A stretch of 64,000 nt of DNA. Origin: Eunapius fragilis (Eukaryota; Porifera; Demospongiae; Spongillida; Spongillidae). Location: NCBI GenBank assembly GCA_963681505.1, contig OY811973.1, positions 11,919,983 to 11,983,982 on the forward strand, in the 5' to 3' direction. Positions 1 to 64,000 of the stretch are shown one piece after another; the first letter of the stretch is position 1, and every line of letters begins with the position of its first letter. The translations under genes and the position numbers were made by a program. The notes below the pieces were generated by a model. That model searched no databases, was not told where the DNA came from, and worked only from the letters and a program-made list of their open reading frames with translations.

Positions 1-1419
1 ACAAAGAATCTAATTAAACCTAATTAGTTAACATATAAAGATACATTTACATAAGCTTGTGTGTTCTTTTTTCATGCAGACCAACACAAAACGCCTGGGT
101 AGTTAAAGCACCCTTTGGGCATCATCCAAACGTCCTCATACTTCGTAGTATGACGATTCAATACCTGATTTTTAAAACAATATACATCCCGTGATTGTTG
201 GTTCACAATTAGAGTCAAGATTCATTCCCGATGTTATACTACGAATTCAATGCGTCAAAACAAAAATAGATCCGGAACCAGCTCGAAATTAGGCAATGGT
301 GTTGCATTCTACAACTAATTGGCTAACTAAGTCAAGCTGTGTAGTCGGACTAGCCGTGCAGAGAATAGAACAAGTTTCTTCGCTTGTATAGACCTTTTTC
401 AAACTTTACGAAATACGTGTCCAGTTTTCGACGTAGTTTTAGATCATCGATTTACGGACCCACTTACGCGATTTGTCAAAGTACCTTCCTTTGTGTGCCG
501 TGTCTATAAAAAGGCCTCTATTCTATGCCATCAAACTATCGTCCACTTTATATCTTGGAATGGCGGATTCAAACCCTGTGGAGTATCGGACTTTGCAAAA
601 CTTTTAATACTGGTGCAGAGCAAGTACAGGACCCCAAAATGTATTTTATCATAGCGAAATAGTGTATTATGGAGTCTGTAATATAGGACGCCGATAGATT
701 TGACCGTTCGGACGTTACAGCGATTCAAACGCAATGCATTTTTATAACATGTGGGTCACGAAAAATTGTCATCGTGAACTGTCCCAAATTATAATATAAC
801 TAGCGTGTCCCCGTGAAAAATCACGGGCTGATTATTCGTCTCGCTGTTATTCGTCTCGCTATTCATTTGCCAGATGAACAGTTGTTCTACCTCCTAGCTC
901 CTGTTTTTTACTGTCTTACCGAATGTTGCATATATAATCTACCACCCGTTCTAACTTGACATACGGTTACTACGTAACCTCTATAACATGCCCGCTCAAT
1001 ACACATACTTCATGGAATTATTATGTCAGATAGTAACTACATGTTCTCGGCCTGTAGATGAGACGTGAGAGTGAATCACAATAGCGTTGCTTTTGTTCTT
1101 TCTGCATGTGATGACATTATTACCTGTACAAGCATGTAGGTTTTGTGGCAGGCATGGTCGCGAAGTACGCGTTGCTATGTACCTTTGTGGGAGGTGGTCA
1201 TTCCTATTGGTTACTAGGTAAGGTACGCGTACTTAGCAACCAATAGGCGCTAGGCCGAGTATATAAAGAGTTACGCGGATGTACGTACGTTGGATATTAG
1301 ATAGGGCCCCTCAAAATGCAATCATCCTTCACAACCTATTACCCCCCCTCCCCCCGCATCTCCATAAACCATCACCTACACGCCCCTCGCACCAATCCTA
1401 GCAATCACATCATTCTTAC
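1..1419. other. Left flank without a recognised gene
   Basis: I see no recognisable protein domain, transposon end or RNA gene here. The short open frames (for example around 531-734) have no domain signature. If gene A continues leftward with a membrane-spanning exon like those of genes B and C, that exon is not in this stretch: no Gly-Tyr-Pro tail or transmembrane exon was found on the minus strand. Confidence 0.5.
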
Positions 1420-1530
1420 CACATCCAAATTCATCACTGTTGTCTCCACAGTCGTTATCTCTGTCACACTTGTAGGACAGAGGAACACAGTTTCCATTGT
1501 TGCATGTGAATTGAGAAGATGAGCAGACAC
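1420..1530 (-). CDS. Gene A exon 6: LDLa domain after the SRCR
   Basis: 111-base phase 1-1 exon, AG acceptor and GTAAGA donor. It encodes [19 protein letters not shown] and [10 protein letters not shown], a complete six-Cys LDLa with the DxSDE calcium site. It resembles the first LDLa exon of all three genes more than the second LDLa type of B and C. It could instead be the first LDLa of a further gene to the left, but no signal-peptide exon lies between. Confidence 0.75.
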
Positions 1531-4500
1531 CTGGAATTTTCGTGGAAACATGGCAGATGATTGCGATAGCAAAAAAAACCCATCTCATAGGCATATCACA
1601 TAGGATGTACATATTATTTGCCCTATTTTTTACAGATAAGGTTGTCAACCTTTTTTCAATTTGTGTGCATAATGGCCAATAACTGCTGGTGTTCATTATA
1701 GTTACCATGTCTTATTTTCACCGTGTGTTTTGAACCGCTAAATGTACTGTTTCTAACACCATCATTGGTCATGATTAACAGTCACACAAAAATTATGCTC
1801 AAGTAGAACACTTTTTGATTCATTTTCGATTCACAGATTGTGATGTCCACTTTGTGATCATGTGGCAATTACAGACTAGTTCAGTGCAAAAGACAGCGTC
1901 TTCTAAAGACTAAGTAGACACACATCCTGTCCTGCAGGCCACTGTAATATATATACCCAGGCCACAATAATGAATCCATTACCATAAAAATGTGTACCCT
2001 AACTTGCATCTACAATACAATACTCGTAAATACAAATCCTCTTATCATGCATTGATCAAGAACATACTTGCTCCATAACAGTACACACTTGCATCTTGAG
2101 AGTGGGAACAGTTGGTTGTGCCAATAACACTGTTGCCATGGCTACATTCAAACAAAGTGGATTCATTGCCAGTACAGCTCAGACCACTGAGAAGGATCTT
2201 TCCTGTGCCCTGACCATACAGTGCACTGGAGTTATATGATAATACCCCTGCACATCAGAGGGGAGGGGTCACATGGTGAAGGTGTAGGTGAACCGACTCA
2301 CCTGACAATTCTAGCTGACTGCACACAACAGTGGCAGCATTATAGCCCCAGCCATAATCCCCACATATGGTGCCCCATGTGTTGTTATAGCACACCTCCA
2401 CCCGACCGTAGCCAGAGGTCTGGTTTGATCCTGTTCCAACAAGACGAACAAACCCAGCAGTGCAGTTGTCTGGAAGCAGAACACAGATGAGACGTTTACA
2501 AACAACATAACAAAGGTCAGCTGGTTAAGCCATTCCAAATGTGCTGAAGGTGAACTACGAGAGATGTACTATCTAGAGTATTTAGCCAACAAACCCCCCC
2601 TTTCCTTACTTCTTCAAGTCTTCAAGTGCTCCAAGCTCCAATCATTTTTACTTTCAAAGAACATCTTTATTACTTAGGACATTTTATGACACAACCAGGC
2701 TTGTGCTATTTCAAAAAAAACGACTATAAACTAGCATCAATTTCAAACCCACATATCTTCCGAGCTAACTGGCTCGCATCCTTCATATTTATTACCAATC
2801 AGTTTTGAATATTATTCTATATCAAGATATTGATGATCAAAATCAGAGGTAATCGTTTCGCGCCATATGATTCTATATTGTAGAAGAGGTTTCATCGATT
2901 GAATGGAATCACTTATTTAGCAAAAAACGAAGGGGAAAATTGCTCTGATTTTGACAATATCTTGTGTATATAGGGATTAAGTAAAAATCAACTATCTGCA
3001 GATTCCAATAGCAACGGAGCTCCTTCGGGTACGTTGCAATTCTGATGCTGGAGAGACGCTCAATTTTACATGTTTTTAGCCCTGTAGATTACCTAAACGT
3101 TGGCATGAGCGAATATAAAGGGCTTATACATGTAGTATGTAAAAAATAGAAGAACTGATGTACGAATAAACTATGAAGGACGTGAGTAGTTTAGCTCGGA
3201 AGATGCTACTTGGGATGGTTTCATTGACAATAGCGCAAGCCTGGTTTTGTTATAAACCTTTCCGCTTGTGTATAATTGGGGTAAATCTATATCATCTCAA
3301 CACATACATGTCTCATTTTTGGAAACAGTTTTTTGCACGAGTTCAGGCTATTACCCTGCATATATTAATGCATCACATTTAGCTCAATTGTTCTTAAGTT
3401 GTTAGGTGTGAAACAGTTGACAACAAATTTAAACTGTGCCATATACACATCCTCACCATCACATGATACTTACCACAGTCAAATTCATCACTCTTGTCAC
3501 TGCAGTCATAATAGCCGTTACACTTGAAGGACAGAGGAACACATTCCCCATTGTTACAGGTGAATTGAGAAGATGAGCAGGCAGCTGGAATTGTCATGGA
3601 TTGATGAAAAGGGTAATCAGGCAATGCAATTATACAAATTACAGTATATGAAATCTACTTCCTCATATGGGGGCAGGAGGGAGGGGAGAAGTGGGCACAA
3701 ACTCATACCATTAGTGGTGTAGATCCCAGTACCTGTGTGGTAGGAAGAGTGAGGATACATGGACTATGAATAATACATGACTATGATAGCATATCAATCA
3801 TACATGGACTATGTTAGCATGTCAATCATACATGGACTATGATAGCACAAGTAAATAAAAACATTCTCTACGAGAAATTTGGTGGGATATAGGATTTGAT
3901 TATGACATTGGTGGTGTAAAAAGCAAGGAAACAAGGTCTTATCAGAAGGGAAAATGTCATAGTCCTATATTTAGCACACAAACAACACATGCCCTAGAAA
4001 TGTGCTAAATATAGGACTATGACATTTTCCCTTCTGATAAGACCTTGTTTCCTTGCTTTTTACACCACCAATGTCATAATCAAATCCTATATCCCACCAA
4101 CTTTCTCGTAGAGAATGTTTTTATTTACTTGTTTTCTTAATTTTTTTTCATACCCAAGTAACCCAATGACTGTTGTATGGCTGCTTCTCCCTTTTCATTT
4201 CTTTCAATCCAGATATACTTAAATAGGAACAAGTTCTCTGGACGATTCACTCCACTACTCGTCAACATGATCATGACATGACATGATCATGACAAGTCAC
4301 TACTAGGATATGATGTTTCCCCAGACCAATGTTTCACAGGCGATTGCGTAGTCTCGTACCCAGACGTTTATACCATTATACGTCTGGGTACGAGACTAAC
4401 CACTACGCTGACATATCCTGCAAAATAGTTGGGTCTGGGGACGTGATGATCTAGTCTGGGGACCCTAGCATGATGTAGGGTCTGGAACCAGTATACGTGT

Positions 4501-5376
4501 AGAGAACAAGCTGTCAGCATGAGCGCTAGCATCTCTGAACCCGGGACGATCTGTATGGACGATCAAGCACATGTAAAAAAAAAATAAAAAAAAAATCTAA
4601 CACGTCTTCAGCATCCTACCGTGACTGTGGGTGGAGAAGCTATAGAGGCGCCGATCGTCCCGGGTTCAGAGATGCTAGCGCTCATGCTGTGACAGCTTGT
4701 CTTCTACACGTACAGATTAGTGTGATTTGGTGTTGATTCGGTTCACGTGAGAGTGCGCGTTCTAACCAAGTTTGGTATACGCGTGGTTCCAGACCCTACA
4801 TCATGCTAGGGTCCCCAGACTACCCGACGGTATAATTGATGTGATGTGGAGAAGCTGGTTCGCCCACCTGTCATCCTGTCATCCCCGTTTATCTTTAGAT
4901 ACCGTAATTAAATTATACAAGACATAGGAGGCTGATAGTCGATTGTTTATCAAAGTATTATATTATATAAAAGCGAGTCCTCCAGCCGATTCTGAAGCTA
5001 TTGGTGAAATTTTCATCGCTTAGAAATGTTCCTGTCCTGAGTTATGCGTTGCCAAGAAGAAGGAGAAGAAGACGACCCGCCCCTTGTTCCGAGACTGGGT
5101 ACGAGGACGGGCAGTACACTCTTGTTCTCAACAACCACGCGGTTCAGCGACATGAAACAAAAACGAAACTACTCATTTTTGACTTCTAGATCGATTGCTA
5201 AAACAAGCTAACACGATCCGATCGTCGGGAGTGTTGTTACAGACGGGTCGCGTTTTTTTAATGACATTCATAGTCGGGGTCAAATCCTATATGGAAGTTT
5301 CTAACGAAACTTCCGATATCAATCATACATGGACTATGATAGCATATCAATCATGCAGGAATCAGACCAGAACAAG

Positions 5377-5407
<31 letters not shown>

Positions 5408-7751
5408 TTGGATGGTTACCACATGATTTCATTACATATTTATGATATTTATATCTTGTAATTTTTGTTAAGACCCCATCAAATGGCAGGGGTAATCAAA
5501 AGGTGGAAGCCTTCAGCAGCTGCTAGTGAATAGGCTGAAACGTGGGTGGGACTGAGCTAAGCCATGCTACCCTGGAACAGCCACCAAACCATGTCCAGCA
5601 TAATTTAGTTTGGGATAGGGTCAGACCCATATCACCATTGGTCTGTGTAGGCTCAGACGTACGAGGCACAGCTGCTAAATACCCGACTGCTGCAACTTGC
5701 ATGCATGCTATACTGACACATATGAACTAATGGAGTTGAATAGTCCCCAGGCCTATAATTATTGTTATTGAAATTCAATTTGAGGGAATTGAGCTGATCA
5801 CAAACTGCTCAAATAACTTCAACAATAAATTTTGCTCTGTCACTGTAAAGTCACTTGTAATTCTGGTGGACCATTGCCATCACACTTATGGTTATGACCA
5901 ATGATCATAACCACCAACAATAGAGGCCCACAGGTACATGTAGAGCCAAAGAGGCTTACAAAGTGCCATTCCTTGTAGGGAACGAATACAGGTGATCATG
6001 CATGCTGGTAGACATGCCCGGATCAGCACAACAATTGAAACGCTCTCTCCAAATTTTTGTTTTCCATTTCAGTTTCTCCACCATGTCGGCCCTAGACGTT
6101 TTACACTACTAGTTTTAATTGAGCATGGATTGGATCTGTATCTCGCTCTACATGCAAAGCCACCCCCTTTTCATGCTATGCAGGACCCTCCCGGTAACGT
6201 TGTGGTGATGTAATCACTACAAGTAATTCTGGTTAAACTTTACGGGATTACGGTTAAATGATGGTGTATCCATGTCACTGCGTTATGTGTGGCAATGAAG
6301 TTTGTCTCAAAAAACCTAATATGAGCACCCCCCTCCCAGCTATCACTACTTCTCTCAGCAACTCCTAGCCTCACTACTCTCAGCAACCACAGCCTCACTA
6401 CTCTCAGGAACCACTGCCTCACTTATTTCACCAACCACAACCTCACTCCTCTCCCCAACCACAGCTTCACTCCTCTCACCAACCACAACTTCACTCCTTT
6501 CACCAACCACAGCCTCACTACTCTCACCAACCACAGCCTCACTCCTCTCACCAGCCACGGCCTCAATACTCTCAGCAACCACCATCGCACCACCAACTGG
6601 ATTAATCGACCATCGTATACTATCGGCATCGGATATCACAGCTCCTACATACACTGCTGTTGCTCCCATTTTGTGATCGTAAGAATCTGATCCATCATCA
6701 ATGCCCTTGGAGAACTTGCTCCTTCGCTAGTTTCATACCAAGACTCAGGTTCCCAAAATGGATTACGTCACCGCTACGTGAGTGATGTCAAACCTGGGTC
6801 TGGATACGAGAATAGCTGTTGGAAAAAAAAATACGTCACCGCTACGTACGTGATGTCAGCTGTTGGGAACCTGGGTCTGGATACGAGATAGCGTTTGGCT
6901 TGTTGGAAAAAAAAAAAAAAAGATAGAATACCTGGCAAGACCCAGCTCTAGTAGTGCAACGACTCCCCGCGTCCAAGTACAGAGCCTTAAAAACTGACAC
7001 ATCCTGCCCCAACCGCTGCTCAGGAGATACGCTTTGGTACATCCGTATTGAGCGCGTGACTTTCACGCATGAATTTACATGCAATCACTACCGTTGAAAT
7101 TCCACCAGCGTAACCGCTTCTTTTCCGCTTAGCGGTGATCTAATATATATGATCTAATCCATATCCGCAGCTGCGGTTAGAGGGCGACTATGACGTGTAC
7201 ATCATGGATATTTATTATCTATGTAACAATAACCTGTAGAATGTTAAAATACCTATGCCTGTAGATTGCAAATTTGTTTAAATAAGCCCGGGCACACCAC
7301 ACAGGCCCATAATTGTATAGCCCGACCTTCGCTTTGATCCGTTTCGATCAAATAATGGTACGGATTATCTGATTATCTGATCATAACAAATTTTGGTGGC
7401 TTGCCACCAGACCTTCATCCTACAGCGCGAAGGTCGGGCCACGCGCAATGGATTTAATTTGCCTTTTTAAAAAATCTTTTCACTCTCAAGTCATCAAACA
7501 ACAAGCGTCATGCCCATATCATCATGCTGAAGGAGACAATGACATTTTGGCACCAATATTCGCGGCTATTGCGGTTCCTCGCCACCCGATCCAATCTTTG
7601 TTCTACTTATTAGGAACAAGACAGGCGTTGCCATAAAACTACCGCGGTTAGAAATACTATCACTCATGTTGTGAACTGAACGTATAAGGAGTTTTAAAAA
7701 CTTACAGCATATCAGGAAGAAACAAGCAAGTGCTCCACTGGAGATCGCCAT
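1420..7751 (-). CDS. Gene A: LDLa/SRCR receptor-like gene, six exons seen, 3' end missing
   Basis: Minus-strand split gene. Exons in order are 7751-7706 (signal peptide), 3732-3709 (24-base microexon), 3584-3474 (LDLa), 2469-2302 and 2247-2068 (two halves of one SRCR domain) and 1530-1420 (second LDLa). Every junction is GT-AG and every internal exon is phase 1-1, so the 640 bases seen join in one frame. LDLa modules bind calcium and ligands and SRCR modules bind ligands outside the cell, so a secreted or surface receptor is likely by family knowledge. The paralogues B and C end in a transmembrane exon. None is visible for A before the window edge, so A either continues leftward, is secreted, or is truncated. 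Intron 1 (about 4 kb) is full of repeats. Exon joining is inferred from splice signals and paralogy, not from transcripts. Confidence 0.78.
2068..2247 (-). CDS. Gene A exon 5: SRCR domain, second half
   Basis: 180-base phase 1-1 exon separated from the first half by a 54-base intron. It encodes [19 protein letters not shown], then the Cys pattern [16 protein letters not shown] typical of the SRCR C-terminal half. Donor AGTATGT is shared with both gene C copies. Confidence 0.9.
2302..2469 (-). CDS. Gene A exon 4: SRCR domain, first half
   Basis: 168-base phase 1-1 exon. It encodes the N-terminal SRCR half: [27 protein letters not shown], then [17 protein letters not shown]. The NNT sequon is a possible N-glycosylation site. 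The split of SRCR across two exons matches the two-exon arrangement described for group A SRCR domains. Nearly identical exons occur twice in gene C. Confidence 0.9.
3474..3584 (-). CDS. Gene A exon 3: LDL-receptor class A domain
   Basis: 111-base phase 1-1 exon between TTCCAG and GTAAGT. It encodes a complete LDLa module: six cysteines ([20 protein letters not shown]) and the calcium-binding acidic stretch [10 protein letters not shown]. LDLa modules normally span about 40 residues, and this exon gives 37 plus split codons, so it is a full repeat. Confidence 0.9.
3709..3732 (-). CDS. Gene A exon 2: 24-base microexon
   Basis: Exactly 24 bases between an AG acceptor and a GTATGA donor, phase 1-1. 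With the split codon from exon 1 it encodes C-TGIYTTN. It sits 124 bases upstream of the first LDLa exon. Genes B and C carry the same 24-base exon with C-AGIYNSA and C-SWIYTAK, so position, length, phase and the Ile-Tyr core are conserved. Confidence 0.75.
3754..3846 (+). repeat. 28-base satellite, about 3 copies, gene A intron 1
   Basis: Tandem units of the form ATCAATCATACATGGACT plus ATGATAGCAT, 28 bases. The array starts about 20 bases upstream (in transcript sense) of the microexon acceptor. The same unit forms a longer array at the same relative place in gene C. Confidence 0.8.
3847..4132. mobile_element. MITE family 1, full palindromic copy
   Basis: Near-perfect foldback: the left arm from ACAAGTAAATAAAAACATTC pairs with the right arm ending GAATGTTTTTATTTACTTGT, with arms of about 130 bases around a short loop. 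It has no coding capacity. Related copies lie at 28611-28879 (full), 25562-25804 (decayed) and 17128-17212 / 21331-21417 (single arms). Confidence 0.85.
4351..4396. repeat. Short perfect hairpin
   Basis: GTCTCGTACCCAGACGT and its reverse complement flank a short AT-rich loop, giving a 46-base palindrome. Fragments of the same motif (CTGGGTCTGGATACGAGA) recur at about 6790 and 6870, so it is probably the end of a dispersed element. Confidence 0.6.
4453..4821. mobile_element. Foldback/MITE element with long TIRs
   Basis: Outer inverted repeats begin AGTCTGGGGACCCTAGCATG at 4453 and end with its complement at 4821. Inner arms around 4509-4560 and 4650-4705 pair through GCATGAGCGCTAGCATCTCT. There is no open frame. 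It is a non-autonomous DNA element in gene A intron 1; its superfamily is unknown. Confidence 0.75.
5035..5293 (+). mobile_element. Dispersed repeat, paired with an inverted copy at 27.6-27.9 kb
   Basis: The block ending GGGGTCAAATCCTATAT, with TCGCGTTTTTTTAATGACAT inside, reappears inverted at 27629-27855 with scattered differences. It is non-coding and probably a MITE. One copy is in intron 1 of gene A and the other in an intron of gene C. Confidence 0.6.
5318..5355 (+). repeat. Stray 28-base satellite unit
   Basis: About one and a third units (ATCAATCATACATGGACT...) of the microexon-proximal satellite, 1.5 kb from the main array of gene A. Confidence 0.75.
5378..5405 (+). repeat. Poly-G tract, 28 bases
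   Basis: Uninterrupted G run after AACAAGA. Its length is likely unstable and subject to assembly error. Other G/C homopolymer runs occur at 11385, 13847, about 15850, 34198 and 61328. Confidence 0.9.
5406..6362. other. Gene A intron 1, no gene seen
   Basis: No protein domain is seen. The stretch 5710-5860 resembles 15970-16150 in gene B intron 1 (shared GTTATTGAAATTCA and later TTGCTCT.TCACTG), so the two first introns keep some ancestral sequence. Confidence 0.45.
6363..6588 (-). repeat. 24-base minisatellite, about 9 copies
   Basis: Units such as CCTCACTACTCTCAGCAACC plus ACAG repeat every 24 bases. On the minus strand they stay open in more than one frame, one reading (VVGERSEA)n from an upstream Met near 6669. 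I see no splice or domain evidence that it is translated. It lies in gene A intron 1. Confidence 0.8.
7319..7440. mobile_element. Small hairpin element
   Basis: Inverted ends GCCCGACCTTCGC and GCGAAGGTCGGGC enclose about 95 bases. It is a likely MITE remnant about 270 bases downstream of gene A exon 1, in intron 1. Confidence 0.5.
7706..7751 (-). CDS. Gene A exon 1: start codon and signal peptide
   Basis: 46 bases from ATG at 7751 to a GTAAGT donor. It encodes [15 protein letters not shown] plus the first base of a split codon: a short hydrophobic signal peptide ending in Cys. Length, the C-terminal LIC and the donor phase are identical in genes B and C, which is the main reason for choosing this start over other Met codons nearby. 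Confidence 0.8.
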
Positions 7752-7808
7752 CCCTTGGCTTTTAACGTAGTCAGAATGACATACGTATTAGGCTCATTAA
7801 CTATTTAA

Positions 7809-7819
7809 CATGTGCCATT
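7809..7819 (-). promoter_or_regulatory. Shared upstream element of gene A
   Basis: On the minus strand the block ATGGCACATGT lies about 58-68 bases before the gene A start codon. The identical 11-mer lies 71-81 bases before gene B's start, in both cases followed by an AT-rich TTAAAT-type stretch. A core-promoter or activator role is inferred. Confidence 0.4.
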
Positions 7820-8157
7820 CCACCATGACGTAAGCGATTATATAAATATACCTGTAGTTCCGGCGGAGCTTTGGCGGAGCCGTTCATCTAAACGGTAGTA
7901 CTGACATGCATTAGTGTAATGAGAATTTCATCCAAGGATGTGTATATTGAGAGCCTGCCAAATTGCTTCGATCACTTTTAACATTTCATGGGAAGGTCTC
8001 GTGGACCATAAAGTAAAAAATTACATATTGCGTCTGGAGAAGCGAAGGATGCTGAGGAATCAAAGTTATTAGTAGTATGGGCGGGTTTCCGGACACACAC
8101 GTTAGGAGCCGTTCTCAAAGATCCCAGTTATAGCTTTGGGCATCACAGCAAAAAAAA

Positions 8158-8292
8158 ACGCGTATAATCAATTCTTGATTTTCATGTCACTTACATATTG
8201 TTAACAGTTTGTAACAGGTATGTAAACATTTTGTACCAGAATGTAAGCGACAAATCCATTGAAAATCAAGAATTGATTCGACGCGTTGTTTT
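8158..8292. repeat. Inverted repeat
   Basis: CGCGTATAATCAATTCTTGA and TCAAGAATTGATTCGACGCG, with further pairing of CACTTACAT/ATGTAAGCG, form a stem around a 50-base loop. It lies about 400 bases upstream of gene A. MITE or chance origin is undecided. Confidence 0.5.
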
Positions 8293-8299
8293 GATGTAC

Positions 8300-9865
8300 A
8301 TATTTTTACTGTACATGTTGAAAGTTTCACGAGTACCTGACTATCCGCAATATGTTTTTTTTTTCAATGCAAATAAAATCGCTATGTACATGTGTTATCA
8401 TCTATCTGAACCTGCGGCAGCAGGTTCAATATAGGATTGACTGAGGATCGATGTATCATTTTTAAAAACTTCACTCGCGTCCGGGAGGAGGGGGGTTGGG
8501 GGTGGCAACGAAGAAACGGATCGCTTATCTCTTTGTCACGATGGAACGAGAGCTCAAAGATTTACAGTTCTACGTTGGTTCCGTGTCATAAAACGGTGTG
8601 CTTTTAGAGAAACAAACACAGTGCAAAAAGTTAGTTTTGCGATAATGTAAATTTTTGAAGAATACGCAAACTATACGCCTGATTAGTATATATGAAGTAT
8701 AAGACGGCGTATATTCAAGAATCAGCAAGTATTAAATATGTCACTGTTAACGTTATATATAGGCACGTTTTCGATAAATGAAGTGTACGCCCGTGGCGGA
8801 GTATATGTTCATATCATACCACCGTATCAGTATATTCAAGTTTCACATATTCTTGTATGTATACTTGTGTACAAGTTATCAATTCCCGATTAACCATCTA
8901 CTTACCAAAGAGCGTTCAGCCTCTAAAACTTAATTATACCTTGCATGTGACAGTCAGTACAAACTGAACTCGACACGCTTAATGCCGAAGTCGAATTCGA
9001 AGCCTAGCTATACAGATCGATGTAACTTATAAGTCAAACACACTACATCTAGACACAAATACATGCATGCATCATACACACATTTGCACGTACTACTGAC
9101 GCACATGTGTACACACATACGAATTTGTTTAGTAAGATATACATGCGCAGGTTTACCTTAATTCTCGAGGTCCGAGTCCTCCTCGCAGGACCAATATTTG
9201 GAAATTCATTATAAATAGAAATGCAGTTTTTTGCCATCCATTTCTCTACTGCTGTTTGATGTGTCTATCGTGCTAATTTTACCAGTTGTCAGTCTATTTT
9301 AATCACATCTTGGTTACACGATGCTTATAAACAGATACGGTTGTTAATAATGCAATATGTGGAGAATATCACAGAAAAAAGTACGACAAGTATAACTTTT
9401 TTTGAATGTTTTTTGAAGCATGATGTGTGTGCTACTATATACATTCTATGGCAGTGTTTTTACTCTAATTGGTTTTGCCATTTTTACCGAAAACACACTG
9501 CACGTTTTCAAGATTTTGTCCATTCACTTGGCTATTCTCGCAACATGCGTCTGACAAATAGCAATTTCCAAATCTACAATGTACTTTTTAATATGCTTAT
9601 TGCAAAAGACCTGTCTTACTACTCTCTTCTTTTAACATGTTGCTCTGATCTTCGCAACATTACTTTCTAGTACTTTAAGTTGCTTTGCAATTTACCGCAA
9701 ATACATCTTTTAGCAATGCAGTATTGATTGTATTTGACAATCTTTGAAGAATTGCAAGAAAGTAAAAATATTTTCTGAATTAATAACCATTTCTACAGTA
9801 CAATGAAATTTTGGTTTGTTCTTAGATCATGTGAGTTAATTTTAATCTTTATCTGCGCAAGTTTT
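8300..9865. other. Intergenic, nothing recognised
   Basis: AT-rich sequence between gene A and gene B. The 109-codon open frame at 9341-9670 has no domain or compositional sign of coding. No transposon ends were seen. Confidence 0.4.
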
Positions 9866-10413
9866 CGTTCCCCAGGGGGAACGTAACCGTTAGCCTCGAA
9901 AATCAAGTTTGTCTAAAGTGATAAAACTGACACATTACAACAAAAATTATGATTGCAAGTGATGATTTGTTATTCAGAGTGTGCTCAGTGTGGAACTCCA
10001 TGTTCCTGTTGCCAGTCCATACACTGTACATCGGGATCCCCCTGCATACCGCAGACGCGAAAGTATAGCAAACCACTTTGTGGCGGGGCTTTGTCGTACC
10101 ATTTCAACGCGAATTTCAACTTTTGATACTTGTTTACCAAACTAGTGTGTGGCCCCTTATGCACTGAGTATCTTTGTCGCTTTTGCCTTCACTCGGACAC
10201 TGATGTTCAATCCCTTTGCCATCGAGAATAGCGTTGATAACGGAGACAAACGGCGACAAACGCAACGTCGAAAATCAAAAACGAGTTCAGGCGGAGAAAG
10301 GGCAGAGTTGTGTTTATTATGTACCAGTTAATCGATCTATTACTTATTGTCCAACCAAAGTTACAAGCTATCAAATGTGCGTCACCCCTGGGGGAACGAG
10401 CGTTCCCAGGGGT
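9866..10413. repeat. Two related hairpins (CGTTCCCC...)
   Basis: CGTTCCCCAGGGGGAACG at 9866-9883 is a perfect small palindrome. A related one, with CCCCTGGGGGAACG facing CGTTCCCAGGGG, lies at 10384-10413. The shared core 500 bases apart suggests ends of a non-autonomous element, but no clear TSD is visible. Confidence 0.4.
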
Positions 10414-10949
10414 ACCGCGTGATCATGTAAAAATTAACTTGCGTCCAGGACGATAATCCTACGCGTAGGACGACGGGAGATTAAAGGTTTAGATGAATAT
10501 TTGTAACAAATATCTTTATACCTTACAGTTTTCAATATTGTTCTATATAATTTCAGTAGAAAGTAATTAAATTAAAGGTCTTGAAAAGAGAAAGAGGCTG
10601 CAACTAAACATTGTCTCAGTGTTGGTATCTCTACCTTGACCATATTAGAACATCAAGTATGCAAAATGACAATGGAATAGATGGTACTGCATTATCTGAT
10701 CCTATTGGATGTAATTCATCATTATTGAAACTCGTTTGAAAGGTGTTAATGTAATAGAAGAGGATGATAGTAGTACTGCAGCGGCAGAAAAGTGGCTACC
10801 ATGTTGGTATTAGTGCGTTACATGCATTCTGTAGGCATTTACCTCAAACAACATGCCACTGAAATTTAGATAACTGAAAGAAACATGAATCAATACTCAC
10901 CCAAGCAAGACGCTTCAAATCAAAATTGGCGATTTCTACAAAGGAATGA

Positions 10950-11153
10950 GTGAGTAAAGTTGTTGCAGACTATCCAAACATATGTGCAGTAATCGAGAAA
11001 TTTGTGCAGGAGTGCAGTGATGGAGCAAATGCCTGGCAACGAACTGGTGTACTTAATGTTGATGGAAACGAAAAACTGAAAAAGTTACGTCTTAAGAAAG
11101 AGTATGAAAGAACGGTTCTGTCGAACAACTTTGTTTCCTCACAACAAGCATAG
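10950..11153 (+). pseudogene. Transposon-protein-like fragment
   Basis: A 67-codon open stretch reads PNICAVIEKFVQE, then GANAWQRTGVLNVDGN. From memory, the W-x-R-TGVL-x-x-DGN pattern resembles a helix-rich segment in proteins of DNA transposons common in cnidarians and other invertebrates. It has neither a convincing start nor a following domain. Assignment is tentative, and a dead transposase piece is the simplest reading. Confidence 0.3.
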
Positions 11154-11995
11154 GATCGTATAAACGTTATCGAGGGTTAGCTAGAGATATCATGTCCTAG
11201 TAATTGCATTCCAATGGTAATAATTCTTGATCCTCAATAGATACTGGATGTGCAAAGCAGAATATATATTTAGATATATTTTAATTTATATTTAGATATA
11301 TTTTAATACTTTTTGATGGCATGCACGTAGTCTCTGTCAGTTTGTCTTTATTTTTAACTTAATTACTTCAGTTACTGCCCCCTGCCCCCCCCCCCCCCCC
11401 CCCCCCCCACCCTCCACCCCTCATAAATAGATTAGAGCTATTTCAACATGTCAGAATAACTACTTTAATAACTCTCAATGCATCAGTAGTGTCAATGTGG
11501 TGTGACACATGGTTTGGTCTGATGAGTGAGGCTTTTTTTCTTGAACATTTCAGTCATTTAATGAATAAATTATGCACGATAGGGATTATGATTTTAATTT
11601 TAGGATGCATAATGTCACTTCATGAAAAATCACATATTATAATCAGAGCAATGTTTAAACCTGTTTAAAAATCACTTTATTAAAAGGTAAGATATCCGGC
11701 TATGTACGAACCATATCTTGATATGCACCACTACTATGCCTATATCATACAATGTTACCTCAGCTTATCTTGTAAACTATGCACTTCAATTCAAAATTCA
11801 ATGAATACTATTCAGTCCCATGGGTACCCATGGGTACCCATGAGTACCCATGAGTACGTTCGCACCTTAAACTTGTTCAAAAAAGCTCAATATAAATGCA
11901 GGTCTAGGATACAATTACAGCTATATCAGTGTACACCAGCAGACACTACTAATCAAGACAATACTACTACTGCACTGATATACACTTTCACATCA
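11154..11995. other. Downstream flank of gene B
   Basis: It contains a poly-C run (11385-11408) and AT-rich sequence. On the minus strand an AATAAA lies near 11675, about 320 bases past the gene B stop, a possible polyadenylation signal. The plus-strand open frame at 11702-12121 is a shadow of gene B's last exon plus low-complexity sequence. A short tandem (GGGTACCCAT-type) lies near 11820-11855. Confidence 0.4.
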
Positions 11996-12387
11996 TTAAG
12001 ATGGGTATGGTGGAGGGGCAAATGGAAGACCAGTTGTTGGATAACCAGTGGCTGGATTGCTGGGAGGGGCAGTATTTCCAGCAGGTGTGGTATAACCCCC
12101 ATAAGCAGCAGAAGGGTTTAAAGCAGGAGGTGCTTGAGATGTATTGTTCTGGATATTTGCCATGACTACAGTGGCAGTTTCTGGAGCACTGGTGGTCACT
12201 CCAGTCTGCACAGCTCTGCGTACGTAGGCCTGTCGTATGTAAACTGCTCTGCACACAACTGATACTACTGCCAAAATAATCGCCACTACAACTATTGGTA
12301 CACAAACACCTATTACGACATTAATAACAGGGAAGGATGAGTAGGAGGAGTAGGAGTAGGAGGTAGAGGTGGAACCACTGCGATAAG
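11996..12387 (-). CDS. Gene B exon 5: transmembrane helix and Pro/Tyr tail
   Basis: It starts after TTTGCAG. A Ser/Tyr-rich juxtamembrane stretch ([13 protein letters not shown]) is followed by a hydrophobic helix ([20 protein letters not shown]) and then a basic stop-transfer region around RQAYVRRAV. The tail has GGYTTPAGN, two GYPTTG-like units and APPPYPS at the stop. PPPY is the PPxY form recognised by WW domains, as in Nedd4-type ligases; a role here is inferred. Confidence 0.85.
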
Positions 12388-15300
12388 CTGCAAAGGAAAG
12401 AGTTTCTATATAATGGGCACCTAAACTTTAAACAGAGCATGTGAATTGGATGTTATGGTTTGGGGTTAAGTGGAAAGGTTAGGTCTCTCCCCGGACATGG
12501 GCTTACACCATCTACTCTGAGTCACATGCATAAATATTGGCCATCTTATGTACGGCTAAAGTATTTACAATAAAACTTCTTGTACAACACATCTGTTACA
12601 TGGTTTTTAAGCTTAATTTCTCTGCAAACAATTACATTTATGTACTACATGAGTGTAGAAAAGAGACTGCTGAAGTACTCAATGACACGACAATATATTG
12701 ATTCGGTATTACTGATACCCGGATATACCACGTTGTAATTACATTTTGTTACAGTATTGGTGGCTTGAAATACAGTCCTAAAGTCAGTGGGACTAATATG
12801 CTATTATAATGTTGCATTAACTGCTTTGAAAATCAGAGCGATAAAGTTACTTTAAATTGATGTTATCCTTTTGATCAAAACATACCCTACAACCATCATC
12901 AAAACATTCTCAGCACAAACTTATCAAACTCAATCTGACTATGGAGGTGCAGTTTCCAGGCACAACCCCTCAACCTCACAAGTCTCTGCTAAATTAATCT
13001 TAGCACAGCCAGCATCATAAACATAGCAACCCTTATTAACTTAACTTATGTTATGTGGGTCTTAACTGTCTCTACGCCCTGCTTGATAGTCTTATTCCAC
13101 ACCCCTTTCCCTCATGGCTCCCTGATCATTAAAATACATGAACAGCCACTCTCATCATTGTTATCAAGGCAGTTATATGATATTCTATTGCAGGCCAATG
13201 TTGAATGAATACACTGTCCACTGTCACATCTGAACTGATTGGAATTGCATACACCTATATTTAAAAGGTGGTATGGAAATTAATGATGCAATGATGACCT
13301 CATCCGATAATGTACAGATGACATCACTGACCAATAAGGGCTGATGTCTACAACACGTCAACAAGGTAACTATATGGTCGCGGCTACAATGCATATTATG
13401 AAAGCAAACTACTGAGATACGAATATGACAATCTTCATTCATAACATGTAAAAAATACTGCTCTGTATATACACCTACATACATACTAACCATAACACAA
13501 CTCTTAACATATTCCTCTCCATCGGTATGATCACAAACTCACCACAACAGGCACACTTCACAGATGCACCCTCACAATAGCATGATACTTACCACATCCG
13601 AATTCATCACTGTTGTCTCCACAGTCATCATATATGTTACACTTGGAGGAAAGAGTAACACATTTTCCATTGTTGCATGTGAACAGAAAAGATGAGCAGG
13701 CAGCTGGAATTGTCATGGGTTGGTGAATATGTTAATTGTGCAATGCAATTATATCAGACAGAAAATTAATATAAGAAATCACCACACTTCCCTGTTCTCA
13801 TCTCTCCCATCATTATTCCTCACATCCTCCTAAATGTATGGGGGAAGGGGGGGGGGGGGGGGGGGCTTACCAGCAGAGTTGTAGATCCCAGCACCTGCAT
13901 GGTGATATGAGTGAGGAAGATCATACATGCACGAAAATAGCACATGGACGTGATAGCACCTAAATCATACATGCACTATAAGTCATGTGGAATTTAGTCA
14001 TGAAATGATTAGATCCTATAGTTATGGCAAAAAGGAATTAACTCAAAGCTACTTGCTGTAATGCAGTGCATTCAGGATGCTAAGGTGACTTTGAACCTGG
14101 AGAATTTTGTATTTTACCATTTATTAGGCAACAAGGTTGATTTATTCTGATCTAGAAAGACTGAAGTCATTTTGGAAGTGCCAAAGGATGTCAATAGTTT
14201 ATTAGGGTGATAAACTTTATGCGGATGATAAACTTGTTAAGAAAATTATGCAACTAAGACGACACACACTAGTTTGTTAGAATACCCTTGTGCCATAATT
14301 CACCACTGGCAAAATAGTAGGCTAAGACCTTGAATGTAGGCATTAAAGTATAAATCATTTTAATTATCTGAGCAATCTTTTGGGGTAGTGAAGGATTTAA
14401 AAAATGCATTGGCTAAAGCACAGCCAATTGCTGTATCCTAAACGTCCACTTCCTAACATGGATGTGAGTACATGTTCAAAGGAGTGTGTCATAATATGTG
14501 TTGAGTATGGTAGTTGATAATCACAATTTTGATTGTGATGGTGTGGCAATAACCTAGCAAGTGTGTAAACACCTCTTGCTGGTCCCAAACTTCATTTCAC
14601 AACAAAATTAATGGAACATCTGAAAGTTTTCAAAACTTCTTTTATTGCAAAATTGAAACAAAAAGAATATGTGCATTGCTTTTGAGTCTTTGTTTCACTT
14701 TTGAAGCTGAGAATATTCTGAGGATTGTCTGAGTTAATGTCATCGGGCATAAAACGCTTAAGATATACATGTCAGAAACAGGAGTCACATGTATGCAGCG
14801 AGTGCCATCAGATGTAAATCATATACCTTCAGTGTCTAGTAATTAACAATTTTGATATATTGGAATTTCATGATATGAATGCCCAATAGTGCATCTTCTA
14901 TAGAGGCCATCCACATGATTGCCAAGAACACTAGCTATGCCAAATTGACTGCAGAGAGAGAGCATCGTGAGATAGCATGACCAACTATGTCATGCTGCTC
15001 GGGGCAGCCTTCATCTCCTTTTGGCAGGACAGCCAATTCAAAGGCAGAAATGCGCATCTTAACCAACATCAGCAGATGCACTTCTTCATTTAAGGCATTC
15101 CAAAACTCCAAATGGGCATTGGCACCTCCATCTTACATACATGGAAGCACATATATATGGGCAGCAATGGAAGCTAAAATGCTGTCCAAATAGCACCTCT
15201 TTCACTACAGGGATGGTACACCACTCACAGCCAGCTTCCTCCGCTCCACCATCGTGTACATGATAGAGCAATGTGGCCATATATGACTCAGCAATGTTCA

Positions 15301-16926
15301 ATACTTACAGTGTGTGGATCAGAATTACCAGGGCTAGACAACCCAGACACTTGGCTGATGGCCAGCATACTCTATACCCATCATTCGTTATATGTTTAGC
15401 AGTTGATTTTGTATTGCATTCCTTTAATCTTAAAGATTCTTCTTTATTCATAAGATGACCAAGTCCATATTTTTTCTATAGAGATGTACATGTGTGATAA
15501 CTTTAAAATAGCAAACACACTTAAGTTTGTCAACTCAACCACTAGGAGGTGCTCATCAACTACATAATAACTTTATAAACATAGAATTGATGGCTGTTTG
15601 TATAAAACAGTCCATACACATATATATATTTAATTACACATACTAAGCATGGATGAAGTATATATACAAGCCTATTCTTAATATCAATAAACAATTCACC
15701 TGAGGGCCTCCACCAAGCCCTGACCACTTCATGCCTGCATGCCTTCATTTACATTATCATCCAAACACAATGCTAACCACAAGCCTCTGTATGAAACAGA
15801 TAATGACTGTCTCTCTTTCTCCCTCTCTCTCACCCACCCCCCCCCTTCCCCCCCCCCCCCCCCCCCCCCCGCACACACACACACACTCTCTCTCACACAG
15901 CTCTCAGAAGCTCAATATTCTACAGCCTTTTCTCATGGTCACACATGTTCCTAGTTTTATCTAGGCTGTTGTGTATTCACTAACACAGATGGACTAATGG
16001 ACTTTAAATTATTAATATAGCTAATGATAGCTGTTATTGAAATTCATTATAAGAGGGTGAGCTGTTCAAAAAATGTTGCAACTGGTGATAACACCAACAT
16101 AATTAAAGTTTGCTCTTTCACTGGAAAGAACTTTTGTCGGTGATAAAGACCCACGTTTTGAGGAATGTGATCAATTCAATCGAAGTTCACAGGGAAAGTC
16201 TATAACCAACACCTAGTGACTTCCATTTCCAATATTATACAGCTGATCTATCTCGCAATACCGTTAAATTGGCCGGTTTCATATTACCCAGTTCGCAGTG
16301 GCTGCTTAATCACTTGCGGTGATGTAATCACTTCGCTGCTACTATCTGGGTCTCGGGCCGAGAAAAAGCGTGACTTACTCTTCTTAACTCGTTTTTAAAG
16401 GTGTTAGTTCACCATGTAGTACATGTAATGCTTTTCACTGTCTGGAAACTATTTCTAATTCGTGCAAATCAAAGCTAAATTGAGCAAGCATGACTGAACA
16501 ACTCCATCTTCATTCAAAGCTTGACCATTATTCTTTGCTTATGTGACGTCGAATGCGTGGTTTATTAATACGCAATACGACTCTTTATACAGAATACTGC
16601 ATGCATATGACCCGCCTATTTTCCTCGGCCGATACATGTATACTAATTGAACTGGCCTTTGTCGCCACCTTACCAAGTTGGGCACCGTGGGATGCAATGT
16701 TCCCCATGTACCACGCCATGATAGGCACTCCCATGCAATCAAATCCCGCGGGCTACATGAAGGAACAAGACAGACTTTGCCACACACACAACAACCGTAG
16801 CCCGGGTAGTTTGTGAAATACGGGTGTCACTAGGCTATTAGTAGTAAATTGTACTAGCTTGACTGTGCATATTAACTTACAGCAGATCAGGAAGACGCAA
16901 ACACGTGAGCCATTGAAGAGTGCCAT
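11996..16926 (-). CDS. Gene B: two-LDLa single-pass membrane protein
   Basis: Five minus-strand exons: 16926-16881 (signal peptide), 13894-13871 (microexon), 13703-13593 (LDLa), 13254-13138 (second-type LDLa) and 12387-11996 (transmembrane helix and tail, with stop). Exon lengths 46, 24, 111, 117 and 392 sum to 690 bases, exactly 230 codons, with all junctions GT-AG in phase 1. That is strong internal support for the model. The product would be a 229-residue type I surface protein. It has no SRCR, and none was seen in the 750 bases between the second LDLa exon and the last exon. The function is inferred only as an extracellular ligand-binding receptor or adaptor. The gene is divergent to the seven-helix receptor at 18285. 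Confidence 0.82.
13138..13254 (-). CDS. Gene B exon 4: second-type LDLa domain
   Basis: 117 bases between ATATAG and GTATTT, phase 1-1. It encodes [28 protein letters not shown] and NNDESGCS. The acidic site is NNDES rather than DxSDE, so calcium binding may be weaker. The donor is weaker than those of sister exons, so the exact end is less sure. Confidence 0.75.
13593..13703 (-). CDS. Gene B exon 3: LDLa domain
   Basis: 111 bases, phase 1-1. It encodes [19 protein letters not shown] and [10 protein letters not shown]. All six cysteines and the acidic calcium site are present. Confidence 0.9.
13847..13865 (+). repeat. Poly-G tract beside gene B microexon
   Basis: 19 G in a row on the plus strand, just 3' of the microexon donor in transcript sense (a C tract in the RNA). 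Confidence 0.9.
13871..13894 (-). CDS. Gene B exon 2: microexon
   Basis: 24 bases between TGCAG and GTAAGC, phase 1-1, encoding C-AGIYNSA. A poly-G run (plus strand) begins six bases beyond the donor, inside the following intron. Confidence 0.75.
13919..13986 (+). repeat. Degenerate 28-base satellite units, gene B
   Basis: Two to three diverged units (ATCATACATGCACTATA, GTGATAGCACC) lie about 25 bases upstream of the microexon, the same place as in genes A and C. Confidence 0.55.
14936..15129 (-). pseudogene. Unidentified coding-like remnant
   Basis: One minus-strand frame reads through [17 protein letters not shown] and [18 protein letters not shown] without a stop for over 60 codons. The composition looks like real protein but I do not recognise the family. 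Neighbouring frames hold pieces that could be its upstream part after frameshifts. It is likely an old transposon gene fragment in gene B intron 1. Confidence 0.3.
15836..15897 (+). repeat. C-run and CA/CT microsatellite
   Basis: Long C run interrupted by TT and G, followed by (CA)n and (CT)n. Simple sequence. Confidence 0.85.
16881..16926 (-). CDS. Gene B exon 1: signal peptide
   Basis: 46 bases, ATG at 16926, donor GTAAGT. It encodes [15 protein letters not shown] plus one base. It matches exon 1 of genes A and C in length, phase and LIC end. Confidence 0.8.
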
Positions 16927-16996
16927 CCCTTTGCCTCTGAAAGCACAGATTCTAGAAGAACAAAGAATATTCAATGCCAGGTGATTGACTTTAAAT

Positions 16997-17007
16997 ACAT
17001 GTGCCAT
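16997..17007 (-). promoter_or_regulatory. Shared upstream element of gene B
   Basis: ATGGCACATGT on the minus strand, 71-81 bases before the start codon, followed by ATTTAAAG. It matches the element upstream of gene A. Confidence 0.4.
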
Positions 17008-17127
17008 CCGCACCCGTTAGGTTTCTGCAATTACGGAAATATGAAAAATGGCGCGCACAACGTGCAAAAGCATAAATAGGTTTTGTGCTGGGTAGTTTAA
17101 CTAAAAGCTATACAAATGCTGCCGTAT

Positions 17128-17212
17128 TGTTCCCTTCCTTTTAACACCACCATTGCCTCCAATTCCTATATCCCACCAACTTTCTCGTTAGAGAATGATT
17201 TTCTTTACTTGT
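17128..17212. mobile_element. MITE family 1, single (right) arm
   Basis: It matches the right arm of the family, ending TTTACTTGTA. It is almost the exact reverse complement of 21331-21417. The two arms face away from each other across the seven-helix receptor gene. Confidence 0.7.
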
Positions 17213-18284
17213 ATACATTTACAATGACTCTAACTTATAGTGAGCAGTACAGAAAAAGAAAACAGTCAGGAAGGCATATGAGTCTAATGCAACTGGCTAA
17301 ATGTTTTTGTGCTCAATTTCCGCCATAGATGATGTCGAGACACCCAATTACTGAAAGCAGAATTAAGCGTTTGGACGGAAGGAAAAATAAACTATGCAAT
17401 TATACGACAGCAATGTGAGAGGCTGGCCAGCCTTGCGAAGACACTTACATCTTCGTTACACCCCAGTCCCAAAGCTTTCCACTGCAGTGAGACGCAAGTC
17501 ATCCGAACTTGGCGTCCTGACGCCTCGACCACGTTACACAATAGTTGTAGCGGGCACGGTAACTATATATGCATGTAATACTATATCGTCTTCATGCATG
17601 TCGTCAATAGTCTAAATTATCATGCATTGTACGATGGATCCAGAAAACTGAGGGGGAATGGGTTCACCAGAATGAGGAGGGTTGCACGAAGTAATACAAG
17701 TTTTCATACAGCAAAATTCTGTAGTCCCAAGGGATCTCTGGACATATATAAATATCACGTTCAAGGTTTTTATATACTTCTAACCACTAAATATACTACA
17801 AGGTCAAATCCATGTTTGGGTATGCAGGGGTGGGAGGGGCGTTCTGAAATGTTTTATTAAAAAGCTTATCAGATGCTGTCGCAAGTCAGTACAGAATGTG
17901 GGAAGTGGGTGGTGGGGGTTTACGGACATCGTTAACCGTGGTGCAATAAGTTGGAAAAACTATGTATTGTGCTGGAGAAGGGATTGTGAATTTGATGCGA
18001 TTATTCATTACATACATTACCCAATAATGATTTCTGATCAGCCCTGGCCTCATGCTTTATTAGGGGCGGTGACGTGGCGCTGAGCCAGCGGCCATCGAGA
18101 TTGCTGAACCAACATTTATACAGCGATTGGTGCGACGAAATTAACCAAGTATGGTATTGTATCTTTAAAAGCGTATATACTCTACGTCAGTATCGTACTG
18201 CAGGAGAGTGATGTGTTTATAACTGCAGTGAAACGAATGAATTCTGTATGATCCCGTGTGCAAGGGTCACTGAGTGCATGAGCA
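17213..18284. other. Upstream region of the seven-helix receptor gene
   Basis: No domain-bearing open frame is seen. A GTATATACTC stretch about 110 bases before the receptor start could serve as a TATA-like element, though this is weak. The region also lies upstream of gene B, in the opposite direction. Confidence 0.35.
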
Positions 18285-19232
18285 ATGAGCAACGCTAGCG
18301 CTACCCAAAACTGTACCACCCTTGGTGCCATTAAACCAATCATAACTTTGTATTCTGTACTTACAGTCGCAGCTACGATACTCTACGTCGTCACTGTCGG
18401 AATCATCGTCAAGACAAGAGCCTACAGGCAATTTCACCACCGTCTCTCACTTTATCTATCAGTTGGTGGCTGTTTGCGCATCTTGGCGATATGGATTGCC
18501 GCTGCTCCTATCGATATCCAAAAACCAGACGATAGACCTATATCGGTTAGAGACGGTTGGAATGGATTGTGCGCTTTTGGTGGGTTCGTTAATCAGTACA
18601 CGGGGACTCTCCAAACTTTTACCGTGGTATGGATATCGGTCTACATTTTCTTCGCTGTCGTATTCTTGAAGCAGCTGGCCCAATGCAAGTACGAACTGAC
18701 CGGTTTGGCAATTGTCGCTCTCGCTCCGTTTCTGCTTGCATTGGTGCCGCTCATCCGCAAGGACTCGTACGGACTATCACAAATAACGTGCTGGATTGCC
18801 GAACCTTCCTGTGAAGACCAGCATGTGACATTTATTTATTCGCTGGCCATATCTACTGTGCCCCAAATTGTGCTGACTCAGTTCGGACTCTTGCTGATGT
18901 CAATAGCGATTATTAGTTTGCTTCGAAGGATATATCTGAAATTTTTCGAGCAACACTACTGGATAGTGGTTAAAGAAATCCTTCCAGTGATGTTATTTCC
19001 ATTGCCCTATTCGTTAGTCTTCTTCGGGAGAATGATAGGGCTCATTGAAGGCTTCAATGTTGGATTGGTTGATGTACTTACCGTTGCTTTGAATATCATG
19101 TGCTCTGTTTTTCTTCCGATATCACTATTGTTACGACCCGGCATTCGAAGGTCTCTCTGTCGCAAGGTGGACAAAGAGAAAGAAGAACTGATTACGAAAT
19201 TTCATTCTGATGAGCCAGCTCCAAAAGTTTAA
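18285..19232 (+). CDS. Intronless seven-transmembrane receptor (GPCR-like)
   Basis: 315 codons with seven hydrophobic helices at roughly residues 15-42, 54-76, 95-127, 138-156, 182-212, 231-254 and 259-283. A basic start of helix 8 follows (RPGIRRSLCRK). The short N-terminus has two N-glycosylation sequons (NAS, NCT). Cys96 at the top of helix 3 and Cys169 in the second extracellular loop could form the standard disulfide. The loop-2 motif C-W-I, and the absence of a DRY box after helix 3 and of NPxxY in helix 7, argue against an ordinary rhodopsin-class receptor. They recall cAMP-receptor/GPR157-like or adhesion-related clades. That placement is an inference and no ligand can be named. The start chosen is the first in-frame ATG; an overlapping ATG seven bases earlier is in another frame. 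It probably signals through G proteins at the plasma membrane. Confidence 0.85.
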   Translation: MSNASATQNCTTLGAIKPIITLYSVLTVAATILYVVTVGIIVKTRAYRQFHHRLSLYLSVGGCLRILAIWIAAAPIDIQKPDDRPISVRDGWNGLCAFGGFVNQYTGTLQTFTVVWISVYIFFAVVFLKQLAQCKYELTGLAIVALAPFLLALVPLIRKDSYGLSQITCWIAEPSCEDQHVTFIYSLAISTVPQIVLTQFGLLLMSIAIISLLRRIYLKFFEQHYWIVVKEILPVMLFPLPYSLVFFGRMIGLIEGFNVGLVDVLTVALNIMCSVFLPISLLLRPGIRRSLCRKVDKEKEELITKFHSDEPAPKV

Positions 19233-19602
19233 TTAGCACACGTATACAATACACAGAAGTGTGACTGGTGCGTGGAATTACTGAAGTACCAGTGTTTACT
19301 AGCGTGCATGTCTTGATCATGTAATATTTTCATGTACAAGCAGCTCAGCTATTCTAGGGCAATATGGTGTTTCCATGTAATTGAAGATATTTTTTGTTTA
19401 GCCCCCCATGGCTATCACTTCACTTTTAAATTACCATTACACGTTCCCTACTACATCCAAATGCATCAGTTGCCCCGTTGAGGCTTAGAAAACATTCCGA
19501 TGGATTGTGAATGATGCTATACCAGAGTAATAACGGTAAGCTATGATTACTACATACATGAATACATTACACAATTTGATACAACACTAAAATCTATACA
19601 CA

Positions 19603-19852
19603 AATATGGGACAGTGTCCAGCAAAATCACCCTTCTGGGTAGTTTTTCAAGTATTAAAAATTTCCGTGAACTCCAAAGAGCTTCTATCAAATGGTCATTA
19701 CTCATCCTAAATCGGACTATCTACCATGAAATTATTAGCACTGAATGTACGATTAGCCATACATTTTAATGCGAATGCTATTTTTCTTTTGCTTGTCCTG
19801 GAAAATTTGAAAAAGTATCACAGGATGATTTTGCTGGGCACTACTCCATTTA
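19603..19852. mobile_element. MITE family 2, copy
   Basis: The left end ATATGGGACAGTGTCCAGCA and right end TTTTGCTGGGCACTACTCCA are diverged inverted repeats. Inner sequence (AGAGCTTCTATCAAATGGTC) matches the copy at 30582-30830, which has cleaner ends. A part copy lies at 22513-22576. Confidence 0.7.
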
Positions 19853-20029
19853 CATTATTATTATTATTATACACAACTAACTACACAGTGCATGCATCAG
19901 AAATCTACAATGCAATTCTACTCAATGTAGTTCTGGAGTCTGCCTTAACCAGTTTTATGTCCAGACAATCATATAGCGCTGCCATAAGCTCTCCATCAGA
20001 ATAATCTTAACAGTAACCTCTCCGCTAAA

Positions 20030-20175
20030 CTCCAACACATTGAGTGAAGCGAGAGCTACGGGTGTCTCAACAGCTGGTAAGGCCTTAGCTCATAAGCACA
20101 ATGCCAATGATCACACAAGTGCAGAGGGCTAGTTTCCTTGGTGGTAGGGACCTATGGATAGAAAGCACAGTGCTT
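20030..20175 (+). pseudogene. Non-LTR retrotransposon fragment (3' coding part)
   Basis: The translation LSEARATGVSTAGKALAHK, then GLVSLVVGTYG after a frameshift, parallels the C-terminal region of the better copy at 47245-47796 (AHKAECRKHSSND, GWVCVPLAVESYG). Short and broken. Confidence 0.5.
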
Positions 20176-20632
20176 AGCTTCCCACAGTAGTGCCGTCAGT
20201 CTATAAGGCCATCACAAATATTTTTGCAGAGACGTAGCCTCACAGTAGTCCGCTGCAATGTAAGAACCTTGCTCTTCTGCACGCAGAGGGCAAGGGCTGA
20301 ATGTAGTATTAGCAGTGTGCATTTGTTTGGTGGGGCTTTAGTGTACAATTTCAAACTTGTATTTAGACATCAGCATTATTAATACCATGATTAATTATAC
20401 ATTCTGTGTTTATGTGCATGGAATGTGATGCATTTACTGTTTATTAATGCCATGATTTTAATCTGTTATTGTAATAAGATACCTACGCTCCCTCTCACCT
20501 GGCACGGTCCACTATGGCAGCAGGTGCTTTGCTAGTCAGGCAAAAGACCAGAAAAAGGTCAGTATGTTTATTTAGAGGGACACTCTGGCATATGCGTCAC
20601 CCCCAATAGCATTTGAAACATATCAGGAGCAC

Positions 20633-21020
20633 ATGGTCTTCTTTCCCTGACCTTTCTGAAGGATCTAGGTCACAGGCTATTTGCCACAACTGGTGACACC
20701 AGTTTCCTCAGTGCTGCAGGTAGTGTATTTCAGTGGCTGTTCAATGCAGCCTATATCTTAGGAACACTCATTTCCTCTCAATCTAGTGACTTACGTTCTA
20801 GGGGTGTGTATCTATAAGTATATTGTTGTCACATTATTACATTTTTAGTTATTGATTTAAGCATACTTATAGTTATGCACCCCTGGAATAAAAGTCACAG
20901 ATGGAGAGGAAATGAGTGTTCCTAAGATAGAGGCTGCATTGGCCCTTTGAACAACCATTGAATGGCGCTGATGCAGGAAACTGGCATCAGGTGTCACCAG
21001 GGAAAGAGGACCAACTGCTC
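20633..21020. mobile_element. Foldback element
   Basis: Arms of about 150 bases: CTATATCTTAGGAACACTCA and GGAAATGAGTGTTCCTAAGA pair, as do CTGGTGACACC and GGTGTCACCAG further out. The loop lies near 20830-20865. No intact coding sequence. The minus-strand open frame over the right arm is a by-product. Confidence 0.65.
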
Positions 21021-21049
21021 CTGACGTTTCACGATCATTATAATAACAT

Positions 21050-21250
21050 GGAAGACAATGACGCCTAATGCAAGGAGCTTGTGTCCCCCATGGTGGTTGA
21101 GAAGCAAATGGAGTCATTCTCACTTCTGCCCTCTCCTCACTTTGCGACGGCTCCAACAGGATCAAGGTAGTGAGTGGTTCTCTAGCTGGCCTACATGGCA
21201 GGCTGAACCTCAACCTATGCTGCAGACATCCTCTTCAGATATCCATTAGC
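21050..21250 (+). other. Repeat related to 40375-40545
   Basis: The stretch encoding WFSSWPTWQAEPQP resembles WSWLTFIWQTEPHPGD at about 40490, and both follow a similar leader with ATGGAGTCATT. This suggests two copies of one unidentified mobile element; the protein is unknown. Confidence 0.35.
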
Positions 21251-21330
21251 TGTTATAAGTTGTGTGTGTCATAACAGTTCATGTATTCTCCAAGCATGCA
21301 GTGTTGTAATTGATAAGTATTCATATATAT

Positions 21331-21417
21331 ACAAGTTAAGAAAAACATTCTCTAACGAGAAAGTTGGTGGGATATAGGAATTGGAGGCAATGGTGGTGTT
21401 AAAAGGAAGGAAACACA
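21331..21417. mobile_element. MITE family 1, single (left) arm
   Basis: It starts ACAAGTTAAGAAAAACATTC and ends at about AAAAGGAAGGAAACACAAGA. It is the inverted counterpart of 17128-17212. Confidence 0.7.
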
Positions 21418-21613
21418 AGATATTGTATAGCATCCTTATAGGAATGGTGGGTTGCGTCTCTGCTTCCTTTCTACACATTCATGCTCTCACATTGCATCAA
21501 TACGTGTTGCTAATTCGAAAGCAATGTTGTTTTTGATTACAATAGAGTCATTTATTACTAATCCATGCAGAATCCTGTTGGGAAAACTGGAAAGTAAAAT
21601 GTTTCATTCTTTG

Positions 21614-21760
21614 TTAAGGGCATCTTCCATTGCTATAAAGCTCACCTCCTTGCTGTCTCTGCTCCTCATGCTGCCTCCTGGATATCTGTGGTCCCCTCTG
21701 TTAGCTTGGGCCTACACCTGGATCCAAAGTGCATTCCAGGTTGTTGTTAAGTATTGGTAC
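21614..21760 (+). pseudogene. Non-LTR retrotransposon fragment
   Basis: Across frameshifts it resembles the SAPHASSWLSVVPSVGLGLH segment of the copy at 46055-47922 (CTCTGCTCCTCATGC is shared at DNA level). A short piece of the same family. Confidence 0.5.
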
Positions 21761-22359
21761 CTCCGGATTCACTTTTTCCTGAAGCCACTCTTGTATAAAT
21801 TCACTGGTGTATTTCCTATCTTGTGCTTTTTTATTTGCATTAGCAAATAAGGCAAGTGATAATGTATGCACATTGCACAGAAGTCAAACTCACATTCCTC
21901 AGCCACCCACTCCTATGGGTAGATCGTTATTTTGATAATGAGTGCCCAATATTATTGTTGCGATTACATACATGTAACTTGAGTGGAAAATACCATAATT
22001 TAACAAAGTACAACAGTTGAGGAAGAGAAGCAGTTTGCTTATACATGTACCAATACCGGTAATTGTAGTATGCTATTATCTGCCAATGCAGCAACGAAAA
22101 TGGACCACAAGCCACAAGATGCTGTCCATATTCATCCAGGAAGGAGTGTGGCTAAATCCGGGAGACACAGAGATAGTGAAAGCACTCCAGAGTACTGCTG
22201 GTGCATATAGCCTCAGATTTGTATGCATGATGTATACCAATTCAGCCATATGCATGTGTGCATATATGCCAGATGTCCGAATACCTTCATCCAGGAATGG
22301 ATGGGGGGGAGGGGGTTAAAACCTGTGAATATAGAAGTGACCCTAACCCTGATACACAC

Positions 22360-22461
<102 letters not shown>

Positions 22462-22512
22462 ATAAATTAACATTGAATTTATAATTAGCTATACTCTTCA
22501 CTGTGAATGTTA

Positions 22513-22576
22513 CTGCTCTTTTGCTTTGTCCTTGAAAGTATCACAAGGGTGACTTTGCTTGACACTGTTCCATATT
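22513..22576. mobile_element. MITE family 2, right-end fragment
   Basis: TATCACAAGGGTGACTTTGC and then TTGACACTGTTCCATAT match the right end of the copy at 30582-30830. Confidence 0.6.
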
Positions 22577-22667
22577 ATTGCAATGACCCAGATGTGTCCT
22601 CACATGTTCTTGAAAAAAGTGAACATACAACAAATTGTGGCTGTAGAGGACTACAACAGATGAACAG

Positions 22668-22981
22668 TGTAATGATTGCTGTAATAGGTATTATAGAAGT
22701 GTGGGTGTAATTGTTAGATGACTGATCTTAAAACAGCCAGACTGTATATCCCTGATTGTAGAAGCATCTAGAAGCATCTTTGCACATGATTGACCGGCAC
22801 TATTAAAAGCTGTGACAACCTGGCATAGGCAGAAGTATTAGACTTGATGTGGGAACTTGGCAGGCAGCGGCTGCATGCTGAGTGTGTGCTTTGTGTTGTT
22901 TGTGTACTGCTGTGATTTGGCTATATGAGAATCTGCACAAGTTGGAAGTTCTGGCGCAGTCTCAATTACAGTTATTATACA
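22668..22981 (+). repeat. 5' LTR
   Basis: It begins TGTAATGATTGCTGTAATAG and ends TTATTATACA. The partner is at 24166-24480. Confidence 0.88.
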
Positions 22982-23209
22982 ATTGGCAATGAGGGAATCT
23001 AGCTTGTGGATGGCGACTCTCCTGGGAACTGAAGGGGCATTTCAGAAGAACCATGGTAATGTGGATGCACCTAGCAGTACTACCAGTGGGAGAAGCTCAT
23101 TTGGAAGTTCCTATCCCAGGGGACACTGTTCTCATGCTCCATCGCCGAATTCCTGGATCCGCCACTGGTCAGGATACTCGTAACACACCATCAAAGTCCA
23201 CCTTCACCC

Positions 23210-23830
23210 TTGGGAGTGGCCCTCCAAACCTTGGGCTTGATTGCATGTTGATTTTTGAGGTCCATTTTTGGGAAAAACCTTTTTTGTCATAGTGGATTCC
23301 CATTCCAAATGGATGGAGGCTGCCATTGTCTCTTCACCTTCCACTCAGCAGGCAATGTGAGTACTCAGACACACATTTGCTACTCATGGGCTTAGTTAGT
23401 GTCTGACAATGGTACAGCACTTACAAGTGCAGAGTTCCAGTGCTTTGCCAAGGCTAAAGGTTTCTGACATGTACCCTACCATGCTGCTACAAATGAATTG
23501 GCGGAACACGCAGTACAGACTCTAAAAAGCCGTCAAACGAATATCAGTCGATGTTGAAACTTGTCTGGCTCGATTTCTATTCCAGTAGGCTTACCCCTCA
23601 TTCAACTATGGGGCAATCACCAGCAGAGCTGTTGCTAGGAAGGAAACACAAGTCTCATTTTGATTTTGTGTTTCCGTCATTGAAGGATCAAGTACAGCAG
23701 CAACAGGAAAGGCAAAAGGATGATCATGATCAGAAGGGGAGTCACCGTACATTTATGGGAGAAAGGGTGTATTGCCTGAACCATAGCAGTGGGTCCCTAA
23801 ATGGATACCAGGAGTTATAATTAGTTAAGT
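23210..23830 (+). pseudogene. Integrase remnant of the LTR element
   Basis: Across several frameshifts and stops, pieces of a retroviral-type integrase are readable: VIVDSHSKWMEA, VSDNGTALTSAEF (catalytic-core Asp region), HAVQTLK near the Glu site, and a C-terminal part at 23551-23820 with MGQSPAELLLGR and VFPSLKDQVQ. It is the Gypsy class found next to K02A2.6-like polyproteins. Inactive. Confidence 0.8.
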
Positions 23831-24165
23831 ACAGGGGTCTGTGTTAGTGTTAGAAGATGGTAAAAAGAGTCATTACCACATTGACCATGTTAGGAGTAGA
23901 AATAATGATGCCACAGATGGTAGAAAGGAAACGATCATGTCTCAGGAGCAAGATATAGGGGACGTTGGACCTTAGCTTGATCCTAACATGCCTCCATGCA
24001 GTTCCAGAGCAGCAGCCGCCAATACTTGATGCTTAGCTTTTACCACCCCAGCCTCAGCCTACGGCAGACCCTGATTACAGAAATGTACCTGCTCCTGAAC
24101 CTATCCTCCAACGCTCTACCCGACCTCACCTACCTCCTGAACGATACGGCTTGTGAAGGGAGAAG

Positions 24166-24480
24166 TGTAGTGATTGCTGTAATAGGTATTATAGAAGTGT
24201 GGGTGTAATTTTTAGATATCTGACCTTAAAGCAGCCAGACTGTATGTCCCTGATTGTAGAAACAGCTAAAAGCATCTTTGCACTTGATGGACAGGTGCTA
24301 TTAAAAGCTGAGAACCTGACATAGGCAGAAGCTTTAGACATGACGTGGGAACTTGGCAGGCAGTGGTTGTATGCTGAGTGTGTGCTTTGTGTTGTGCGTG
24401 TACTGCTGTGATTTGGCTATTTGAGAATCTCAACAACTCCGAAAATGCTGGCACTTACCACAGTCTCAGTTACAGTTACA
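24166..24480 (+). repeat. 3' LTR
   Basis: It begins TGTAGTGATTGCTGTAATAG and ends CAGTTACA, followed by TSD AACAG. Confidence 0.88.
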
Positions 24481-24960
24481 AACAGAATCCCATCAGAGAA
24501 TTAAAATGTTAGACAGTCTGTTATGATGTAGGACTGAGGGAATATGGTAGGCTTAACAGAACGTATTTTTCACCACACTACTCCTTACCTCATCAATGAT
24601 GTTTGATTTCTGCCTCAATATAACCTTTACTTTTCCATCTGTTCTTATGCCGGAGTGCAAAGTAACAAAAATACCTCAGTTTAATTTTACATATGCCACA
24701 TTTGCATCATATATCCTTTAACTTTTTCCTTCCTTTCTACACCAAGCTATGGCACAAAAATGTTACCTTCACTAATCTTACTGTGAATTCAAAACTTTAA
24801 CAGTATATATGATGCAATTAAACAAGCCAACTGTCACTCATGTGTGCAAATGATTCCGCATACTGTCAGGTAATAGAATACATATACAACTATGTTAGTG
24901 TAGATCACTAAATATAAAAGAATACATGCACACTGAGGTGTTTTCACATCATGATTATTA

Positions 24961-25448
24961 TCAGTATGGTGGAGGGGCACCAGTATTAGATGGATACCCA
25001 GTTGGTGGGTAACCAGTGGGTGGATAACCAGTGGGTGGATAACCAGTGGGTGGATAACCAGTAGATGGATAACCAGTAGTTGGAAAACCAGTGGGTGGAT
25101 AACCCGTAGTTGGATAACCAGCAGTTGGATAACCAGTAGTGGGATAACCAGTGGCTGGATAGCTGGGAGGTGCCATATTTCCAGCAGGAGTGGCATAACC
25201 ACCATAAGCAGCTGAAGGGTTAAAAGCAGGAGGTGCCTGAGATGTATTGTTCTGGGTTGTTGCCGTGACTACAGTGGTAGTTGCTGGAGCATTACTGACC
25301 ACAACAGCTCTGCGTAAGTAGGCCTGTCGTGTGTACGCCCTGCACACACCTACTACCACTGCCACAATAATGATCACTACAAACACAGATACACCAATGC
25401 CTATTCCAGCAGAGACAGAGGAGGTACCACTGTAGTAGTAATAATATG
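24961..25448 (-). CDS. Gene C last exon: transmembrane helix and GYPPT-repeat tail
   Basis: It starts after CCTTGCAG. A Tyr-rich leader ([11 protein letters not shown]) precedes the helix ([20 protein letters not shown]) and a basic stop-transfer segment ([12 protein letters not shown]). The tail holds GGYATPAGN, then about 11 pentapeptide units of the form [10 protein letters not shown], and ends GAPPPY at the stop. Tandem Tyr-Pro units suggest a multivalent docking or low-complexity tail and PPPY a WW-domain site; both are inference. In gene B the same exon has only two units, so the array has expanded in C. Confidence 0.87.
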
Positions 25449-28400
25449 CTGCAAGGGAAAGATTCCATTTAACGATTACCTCTTTTTAAAAAAGCATGTG
25501 CACTATATTGTTGGATGCTAACTGGGGAGAGGATGACGTTTGGAAACATTCATAGTTATATACAAGTAATACATTCTCTATGTGAAATTGTGCAGGAATT
25601 TGAAAGGTATAGTGGTGTGAAAAGCTTGGAAACAAAACGTCTGACAGAAAAGAATAGACTAAATAGACCTACATTTAGCATGTTGTCATATTTGATCTTC
25701 CCTTTTCAGTTAGGTGCCTTGATTCTTAGTGTTTTGCACCACAAAAGCCTTCCAATCCTATACACCACCAGCGTTTGCATAGTGAATGTTTTTTTTTTTT
25801 TTAATATTCCTATAGGCTTCAGAACATGTATATGTTTAATTCATACTAATAATATGTAGTCAGTCACATATCACAATACACGATAGTTAAAATTTCTTGG
25901 TCGTCCAACAGTATAAGTAAAGTGACTCAAATGGAGAGCTTTTATATAATGCAGAGACAGTTTGTTGGAAACAGTCCCATATAATATGCACATCCAGACC
26001 CAGTCCCCAGGCCAACACGATTGCTTCCAGGCCAGCATAACATACCACCATACTCATCTTTAATGTATCATGTATCAAGTACATACTTGATCCATAACAG
26101 GTCACACTTGCATCTTGAGAGTGCGAACAGGTGGTTGTGCCAATAACACTGTTACCACGACTACAGGACAACAAAGAGGATTCAGAGCCATTACAGCTCA
26201 GACCACTGAGAAGGATCTTCCCTGTACCCTGGCCATACAGTGCATTGGAGCTATATGATGACACCCCTGCACATAAGGGGTAGGGGTGTAGTGATGTCAA
26301 TGTGGTTATGCCAACTTACCAGAAAATCCTAGCTGACTACACACAACAGTGGCAGCATTATAGCCCCAGCCATAATCCCCACATATGGTGCCCCATGTGT
26401 TGTTATAGCACATCTCCACCCGACCATAGCCAGAGGCCTGGTTTGATCCTGTTCCAACAAGACGAACAGACCCAGAAGTGCAGGTATCTGGAAACAGAAC
26501 AACAATGAGACTTCTACAAACACAGCCATTGATGTCATCACCTAATGCAACATCTCTAGAGACCAAAGTAACACCACAATGTGAGCTGATGTGGCCCATG
26601 TAATTACGTACACTTACATGTGTGTGTGAAGTGTGCATGTGTGTGTGGAGGGATGATATCTACAAGTGGGAGGGGCTAGAGGGTCTCAGGTGAAGAGGCT
26701 TGGAAATAGAGCATTACACCTCTCCCCCGATCACATTCTCATACAATAACCATACAATATCCCAGTCTCCAGGCCAACACGATATGCCAAGTCTTTAATG
26801 TATCATGTACATGTATCAAGTACATACTTGATCCATAACAGGTCACACTTGCATCTTGAGAGTGCGAACAGGTGGTTGTGCCAATAACACTGTTACCACG
26901 ACTACAGAACAACAAAGAGGATTCAGTGCCACTACAGCTCAGACCACTGAGAAGGATCTTCCCTGTACCCTGACCATACAGTGCATAGGAGTCATATGAT
27001 GACACCCCTACACATAAGGGAGAGGGGTGAGGGGGTCACGTGATGTCAATGTGGTTATGCCAAAATACCTGAATATCCTAGCTGACTGCACACAACAGAG
27101 GCAGCATTAGAGCCCCAGCCATAATTCCCACATATGGTGCCCCATGTGTTGTTATAGCACATCTCCACCCGACCATAGCCAAAGGCCTGGTTTGATCCTG
27201 TTCCAACAAGACGAACAGACCCAGAAGTGCAGGTATCTGGAAATAGAACACAGATGAGACTTCTACAAACACAGCCATTGATGTCATCACCTAATGCAAC
27301 ATCTCTAGAGACCAAAGTAACACCACAATGTGAGCTGATGTGGCCCATGTAACTATGTACACTTACATGTGTGTGAGTGTGTGAGTGAAGTGTGCATGTG
27401 TGTGTGGAGGGATATCTACAAGTGGGAGGGGCTAGAGTGTCTCAGGTGAAGGGGCTTGGAGCACAGAACAATTGCACCTCTTCCCCAATCACATTCTCTT
27501 TCACAGTAGCGTACCGCGTGCATGGCAGTCGATATTCATATTAATGCTTTTAATAACCTGTCGATTTAATTGTTTAGATGCTAGGTTTGTCTAAATAGCT
27601 AACATAATCGAGAGTTAGTAACTCTCATATAGGATTTGACCCCAATTATGAAGTCATTAAAAAAACGCGACCCAAGACTCCTGATGAGGGGATGGCTTAC
27701 CTTGTTGTCGTCATTGTACAAGAAGGCAACAACAAGCAGTTTTTTTGATGTCACAAAACCGCGTGGTTGGAGAGAACAAAGCTATTTTCTGAACTCGTAC
27801 CTAGTCCCACGTATTTCTCATTCTTCTTGTTGTTCTTGTTATTGACCACGCATAACTCGGGATAGGAACACTTAAGAAATGAAAATCACACCAATGGCTT
27901 CAGAATTCGTTGGCATTCTCGCTTCTGTGGTCAAACGTCTCGAGGCTACATGACATATATCGGTGCGGCACTGACAGATCCAGGGAGGAGGGGGGGGGGG
28001 TGTTTGGGGGGTTGTAACCCCCCCCCCCTTTCAAACCCGTAATGAATAATTATCATTAGTAACAATTAAGTAAAGTGGCTGAAATTCGTAATACAACTGC
28101 AGCTCTGCGAGCAAACAAATGGCAAGGCAGTATTATGTAGTGTTGTGCACATGATACAGTATAATGAAAAGTGTTGGCAGCTGGTGCTCCGCCCCAGACC
28201 CCCTCCAACACTTTCATGAAATTAATTAACACCCCACTTTTCTGAAATCCTGGATCCGCCCCTGATGGTGGTTAGCAAATCACCTTCACGTCAGGAAAAG
28301 AAGAAGCCCAAACAATGAGCAAAGTACCTCAAAGCTCGAGACGACATATTAGATTCAGCCAGAGCGGAACTACTAAGCAGAGCCTGAAAAGAAACGGACC

Positions 28401-31400
28401 TCTCGACGTACATGCAAGGAATCGAGCAGATCCTTAAAAGGAACGGGCTGCTAAAAGACAGCGATATTGCCATAGTCCTGAACGTCCATCTCGCTCAGTG
28501 AAAAGAGAACTCAAAGGTATGTCGTACCTTTACAACCTCCCTCTCATATCAAGATGGATTACTTAACATGCTATACGACTCATAATCGGGTATGAATAAA
28601 AATCAATGAAACAAGTAAATAAAAAACATTCTCTATGAGGAAGTTGGTGGCATATAGGATTTGAAGGTAATGGTGGTTTAAAAAGGAAGGAAACAAGGGT
28701 CTAATAATAAGGGTAAGTGGAATAGTCCTATATTCTATATCTAGGATATAGTATGTTGTTCATGTGCTAAATATAGGACTATTCCATTTGCCCTTCTTTT
28801 TAGACCCTTGTTCCTTCCTTTTTACACCACCAATCCTATATGCCCACAACTTTCTCATAAAGAATGTTTATTTACTTGTACAGTTATCATCCTGGTGAAC
28901 TGGGACTCCAAGTATTCAGTACTGCACTATTTAATACCTAATTACACAAACGCTGAATGCTGACACATATACACGCATGCATTAAGCCAATGTGACACCA
29001 CCTCTAATCCTATTAAAATGTGCATGGGGAAGTGGGTGTGTGTGCTGTAGTAACAGTTTATGTAGTGTTGTAGGAATTTACAAAGTGTTGCAATTTTTAT
29101 GCTAGGCATACTAAAGTGGTCATATCACAGCCCCTCTCCTCCCCCCCCTCACCCCTGCATGCTGCTTCGTTATCACCACACCTTCCCTCATTAAGATTAA
29201 CAACCAAAGTTTCATCAAATGCTTCCTCAGTACCACACAGCCTATTACTACAATGATCATTACTTCAATATGGAGCTTTGCATAACTTACTATCCCAATG
29301 CCATGATTACAAAATGTCATGCATATTAATTCACACTAGGTATTCAACTATCAAAGTAAGGTGCTTAGCAACATGACCTGTTCCACATTGGTAGATAGAT
29401 CACTGACTTTTAACTGTGAGGTGGCATAAACTATCAGTGTCATCTAGATTATACACTTGTTTGGCTTAGAGCCATACCCTGATCACTGATGTACAGTACT
29501 CCACCCTGGATTATCTTGGTCTTATCTATAGTGAAGGCTCTCTGATATCTAACTTACATGTGCAGCGGCTCTCATCACTGTTATCACTGCAATCATAAGA
29601 TATTCCATTGCAGGCCAATGTTGAATCAATACAAAATCCATTGTAACACTTGAACTGATAGGAATAGCAGCTGCCAATAGTGCAAAGAGGTGTTGTAATA
29701 TGATGTAATAATGACCCAATTAATTAACTCATCAGATGATGTAGAGATAATTTCAAGACTCATCATGCCAAATAATGTTTGGCTACACATACATGTCACA
29801 CAATCCAACGAAAAGCGACACAGCGATGTGATCAAATGCACATATGACAATGTTGTTATATAGCAAAAATTACATGATGACAGCAGTAAATTTACCACAT
29901 CCAAATTCATCACTGTTGTCATAGCAGTCATCGTAACTGTCACACTTGAAGGACAGAGGAACACAGTTTCCATTGTTGCATGTGAACTGAGAAGATGAGC
30001 AGGCAGCTGGAATTGTCATGGGTTGATGAAAGTAGAGTTAAGTTATTAGAAAGATGTAAATATATGTACAGTTTTTTTAAACCTCACTTCCACCTCACCA
30101 CACCAACACCCCACCACCACATCACAGAATATAAGTAGGAGACAAGGAATTAACACGCACTTACCCTTAGCTGTATAGATCCAGGAACCTAAGCGGTAGT
30201 GAGGGAGATCATACATGAGCTATGATAGCATATCAATCATACGTGGACTATGATAGCATATCAATCATAAATGGACTATGATAGCATATCAATCATACAT
30301 GGACTATGATAGCATATCAATCATACATGGACTATGATAGCATATCAATCATACATGGACTATGATAACATATCAATCATACATGGACTATGATAGCATA
30401 TCAATCATACATGGACTATGATAGCATATCAATCATACATGGACTATGATAGCATATCAATCATAAATGGACTATGATAGCATATCAATCATACATGGAC
30501 TATGATAGCATATCAATCATACATGCATGATTGACCTTATGTAATAGTATGTTTGTGTAATAGTGTTATTAACTAGTTAACATATGGGACAGTGTCTAGC
30601 AGAATCACCCTTCTGGGCAGTTTTTCAAGTTTTGAAAATTTTTCAATTTTTGTGGACTCCAAAGAGCTTCTATCGAATGGTCCTAACACATCCTACATTG
30701 GACTATCCATCATATAAAGATATAAGACACTGCATTTATAATTAGTTATACATTTCATTGCGAGCAATACTTGTCCTGGAAAATTTGTAAAAGTATCACA
30801 AGGGTGATTTTGCTTGACACTGTCCCATATATAGAAGAATACTTTAAAATTTAAGTAGCATAATAACTATTAATAAGTGAAATGCTCTGCTAAGGATTGT
30901 CCTGACATTGGCCCTAACAAGGGTCAGGTTCAGCCTTCCATATAGAGCTGTGATGGCTATGGACTTTCTGGAAGCCCACTTGACCTCTGTACCCCCTGCA
31001 GCCATACATTTTCGCTGCAGGTGGGATGGACACCCAACCTAGTCTCGTCCTCAGACCCTATATGTTAAGTATATGAGTCTGGCATCTCAAGTCGCAAGCG
31101 CTTGTACACTGTGGAATGTAAACAAACAATCATATCAATCCATCGTTTGACCACATCCAATGATTATTAAAGCTGTGGCTGAAGTTTGGCCCCATATCAG
31201 TGTAGGTGTTGCAGAGATGTTGTGCTGAACCACAGAGACTGCAGAGTACTGACTAGCGATGCTGCCCATACCAATTGCTTGCTCCAACTTCTTGGCAAAG
31301 AGTGGGAATACTTAGCTCCTGCGATTCGTGCAAAGAAAAGGTTGGACACACCTATATATGGCCTTCTTAGCCTTAGGTAAAGTAGTTAAAAAGTTGGCTC

Positions 31401-34400
31401 AAAAGACATAAAAGAGGCTGAGCGATGTGTCATTTTGAAGATTAATCAATTGCACCCACACATCTCTCTAACAGCATCAACCATAGATGTGTGCATGCCA
31501 GTCACTACAACAGGTTTGGATGCTCACTCGCACTGTGATAGGATTGTGAAAGAAGCTGGCGTATTCATACTTACACTTAGTGTAGGTCTGGGTCGAGTGA
31601 ATGGTTGCGTATTTGTTCATGTATGTTAAAGTGCACGCGAATTCCAGGGTTTGGTACACTTCCGCCACATACGAAACACCAGACCGATATGAGCGTGTTT
31701 ATACATTATGCGATAAACTTTGCATTGTATTGGTCTGGAACGAGACTACACCCAACCCACGTTCAGCACATTTGGTATCATTGGACCAGCTATGCATGCA
31801 TCCCACTGCAGCAATCTCGTTTGAACAGGTAAACCGCTAGAAACAAGTGGTGATGTGACAGTGAAGTCAAATGCATGAGCTGGCCTGTCCAAACATACCA
31901 TTTGCAGCAAGAACATCAGCTGGCCGTTTGGTGTGCTCGTTAAGACCATTACCACTCCCCACCTCTACCTGCTCATGAAGGCCATAACCACTCCCCACCT
32001 CTACCTGCTCATGAAGACCATAACCACTTCCCACCTCTACCTGCTCATGAAGACCATAACCACTCCCCACCTCTACCTGCTCATGAAGGCCATAACCACT
32101 CCCCACCTCTACCTGCTCATGAAGACCATAACCACTTCCCACCTCTACCTGCTCATGAAGACCATAACCACTCCCCACCTCCACCTGCTCATGAAGAGAC
32201 CATAACCACTCCTCACCTCTACCTGCTCATGAAGACCATAACCACTCCCCACCTCTACCTACTCATGAAGACCACAACCACTCCTCACCTCTACCTGCTC
32301 ATGAAGACCATAACCACTCCTCACCTCTACCTGCTCATGAAGACCATAACCACTCCCCACCTCTACCTGCTCATGAAGACCATAACCACTCCTCACCTCT
32401 ACCTGCTCATGAAGACCATAACCACTCCCCACCTCTACCTGAACATCAAAGCAGGCTCTTTGGCATGGTAGGTGACAACATTCTTGCAATACCAATCATG
32501 GTGATGAAGTCCAAAGAATGAGCTGGGGTAGCAGCAACAGCTAGCACACTGAGAAACACTCATGCAAAGCCACCACTGCATGGCTGTTTGAAACTCTAAA
32601 GAGTCCAGAAGCTGGTGGCATGATTGAAAGCCAGGGTTGGGAACAATACAGATATAACAGACGTGACCTATTGTGATGTCAAATGCAGCCAGCTTGCCTT
32701 GTGCCCAAACAATGCCTAGATAGCCAGGAGTGTGACATATCAGATGTGTGCCACCCTCCACATGTACACCCAAATGGACTTGATAGCAAATCTCTACAAA
32801 GGCACCCCGCAGGTTGTTATGGCGGACAACCACATCACCCCCTTGCCTACGTGATGACCTAATGGGTCCAGTGCTATGTCACTGCACAGTGGACATGGAA
32901 GCCCATACACACTAAACCACCACTACATCATCATGGTACCATGGTACATCACCATGGTACCGTGGTACATCATCATGGTACAGTGGTACATCATCATGGT
33001 ACAGTGGTACATCATCATGGTACAGTGGTACATCATCATGGTACCGTGGTACATCATCATGGTACAGTGGTACATCATCATGGTACAGTGGTACATCATC
33101 ATGGTACAGTGGTACATCATCATGGTACCGTGGTACATCATCATGGTACCGTTGTACATCATCATGGTACCGTGGTACATCATCATGGTACCGTGGTACA
33201 TCATCATGGTACCGTGGTACATCATCATGGTACAGTGGTACATCATCATGGTACAGTGGTACATCATCATGGTACAGTGGTACATCATCATGGTACCGTG
33301 GTACATCATCATGGTACCGTGGTACATCATCATGGTACAGTGGTACATCATCATGGTACCATGGTACATCATCATGGTACAGTGGTACATCATCATGGTA
33401 CAGTGGTACATCATCATGGTACAGTGGTACATCATCATGGTACCGTGGTACATCGTCATGGTACCGTGGTACATCGTCATGGTACCGTGGCACATCATTA
33501 TGGTACCGTGGTACATCATCATGGTACCATGCTTGATATATAAAAACCAATGCTGTCGTCTTCAGCACCAATGGCTGACAGGATCTTATGCAATAGTAGG
33601 TCTAAGAAAAGAGGACCTAAGGGATATACCTGCTGTACTCTAATCACTGAAGTGAGGTGACCAAGAGGGGTGAAACAATAATGGATATGTGCAATACACC
33701 ACACTGCCAACGGAGCAAGCCCAGGGAACGTCATACACTTTGAGAGGAGTTCCTGACTAGAAACAAGATTGAAGGCATTCTTCATGTCAATTTTTAGAAC
33801 AGCAAAATGTTCATCCATCCAATGACTTTCAATGCAGTTCCTTCAGATCCAGCAGAACAAGCCACCCCAAGTTGGTGTGGTTGTAAGAAGTCCGATGCTT
33901 TTCTCATTCAGGGAGAATAACCACTTACCTGCTAATTTATTATGGTTTCATGTAAGTTTCATGCTGTTAGATTTGCTCCACCAAGGAATTCCACCACTTT
34001 CAATGGGTATTTCCCTAATGCTAAAAGGTTGACAACGCTTCCTATCGAGAAGCACAGATAGAGATAGGTGAATTCTAAGGCCTGATGATCCCTCTTGTTG
34101 GAAATGAGCGCAAAATGGCAGCCATGTCAAAATTGAAGCCATGAGACAGGCACGCATGCAGCATGCAAGTGACCACATCCGGAATTTGGTGGGGGGAGGG
34201 GGGGGGGGGGGGTTGCCTTTGATCATGTGCCAAGTTAGAAGTAACAACATACATACCAAGCCATGCTACCGTAACGGAATACTCCCAAAGTTTTCTTTTT
34301 CTTCGTTATTATTATTATTTATTTATTTTAATTGTCACCTCATGCCTCAGCTTGGCTATCAATCACTCCATCCCCTAGCATAGGCCTTCACTTGGAGCCC

Positions 34401-35485
34401 TCTGAATTCCAGGTGGCAATAAAATGGTGGCTTGGTATATCAGTTGCTCAAGGCCAAAGTTGCACTCAGTGCAACGCTGCCTTGGATGCCTATGGTCATC
34501 ATGCACTGTGTTGCAAGTTGGGGGGTGATGTCGTCTCCCATCATAACAAGTTGAGAGACATCTTTAACGATTTCTGTCACCGTGCCTGTCTTGCTCCACA
34601 GCTAGAGATGGGAGGGTGGTCTAGAGAACATACTCGTCCAGCTGATGTTCTGGTTCCAAACTGGGTCCTGGGTAAGTCAGCAGCATTTGACCTGTCTGTC
34701 ACATCAACGCTAAATGCACATGTTTTTCAAGAAGCGAGTGTGACAGCAGGTTCGGCTGCTATGGCTGCCCAGATCCGCAAGCACAGGGTTAACGATGGAA
34801 GATGCAGTGAACTAGGCTGGGTTTGTATTCCTCTTGTAGTGGAGACATATGGATGTTGGGGTACTGAGGCTATTCAGGCACTATCAAGACTTGCCACACG
34901 TTTGTCCACCAGGCAGGGTCTCCCCAAGTCGCTAGTGTGTAATGAACTATTTGGTAGACTAAGTTTAGCCCTTGTGAGAGCAAACTCTCGAGCCATCCTA
35001 TCCCGCTCCCTATAAACTGTGCATGTTAATGCTGTAGGTAGATTTTGTTTTGTGCATACTGTATTAATAATAATAATAATAAGAAGAAGAATTACAAGAG
35101 AATACACGAATGGGAATAAATGCATGTACAAGATTATTATTATTATTATTATTTATTAATATAAATGCATTATTATTACAAAAGTGTACATACAGCTGCA
35201 ACTCACAACTATATATAGCATATTACTAACAACGTGTATCTATGCAAACATCCCTAAGGCCGCGAACCTCTGGCTAGAATGGCCGCTGCCGGCATTTAGC
35301 CTAAGTCAAATTCGAAGCGCGTGGTGCGAAAGCTACAGCTACATAACATGGCTATTTGCGGTTGTCCGCCCCTCGCTATACGATTTTTAAAAATACCCAG
35401 ACATTGTGAAGTACAGCTTTGACTGTTTAATAAACTTACAGCAAATCAGGAAGAGACAGGTAAGTACGTTATTGGAGAGCACCAT
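24961..35485 (-). CDS. Gene C: LDLa and double-SRCR single-pass receptor
   Basis: Minus-strand exons: 35485-35440 (signal), 30188-30165 (microexon), 30006-29896 (LDLa), 29670-29558 (second LDLa, see its entry), 27236-27069 and 27007-26828 (SRCR 1), 26487-26320 and 26266-26087 (SRCR 2), 25448-24961 (transmembrane, tail, stop). Without the second LDLa exon the lengths sum to 1365 bases, exactly 455 codons in one frame. With it (113 bases) the frame breaks inside SRCR 1. The product without it is about 454 residues: an extracellular ligand-binding region, one helix and a long Gly-Tyr-Pro-repeat tail. The two SRCR domains are nearly identical, so duplication is recent. Introns hold MITEs, satellites and retrotransposon pieces; intron 1 alone is about 5.3 kb. 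Confidence 0.8.
25562..25804. mobile_element. MITE family 1, decayed copy
   Basis: It starts ACAAGTAATACATTCTCTAT and ends CCAGCGTTTGCATAGTGAAT plus a T run, with degraded inverted arms. In the gene C intron before the last exon. Confidence 0.65.
26087..26266 (-). CDS. Gene C SRCR 2, second half
   Basis: 180 bases after a 53-base intron, phase 1-1, with SRCR Cys pattern [19 protein letters not shown]. The flanking introns are also very similar to those of SRCR 1. Confidence 0.9.
26320..26487 (-). CDS. Gene C SRCR 2, first half
   Basis: 168 bases, phase 1-1, nearly identical to the SRCR 1 first half (a few substitutions such as QASGYG for QAFGYG). It ends [10 protein letters not shown] before GTAAGT. 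Confidence 0.9.
26828..27007 (-). CDS. Gene C SRCR 1, second half
   Basis: 180 bases after a 61-base intron. It encodes [18 protein letters not shown], then [19 protein letters not shown]. Confidence 0.9.
27069..27236 (-). CDS. Gene C SRCR 1, first half
   Basis: 168 bases, phase 1-1. It encodes [30 protein letters not shown] and [17 protein letters not shown]. Confidence 0.9.
27629..27855 (-). mobile_element. Inverted copy of the 5035-5293 repeat
   Basis: ATTTGACCCC, then CATTAAAAAAACGCGACCC, match the complement of 5240-5293, and the rest aligns with gaps (CGCATAACTC, CGCGTGGTTG). Non-coding. Confidence 0.6.
27974..28264. mobile_element. hAT-like MITE (GGATCCGCCCCTG family)
   Basis: The right end is CTGGATCCGCCCCTG; the left end is damaged (CAGATCCAGGGAGG). 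Internal G/C runs and GCTCCGCCCCAGACCCC match the copy at 56610-57365. Non-autonomous; superfamily inferred from the CAGGGG-type end. Confidence 0.65.
28322..28501 (+). pseudogene. Unidentified coding-like remnant
   Basis: One plus-strand frame reads [18 protein letters not shown], a stop, then [19 protein letters not shown]. Composition and regular charge suggest former helical protein. I do not recognise the family. It lies in an intron of gene C, between two MITEs. Confidence 0.3.
28611..28879. mobile_element. MITE family 1, full copy
   Basis: The arms ACAAGTAAATAAAAAACATT and AATGTTTATTTACTTGT fold back, the middle diverging around TCTAGGATATAGTATG. Same family as 3847-4132, about 270 bases. 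Confidence 0.82.
28880..29557. other. Gene C intron, nothing recognised
   Basis: No exon, domain or element end found beyond the decayed open frame at 29120-29320, which has no signature. Confidence 0.45.
29558..29670 (-). CDS. Gene C: second-type LDLa exon of frame-breaking length
   Basis: It encodes [27 protein letters not shown] and SDNSDESRC, clearly homologous to gene B exon 4. The only AG acceptor in place leaves one base before the first Cys codon instead of two plus a codon, so the exon is 113 bases (117 in gene B) and does not fit phase 1 on its left. The donor (GTAAGT) is good. Inclusion would shift the frame and hit a stop within SRCR 1; skipping restores the full frame. It could be a decayed exon, a regulated poison exon or a sequencing error. 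Confidence 0.6.
29896..30006 (-). CDS. Gene C exon 3: LDLa domain
   Basis: 111 bases, TTCCAG acceptor, GTAAAT donor, phase 1-1. It encodes [19 protein letters not shown] and [11 protein letters not shown] complete LDLa. Confidence 0.9.
30165..30188 (-). CDS. Gene C exon 2: microexon
   Basis: 24 bases between CTTAG and GTAAGT, phase 1-1, encoding C-SWIYTAK. Confidence 0.72.
30208..30526 (+). repeat. 28-base satellite array, about 11 copies, gene C intron 1
   Basis: Near-identical 28-base units (ATCAATCATACATGGACT plus ATGATAGCAT) run head to tail up to about 20 bases from the microexon acceptor. It has no spacers, so it is a satellite, not a CRISPR array. Confidence 0.93.
30582..30830. mobile_element. 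MITE family 2, best copy
   Basis: The ends ATATGGGACAGTGT and ACACTGTCCCATAT are inverted repeats, extended by AGCAGAATCACCCTT / AAGGGTGATTTTGCT. About 249 bases, non-coding, in gene C intron 1. Confidence 0.8.
30831..31745. other. Gene C intron 1, nothing recognised
   Basis: No domain-bearing frame or element end found. Short open frames around 31435-31840 overlap on both strands and look accidental. Confidence 0.4.
31746..32605 (-). pseudogene. Non-LTR retrotransposon fragment with internal 36-base array
   Basis: The minus-strand order [19 protein letters not shown], a damaged zinc-finger region, the ([12 protein letters not shown])n array, [10 protein letters not shown], then [10 protein letters not shown] matches the order in the copy at 46055-47922 (WWLGM, HH..C, VRVEVGQGL, RPADVLVDAW, AFDVTVTSPL). 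The endonuclease-like D...DVT residues are still visible. Frameshifts and stops make it dead. Confidence 0.75.
31941..32440 (-). repeat. 36-base minisatellite inside the retrotransposon ORF
   Basis: About 14 units of ACCATAACCACTCCCCACCT plus CTACCTGCTCATGAAG (plus strand) encode [12 protein letters not shown] on the minus strand. A two-base insertion near 32195 shifts the frame between the two halves. Confidence 0.92.
32650..33820 (-). pseudogene. Non-LTR reverse transcriptase fragment with array at the YxDD box
   Basis: Minus strand: [13 protein letters not shown] (RT motif A), a decayed motif B ([10 protein letters not shown]), [11 protein letters not shown], then QAWYHDD in an adjacent frame running into the 24-base array. 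Beyond the array come [15 protein letters not shown] and AAFDITI from the C-terminal part. It is colinear with the copy at 46055-47922. Pseudogene in gene C intron 1. Confidence 0.78.
32926..33536 (-). repeat. 24-base minisatellite, about 25 copies
   Basis: The unit CATCATGGTACCGTGGTACAT plus CAT repeats for 600 bases with A/C variation. On the minus strand it encodes (YHDDVPRY)n and stays open in several frames on both strands because the period is a multiple of three. Confidence 0.95.
34198..34212 (+). repeat. Poly-G tract
   Basis: 15 G following GGGGGGA. Confidence 0.85.
34320..35030 (+). pseudogene. Non-LTR retrotransposon 3' half, opposite orientation
   Basis: A 227-codon open stretch: [36 protein letters not shown], a zinc-finger-like CTQCN...[14 protein letters not shown], then [23 protein letters not shown] and a C-terminal VETYGCWG and RAILSRSL to the stop. 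The reverse transcriptase core is missing. 5'-truncated copy in gene C intron 1 with an AT-rich tail containing (AAT)n. Confidence 0.82.
35440..35485 (-). CDS. Gene C exon 1: signal peptide
   Basis: 46 bases, ATG at 35485, donor GTAAGT. It encodes [15 protein letters not shown] plus one base, the same pattern as genes A and B. Confidence 0.78.
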
Positions 35486-35515
35486 CTTCTGACACCTAAT
35501 TCTCGCGGAGAATGA

Positions 35516-35528
35516 TATGTGCGCCACA
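35516..35528 (-). promoter_or_regulatory. Weak copy of the shared upstream element, gene C
   Basis: GTGGCGCACATAT on the minus strand, 31-43 bases before the start, is similar but not identical to ATGGCACATGT of genes A and B. Confidence 0.25.
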
Positions 35529-35529
35529 C

Positions 35530-36196
35530 CCTGCCGGATATTAAATTTCTATAAGAATTCTTTGGTAACATCTTCTTTCGGCGGTTATACTCTTAATAAT
35601 ACTCCAGGGAAGTCACATGACTTGACCCTGCTGGATTAATTATTATGCGTGGGCGTTAATTGTCGGCGGTCATTTTGAGATTTTATAATCTGAAGCCGGG
35701 CCGTGATCATATACCTTATGTATGTGACGTCATATGAAATTTTCAGTGGCCATTTTGAGTGGCAAAAATCCATGCACAGTGGCTGTGGGCAAGGTAAGAA
35801 AATAGATCATAGAGAGTCTGTTGTATAACTCGAGACAAGTAAATAGTTAGATATGTTTAAAACTCCCTGCAGCTATATAGGCTGAACCAAGTTTGAGTTG
35901 AGTACAACGAAATCTTCACCTTGCCCATACTCAACTATTCAATTTTCCCAACATTCTCATTTTACTTAATATCCAGCGTTAATCCTTTAATACACACGAA
36001 TCACTCCTGATGTAGTTGCGCGTAGCCGGACCTGCGCTTCATTTTGGTGGAAGGTTGGATCAAGCCTATACACGTACGTTACCAAGTATTATAACCATCT
36101 GATAGCGTATGTGGCAGATAATAGCCCGCACTCGCTATCAGGTGGTATAGAATAGGCTTGACTGATATCCGTCCTTCCGCCAAAAATGCTACGCCC
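35530..36196. other. Upstream flank of gene C
   Basis: No gene recognised. Inverted blocks near 36058-36070 and 36155-36170 (GATCAAGCCTAT / ATAGGCTTGACT) may mark another small hairpin element. Confidence 0.35.
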
Positions 36197-37475
36197 CACA
36201 CAGCGAAACCGCTATCCGGAGACGGGTTGCAACGGTACTCCGTCTCTATCGAACATGACGGACTTCTACGGAAATGTCACGGAAACGTTTTGTGACGGTG
36301 CCCGTGTATGTGCAATGGTAATCGACGAACGCCACAGCACGGTACCGTCCACATAGTTATTGACGTCATGGTCACGTGATATAAGTCACCTCCTTTCAAA
36401 ATGAGCGGCAAGCGACGTTACTGTCACCACTGTGGGGAATACGAGCGTAGATCTACATATCCTGAGTGCTTCAAAATCAGCAGATGTATCACACATACTG
36501 GTCTCCTGGGAGGTGTGGACCTTCATGGGCGTAGCTTCATCAGGTAAATGTGTCGGTAGGCGCCATTTTTGTTGTGTCGAACCCCTTTCTTTCGTCTACA
36601 GGAATAGGTTGTAACGCGAAAGTACGTGCTTTTCGTTATGTAAGTTGATGTCTGATACCTCTGCTTACCCTTTCCACGTCGTACTCTGGAGCGCCATGAG
36701 GTATGTCAATGTGTCCGTCACAAGTATGTAATTTTTTTGTAACAGATGAACGTTTGCTGGCAAGAGAGTTATGCCTTTCGCATTACGGTATACTCTTTCC
36801 AATCTGTAAGTTGTTGTATTATTGTTGGGCTTATGATTGTTGTTTCCTCGCTTACAGTGCCTTTCCGCGAAGTTACTTTGTTTGTCTTTGGAGCGCAATG
36901 AGGTATGTGCAAAATAATCTCTTTTTCTGATGATGATGACGAGAGAGTTGTGTACTGTCGTACAGGTTTCACGCCCGTGTCATCAATACCGCAATTGTGT
37001 TTAAGCAAGTACTTCGTGTGGTTCTCATCCGATAATCATATCTTTCAACAGGACAGAATCCTACCAGTACAGTTGTTTTGTACATCAATACGTACAGAGA
37101 CCAAGCAAAATACTTGCGTTTCCCTTTCGTACATCCTATGTATTTGTATTTTCAAAACTGCTTCAGAATCTGAGAAAGTTGCATGTGATGGTGTGGTGCT
37201 GCATGGATAGAAGCAGCGCGGTTGCCTAAAACCCAACCTTACGTACCGACGGTACGACACGGTAAAAAGCGAACCTCTTTAACCGTCGATTTACCGAAGT
37301 GACGGATTAAAACGTATAATGACGTGAAGGAGTGACGGGGAAAGAGACGTTACCGTCCACTCTCAGTCCACAGACGGCCCGTTGAAATTGATTTCAACGG
37401 TATCCGCCTACATCAAAGAGACGGGTAAGGTCACGTGATGAGACGTTACCGTGTCCATGTAACGGTTTCGCTGTG
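36197..37475 (+). mobile_element. CACTA/EnSpm-like DNA element, decayed
   Basis: Short inverted ends CACAGCGAAACCG and CGGTTTCGCTGTG delimit about 1.28 kb. Subterminal regions are full of GACGG/ACGGT/CCGTC motifs in both directions, as in CACTA elements. From 36401 a frame begins MSGKRRYCHHCGEYERRSTY, a CxxC-type finger resembling N-termini of such transposons; a splice-like series of AG/GTATGT sites follows without a clear transposase. No exact TSD is visible (CCC versus CCA). Superfamily is inferred. Confidence 0.5.
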
Positions 37476-38642
37476 CCATCTGAGAAGCACAGCGTCTCTG
37501 CAACTGAGACTTCAAATAAACTAGACCATTTGGACCCGAATCCACACAGGTGGTGCCCTATATACATTGGACCTGACCATACAGGTGGTGCCCTATATAT
37601 ACATTGGGGATTGCCAGGACGATACTACACATACATTCGTATGGCATCAGGTGCGGATGAGAGGACATGCGCGTATGTGCTTATAACCCAAATTTGGTGA
37701 ATTGTCTTAAACCATTTTGGACTCATCATAAATGCGGCTTCAACTGTGATTAAGTGTTGTTGCAGGGATAAGTGTTGTCGCAGGAATAAGGGGGCAGGCG
37801 GGGTACGAGCGCACTAAATCAGAATCTGAACTTAAGACGGTCAGAATCGCTGAATCGTCAGCAATTAGGCACATGGTACCAGAACACCGCTGATGGTTTC
37901 TTGATTGGCTTGCTATAATTAATTATTTTGACGTTTGATTATAGCAATTAGTGCTATCCCAGCATATAATTGTAAGTAAGAGACTAGCTCTTAGGCTCTG
38001 CATACATGCGTGCATGCATATAGTGGCTACGTCACTGAGTGGGCTATATCCATACAAACAAGATAGACATGCATGGCCAGACCAAGTGTAGACTCCCAAT
38101 CTCTGAATGAGTTCTGAAAGTATCATTTGAAAAAAGGATTGCCAGTCGATGGGGTAAAGAGAAACATATGCAGAGATCGAAGGACATAATGTTTAGTTTT
38201 GGAAACTTTGTCCTTAATTAAAAGTCACCTATCTACGTTTGAAATTGAGTTTATTGTTAAATTTATATTTATCTGTTTTTAAAAATAATGAAGAAAACTT
38301 CTTTTGCATGCGTTGTACAGGAGTTTATTAATTTGATGATGTTTACATGCTAAGACAGTTGCAACCTCTGCAACAAGCTTATCTGGCTATATATGTGGAT
38401 ACCATTTTAAAAATAGTAAAATGCATCTAAGTGTATATTTCTGCTTTGCACCTCCAATATCAGTTGAGGATCAGGAATTAGTAACATTGGAATATATAGT
38501 AATTAGTACAGAGATTGCGTACATGTTAACGAAAAAAAGCCTTTAAATCAAGTCCAACATTATGCTTGATTTAGTCGTATTCTGTATATTCCTTATGGAA
38601 TTGACTTCAGTTACTGTCACAGCCTTCATTATTACAGTACGT
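37476..38642. other. No gene recognised
   Basis: It contains two direct copies of CAGGTGGTGCCCTATATA (about 37547 and 37580). Otherwise AT-rich with nothing to call. Confidence 0.4.
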
Positions 38643-39235
38643 AGCGCTTTTTAACATGCGGTTTACGACTGATGCGGGGAAATATTGGGGAATATATAAT
38701 ATTCATAATTCCCTGCTATAGATTTTTTTCTAAGCTAAACATGTTTAATAATACTCCGATCATTATAGATGAAACTGGAAAATTAAAGAGTCAGCAGGCA
38801 ATATACAATTGCCCGTAAACTTTAAAAGCCAGTTCATGATACATGTAGTTTTAACGATGTGCCTCAGCATTCAAGGTACAGTTCCGATATAAACTATAGC
38901 CTATACTTAATAAATGGATGCAAAAGCGAATGTTATTAAGAAACAATTTTATACACCGAAAACCAATACAGTGGTATAAGTAGTGCGATCGACCAGGAAT
39001 TATATAGAAAAACAAAGGGCACCTGGCGCAGCATGTTTGCGGAATTGTCCGACAATACGAGGTTGTATATAACTCCATAGGCAGTCGCAAATACGTACTG
39101 AGTTTTAAATAGGAAATGCTGCAAGAATAATCATACAAACCACTAAGAGAGAATTATTCCCCAAAATAATCAACATTTCCCCGCGTCATAAACCGCGTGT
39201 TAAACATGTCAGAACAAGTATACCAATATGTCTGC
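38643..39235. mobile_element. Foldback/MITE element
   Basis: The left arm TTTAACATGCGGTTTACGA...GCGGGGAAAT pairs with the right arm ATTTCCCCGCGTCATAAACC...GTTAAA. About 0.57 kb between them, no convincing gene. Confidence 0.6.
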
Positions 39236-39454
39236 AGTATTACGATAGGTGCGGCACACATTGAGGTTAAATGAGCGAGCATTTCTGTTCTTGTGAATGT
39301 AATACAACTGATTTTGGTTTTAGGGTGGGTAATGTTAATTGCTACACGGACATATTATAATCGTACCGATTTTTTTAAAATGTGGTCAACCTGTATGACC
39401 ATGTTTTTTTGATTGAGTTGTAATTATAATTTTCTTTTTACGAATTAAATTGTG

Positions 39455-39690
39455 AAGAACTAGGCTGCATACCCTTTGTAGTTGAATCCTTTGGGGCCTG
39501 TGGTCAACTTACCCCAAAACACCTTCTCTAAACTAGCATCCCATCTTCAGTCCAGTCTATCCACCACTCCTGACAACATCTACAGCAGTCTGAACTTACC
39601 TCTTCTCCGTTCAAATGCAAGAGCATTTCTTGCAAGGGCAGACCCCTGTGCCATAATTTCAGAGCTCTATTTAGCCTGGTGACTCATACA
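39455..39690 (+). pseudogene. Non-LTR retrotransposon 3' end fragment
   Basis: ELGCIPFVVESFGACG, then with frameshifts KLASHLQSS, LLRSNARAFLARA matches the extreme C-terminus of the family (GWVCVPLAVESYGNWG ... RAILSRR). Confidence 0.6.
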
Positions 39691-40374
39691 CCAAATACTA
39701 TAGTTTATCATATTATGCATGTGTATGGTATAATCAATAACTAATTTTTTTCTTCAATTTATTAACTTATTCTGCAATAACTAATTTTTAAAAATAGTTA
39801 TTATCAATAGACATTATTACTGATTGACACACTTATTTAATATTACACAAAACACATAATACATGTATACCCCATAAATTTGTGATAGATTTTTAACCCT
39901 CCCAATGCATCATAGGCATAAAGTGGTTGATCTTATAATAACAAGGCTTTAACCAGTTACATCAACCAAATCACTGCATCACAGTCATCACTGAAACAGC
40001 AAATGAGTGAAGATTACACATATTGTTTGGAAAAATTCTAGATATTTCTTATTTACTTGTTCAGTTGTTAGTTGAACAGCATATATACTGTATACTTCAT
40101 GTCTGTCAACAACATGGATATCAAAGAATGTCTTGGTCATGTGGCTGCCAAATTCCCTTACACCCGGACCAGCAATCCGGCAGGAATACCACTGGTGCTT
40201 TTATTACATCTTTGAATGCAATGGATGCCAGATAGTAGGGATCAGTTCTTGGTACTTTTAATAACAGTCTGATCATTACTTCCATGCCAGCCAGAGCTAT
40301 ACTGATCAGTGGAGGCATGAAACTAAGTTTAATGACCAAAATGCATGTAGCTGTAGCTGGAGTGGGATTGGGTC

Positions 40375-40545
40375 CCCCCCCCATGGCTCATGGTGCTAGG
40401 GGAACAGAGGTTATGGAGTCATTGACATGTCTAGCCTCTCACTTGTGTCAAGCTCTAAAACAACTAGAGCCAAGGCGGTGGTCCTGGCTGACCTTTATAT
40501 GGCAGACTGAACCTCATCCTGGTGACAGCCCATATCTGATCTTTA
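40375..40545 (+). other. Repeat related to 21050-21250
   Basis: TEVMESLTCLASHLCQAL and WSWLTFIWQTEPHPGD resemble the translation at 21.1 kb. Unknown element. Confidence 0.3.
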
Positions 40546-41178
40546 AGCAGTTGTGTGTTATTTGTTTGAGCAGTAGGCGCATGTTCTAAATAAATTCAAA
40601 TGCACTTAAGACATTATGAAGTTATACAACCACCGGGACTTATAAATTGTATTGTATACTGTGACAATATCTGGTTCTCGTTTATAAATATAATTGCAAA
40701 TTGTTTAAATCACAGTACTGTCCGAACAATAAATGCTATTGACTTACTATTTCAAGAACATCATGTACTATCAGCGAGCCATTAAATAGAATAACAAGTA
40801 CACGCATGCGCAGACTATACATACATAGCCTAATACAAATACACTACATGTCCCTTTTATACAAGTTCAATCAATATCTATCTGGTGGTCAAATACAGGT
40901 ACCAGTTTTGATTCGTGTTCTTGATGCTATAGGACTTGCAGGCTGAATGTGACGTTGATAATTGGAATCATCCATATCATTTCCATTCTCTGATGGAAGT
41001 TCATGGTCATTGCTACTGTCTTCAGGTGGCTGTACATCATGTGTCCCTCCTTCATGCTGGTCATTTCCAGTTCCTTCCGTCTTCTCATCAGTGGATACTG
41101 TGGTCAGGTGTTAACGATTCCTACGTAATTGACCTTCTGGAGTGGCTACAATGTAAGATCTTGGTGTTGCAGCAGCAG

Positions 41179-41760
41179 TCACAACAGTTCCCTTTGCTTG
41201 TCTCCTTTTTTGACCCAAACTTCAGTATCCGGTTTCAATGGGGAGAGCGATCGTACTCTGTGTCGTAAATCATAGTTGGTTTTTTGTTGTTTTAACCGCT
41301 GATCATAGCTGCAAAAGTCATCAAGATATGGCCATACTGGTGTCAACTGTGTTTCCACCTGAGGTACTGTTGTGCGGATTCTCCTACCAAAAAGGAGCTC
41401 TGCAGGACACAGTCCACACCAGGGAAATGGTGCTGCTCTATAGTTCAGCAGTGCAAGCCATGGATCCTCAGTATTGCTTAACAAGTTTTTTACAGTCTTA
41501 ACTGCACGCTCTGCATGACCATTACCCTGTGGGTAGTATGGACTACTGGTACAGTGGTGAAATCCATAATGTTGAGCAAACTCCTTCATTTCATTTGAAG
41601 CAAACTGGGGTCCATTGTCACTCACGACTTCCTCGGGAATACCATGACGAGCAAACACAGATTTCAAGGCACCAATCACTTTTGTTGATGTTGTTGTAGC
41701 CAACTGTATCACCTCTGGATACCGTGAAAAATAGTCAACTACAAGCAAATAAGTACAACC
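41179..41760 (-). pseudogene. Gypsy integrase core and C-terminus
   Basis: Same frame as the preceding part after a TAG stop: VVDYFSRYPEVIQL, VVSDNGPQFAS, YYPQGNGHAERAVKTVK (the Asp and Glu of the D,D-35-E core), then LNYRAAPFPW and a C-terminal RVRSLSPLKPDTEVWVKKGD. The remainder to about 40930 is out of frame. Confidence 0.85.
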
Positions 41761-42565
41761 CTATAGTACAAATAGATCTGTACTCACCCTCTGCCATGGG
41801 TAGGCTGGTAGACAAGAAGAAATCATAGGTTCCACTGGAGGGGGGTTATGTTTTGCACACACATGAAATCTTTGCACCATGTTAATAACCTGTTTTGCAA
41901 GACCAGGCCACCAGACTGCTGAAGCGGCATGCAAGCGACACCGTTGTATGCCTAAGTGTCCATCATGTAGTCGCTGTAAAGTTAGCGTCTTTAAAGAGTC
42001 TGGGACCACAATTCGACAGCCAAACAATAGTAGATCTTTGCAAATACTGAGTTCATGACGAACCAACCAGTATGGTTTCAAATTGGCTGCGACTTTACGC
42101 TTTTCAGGCCATCCAGAAAGGCAAAACTGTTTGATTGTTGTGCAATTGGGGTCTTTGAACTGCCCCATACGGTATTTCTCAAGTAATGTCTTCGTTACAG
42201 GGACAGATGAGGTTATCGCATCTGCAAATGACTCCACATCAGCATCTGTTATGCCAGTTTCTGGTTCAGCAGTACTGCAGCAAGGTGCTCTTGATAGTGC
42301 ATCAGCAGTAAACAGAAACTTTCCTGCTACATGTTGAATACTGTAATCATACCTCCCTAAACGCAGTTGAAATCTTAAAATTCGAGGGGGTAAGGTATCT
42401 AAATGCTTAGAGCTCAGCAGAGGAACAAGCGGTTTATGGTCAATTTCAATCTCAAAATGCTTTCCAGAAAACTTATCACATGCCCAAATGATTGCCAGGG
42501 CCTCTATTTCAATTTGAGCATAACGTTGTTCGGTGTCTGTCATGGACCTTGATGCAAACTCGCTG
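41761..42565 (-). pseudogene. Gypsy RNase H and integrase N-terminus
   Basis: Minus strand: FASRSMTDTEQRYAQIE and LAIIWACDKF (RNase H), HVAGKFLFTADALSRAP (end of RNase H), then integrase with RLHDGHLGIQRCR and VCAKHNPPP. The first Cys of the integrase zinc finger appears replaced (QRFHVCAKH). The frame ends at an in-frame TAG after STDLFVL, in the middle of the catalytic core. Confidence 0.85.
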
Positions 42566-42641
42566 CCACCATGTACTATCAGCGAGCCATTAATTAGAAT
42601 AACAAGTACATGCATGCGCAGACTATACATACATAGCCTAA

Positions 42642-42756
42642 TGTAGCAATTCACATGTACACTCTACACCCAAAAAACAATCACGTGTGAGTTTTATTAA
42701 CTAGCAGCTCCGATAAATCCGGTTCTCCGTATACTTGGTAGCCCGTAGCCGCTACA
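42642..42756 (-). repeat. 3' LTR (minus sense) of the second Gypsy element
   Basis: 115 bases. It begins TGTAGCAATTCACATGTACA and ends GCCGCTACA on the plus strand. Confidence 0.9.
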
Positions 42757-43180
42757 CCACTCCCCCCAGAACCGAGATGAAGCGACGCGGTAAATTAACC
42801 TGGCGTCCAGACCTTGTGTGTAAGGGTAAAGGGATGTCTGAATCGCTGTCAGGTGTATGGGACTGTGTTGAGGTAGGTTGAACCTTCCTTGGAGGTCGTC
42901 CTCTGTGTTTGGCCACTGCTACTGGAACTTGAAATTCAGGATCTATATGCGCAGGTTTTAATCGGTCCACCGAAACAGTATCTTTTCGTCCTCCTATGTC
43001 GATTGTAAAGTTTTTTTCACCTGGCTGAAGAACTTTGAAGGGGCCCTCATAAGGGCGCTGGAGAGGTGTACGATGTGAGTCGCGACGTATAAATACATAT
43101 TGAGAGTGTTGCAGGTCAGGTGGGATTGAGATGGGTGTAATCCCATGGTGGGAGGTAGGAATGGGGACTAGTACCTGAAC
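42757..43180 (-). pseudogene. Gypsy integrase C-terminal tail
   Basis: The minus-strand frame at 42970-42752 reads MDRLKPAHIDPEF, HRGRPPRK and TRSGRQVNLPRRF, the usual end of such polyproteins. The RKDTVSVDRLKPA part is joined to the upstream region through out-of-frame sequence. Confidence 0.7.
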
Positions 43181-43184
43181 TTGC

Positions 43185-43935
43185 TCACGGAGACACTAGC
43201 TCGGAGTTGTGATTAGGTTGTGAAGTGTGAGCTGGGAAAAATTCTCCAGGTACCGTGACGGGAGCTCCATAGACCAATTCTGCTGAGGAGCATCCTAAGT
43301 CCTCCTTTGGGGCGGTGCGAATACCCAGAAGTACCCAAGGCAATTCTTGTGCCCACTGTTGGAGAACGGCACCAACGGCTCGATCTGAGGCATCTGTGGT
43401 CAGAGAAATAGGTGCATCATGCCGGGGATGCACTAGTAGTGTAGCTTTAGCGAGTGCTTTCTTGATATTGTCAAAAGCCTGCGTCATCGTATCGTTCCAA
43501 ATGAAGGTTTTGGTCTGGCTTGTAAGTGCTTCGAAGAGTGGGGACATCAACTGTGCAGCAGCCGGAATGAACCTATGGTAGCAATTTACCATCCCCACAA
43601 ATTCCTGCAAAGCTTTGACGGTTTCTGGCCGTGGGTATTTTGTGATCACAGACACCTTGTCAGGTAGTGGTACGATCCCATCACAATTGATGCAGTGGCC
43701 AAGGAAATCAAGTGATTCAACCCCAAACGTACATTTTGAAACATTCACCACCAAACCATAGTCTTTGAGACGTTGAAAGAGCTGATGAAGGTGGTCCAGG
43801 TGTGTATCCTCATCTTCACTAGCCACCAGGATGTCATCAATGTAGACAAAGGTAAAATACAGGCCTTGGCAAACAGTGTCCATCAGTCGTTGAAAAGCCT
43901 GTGCAGCGTTTTTTGAGTCTGAAAGGCATCCTGAG
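43185..43935 (-). pseudogene. Gypsy reverse transcriptase palm, connection, deleted integrase
   Basis: [14 protein letters not shown] and [11 protein letters not shown] (YxDD box) lead to SLTTDASDRAVGAVLQQ at the start of RNase H, then jump directly to WVLLGIRTAPKEDLGCSSAE from the end of the integrase core. The rest of RNase H and most of the integrase are deleted in frame. Confidence 0.85.
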
Positions 43936-45466
43936 GAATTCGTAGAGGCCGAAAGGGGTGATGATGGCGGTCTTTGGGATGTCCTCAGCAGTGACTGGGA
44001 TTTGATGATAGCCCCGTACCAGATAGATTTTTGAGAAAATTTTCTTGCCAGCAAGTTGTGCTGAGAAATCATGAATATGTGGCACTGGGTACTTGTCAGG
44101 TATGGTGATGTCATTAAGGCGCCTGTAATCTCCACAAGGGCGCCAGCCTCCAGATGCCTTAGGAACCATGTGCAAGGGTGATGCCCATGGGCTGGATGAA
44201 CGTCGAATAAGACCCATAGCTTCCATGTTGGCGAATTCTGCTTTGGCTGCTACTACTTTGTCAGGGCAAAGGCGACAAGGGCGTGCATGGACAGGTGGGC
44301 CTTTTGTGGAGATGAAATGTTCTACTGTATGTTTGATGGCTGCTTGTGTGAATACAGGCATGGTTATCTCTGGGAATTTTGACAGCAGTGTGTTGTACTG
44401 GTTGCTTGTGACAGCATTTAGATGGAGTGCCGGAGTCCTAGTTGCTCCGAGAGGAATGGAATGATATGTCTCTGCATCCACAAGTCGTCTACCCTTGAGG
44501 TCGACTAGAAGGGAGTTTGATCGTAGAAAATCTGCTCCCAATAAAGGGCGAGACACATCTGCAATGGTGAAACTCCATTGATACCCTTTGGACGCGAACT
44601 GGAGGGGCACTATACGGCTTCCATATGTTATGATTGTAGTACCATTGGCCGCTGACAACAATGGTCCTTGTTTATCATGGGTATTGCGTTTGTCTGAAGC
44701 TGTAGCGGGAATGACGCTGATCTCTGCTCCGGTATCTACTACGAACTGTCGTCCCGAAATTTGGTCCCAAAGGAAAAACAGGCCCGTGTTGTGGCTAGCC
44801 GCCATGGCCACTATCGCCTGTTCTTTTCCCGACCAAGAACAGGGTCTGGTGCACTTGCGAGCGGCCTGTCCAAAACTGCGATGGTAGTAGCATAAATCAT
44901 CAGCCGTCGGAGTAGTGGGATGTTTAGCTTTCAGTTTTTGACTTGAGAGGCGTCGTTGAACAGCGTTGGTGCTGAAACTCATATCTCGGCTCGCCCAAAG
45001 AGCATCCGCCTTTTTCGCTAGGTGTCGGTAGTCGTCAGCTTTTGAGTCAACCAACTGGACTCGTATATCTTCGGGGAGGCGTTTGAGGAAAAGTTGTTGA
45101 AATAGGAAACAAGGAGAATGGTCTCCTAGGAGGGTCAACATCTCGTCCATTAAGACAGAGGGCTTGGTGTCACCCAACTCGCGGAATGAAGAAGGCGGGA
45201 TGCTCGTTCCCTTTCACTGAGGCCGAAGTATCGATAAGACGGGTCTTCAACGCCTTGTATTTGTCGTCGGTTGGAGGGTGGCTAATCAGGTCTAGAAGAC
45301 GAGTGACCATAGGTTGGTCGAGTGCAGCGAGGATGTAGTAGTATTTTGTGTCATCTGCAGTGATTTTGCGCAAGTTGAATTGTGCTTCTGCTTGCGCAAA
45401 CCAAACTTCGGGTTGCGAAGACCAAAAGGTTGGAAGCTTGAGCGACACTGCATGTTCTTCCGACAT
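43837..45466 (-). pseudogene. Gypsy gag, protease and reverse transcriptase part
   Basis: Gag starts MSEEHAVSLKLPTFW at 45466 and shifts frame near 45175 ([19 protein letters not shown]). A zinc-knuckle-like [14 protein letters not shown], protease [14 protein letters not shown] and reverse transcriptase ([16 protein letters not shown]) follow. A further frameshift falls at about 43960 after LYEFLRMPF. The usual F-x-D of RT motif A reads [13 protein letters not shown], lacking the expected Asp (K-I-Y for K-I-D), so the enzyme would be impaired even apart from the frameshifts. Confidence 0.87.
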
Positions 45467-45496
45467 TTAAAACGTTAAACATCTCAGGGTCACCAC

Positions 45497-45611
45497 TGTA
45501 GCAATTCACATGTACACTCTACACCCAAAAAACAATCACGTGTGTGTTTTATTAACTAGCAGCTCAGATAAATCCAGTTCTCCGTATACTTGGTAGCCCG
45601 TAGCTGCTACA
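45497..45611 (-). repeat. 5' LTR (minus sense) of the second Gypsy element
   Basis: 115 bases, nearly identical to 42642-42756. On the minus strand it contains an AATAAA. Confidence 0.9.
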
Positions 45612-45642
45612 ACACACACACATATATATATACACAAACACA

Positions 45643-45690
<48 letters not shown>
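45612..45690 (+). repeat. (CA)n and (TA)n microsatellite
   Basis: Interrupted CA repeat abutting the LTR end. Confidence 0.92.
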
Positions 45691-45692
<2 letters not shown>

Positions 45693-46054
45693 CACATTCC
45701 TGCCCAGGGTATGGACCACACCCAGATGACATAAATGACTAGCGGGGTCATTCTATAGCAGATCACCCAATGACCCCTTGTTTAAAACACTGCACCCTCT
45801 CAGATTTTGATGAAATTTGGTATATATGTTTAATATGACTGGGAAAGTTATCACATCAATTATCACTTTTTGTCATGAATTAGATTAGGAGATAATGGAG
45901 TTTTTATCTTTTATTAACCATTCTGACCTCTCAATGCTGGTACCCTTTTTTCTTTATAACCAAAGGTCCAAACATAGCATATAAGGTATCATTTTAAAGC
46001 TCTTAGCGTGCCAAATCTCACAATGTTTAAATGTAATTATTATAGTAATAAAGG

Positions 46055-47796
46055 CTTTGTCATATTTAAAGTGGACATGACAAATGCTTTCAACCTAGTT
46101 TCTAGACAGGCAGTCCTTGATGAATGCTCAGCTTTTTTCCCTGAAATCCTGCCCTGGGTGTCTTGGTGTTATGGCTCTCACCCAGAATTGTGGCATCCCA
46201 TGGGCCATTTAAGTTCACAATCTGGAGTTCAACAAGGGGACCCGCTAGGGCCCATGCTGTTTGCTCTTGTTCTCCAGAAGCTCATTTCTACCATTGATGC
46301 GGATGATGAATGTTTACAACTTCTGCTTCAGGCATGGTACCTAGATGATGGTGTGCTTGCAGGTAAAAGGTCTGCAGTCCTACGTGCTTTGCATCTTATT
46401 GAAGAACTGGGACCTCATATTGGCATTGTCATCAATTTCTCCAAATGTGAAGTTTTCAGTCCCCAAGGCAACCATTTGTTTCCACCAGCTGTGAAGTCAT
46501 CTCTTTTGCCTAACTTAGAGATCCTTGGGGTACCGATAGGTGACTATTTGCATTGCTCTCACTTCATTGCTGAGAAATGTTCCAAGGCTAAGGTGCTGCT
46601 CACTGCCCTAGTAGAGGTGGCTGACGCTGACCTTCATGTTGCAGCTTCTCTTCTTCGCATTTGTGGTAGTTATTGTAAATTAGTGCATTTAGCCAGAACC
46701 ACTCCGCCTAGCCTCTCATGTGAGTCCCTGAAGTTCTTTGATGAGGAGGTAAGACGTTTCTCTATTTGCATAGCAGCTGACATCGCAGACGATCACTGGA
46801 AGCAAGCGCAACTTAGCCTTAGCTTTGGAGGACTTGGCTTTCGTTCTTTATCCTACCACTCATGTGCTGCCTTCATCTCATCATTGTCTTCTTCAGGTTT
46901 TGGTAGTGCTAGTAATCGCCACTTGTTGAGCGCTATTTCGAAGTTCAACAGCCTTGTGTCCCCTGCAGAGGTTATCACAGTGGAGTCTGTTTTGTCCTCT
47001 CCTCTGTCCCAGCATGCCTTGTGCAAGAAGTTGGATGATCATCTTTTTCAGTCTATCTTGATGACTTCCTCTCCTGCCAATAAGGCACGACTTCTCTCTG
47101 CCTCTGCTCCTCATGCCAGCTCTTGGCTTTCAGTTGTCCCCTCGGTGGGTTTGGGCTTGCATCTTGATCCAGCCGAGTACCAAATTGCAGTGTTGTGGTG
47201 GCTAGGTATGAACTCTTCTATGCCCATTCTGCCCCGATATCACTTTGGATCCTCTCGGACATCATGCGGTATCATGCAGACATGGTGGGGACGTTGTCAT
47301 CAGACACAATCGCCTGCGAAACATCTTTGCAGAGTTTTGTCGTCGTGCTCACCTATCGGTAAGAGTGGAGGTTGGTCAAGGCCTTTCAAGAGTCCAGAGT
47401 AACTCCCGTCCAGCTGATGTGCTAGTCGATGCATGGGAAAGGGCGAAGCCAGCAGCCTTCGATGTTACTGTTACCTCCCCACTCACTCCTGCCACTTTGC
47501 ATGACGCGTGTAATTCAGCAGGTGTTGCAGCTCACAAAGCAGAGTGCCGAAAGCACTCTTCCAATGACCCGAAGTGTCAGGAGCTAGGGTGGGTATGCGT
47601 TCCTCTGGCAGTGGAATCGTATGGGAACTGGGGTAAAGAGGCCCAGAACACCTTCGCTAGACTAGCTTCCATCCTCTCAATCTCCCTGCACTGCCCCAAG
47701 GCAAAGGTCCTGACAGAGATTTATGGGCGGTTGAATACTTCATTAGTGAGGTCAGTAGCTAGGGCAATCCTGTCTAGAAGATGCGTTCCAGGTTAA
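46055..47796 (+). pseudogene. Reverse transcriptase and restriction-like endonuclease ORF, one frameshift
   Basis: RT motif A FKVDMTNAFN, motif B SGVQQGDPLGPMLFALV and motif C LQAWYLDDG are intact, followed by the thumb region with QLSLSFGGLGFRSLSYH. A one-base shift near 47230 separates it from the C-terminal part: a Cys/His cluster (CPFCPD..GHH..SCRHGG) and RPADVLVDAW ... AAFDVTVTSPL, which resembles the PD-(D/E)xK nuclease of R2/NeSL/CRE-type elements. The open frame ends at 47796. It lacks the N-terminus. The endonuclease class is an inference from the motif spacing. Confidence 0.82.
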
Positions 47797-47922
47797 AGAG
47801 TGTAGCTTTAGAGTGGAACTGTACATACAGTACATACTTAGTTTATATGTAGTCTAATGATATGTAATAACTATTACTGCTAATGTGCATTATTTCTATT
47901 CATGTAAAAAATAAAAAAAATA
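46055..47922 (+). mobile_element. 5'-truncated non-LTR retrotransposon, best copy
   Basis: Inserted in the left TIR between target-site copies AATAAAGG (46047-46054 and 47923-47930); the intact right TIR has AATAAAAG there. It starts inside the reverse transcriptase at VIFKVDMTNAFNLVS and ends in an A-rich tail (AAAAAATAAAAAAAATAA). 1.87 kb. The family recurs at 20.0, 21.6, 31.7-33.8, 34.3 and 39.5 kb. Confidence 0.9.
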
Positions 47923-48234
47923 AATAAAGGTGACTGTTACAGTGCAATGAAATATTTAACCTTGTATTGATCAAAAGGGATAGGTTGTTAATTAAAATGC
48001 CACCATTCCCCACAAAGCCCTATCAATCTTTTTAGTAAAGGATAAAAAGATACGATGGCAAATCATACTGTTAGCAGACTATACGTATTGGTAGAAAGAC
48101 TATGTTTTTTCAAACGTGGGTTCTGTGGCACTGTAAGGTGTCAGGTGTTGATATAACCGAATGTGATGTTAAATGTAAACAGAACAGGGCGCATGAAACC
48201 TTACTTTGGCTAATCAACTCCTGAACACAAGGGT

Positions 48235-48716
48235 CCCGGGTGAAAAAATACACGTAGTAACGCGTTATTACGCGTGAAAATGGGACATAAATAACGCCAA
48301 AACACGCGATTTTCAAGATGATTATCTCCTTGATTGTGCAATACAAAAGAGTTGAATTTTGCCTATACACAAAGCGGTCCAGTGTGTATAAAGTTCCAAA
48401 GACTGGTTGGTTTGGCATGCATCGCTCCGATGATATTCACATTCAATGTACTAGCTTAATTTCGCGGGCTTTTGTATACTTTCCCGCGAAATCAAGTTCG
48501 TACTTGAATGTGAATATCTTCGGAACGATGCATGCCAAACCAACCAGTCTTTGGAACTTTATACACACTGGACCGCTTTGTGTATAGGCAAAATTCAACT
48601 CTATTGTATTGCACAATCAAGGAGATAATCATCTTGAAAATCGCGTGTTTTGGCGTTATTTATGTCCCATTTTCACGCATAATAACGCGTTACTACGTGT
48701 ATTTTTTCACCCGGGG
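48235..48716. mobile_element. Hairpin element nested in the DNA transposon
   Basis: Almost perfect inverted repeat with about 230-base arms: CCCGGGTGAAAAAATACACG at 48235 and its complement ending at 48716, with the centre near 48475. It is non-coding, although a long open frame runs out of its right arm into the transposase. Confidence 0.85.
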
Positions 48717-48717
48717 T

Positions 48718-49673
48718 ATCACTGGGAAACCACACAGGCAACACTGCACCCTTTTGTTGTGTACTTCCGAAATGGAGACGGTTCCCTTGGAGTTGACAGC
48801 CACTGCGTTATCAGTGATACAACCCAGCATACAACCAGCACCGTGTATGCCTTTCTGAAAACGTTATTAGAAGACCTGAAAGTAAAGTATCCATCCATCA
48901 AAAAGGTCCACTACTTTTCTGATGGCTGTGCAGGCCAGTATAAAAATCGTTTCAATTTAATAAACCTCTGTTTCCACCAAGAGGACTTTGGGTTGCTGGC
49001 TGAGTGGAACTTTTTTGCAACCTCCCACGGCAAGACTGCTTGTGATGGAATAGGGGGTACTGCAAAGCGCCTCACACTTAAAGCCAGCCTGCAACGTCCT
49101 GTATCCAACCAAATCATTACTCCTCGTGATATGTTCTCATTTTGTAGTGAGAGCATTTCGGGAATACAATTTTACTTTGTTTCCAAAGAAGCAGTCCTGG
49201 AAGCAGAGGCATCACTAGAGGAGCGTTTCAGGACTAGTCGCACCATAAAGGGAACTCAGAGATATCATCGCTACATTCCACAGTCCACTAGCACCTTAGC
49301 AGTTCATGAAATCTCATCTGGAGAGAGGACTGCTGTGGTCAGTGTCGTGGAATCACTGCAGGTTGATACCTCTGATGTGACCAAGGCAGCTACATTGCAT
49401 GCATGTACGATGAAGAAGTCTGGTACGGGCTAGTGGAGGAGATATCTGAGGAGTTTGGGGATTTTTTAAATAAAGTTCATGCATCCTAGTGTTGGAGGTA
49501 GGAAGTTTGTTTTTCCTGAAAAGGATGACACTTGCTGGGTTCGTGAAAGTGACATTCTTTGCACTATTGAGCCCTCAAATCGTACCAGTGGAAGAGGAGG
49601 GTACTCCATTTCAGAAGAATCTAAGTCCAAGGCTGAAAAGGCTCATACTTTGTGGGAGAGAACTCTGAAGTAG
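48718..49673 (+). pseudogene. Transposase-like gene of the long-TIR element, broken
   Basis: Readable from HWETTQATLHPFVVYF: HYFSDGCAGQYKNRFNLINL, AEWNFFATSHGKTACDGIGG, RPVSNQIITPRDMFSF, and after frameshifts near 49420-49475 a C-terminal part KFVFPEKDDTCWV and DILCTIEPS. These blocks recur in uncharacterised transposon-type proteins of many invertebrates. The Asp of SDG and of CDG could be catalytic (inference). The N-terminus is missing, displaced by the hairpin insertion. I cannot name the superfamily. Confidence 0.72.
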
Positions 49674-49784
49674 AACTGTAATAGCCCACCTATGTACCTG
49701 TTATAATTATATGTAATTTTTATAGGTATTCTCTTCAGTTAATACTGTAAGTGGTTACTGGTTTCTAAAAGGGAACAAAAATTT

Positions 49785-50232
49785 TATGATTTGCCACCAA
49801 ATTTTTTTTATTATCTCATGTTGCAAGGGTAGGGCTTAATGGGGAATGGTGGCATTTTTAATAACTACCTATCCCTTTTTAGTAATACAAGGTTAAATAT
49901 TTCATTGCACAGTAACAGTCACTTTTATTAACATAATGATTACATTTAAACATTGTGAGATTTGGCACGCTAAGAGCTTTAAAATGATACCTTACATGCT
50001 ATGTTTGGACCTTTGGTTATAAAGGATAGAGGGTACCAGTATTGAGAGGTCAGAATGGTTAATAAAAGATAAAAACTCCATTATCTCCTAATCTAATTCA
50101 TGACAAAAAGTGATAATTGGTGTGATAACTTTCCCAGTCATATTAAATATATATACCAAATTTCATCAAAATCTGAGAGGGTGCAGTGTTATTTACTGGG
50201 TGATCAGCCATAGAATGTCCCAGCGGCTAGAG
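49785..50232 (-). repeat. Right terminal inverted repeat
   Basis: Its complement reads through GCAAATCAT, GCCACCATTCCCC, the insertion site GTTAATAAAAGTGACTG (uninterrupted here), CAATGTTTAAATGTAAT and GCACCCTCTCAGATTTTG, colinear with the split left repeat. Confidence 0.85.
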
Positions 50233-50816
50233 ATATTTAACCCAGGGTACAGACCAACCCAACTGATTAATCTGCATCAGCTAAAGAGATTCATAAAAGA
50301 GATTCTTCCTAATATACACCCAGGAAAAAGATCTAGAGCTGGTCGTATGTGTGAATGTTTGTGTGCGCGCACGTGGTGTACTTGTCATGCGCAATCGTGT
50401 GAAGATATAGCAACGGACCGTTAACTTACGCAGTCGTAGAAAACAGGTTGATACACGCCAAGTGCATGTTCGTCGATTTAGTACGCCGATGAAAGAAATT
50501 TTCAAACGTTTTGAACCAGAGGAACATTACGAGCATTTAGAAAACGACACGCTCCTCCCACTCACACACACACCAGCACATATAACTTGCTCTATAAGGG
50601 CGCGCCCACCATTGACATGTTATTAATCATTATTGGCTCTAAAAAGATTATTACGTAATTAGCAAAAGTAATTAATTTTGTTGTTGATTCTTCTGCTCGC
50701 AAGATGAAAGTGAAAAATAAAAGAATGCATTATTTATATTTATAAAAATAATCCTACTGCGTTCATGTTAGAAAAAAATCAAATACTTTACATGAGTTTT
50801 CAATGTACAGACGTCT

Positions 50817-51074
50817 ATGGATGTCCGAAATTGCTGGACATGCAATGAAAAAAAACTGACCCAAATGGAGTTTCGAATAGAAGTTGCAAAGAGGTTATTG
50901 AGAGGATACACCAAACACCAGCCCAAACACTTCACCGTGTCCGAGGATTTACCACTTAGGCTCACAGAACGACTTTTCCTGAAAGGATTCCATGTGATTG
51001 TCCCTATGGTGGTCGACTTCTTAGTGAAGTTTGCAGACTTAGAGGAGACAAGCGGTCACGGACACAGTATATAG
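50817..51074 (+). pseudogene. Possible piggyBac-type C-terminal remnant
   Basis: An 85-codon frame with a CxxC (NCWTCNEKKLTQMEFRIEVA), KRLLRGY and LPLRLTERLFL recalls the C-terminal helix and linker of piggyBac-like transposases (Fr..la..Ll then RLTERHF). There are no catalytic residues and no element ends. Tentative. Confidence 0.3.
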
Positions 51075-51239
51075 GTGCAAGGTGTGGAAAGTTGCATTGC
51101 ACGTAGAGTGCTTTGAAGCCTTTCATACTAAACTAGACTATAGCAAATAGTTAGGGAAATATTGTATTCATTCGTCATATTGTAATCATTTATCATATTG
51201 TAATCATTTATCTGGAGTGTACGCACATTCACCATGTTA

Positions 51240-51668
51240 CCCACTAAGCACACACCATGCACACACAAGGAACACCCACTAAGCACACACAAGACACATT
51301 CACTACGCGCACACAAGGCACACACACCAAGCACACACAAGGCACATTCACCATGCACACACAAGGCACATTCACCATGCACACACAAGGCACACCCTCT
51401 AAGCACACACAAGGCACATTCACCATGCACACCCACTAAGCTTACACAATGCACACCCACTAAGCTTACACAAGGCACACCCACTAAGCACACACAAGGC
51501 ACACCCTCTAAGCACACACAAAGCACATTCACCATGCACACACAAGGCACACCCTCTAAGCACACACAAGGCACATTCACCATGCACACACAATGCACAC
51601 CAACTAAGCTTACACAAGGCACACCCTCTAAGCACACACAAGGCACATTCACCATGCACACACAAGGC
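51240..51668 (+). repeat. 24-base minisatellite, about 18 units
   Basis: Units such as CAAGGCACATTCACCATGCA plus CACA and CAAGGCACACCCTCTAAGCA plus CACA alternate; one unit is 15 bases. Long open frames on both strands (Thr-His-Lys, Cys-Val) are artefacts of the 24-base period. Confidence 0.92.
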
Positions 51669-51866
51669 GGATGAATTGAAGCAGGAGAAGAAGAAATATG
51701 AAGCCATGTTAGCGACATCTCAAGAACCACGAGCAACACATCCTATTGTTATCTAAGGAGAATGCTCACTTGCGAGACCAAGTTGAGCGTATCACGCTCA
51801 CCTTGGTATCACGCGCTTAACTTTCGACAGGCGATGAGCTATGTAAAGCGAAACTCTGCCTATTTA
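51669..51866 (+). other. Mosaic of two exon copies
   Basis: 51669-51794 is a near-identical copy of 53849-53976 (coiled-coil gene) with one two-base deletion and about one substitution. After 16 bases of filler, 51811-51866 copies the complement of 58424-58479 (candidate exon) with one difference. Both sources lie in this window, in opposite orientations. Confidence 0.85.
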
Positions 51867-53723
51867 TTCTTTGTTGCCATGTTATGTACTCCATGTAAAC
51901 GTAAAGCCTCCTACCTAACTGAACTTGAACTATTTGCGGTTATTCGCGATGGCATATGGTCGGGGCTTAAAGAGCTTAGTTCCGTAAGCTCTTTAATCTA
52001 TGGTCGGAGGAACCAACCATATCTGAACCAGTGCAGTCTGGCTGTGATGAGGTAATTAATTAAGTGTACATCCCATACCGTATATCTAATTAGCAATTTA
52101 TTGGTTTCCATCTTTAACATCCGTGAGCGTAAGTGTCTTAACATGTAAGCAGCGGCGACGGAACCATGACCGCCGGAGCCGCCATGGCGGCGCCACTTTT
52201 TGTACCGATGACTAGTTAGTTATTCATGATCCTATATCACTTGTCACATGAGTGATAGCTTACAGTTGCTACTGCACTAGCTGCTCTCTCCAAGTGATTT
52301 ATGTTTCATAAGAAATAGCTTCAAGTTCAGTGTTGTAAGAAAATAGCTTCAAGTTCAGAGTTCTGTTTCATAAGAAATGGCTTCAAGTTCTGTGTTTTGT
52401 TTCAAAACAACGGCTTCCAAGTTCAGTGATTGCAAGTTGTATTCCAGGGAAACCACATCACTGAACATGCATAGAGGGTTTGACTAATGTAGCTAAAAGA
52501 AACTATCAGCCCTCATTAACACTGTTGTGAAGAAAAGTTACCTCTTACATAGCCAAATTGAAAAGAAGCGTTTATGGTCTTCTAATACAGCGTTCATATC
52601 AATACGTTTTAGCATGTTGAAAGACGCTGCGAAGAAACTTCCGATACACGAGGCTACAATATGTCATAAAGATCATCATTTTCCATCAATTAACTATACA
52701 TCAGGGATGCCCCTAAGAGGGCATGATTACAAAACAGAATCAAACTTTTTCAGTTGCTAAAACTTCGAGGTAAGACGTTTCGAGAATTAAGTCATGCATA
52801 TGGATAAAAGAAGAAAATATGCAGATAATTATATATAAGTAACATCATGAGTCAAAACGAAATTTATGGTGATGTGGGTCAGTTTTACGATTGTGCCATA
52901 TTGCTTATTTGCAATTATTAATAATTTTCATCCTAATGGCGGCTACACTATTGTATTCCTTCCGTCGCCGCTGGTAAGGGCAGTCCGTACGTGTCTGCAT
53001 GCATGGAAAGTCGGCGGAAACCCCCCGCCGTATAATACTCTGGGTAATACTCTGTGTATAATGGCACACTCCGTGAGGACCGTTATTCAGCTACTATAAA
53101 TATAGTACGATTGAGTAACGGCGGTGACATTGTCCACTGAGTACTATCATAATATAACGGAAACGCTGTACTTGTTTGTGTTGATATCATTAGCAAAGCG
53201 AGCTTCGCACATCTAGAGCTAAAACAATTAGTTTGTACTTCAACTGGAATGGGTGGAGTTAACGTGACTATAGCTAGGCAATTACGGTGCACGTGCGGCG
53301 TTGCTTGGATACGGTTTGTAGTTCAGGTTCCCAATTCAGTCACCGAAGGCCAGCCCCTTCGCTATATACTTGCCGCGTGGCGGTATGTGTGTACTATGTC
53401 AATTCAGTGTGCACATCGACTGGGCATGTCAGGAAAGGGAGTGCAGTGTTTGGGTTCGTATTTCTTTTATTTGCTAGTAGTTCTGCCGAGTCATAATAAG
53501 CGTCTAAACATGTGTAGGGCCTATATGTTGTGGTAATACCGTAATAATCATCTTATTGTGTTTGTTAGAGAGTTTTGTAACAATGGGTATGAATAGCATA
53601 GTGCTGACCGACCTGAGGGCATTCATGCCATCATTTCCAGCAATAATTAAGTGAGAGGCATGGTCCCATTTCTGGATCCACTCCTTGACATGTATCTATT
53701 TTCGTGTATTTTTTGTTTGCAAG
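51867..53723. other. Little recognisable
   Basis: It holds a small hairpin (AAGAGCTTAGTTCCGTAAGCTCTT near 51970) and a fourfold repeat of about 40 bases at 52296-52432 (GAAATAGCTTCAAGTTCAGT). It may also include a 5' untranslated exon of the coiled-coil gene. No domain-bearing gene seen. Confidence 0.4.
52296..52432 (+). repeat. Short tandem repeat, about 4 units
   Basis: Diverged units built on TTTCATAAGAAATAGCTTCA and AGTTCAGTGTT. Confidence 0.65.
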
Positions 53724-53735
53724 GTCAGTTTTGAG

Positions 53736-54530
53736 ATGGACCCAAGGATGGATGTCATTTTGAGATCGGATTCTATGTGTCTTGTTTCACTGGAGGTAGA
53801 TGGGCTACAAGCCCTGAAGCGGAAGAATGCTGAACTGCAGCAGGAGGTGGATGAATTGAAGCAGGAGAAGAAGAAATATGAAGCCATGTTAGCGACATCT
53901 CAAGAGAACCACGAGCAACGCATCCTATTGTTATCTAAGGAGAATGCTCACTTGCGAGACCAAGTTGAGCGTATCATCAAGGAGAACGACGAACTGAGCA
54001 ACCAGATTGCGTTATTGAAGAAAGAGATTGCGCTATTGAAGCAGGAGAGTGAGCGCCAGCAGAAGATGGAGAAGGAAATGCGCATTTTGTTAGCGGCGAA
54101 GCAAAAGAACAATGATATTCTCTTGCTTGGCTCGCTCGGGTACAATGTGATTGAGGCCACATTGCAGTTTGTTTTTGGAAAAGCCGAGCTTCGGGAGCGC
54201 CGAAAGAAACTTCGATCGATTGAAGCCATCCAAAATGCCCAGAAGACTCAAACGCAGCAGGAGTGCTGGGCGGCATTTGAACAGAAATGGAAGGAGGAAT
54301 GGGAGGATGTAGTTGAAGAACTAACTGGCGAGAAGCGTGTGAGTATCGCTCACCCTGTTTCCGTCGATCCAGATGATCCTGAGCGAGTAGCCACTCCAGA
54401 GGAGGTGTGTGCTGTGGTGGGAAGAGTATACCAGGCCCGCAAACACAAGGGGATGCAGGAATTGACATTGGCTCTAGTGGATTTCATGTCCAGTTTTCAT
54501 CGAGAGGCGGGAAGGGATTTCCTAGAGTAA
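53736..54530 (+). CDS. Coiled-coil protein, 264 residues
   Basis: From the Met at 53736 (MDPRMDVILRSD) the frame runs to a stop at 54530. A TTTTTGTTTGCAAG just upstream looks like a splice acceptor at 53723, so the seventeen codons before this Met are probably intron and the first exon lies upstream. Residues about 25-120 form a charged coiled coil with heptad Leu/Ile (LQQEVDELKQEKKKYEAML, NDELSNQIALLKKEIALLKQ). The rest is mixed helical with Trp-rich ECWAAFEQKWKEEWEDVVEE and an acidic linker SVDPDDPERVATPEEV. There is no transmembrane helix or signal. I do not recognise the family; a cytoplasmic scaffold or a domain donor for transposons is possible. Part of it is copied at 51.67 kb. Confidence 0.6.
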   Translation: MDPRMDVILRSDSMCLVSLEVDGLQALKRKNAELQQEVDELKQEKKKYEAMLATSQENHEQRILLLSKENAHLRDQVERIIKENDELSNQIALLKKEIALLKQESERQQKMEKEMRILLAAKQKNNDILLLGSLGYNVIEATLQFVFGKAELRERRKKLRSIEAIQNAQKTQTQQECWAAFEQKWKEEWEDVVEELTGEKRVSIAHPVSVDPDDPERVATPEEVCAVVGRVYQARKHKGMQELTLALVDFMSSFHREAGRDFLE

Positions 54531-54771
54531 GAAGATGGGGTGGTCCTCTTGACTTATATGTGTGTGGCTACTAAACTTTATTTATTCATAGAGTGCACAA
54601 TAATGAATTCACTGACCCATGCAAGCATTTCCATTTTTGGCCATATAATTGTATGAAACGTACTGGTACATGTACGTTTTAACCGATTTGGCTCTGAAAC
54701 AGTGATTGAAAAGACATGCACACACGCATATAATTGTATCATCCATCACTATACAACCTACACACACATTC

Positions 54772-55491
54772 CAGGGGTCGAAATACCGGGTGCACACCTG
54801 CACTAGTGCAGGTACATTTCCCAAACAGCAGGTTCATTTTGCCCTATACCTGCACTGCGTGCAGGTGGCTTGCCCGACGATAAAACGGTACAGTTATATT
54901 GTTTACTAGCCATGCTTGTAATAGTGCTACATCTAGCGCAAGCGATCGATTGCAAGTATAAATTTACATTTACAAAGCAATACGATCAGAACGGCTGAGA
55001 ACGCGCACGCATAACATACATGCATTAATTTGTTAATTAAATAAAATTAATCGTTATTCTGCGCATACGACAATAAGTGCAAATTTTAGTACCCCACGGC
55101 AGCGTTCAGTTCTGTTGCTAGTTTTGCATTGATGCTTTAGGCTAGATCAAGCTCCCACCATGATGCTGTCAACAAGCAGGATGCGTATATCGCGAGTTGC
55201 TCCGTTTCATTATGAATGTCATTAAAACGAGACTCGCCTATTCCATGCAGCGGCACTCCTGACGATCAAATCGTTAATTTTATTGTCATTATATATCAAA
55301 ATACAAGTCAAAAGTTCATACCTGGTTGTGGTGGATCATGAAAATAGATAAAGCATTCAGTGTAGTAAATGTTATGTGGTACCTAGGTGCATGTACAGTT
55401 AGAGTGCAGGTGGGGCCAGCTAGGTGCAGGTAGGTCCAATATGTCACCTGCACCATGCGCAGGTGACTTTTAAAAAGTACTTCGACCCCTG
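54772..55491. mobile_element. hAT-like MITE, 720 bases
   Basis: The ends CAGGGGTCGAA and TTCGACCCCTG are perfect inverted repeats flanked by CATTC on both sides (54767-54771, 55492-55496). Subterminal CACCTGCAC/GTGCAGGT repeats occur at both ends. No gene inside. CAGGGG ends suggest the hAT superfamily, although hAT elements normally make 8-base duplications. Confidence 0.8.
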
Positions 55492-55622
55492 CATTCCAAA
55501 CAAACTTGAATGTACAAAGGTGTACATACACATGGTCGGTGTTGTTACGCCGCACATGCATGTATCTTCAAGCAAATAGACATGTGCTCGAAGAATTGTA
55601 GCTTCCCATCAACCGTGACGAT

Positions 55623-55810
55623 TTGTTTAACACTGTGCAGAAGATTGTGAAAGAAGATGGCAGGAAAAACCTGGACTGGATTTGCCTTACGTGTGATGGG
55701 AGCTTCTTCAATGATGAAGAAAACGGTGTGGAAAGTAGGTGGGTACAATGCTCAAAGTGCCTCTCACGTCAACTGTATCAGCCAGTATCATCAGAGCCTA
55801 TTTGACTTGG
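55623..55810 (+). pseudogene. Zinc-finger-like C-terminal fragment
   Basis: The open frame has a C-x-x-C (WICLTCDGSFF), then WVQCSKCL, resembling a truncated PHD-like finger found at the C-terminus of some transposases, followed by an acidic end after a frameshift. No source element seen. Confidence 0.35.
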
Positions 55811-56609
55811 ACGAAGATGATGAATAACCTGTGTCCGGAGTGCTTTTTTACAGAGCCAAATGTGGATGATTAAGCTTAGCCCATACATAGCCTTTATTTA
55901 TCACCTTGCCTTGATTCAACTTCCAATCATTTAGGCTTCCTTTCCAAACGTCACAGGTTCATACTTCATCCTATGCTGAATGATTTGTTACATAAATCAG
56001 TTTACTACTTAAAAGTCTGGTTCATGTGCTAAATGTGGATGCAAGGGTGAGAGAGCCTTGTCAGGAAATCAGACAGTGTTTGGATCACAACAGTTTTTAT
56101 TCCTTGGCCTGCATGTATGGTCAAATTACAACAACCACTAGCATAATTTTTTACTGGTGGTGTATAAATTACATTTTCCCCTGAGACTGCATGCATCAAA
56201 TGAGGCCCATGCTAGTGGGCCATGGTAGCCCTCTACCCAAACTCACCCCATGCTTCAGCCTTTAAATTTGTACGTTTTTAAAGTCACTGCAGGGTTTATG
56301 GAGGAAGAAACGGAAGGCTTCCTATTCAAAATGCCAGGGTCACAAAGAACAGCGTTGCAATGGTGTTTAAAAGCTACAGGGGTAACGTTACCTTGTTTCA
56401 GAAACTTTGTGTCAAACGTACGCGTTTTTACACTCCGAAACAGCGATAAACAGGGGGGTGGCGAACACTCCAATTGTAATATGGCGGAAGACCAAGTGGG
56501 GTGGCGAATATACCTGAAATACGCTTAATTGGATAAAACAGTCGTTTTGTTTTGTATGGAGCGCGTTGTTGAAGAAATGAAGCGATAATAGTGTAGAGGA
56601 AGGACTGAG
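55811..56609. other. No gene recognised
   Basis: The 92-codon frame at 56250-56528 has no domain sign. Repeated GGTGGCGAACAC/GGTGGCGAATA phrases near 56455-56515 recur at 57447 and 57538. Confidence 0.4.
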
Positions 56610-57365
56610 CAGGGGCGGATTTAGGGGGGGGGTCCAGGGGGTCCGGACCCCCCCTTTCCTATATGAAGATGACGTAATGCATACTGTAATCTATGCAGCG
56701 TTCTGCATGTTACCATCCTTGGATTTGCAAGCTTGCAAATCGTTCTAGCCAAGCGGGGTCTATATCGATCTAATTAAATCCTCCTACTGTACATAACGGC
56801 ATGTGTGCATGTAGATAATTAGTATTTAATCGCGCGATCGGTGCATGCAGAGATCATATGATCTCTGCATGGTGCATGTGAGCAGCAATTGAGGTAAGCG
56901 ATCAAAAGACGTGTGTGGGACGGATCTCAGATTCTTTTCCTAACAGGTAGCTATAGAGCTAAACAAACTAATATTAGACATGAGTCATTAACGTTTATAG
57001 ACCGACATGTATAGCTGGTGCATGGTCACGTGCACGCTTCGGTCATTACAAATTCACAAGAGCTTTCCGTCACGAATTTAATTGCTGAGCAGTAGGAACT
57101 ATAGCATTGTGAAGAATGAAGAGTTTTCTCGTCGCCATCCATGCAGGCTCTAGTAATCCGGATATCGCATGATGTATGTTTGGATATCACTGTGAATTTC
57201 ATGCTAAATAAACGCAAAAGCAAAAAAGCGGCTGGGGCTTCGCCCCAGACCCCACTGATGGGGCTATCAGCGCACCTCTAGACGCCCTTGCTGTCACGGG
57301 ACCTCCCCCAGTTGTGAATATATTTATCGGACCCCCCCTTTCCCAAAATCCTGGATCCGCCCCTG
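56610..57365. mobile_element. hAT-like MITE (CAGGGGCGGAT family), 756 bases
   Basis: The ends CAGGGGCGGAT and ATCCGCCCCTG are inverted repeats with CTGAG on both sides (56605-56609, 57366-57370). Inside are GGACCCCCCCTTTCC near both ends and GGGGCTTCGCCCCAGACCCC, as in the copy at 27974-28264. Confidence 0.8.
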
Positions 57366-57415
57366 CTGAGGATCTCTTGGAATCGAGTATGTTTGCAAAA
57401 GTACCCGTCCGTTTT

Positions 57416-57598
57416 GCTACATATGTAAGAAAACCGAGATCGGTACTCGCGGGTGGCGAACACTACTTAATTTACCCATAGATAGCATAGATAGTATAGG
57501 AGAGGGATTGCTACATATGTAAAGAGATCGGTACTCGCGGGTGGCGAACACTACTTAATTTACCCATAGATAGCATAGATAGTATAGGAGAGGGATTG
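57416..57598 (+). repeat. Two-copy tandem duplication, about 90 bases
   Basis: GCTACATATGTAA ... GATCGGTACTCGCGGGTGG ... GAGAGGGATT occurs twice back to back, the second lacking a few bases. Nearly identical, so recent. Confidence 0.88.
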
Positions 57599-58430
57599 GA
57601 AACGGAGGCAATCAACACCAATCAACGCGTGCACTCCGTGAAGTTCTGGTGCCCAGGCCATTCTTGATTAAAATGGCTAGCTGTTTCAACAGCTGTCTTT
57701 TTGGTTTGGCTGAGAATAACGAACTAACAAAAACATACGGTGCTTAGAAAGCAGAATTGGCACACTGTCCCTTGAAATCTTCTTGTGCTTTGTGCGACAA
57801 GTCAACTTGAACTTATGTTGACTTGCGTTGTACATCCTGCCAAAATATGTATATAAATTAATTAGTCACTTCAGACGAGATCTGTACAGGCGAACCCGTA
57901 TTTTTATAGACTAAAAAACCATCCAGTGGCATGTATAAATGATCGGACTATAGCGTGCACTAGTCAATTCATAGATTGTAGTAAGCGTGTAGCCACTACA
58001 CCCGTAAGTATACGAGGAGGTCAAAATCAGGTTTTTGCCATTTTTCCCGTCTATTAATGAAAATATTATCTCCAAAACTATCCTGTGGCACGTATTTATG
58101 TTAGCTCTATCACATTGTACTACTGTATAGTAATTACCTTCTTCTTCTAAACAGCTGCACCCGTAAGTCTCATTTTGCGTGTATCGTCGCCGACCGAAAA
58201 AACTGCGGTACGATTAGCTCTATTAACGTAAAAGTTAGCTTTTTGGAATGCACTTACCAAGATCTACCAGGTACTGTTCTTAGTTTCAACGTATATCTCA
58301 GTTTAAAAAACTCGAAAAGGGGGAGAGGCTCTCACAGTCCAAGCAACTTCACGGAGTGCACGCTCAAGGCTCCGTACAAATGTATAGCTCACGTGCGCCG
58401 TTTCCAATCCCTCTCCTATACCCTAAATAG
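57585..58430. repeat. Inverted duplication with spacer
   Basis: TATAGGAGAGGGATTGGAAA and GCGTGCACTCCGTGAAGTT at 57582-57650 reappear as complement at 58347-58420, with a small insertion in the second copy. Between them are two diverged direct repeats sharing CACCCGTAAGT. Confidence 0.7.
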
Positions 58431-58577
58431 GCAGAGTTTCGCTTTACATAGCTCATCGCCTGTCGAAAGTCAAGCGCGTCTGTACCGGTGTATTCTATAT
58501 GTCGACCCCAATTTCTAACGTTGGCATTCTTTTTGGCAGCCGTAATGAGGTCGTTCATCTTCTTCCCTACTGGGCTA
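58422..58577 (-). CDS. Candidate exon of an unknown gene
   Basis: On the minus strand a strong pyrimidine tract (CTTTTTTTTTATTTTTAAAAG) precedes a 156-base stretch, and a GGGTATAG donor follows. The reading is open and compositionally normal: SPVGKKMNDLITAAKKNAN, VRNWGRHIEYTGTDALDFRQ, AMSYVKRNSAYLG. I do not recognise it. Part of it is copied at 51.81 kb, ending within two bases of the proposed donor. No neighbouring exons identified. Confidence 0.4.
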
Positions 58578-58882
58578 CTTTTAAAAATAAAAAAAAAGAG
58601 TTTCCCTTGGTCGCAGAGCCAATGCGCAATAACAGTTACGTCAAGAATACAAACGGGACCCGAACATCTAGAATGAAACTTCATCCTGGTTTAGCAGGGT
58701 CCCCACAACTATCACCATGTACGTTGAACATGCAGGCAGCTTACTTTCCAGAGAGCCTTCTCGTTAGATGATTTCAAAATTCACAATGGCGGTTACGAAA
58801 TCACGTGACTGATTAACACCGCCAAACCACTGTATTAATCAATTAATATCTATGGTCAAACGTTATCGTTATTTGTAGGGTA

Positions 58883-61304
58883 CAGTAAGCGCTCACAAAT
58901 AAGACCACGCGCAAATAAGACCACTTACGTAATTATTTCCTCTTTATAGATAAGACCGTTTCAAGAATCAGACCAATGTCTAATACGACCGCGTCGCGTG
59001 ACTTTAGGGGGGGCGGATTTTAGTGACGATGGTATTGCAATTCTCAGAAAGATAAACTCTTCACAATCACTTTCATCGTTATCTAGATACCCTGTTACAA
59101 GAAAATCTCTAGATTCAACTCTATAGATTCAACTGCGCGCTCGTGGGCTAATTGTGCTTTTGTTACAAAAAGGGCCCCTTTGTTCAGTACGGATCGAGAA
59201 CAATCGCTAGTTACCTAATCCTGCATGCACTAACGTGTATAAACCGCCACGCACCCCTTCCTATAGTTCGTTTCGACGTGTAGTTTGTGAACATACATGG
59301 ATATGTTGTCTATAGGAAGCGAACACAGCGTGAGGAAAGTGTGGTTGGGTGTTATTAAGCCATGAAAAAAGCGAAAGGCTTTGTCTTTAGGAGAAAAACT
59401 TAAAGTCATTGAGCAGCTTGAGCAAGGAGGGTCTCAAAGAGAAATTGCCATAACCATGGGGGTTTCCAAGACCCAAATTCAGCAGATACACTGTTCAAGC
59501 GAACTAATACTTAAAGCCATCCAAGAAACAGCAATTCCAATGCAGTCCAAGCTTAAGACTCCTAGAGCTCACAATCCAGAGCTTGACCAGTCAGATTACG
59601 ATTGGTTTTGTAAGATGCGTAATCCTCACAACCGGTGCAAGCCATTGCCAGTTTCAAGTGCTGCTATCCAAGTGCGTGCCAAACGCGAGGCACAGTTACG
59701 TGGGATTTCAAAATTTAAGGCATCAGATGGTTGGCTTGCGCGCTGGCGATGGCGTTATGGTGTGGGGAAGAGTGTCCGCCTTCATGGGGAGGCTGCTGAT
59801 GTCGATTTAGAAGCTGCAGAAAAGGAGATGCAGTCACTACGGGTAAGCTTGTGGAGGGAGGATATGCCACAGATCACATCTTCAACATGGATGAGACTGG
59901 GCTCTTCTATCGTTGTATGCCTAGGCGCAGCTACTTGCTTGATGGTTGTGATTCAAGGCAGGCAAGGAGAGGCATGAAAAGCTTGAAGGCAAAGGGCAGA
60001 GTAACACTGGTGTTGTGCTTAAATGCCACTGGTTCCTTCAAAATACCACCTTTAATGATAGGAACTGCTAAAACTCCACACTGTTTCAGAGATTCACCTC
60101 CTCCAATACCGTATACTCATCAGTGCAATGCCTGGCTGGACAGGGAGAAGTACAAACATTGGTGGTATAACATTCTACTTCCATATTTTCGTCAGTGGAC
60201 TAGTGACCCTGTAGCTTTGGTGATGGACAATTTCTCAGGGCATGACATGGAATGCCAAGATCCAAAAGGCCAGGTCTCTGTGTTTCTACTGCCTGCAAAC
60301 AGTACAGCCATCTTCCAGCCACTGGACCAAGGCGTAATTTCAATCTTAAAAACACAGTACAAGTATCAGCTGTTGAATAAAGTAATTGAAGCTGCAGATC
60401 ACTATGATGAGCTACAGGTTTAGGCCAAACACGTGAGTAAAGGTAGAAAAGGTCTCAAATATGGCTGTCCTGCACATGTGTTAGATGCAGCTGAAATCTT
60501 CAAAGGTTGCTGGGACCGGTTAGACCCTTTAGCAGTTGCTTCATGTTGGGCAAGAGCAAAGTGTCTTCCTTTCACTGAAACTGTAAATATATCCGCTGAA
60601 AATAGGAGTTACAAGAACAAAGTTGAAACCGAAACGCTAGAGAACATGTGTAAACTTTTTCAAACCTTGCATGTATGCCAAGCTAGTACGCTAGATGGAC
60701 TTGGGCTGGATGAAATCTTCAATGCTAATCCGAAAGAACAGAGCTCAGCTGAGGATAGGACAGCTATCTTGCAACGTTGGGTTAACATTGAAGAGGACCC
60801 AGAAATTGTGGCTGCAGAAGAGATTCGAGTGTTTGAAGAAATCTGTGCTGAATTTGACAATTCTATTACAGTATCTTCCACCAATGAGAATGACCAGCAA
60901 AGCAGTAGTGATGTCTCAATAATCTTGGAGGACGAAAATGTGCAGTTTGAAAGTGAACCAGCTTTCGACAGAGTGAAAGCTTTAACACAAATTGTAGATT
61001 AAGCAATGAATATTCATTCAAAAGCTGGAAAGTTAGATGACCCTGTTCTTCTTGATCTTGCAGTGCGTCTGCACGCTAGAGCCAGTGCAAAGCAACAAGC
61101 TGCACACTGCATGTCAACGCCGTAATGATTCTACAGTGCGCTTACACATGTATTGTAAACTGTTCATGTATACGGCTATGAATACATCGTTGTTATGTAA
61201 TCCATGCAATAGCCACACTGCGGTTATTCGCATTTAAGACCATTTACAGATAAGACCACAGTTATCTGATTGCACTTGGTGGTCTTATTTGTGAGCGCTT
61301 ACTG
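58883..61304 (+). mobile_element. Tigger/pogo-like Tc1-mariner element, 2.4 kb
   Basis: The ends CAGTAAGCGCTCACAAATAA and TTATTTGTGAGCGCTTACTG are perfect inverted repeats flanked by the TA target duplication expected for Tc1/mariner elements. An internal repeat of AATAAGACCA/TGGTCTTATT lies near both ends. It contains one broken transposase gene. Confidence 0.93.
59381..61002 (+). pseudogene. Pogo/Tigger transposase, inactivated
   Basis: N-terminal helix-turn-helix of CENP-B type (LSLGEKLKVIEQLEQGGSQ, REIAITMGVSKTQIQQI), then a CENP-B/Tc5-like second DNA-binding part (SDGWLARWRWRYGV). The DDE domain has FNMDETGLFY and LVMDNFSGH, then a region rich in FLLPANSTAIFQPLDQGV, and an acidic C-terminus ends at 61002. 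Lesions seen: the only nearby ATG (59362) is out of frame, a frameshift lies between 59850 and 59970, and an in-frame TAG stands at 60421. The copy cannot make an intact enzyme. Confidence 0.9.
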
Positions 61305-61320
61305 TATCTTTATCAGTACA

Positions 61321-61343
61321 AAAAAAAAGGGGGGGGGGGGGGG
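61321..61343 (+). repeat. A-run and G-run
   Basis: A8 followed by about 15 G, homopolymer. Confidence 0.85.
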
Positions 61344-61349
61344 CGGGAA

Positions 61350-62337
61350 CCATTCTCTAGCACTAGTCTCGGCCACAGACCCAGTTCGCAGCAGAGTGGT
61401 TTCAATGTAGTTGACTTCACTGGTGTGGTTGGGGATCATAGGCATTTTTACGTCAACTTGCGTTTCAGTGTGTTTCGGTTCTCGCTGCATTATAAGTTGC
61501 ATTTCGCTCCACGTATGATTGTGCAGTAGAAGTCAGCTTAGTATTCTAAACCTCCTGTTTAGGGGCCATCCATATATTACGTCACGCAAAATGGGGGGGG
61601 AGGGGGTCTATATGCATGTGATGATTTGTGACGAGGGACTTAAAGGCAATGTGACGTCATATTGGAAGTACCGCATATCGCTAAAAGTGGCTACTGTTAT
61701 TTTAGCTGTTTATAATGCAATCTCTGTACATTTAACAACACGTACAGCATGTAACAACATATACATGTAACAACAACGTCTCTGTTGTTACATGCACAAT
61801 GAGGACAATAGTGAGTCGGAATTGAACCCGGAGAACTTACTCTTGCGAGATCAAGCTTGGTTTGCTGAGCATGTCCGACAAGCCAATAATTGTTAAATGC
61901 AACCATTTAATTAAATTGCTGCTCGAAACCAAGAAGTTCCTACTGACTTAACCGTGATGCCAGAGATATTACTTCCTCCTCCGATACAAATAACTCAGAC
62001 TCGGCTCGATGGATTGACAGCCATCAAAACTACTGACTCAACAGAGCCCCACAATTTCCCATCTCAATTTTTGTTGAAATCTCTTAATCTTGATCGTGTA
62101 CTTCCGGATCGACAAGCGCTTTCAGATTACCCCCGTTCTATCTTTATTGCCCATCTGCTCAGTCTCAATTGGAGGATCGAGCAAAACGTGTTTTTTGTAT
62201 TTTGCTTCAAAAGTTATGTTACAGAAGCATATGGTAATTCATAAGAAGATCGTTTCAGCAGGACCTAAAGTACGAAATAGACTAGTGCGATTTGCTGCTA
62301 AGAAGCAAAGAGAACTCATGGCAATTGTTACACTGAG
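61350..62337. other. No gene recognised
   Basis: A minus-strand GGTTCAATTCC near 61820 resembles a tRNA B box, but the T stem does not pair, so no tRNA is called. The open frame at 61954-62244 has no domain sign. Confidence 0.4.
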
Positions 62338-62469
62338 GTGCGTGCATGTGTGTGTGTATGTGTGTGTATGTGTTGTGTGTGTATGTGTTGTGTGTGTATG
62401 TGTTGTGTGTGTATGTGTTGTGTGTGTATGTGTTGTGTGTGTGTGTGTGTATGTGTGTGTGTGTGTGTA
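62338..62469 (+). repeat. (TG)n-rich minisatellite
   Basis: Repeats of TGTGTGTATGTGT plus TG with variable length; the open frames are low complexity. Confidence 0.92.
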
Positions 62470-62874
62470 AAAAAAGCGTTGTGCTTGAATGGACATAGAT
62501 AATTTTATAGTTTGGGGGTGTGGGGTGGGGGGGGAGTCATTGTGTCTGAGTTCATATCCATATCTAATAGGTTTCTATTCATCATTTTATAGGCATGCCC
62601 TGATACAAAAATTTTTGGGGGCTAATTTTCCATGTATACATATACGTCACTTTCTGTGAAAGTGAAGAGCGATTTACATGCAGGCCTACATGTAGATCAT
62701 GTAGATCTAATTCTAACTTGTATATGGTTAAATATAATCTATTTGGAACGCCCTCTGTTTTTAGATGAATGCTGCATGAATAATTAAACGTAGGCCTGCC
62801 AGCCTCTTTAACCTATTGCTGTATAGGATGGATGGCATATATTTGTGTGATGCTCTGTTCATTCTCCTCCCCTC

Positions 62875-62876
<2 letters not shown>

Positions 62877-62911
<35 letters not shown>
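62877..62911 (+). repeat. (CA)n microsatellite
   Basis: About 15 CA units, ending CATACACAAC. Confidence 0.92.
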
Positions 62912-62913
<2 letters not shown>

Positions 62914-64000
62914 AACATGTACAAAGCAAATACATACATACATACAACCTTTTTGCTGTCCATAGTATTGCCTTGTGACATGCAGAGAATATGAAACTTA
63001 TCTTGCACTCACCATTCTTCTCATTGAATTGGCTGGCGTACTGTTGGTTGCCCATGTGCACATCTCACCCTCTAGTTACAGTTGGCTGGGAACCAGGGAC
63101 CGAACGCTTTGGACAGCACCGACTGTGATATTGTGATGGAGCCAAAGTACCAAGTGGTAATGTGTAGTCACTCCACAAGGTCATGCATGATAGTACCGGC
63201 TCGCACACGAGACTTTTACGCATTCGCATTTTAACACAAATAATTACATTCACAAGAAGTCTGTAGAAACTACCAAACGCTATCGATCCGTGTCGCTAGC
63301 CATCTAACGATTTCACCATTGATGTATTCTATCAACGTTTACACGCAGTTTAATCGAAGTAGCACCACCGTTTGCAAAGAAATTAACTTTGAAAGTGAAT
63401 GTGCTGATATGTGAATGTTCAGATTTGCGAGCCGTTACTGCATCAAGTTTTAAGCACAGTCTTGTTCACAAAATCCACTAGATTTAAATGGAGTTTAGTT
63501 TGAATGAAAATTTAAAACAAGAGTGGACCCCTACACCTGGTCATAGTAACCCCTGGGCGTAGGGCGTGTACAGCAATTTCTCCTCTCTGTTTGAATGAAT
63601 CTGCTGAGTGACACCACCAAGTCAACAGAAGCCAGTTTGGAGAAAAGTTTTTGCCGGTAGGTGGCGTTAGAGCTGTCACGAGGGCTCGTTCAACCTTCGG
63701 TGTCATTTATGCGAATGCAGAAAGCAGTCTCGCACAAGAGGAACCGGCCTTACATACATGCTGTTAACATGTACCACTCTCCGCGAGATTGGTCTTGGGG
63801 AGGAGACGGTGAGGGACCCCAAGCCACTGAAACACCATACCTCGACCATATGCCAACACTCGCTGACCCCGCAAAAGTCATTGTGCGAACGAAGCTATTT
63901 ATACCGACTAGTCCTTTGGACGTAACGCTTGTGGGTTTCTAATTGATGTTGCGTGAATATGAATCCCTGAGTTCCCATGCAAGCCACGCCTTGGCCCAGA
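62912..64000. other. Right flank, no gene recognised
   Basis: The 93-codon frame at 63661-63942 shows no domain and no splice support. Nothing further to call. Confidence 0.4.

Follow-up and report, generated by a model that had tools for sequence, protein, structure and literature searches.

A 64,000-nt stretch of the genome of the sponge Eunapius fragilis (the window; GCA_963681505.1, contig OY811973.1, here C3, positions 11,919,983-11,983,982) carries members of a clustered gene family that probably encodes tandemly duplicated type I membrane receptors, with an LDLa/SRCR ectodomain and a PPxY tail that would recruit WW-domain proteins. In the layout that we propose a 46-base exon and a microexon of 24 bases would jointly encode the signal peptide, the ectodomain would be made up of LDLa and SRCR modules on phase 1-1 exons, and the last exon would encode a membrane helix together with a Pro/Tyr-rich tail harbouring PPxY motifs.

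Exon structure of genes A, B and C

The exons of the three genes that lie in the window are the following.

7706..7751, minus strand: gene A signal exon, 46 bases, with ATG start and GTAAGT donor (pattern match)
3709..3732, minus strand: gene A microexon, 24 bases (AG..GT boundaries)
3474..3584, minus strand: gene A LDLa no. 1, 111 bases, phase 1-1 (exon cutting and Pfam of the spliced protein)
2302..2469, minus strand: gene A SRCR no. 1, first half, 168 bases, phase 1-1 (exon cutting and Pfam)
2068..2247, minus strand: gene A SRCR no. 1, second half, 180 bases, phase 1-1 (exon cutting and Pfam)
1420..1530, minus strand: gene A LDLa no. 2, 111 bases, phase 1-1; diverges from its partner in gene copy A2 more than the flanking introns do
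16881..16926, minus strand: gene B signal exon, 46 bases (pattern match)
13871..13894, minus strand: gene B microexon, 24 bases (pattern match and exon cutting)
13593..13703, minus strand: gene B LDLa type 1, 111 bases, phase 1-1 (exon cutting and Pfam)
13138..13254, minus strand: gene B LDLa type 2, 117 bases, phase 1-1 (exon cutting and Pfam)
11996..12387, minus strand: gene B membrane/tail exon with stop, 392 bases, ending ..APPPYPS (spliced frame)
35440..35485, minus strand: gene C signal exon, 46 bases (pattern match)
30165..30188, minus strand: gene C microexon, 24 bases (pattern match and exon cutting)
29896..30006, minus strand: gene C LDLa type 1, 111 bases, phase 1-1 (exon cutting and Pfam)
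29558..29674, minus strand: gene C LDLa type 2, probably dead (acceptor TG for AG)
27069..27236, minus strand: gene C SRCR no. 1, first half, 168 bases, phase 1-1 (exon cutting and Pfam)
26828..27007, minus strand: gene C SRCR no. 1, second half, 180 bases, phase 1-1 (exon cutting and Pfam)
26320..26487, minus strand: gene C SRCR no. 2, first half, 168 bases, phase 1-1 (exon cutting and Pfam)
26087..26266, minus strand: gene C SRCR no. 2, second half, 180 bases, phase 1-1 (exon cutting and Pfam)
24961..25448, minus strand: gene C membrane/tail exon with stop, 488 bases, with PPSY and PPPY (spliced frame)

An earlier note, made from the window alone, had proposed a common exon blueprint, and its elements were all recovered. 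The 46-base signal exon is common to A, B and C and is followed in each by a GTAAGT donor, and the 24-base microexon is likewise present in all three. The domain modules are phase 1-1, with LDLa exons of 111, 114 or 117 bases and each SRCR encoded by two exons of 168 and 180 bases; the third SRCR of gene A, with 168 and 198 bases, is unlike this usual pair. The membrane/tail exon claimed for B and C is in place, and gene A has one too, outside the window. The exon sums of 690 bases for B and 1365 bases for C, the latter omitting the second LDLa, are exact, and both frames are open without internal stops.

The twelve domain exons of the window all lie on the minus strand, and eleven of them have both splice dinucleotides in phase. 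When 28 domain exons from five genes were cut at homologous positions, with one exon end (in gene D) set by hand, 27 showed an AG acceptor and 27 a GT donor. The one missing acceptor is that of the second LDLa of gene C, and the one missing donor that of the third SRCR of gene A, where three A-type copies have a GT 18 bases further on without a change of phase. An automatic exon finder returned 80 exons, with acceptors in 78, donors in 79 and a stop-free frame in 76; the length was divisible by three in all 80, which is no evidence in itself since the finder tries in-frame boundaries only. We regard the predicted exon structure of the family as well supported. Its 1-1 symmetry means that gain or loss of a module spares the reading frame.

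The domain sets given in the earlier note fared unequally. For gene B the set LDLa-LDLa holds, as both exons were placed and the Pfam LDLa score is above the cut-off. For gene C, described as LDLa-(LDLa)-SRCR-SRCR, the first LDLa and the two SRCRs stand, but the second LDLa has a broken acceptor, and the sole nearby AG would give a 113-base exon in the wrong phase; this exon is probably dead. The set LDLa-SRCR-LDLa assigned to gene A turned out to be an artefact of the window edge. With 40 kb of additional sequence, gene A continues past the edge with SRCR, LDLa, LDLa type 2, SRCR and a membrane/tail exon, and ends at about window position -6423 (some 6.4 kb before base 1). The complete gene reads LDLa-SRCR-LDLa-SRCR-LDLa-LDLa-SRCR-membrane-tail and comprises 1917 bases, or 638 amino acids, without an internal stop; Pfam finds four LDLa and three SRCR domains.

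Protein domains and tail

The domain assignments are based on Pfam scores above the cut-offs. SRCR (PF00530, cut-off 26.1) scores 154.1 bits over two stretches in gene C and 212 bits over three stretches in gene A, and Ldl_recept_a (PF00057, cut-off 24.1) scores 36.3 bits in C, 58.8 in B and 114.8 in A. Coding of the domain by two exons is a mark of SRCR group A, and two exons (168 and 180 bases) are found here. The translations, inspected by eye, keep the core six cysteines plus two more conserved ones, before the domain start and after GRVE, and not exactly the six of group A. The two cysteines specific to the eight-cysteine group B (before GRVE and after the QLG turn) are absent at both places in an alignment with CD163 inspected by eye. 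Group A is defined by six cysteines, and a sponge group C by seven, the core six and an extra C1, in the available portion of PMC10855680. With E <= 0.001, the SRCR sequence matches 26 distinct sequences of solved structure, CD163 (M130) being the best match and DMBT1 among the relatives; to our knowledge, neither CD163 nor DMBT1 carries LDLa.

The family proteins have a short hydrophobic start and, by eye, a single hydrophobic stretch ahead of the tail. PPxY is present in 12 of the 13 tail frames found by our search pattern, A3 being the exception; the pattern missed two more divergent tails (the gene on contig C4 and gene G). Pfam detects no known signalling domain in the tail. The tail of gene C contains TGYP repeats from a 15-base minisatellite (24991-25161). 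A-type tails end early: that of gene A stops early, and tail-like sequence reappears about 1 kb further on. By eye, an inverted-repeat stretch separates the two.

Genome-wide census

What had been described as a three-gene family is a larger, clustered family of about 30 tail places, mostly on one chromosome. The assembly comprises 219 Mb in 24 contigs. Contig 24 carries COX1 with nine in-frame TGA codons, as in mitochondria, which leaves 23 large contigs; Ephydatia muelleri has 23 chromosomes (PMC7385117). The genome search for the signal-exon/microexon pair that had been suggested as a check was run against controls, and all counts from these searches are lower bounds. The microexon pattern gave at least 33 matches (31 on C3, 1 on C4, 1 on C8), with none for the reversed pattern, and the pattern for the 3' part of the signal exon at least 28 (23 on C3, 2 on C1, 1 each on C4, C8 and C11), again with none in the control. 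A tail query gave at least 32 matches, two of which are fragments of A-type tails; the remaining places, about 30, fall on C3 (25), C4 (1), C8 (2), C11 (1) and, weakly, C12 (1). A previous version of the microexon pattern, with 48 matches against 67 in its control, was noise and was superseded by the present one.

Across 324 kb around the window (C3:11.740-12.064 Mb), all 12 microexons sit 110-286 bases upstream of an LDLa type-1 exon. A plus-strand array at 11.00-11.16 Mb contains, by pattern matches, four signal and four tail exons, between which lie 3, 3, 5 and 3 LDLa type-1 exons, and we infer that each signal-to-tail set is one gene. Six microexon matches, all in this array, have AT and not AG as acceptor. 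The signal exons at C3:12,042,116, 12,016,544 and 11,879,155 have no microexon ahead of the next signal exon, and the two on contig C1 have neither a microexon nor a tail match elsewhere on that contig. These microexon-less signal exons come nearest to signal exons joined to unrelated genes, the outcome that the earlier note had named as speaking against a family.

Duplicated blocks and inheritance of domains

The 324-kb region holds three A-type, three B-type and three C-type genes plus single-SRCR, mixed and truncated loci. C-B-A blocks recur about 100 kb apart, and the longest stretch is 96% identical across 6.7 kb. The B-type copies are B itself, B2 with a broken second LDLa and B3 with two LDLa type 2. 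In a tree of 22 SRCR domains, positions 1, 2 and 3 of the A-type genes each cluster across A, A2 and A3 (support 97/93, 98/94 and 77/92). A clade uniting all nine A-type SRCRs is not rejected (AU p 0.117). The positions of the C-type SRCRs form no clades, with borderline AU p values of 0.0468 and 0.0622, which may hint at exchange or homogenisation among C-type genes.

Exchange may also have touched a single exon of gene A. Its second LDLa differs from the A2 partner at 9 of 111 sites, as against 68 of 4767 in the adjacent introns (uncorrected Fisher p 5e-5, for one of ten exons compared), and has 5 differences from the LDLa of gene D against 9 from that of A2. This single case fits a short conversion tract. 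Pooled over pairs, divergence is 0.127 synonymous and 0.047 nonsynonymous for LDLa exons and 0.054 and 0.037 for SRCR exons; as the pairs overlap, we attach no statistical test to these values. Positive selection as a cause of the LDLa divergence is not claimed, since synonymous change is elevated too.

These signs could be taken for an actively shuffled recognition system, in which gene conversion or unequal crossing-over between neighbours would let domain sets vary by individual and serve microbial or self recognition. The divergent LDLa of gene A with its closeness to gene D, the C-type SRCRs without clades and the higher pooled synonymous divergence of LDLa all point that way, but the excess concerns a single exon, the AU values are borderline and the data come from one genome. 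Moreover, the A-type positions are inherited whole and the architectures are stable across the duplicated blocks, and we consider such a system rather unlikely. The earlier proposal of diversification by shuffling symmetrical exons is thus correct in that one blueprint carries differing domain sets, but 'shuffling' is too strong a word: A-type SRCRs are inherited by position, architectures recur in blocks, and the signs of exchange are local and weak. Inheritance by position and the recurring blocks indicate that the variety is mostly inherited subfamily difference, and as its origin we prefer duplication of genes, segments and modules, together with the loss of exons, to free shuffling.

The set LDLa-LDLa-SRCR is likely ancestral, the order of events being reconstructed, because the gene on contig C4 and the Ephydatia protein P0011 (see below) both read LDLa-LDLa-SRCR-membrane-tail. 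From this set, gene A would have arisen by repetition of an LDLa-SRCR unit, gene C by doubling of the SRCR and loss of the second LDLa, and gene B by loss of the SRCR. Surveys based on SRCR would overlook B-like members, which lack this domain.

Several loci are damaged: the LDLa type 2 exons of C, C2 and B2 are broken, the SRCR of gene D contains a stop, an LDLa at 11,987,030 is broken and the signal region of C2 is split. Together with the AT-acceptor microexons and the signal exons devoid of a microexon, this raises the possibility of a mostly decaying array, in which recent copies of one or a few working genes, many of them dead, would differ in domain set without any special role. We hold this to be unlikely, as A, B and C are open over their full length, the A2 and A3 ectodomains are free of stops, and the family is found in Ephydatia too. 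This is further supported by the dN/dS values below 1 of the A-type ectodomain pairs among A, A2 and A3 (0.46, 0.44 and 0.53; all stop-free). The value for gene C and gene copy C1 is less clearly below 1 (0.78), and two comparisons with gene copy C2 give about 0.70 (dN 0.0621, dS 0.0885) and about 0.57 (dN 0.0469, dS 0.0826).

Possible function

As membrane receptors, the proteins would be displayed at the surface, where, judging from the domain names, the ectodomains might bind microbial, dietary or cell-surface ligands. The PPxY tail may recruit WW-domain partners, e.g. NEDD4-type ubiquitin ligases, and thereby direct uptake and turnover. On our preferred reading they would act as scavenger or pattern-recognition receptors.

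SRCR and LDLa modules occur in adhesion and matrix proteins as well, and the sequence holds nothing to tell adhesion from immune use, so that the genes could instead encode adhesion or extracellular-matrix receptors, such as sponge cell aggregation proteins. Tandem expansion and variable domain sets are, however, more usual in recognition receptors, which makes this quite improbable. Among recognition receptors, a bolder version may be envisaged in which the fixed signal-microexon head and the PPxY tail form a chassis, while the symmetrical exons for LDLa and SRCR would come and go and be overwritten in part by those of neighbouring genes, giving individual receptor sets for recognition of symbionts, prey or self; we consider it quite unlikely.

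Duplicated receptors with a PPxY tail, our preferred reading, offer a case in which the diversification of receptors in an early-branching animal can be read. With ectodomain exons of phase 1-1, modules can be gained or lost without a frame scar, and each change can be followed at the level of single exons. Thanks to the fixed head and tail, members are readily counted across sponges and individuals, and whether sponges have individual receptor sets becomes a matter of simple resequencing.

Comparison with known systems

Five of the 120 matches listed combine SRCR and LDLa, all from Ephydatia muelleri. The closest relative with the family layout appears to be EMCRGX_G015817 (P0011), as judged by protein layout and not by exons: a short signal ending FLICC, eight residues, LDLa-LDLa-SRCR, a membrane helix and a Pro/Tyr tail with PPxY. 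Em0005g99a (P0013) and EMCRGX_G029895 (P0026) have LDLa-SRCR and membrane parts as here, but P0026 ends directly after the membrane helix, and P0013 lacks a signal start and has a long extra end. The Ephydatia relatives contain fewer domains than genes A and C.

Vertebrate LDLRAD3/LDLRAD4 and PMEPA1 combine an LDLa ectodomain, one helix and a PPxY tail that could bind NEDD4-type ligases, and are not known to carry SRCR. With LDLa, one helix and a PPxY tail, gene B would resemble them on paper; vertebrate LDLRAD proteins were not among its 6 matches in a search restricted to relatives sharing exact words.

Tandem SRCR arrays with varying domain number and an exon layout conserved within each array, as here, are described for Amphimedon queenslandica, but most of its SRCR domains cover three exons, compared with two here (PMC10855680). 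In the available portion of that paper, LDLa is outside the listed top SRCR companions and no PPxY tail is mentioned (PMC10855680). For Halichondria panicea an SRCR set of over 600 is reported, and the key to a figure of receptor models includes LDLa; these data are a transcriptome, without exon layout (PMC8242945). In Ephydatia, tandem clusters with identical intron-exon structure have been noted (PMC7385117), and in Ephydatia muelleri the expression of two dmbt1-like genes shifts with algal symbiosis (PMC7882143). Among the openly accessible papers listed by our literature searches there was no earlier description of a family with split signal, LDLa head, two-exon SRCR and PPxY tail. Since tandem SRCR expansions in sponges are already described, the kind of system is known, and the new part is its exon design.

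Signal-exon and microexon copies outside the window

In the plus-strand array of receptor-family copies on contig C3 (11.00-11.16 Mb), pattern matches show that AT replaces the acceptor AG in six copies of the 24-base microexon (C3:11004925, 11048471, 11096300, 11103929, 11111489 and 11158398), which are interspersed among copies with an AG acceptor. The signal region of the C2 gene, a C-type copy on the same contig, lies in two pieces (C3:11875441-11875839) separated by a gap of about 120 bases; the interruption falls close to where the signal exon begins.

The genome pattern search also returned two exact signal-exon matches on contig C1, arranged head-to-head with a spacing of 2.5 kb:

C1:10066574-10066599, minus strand, signal-exon match
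C1:10069062-10069087, plus strand, signal-exon match

Searches with the family patterns and queries found neither microexon nor tail matches on this contig. The two matches may be stray copies, or they may serve as signal exons for genes outside the family.

Repeats, mobile-element-like sequences and an open frame

An array of about 4.3 kb (C3:12008481-12012841), whose units of about 36 bases are about 95% alike, adjoins a truncated receptor-family member. Minisatellites also occur in the window, including the first intron of gene C:

6348-6582, 24-base unit
30208-30525, 28-base unit, gene C first intron
31934-32441, 36-base unit, gene C first intron
32924-33528, 21-base unit, gene C first intron
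51223-51668, units of about 24-72 bases

Between genes B and C, a plus-strand open frame of 315 amino acids (window 18285-19232) has numerous hydrophobic stretches and appears seven-helix-like by eye; it gave no Pfam match at 0.01.

The following sequences were recognized by eye:

41179-45177, minus strand, open frames resembling integrase, protease and reverse transcriptase
46008-47796, plus strand, open frame resembling a second reverse transcriptase
~3870-4130, ~21340-21410, ~25580-25800 and ~28610-28880, stretches with inverted-repeat ends

By eye, the open frames look like retroelement proteins. The inverted-repeat ends lie around ACATTCTCTA..GAGAA..TTGGTGG, and a similar stretch was seen by eye in the gene A tail region, beyond the window. 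The four window stretches themselves look like short foldback mobile elements.
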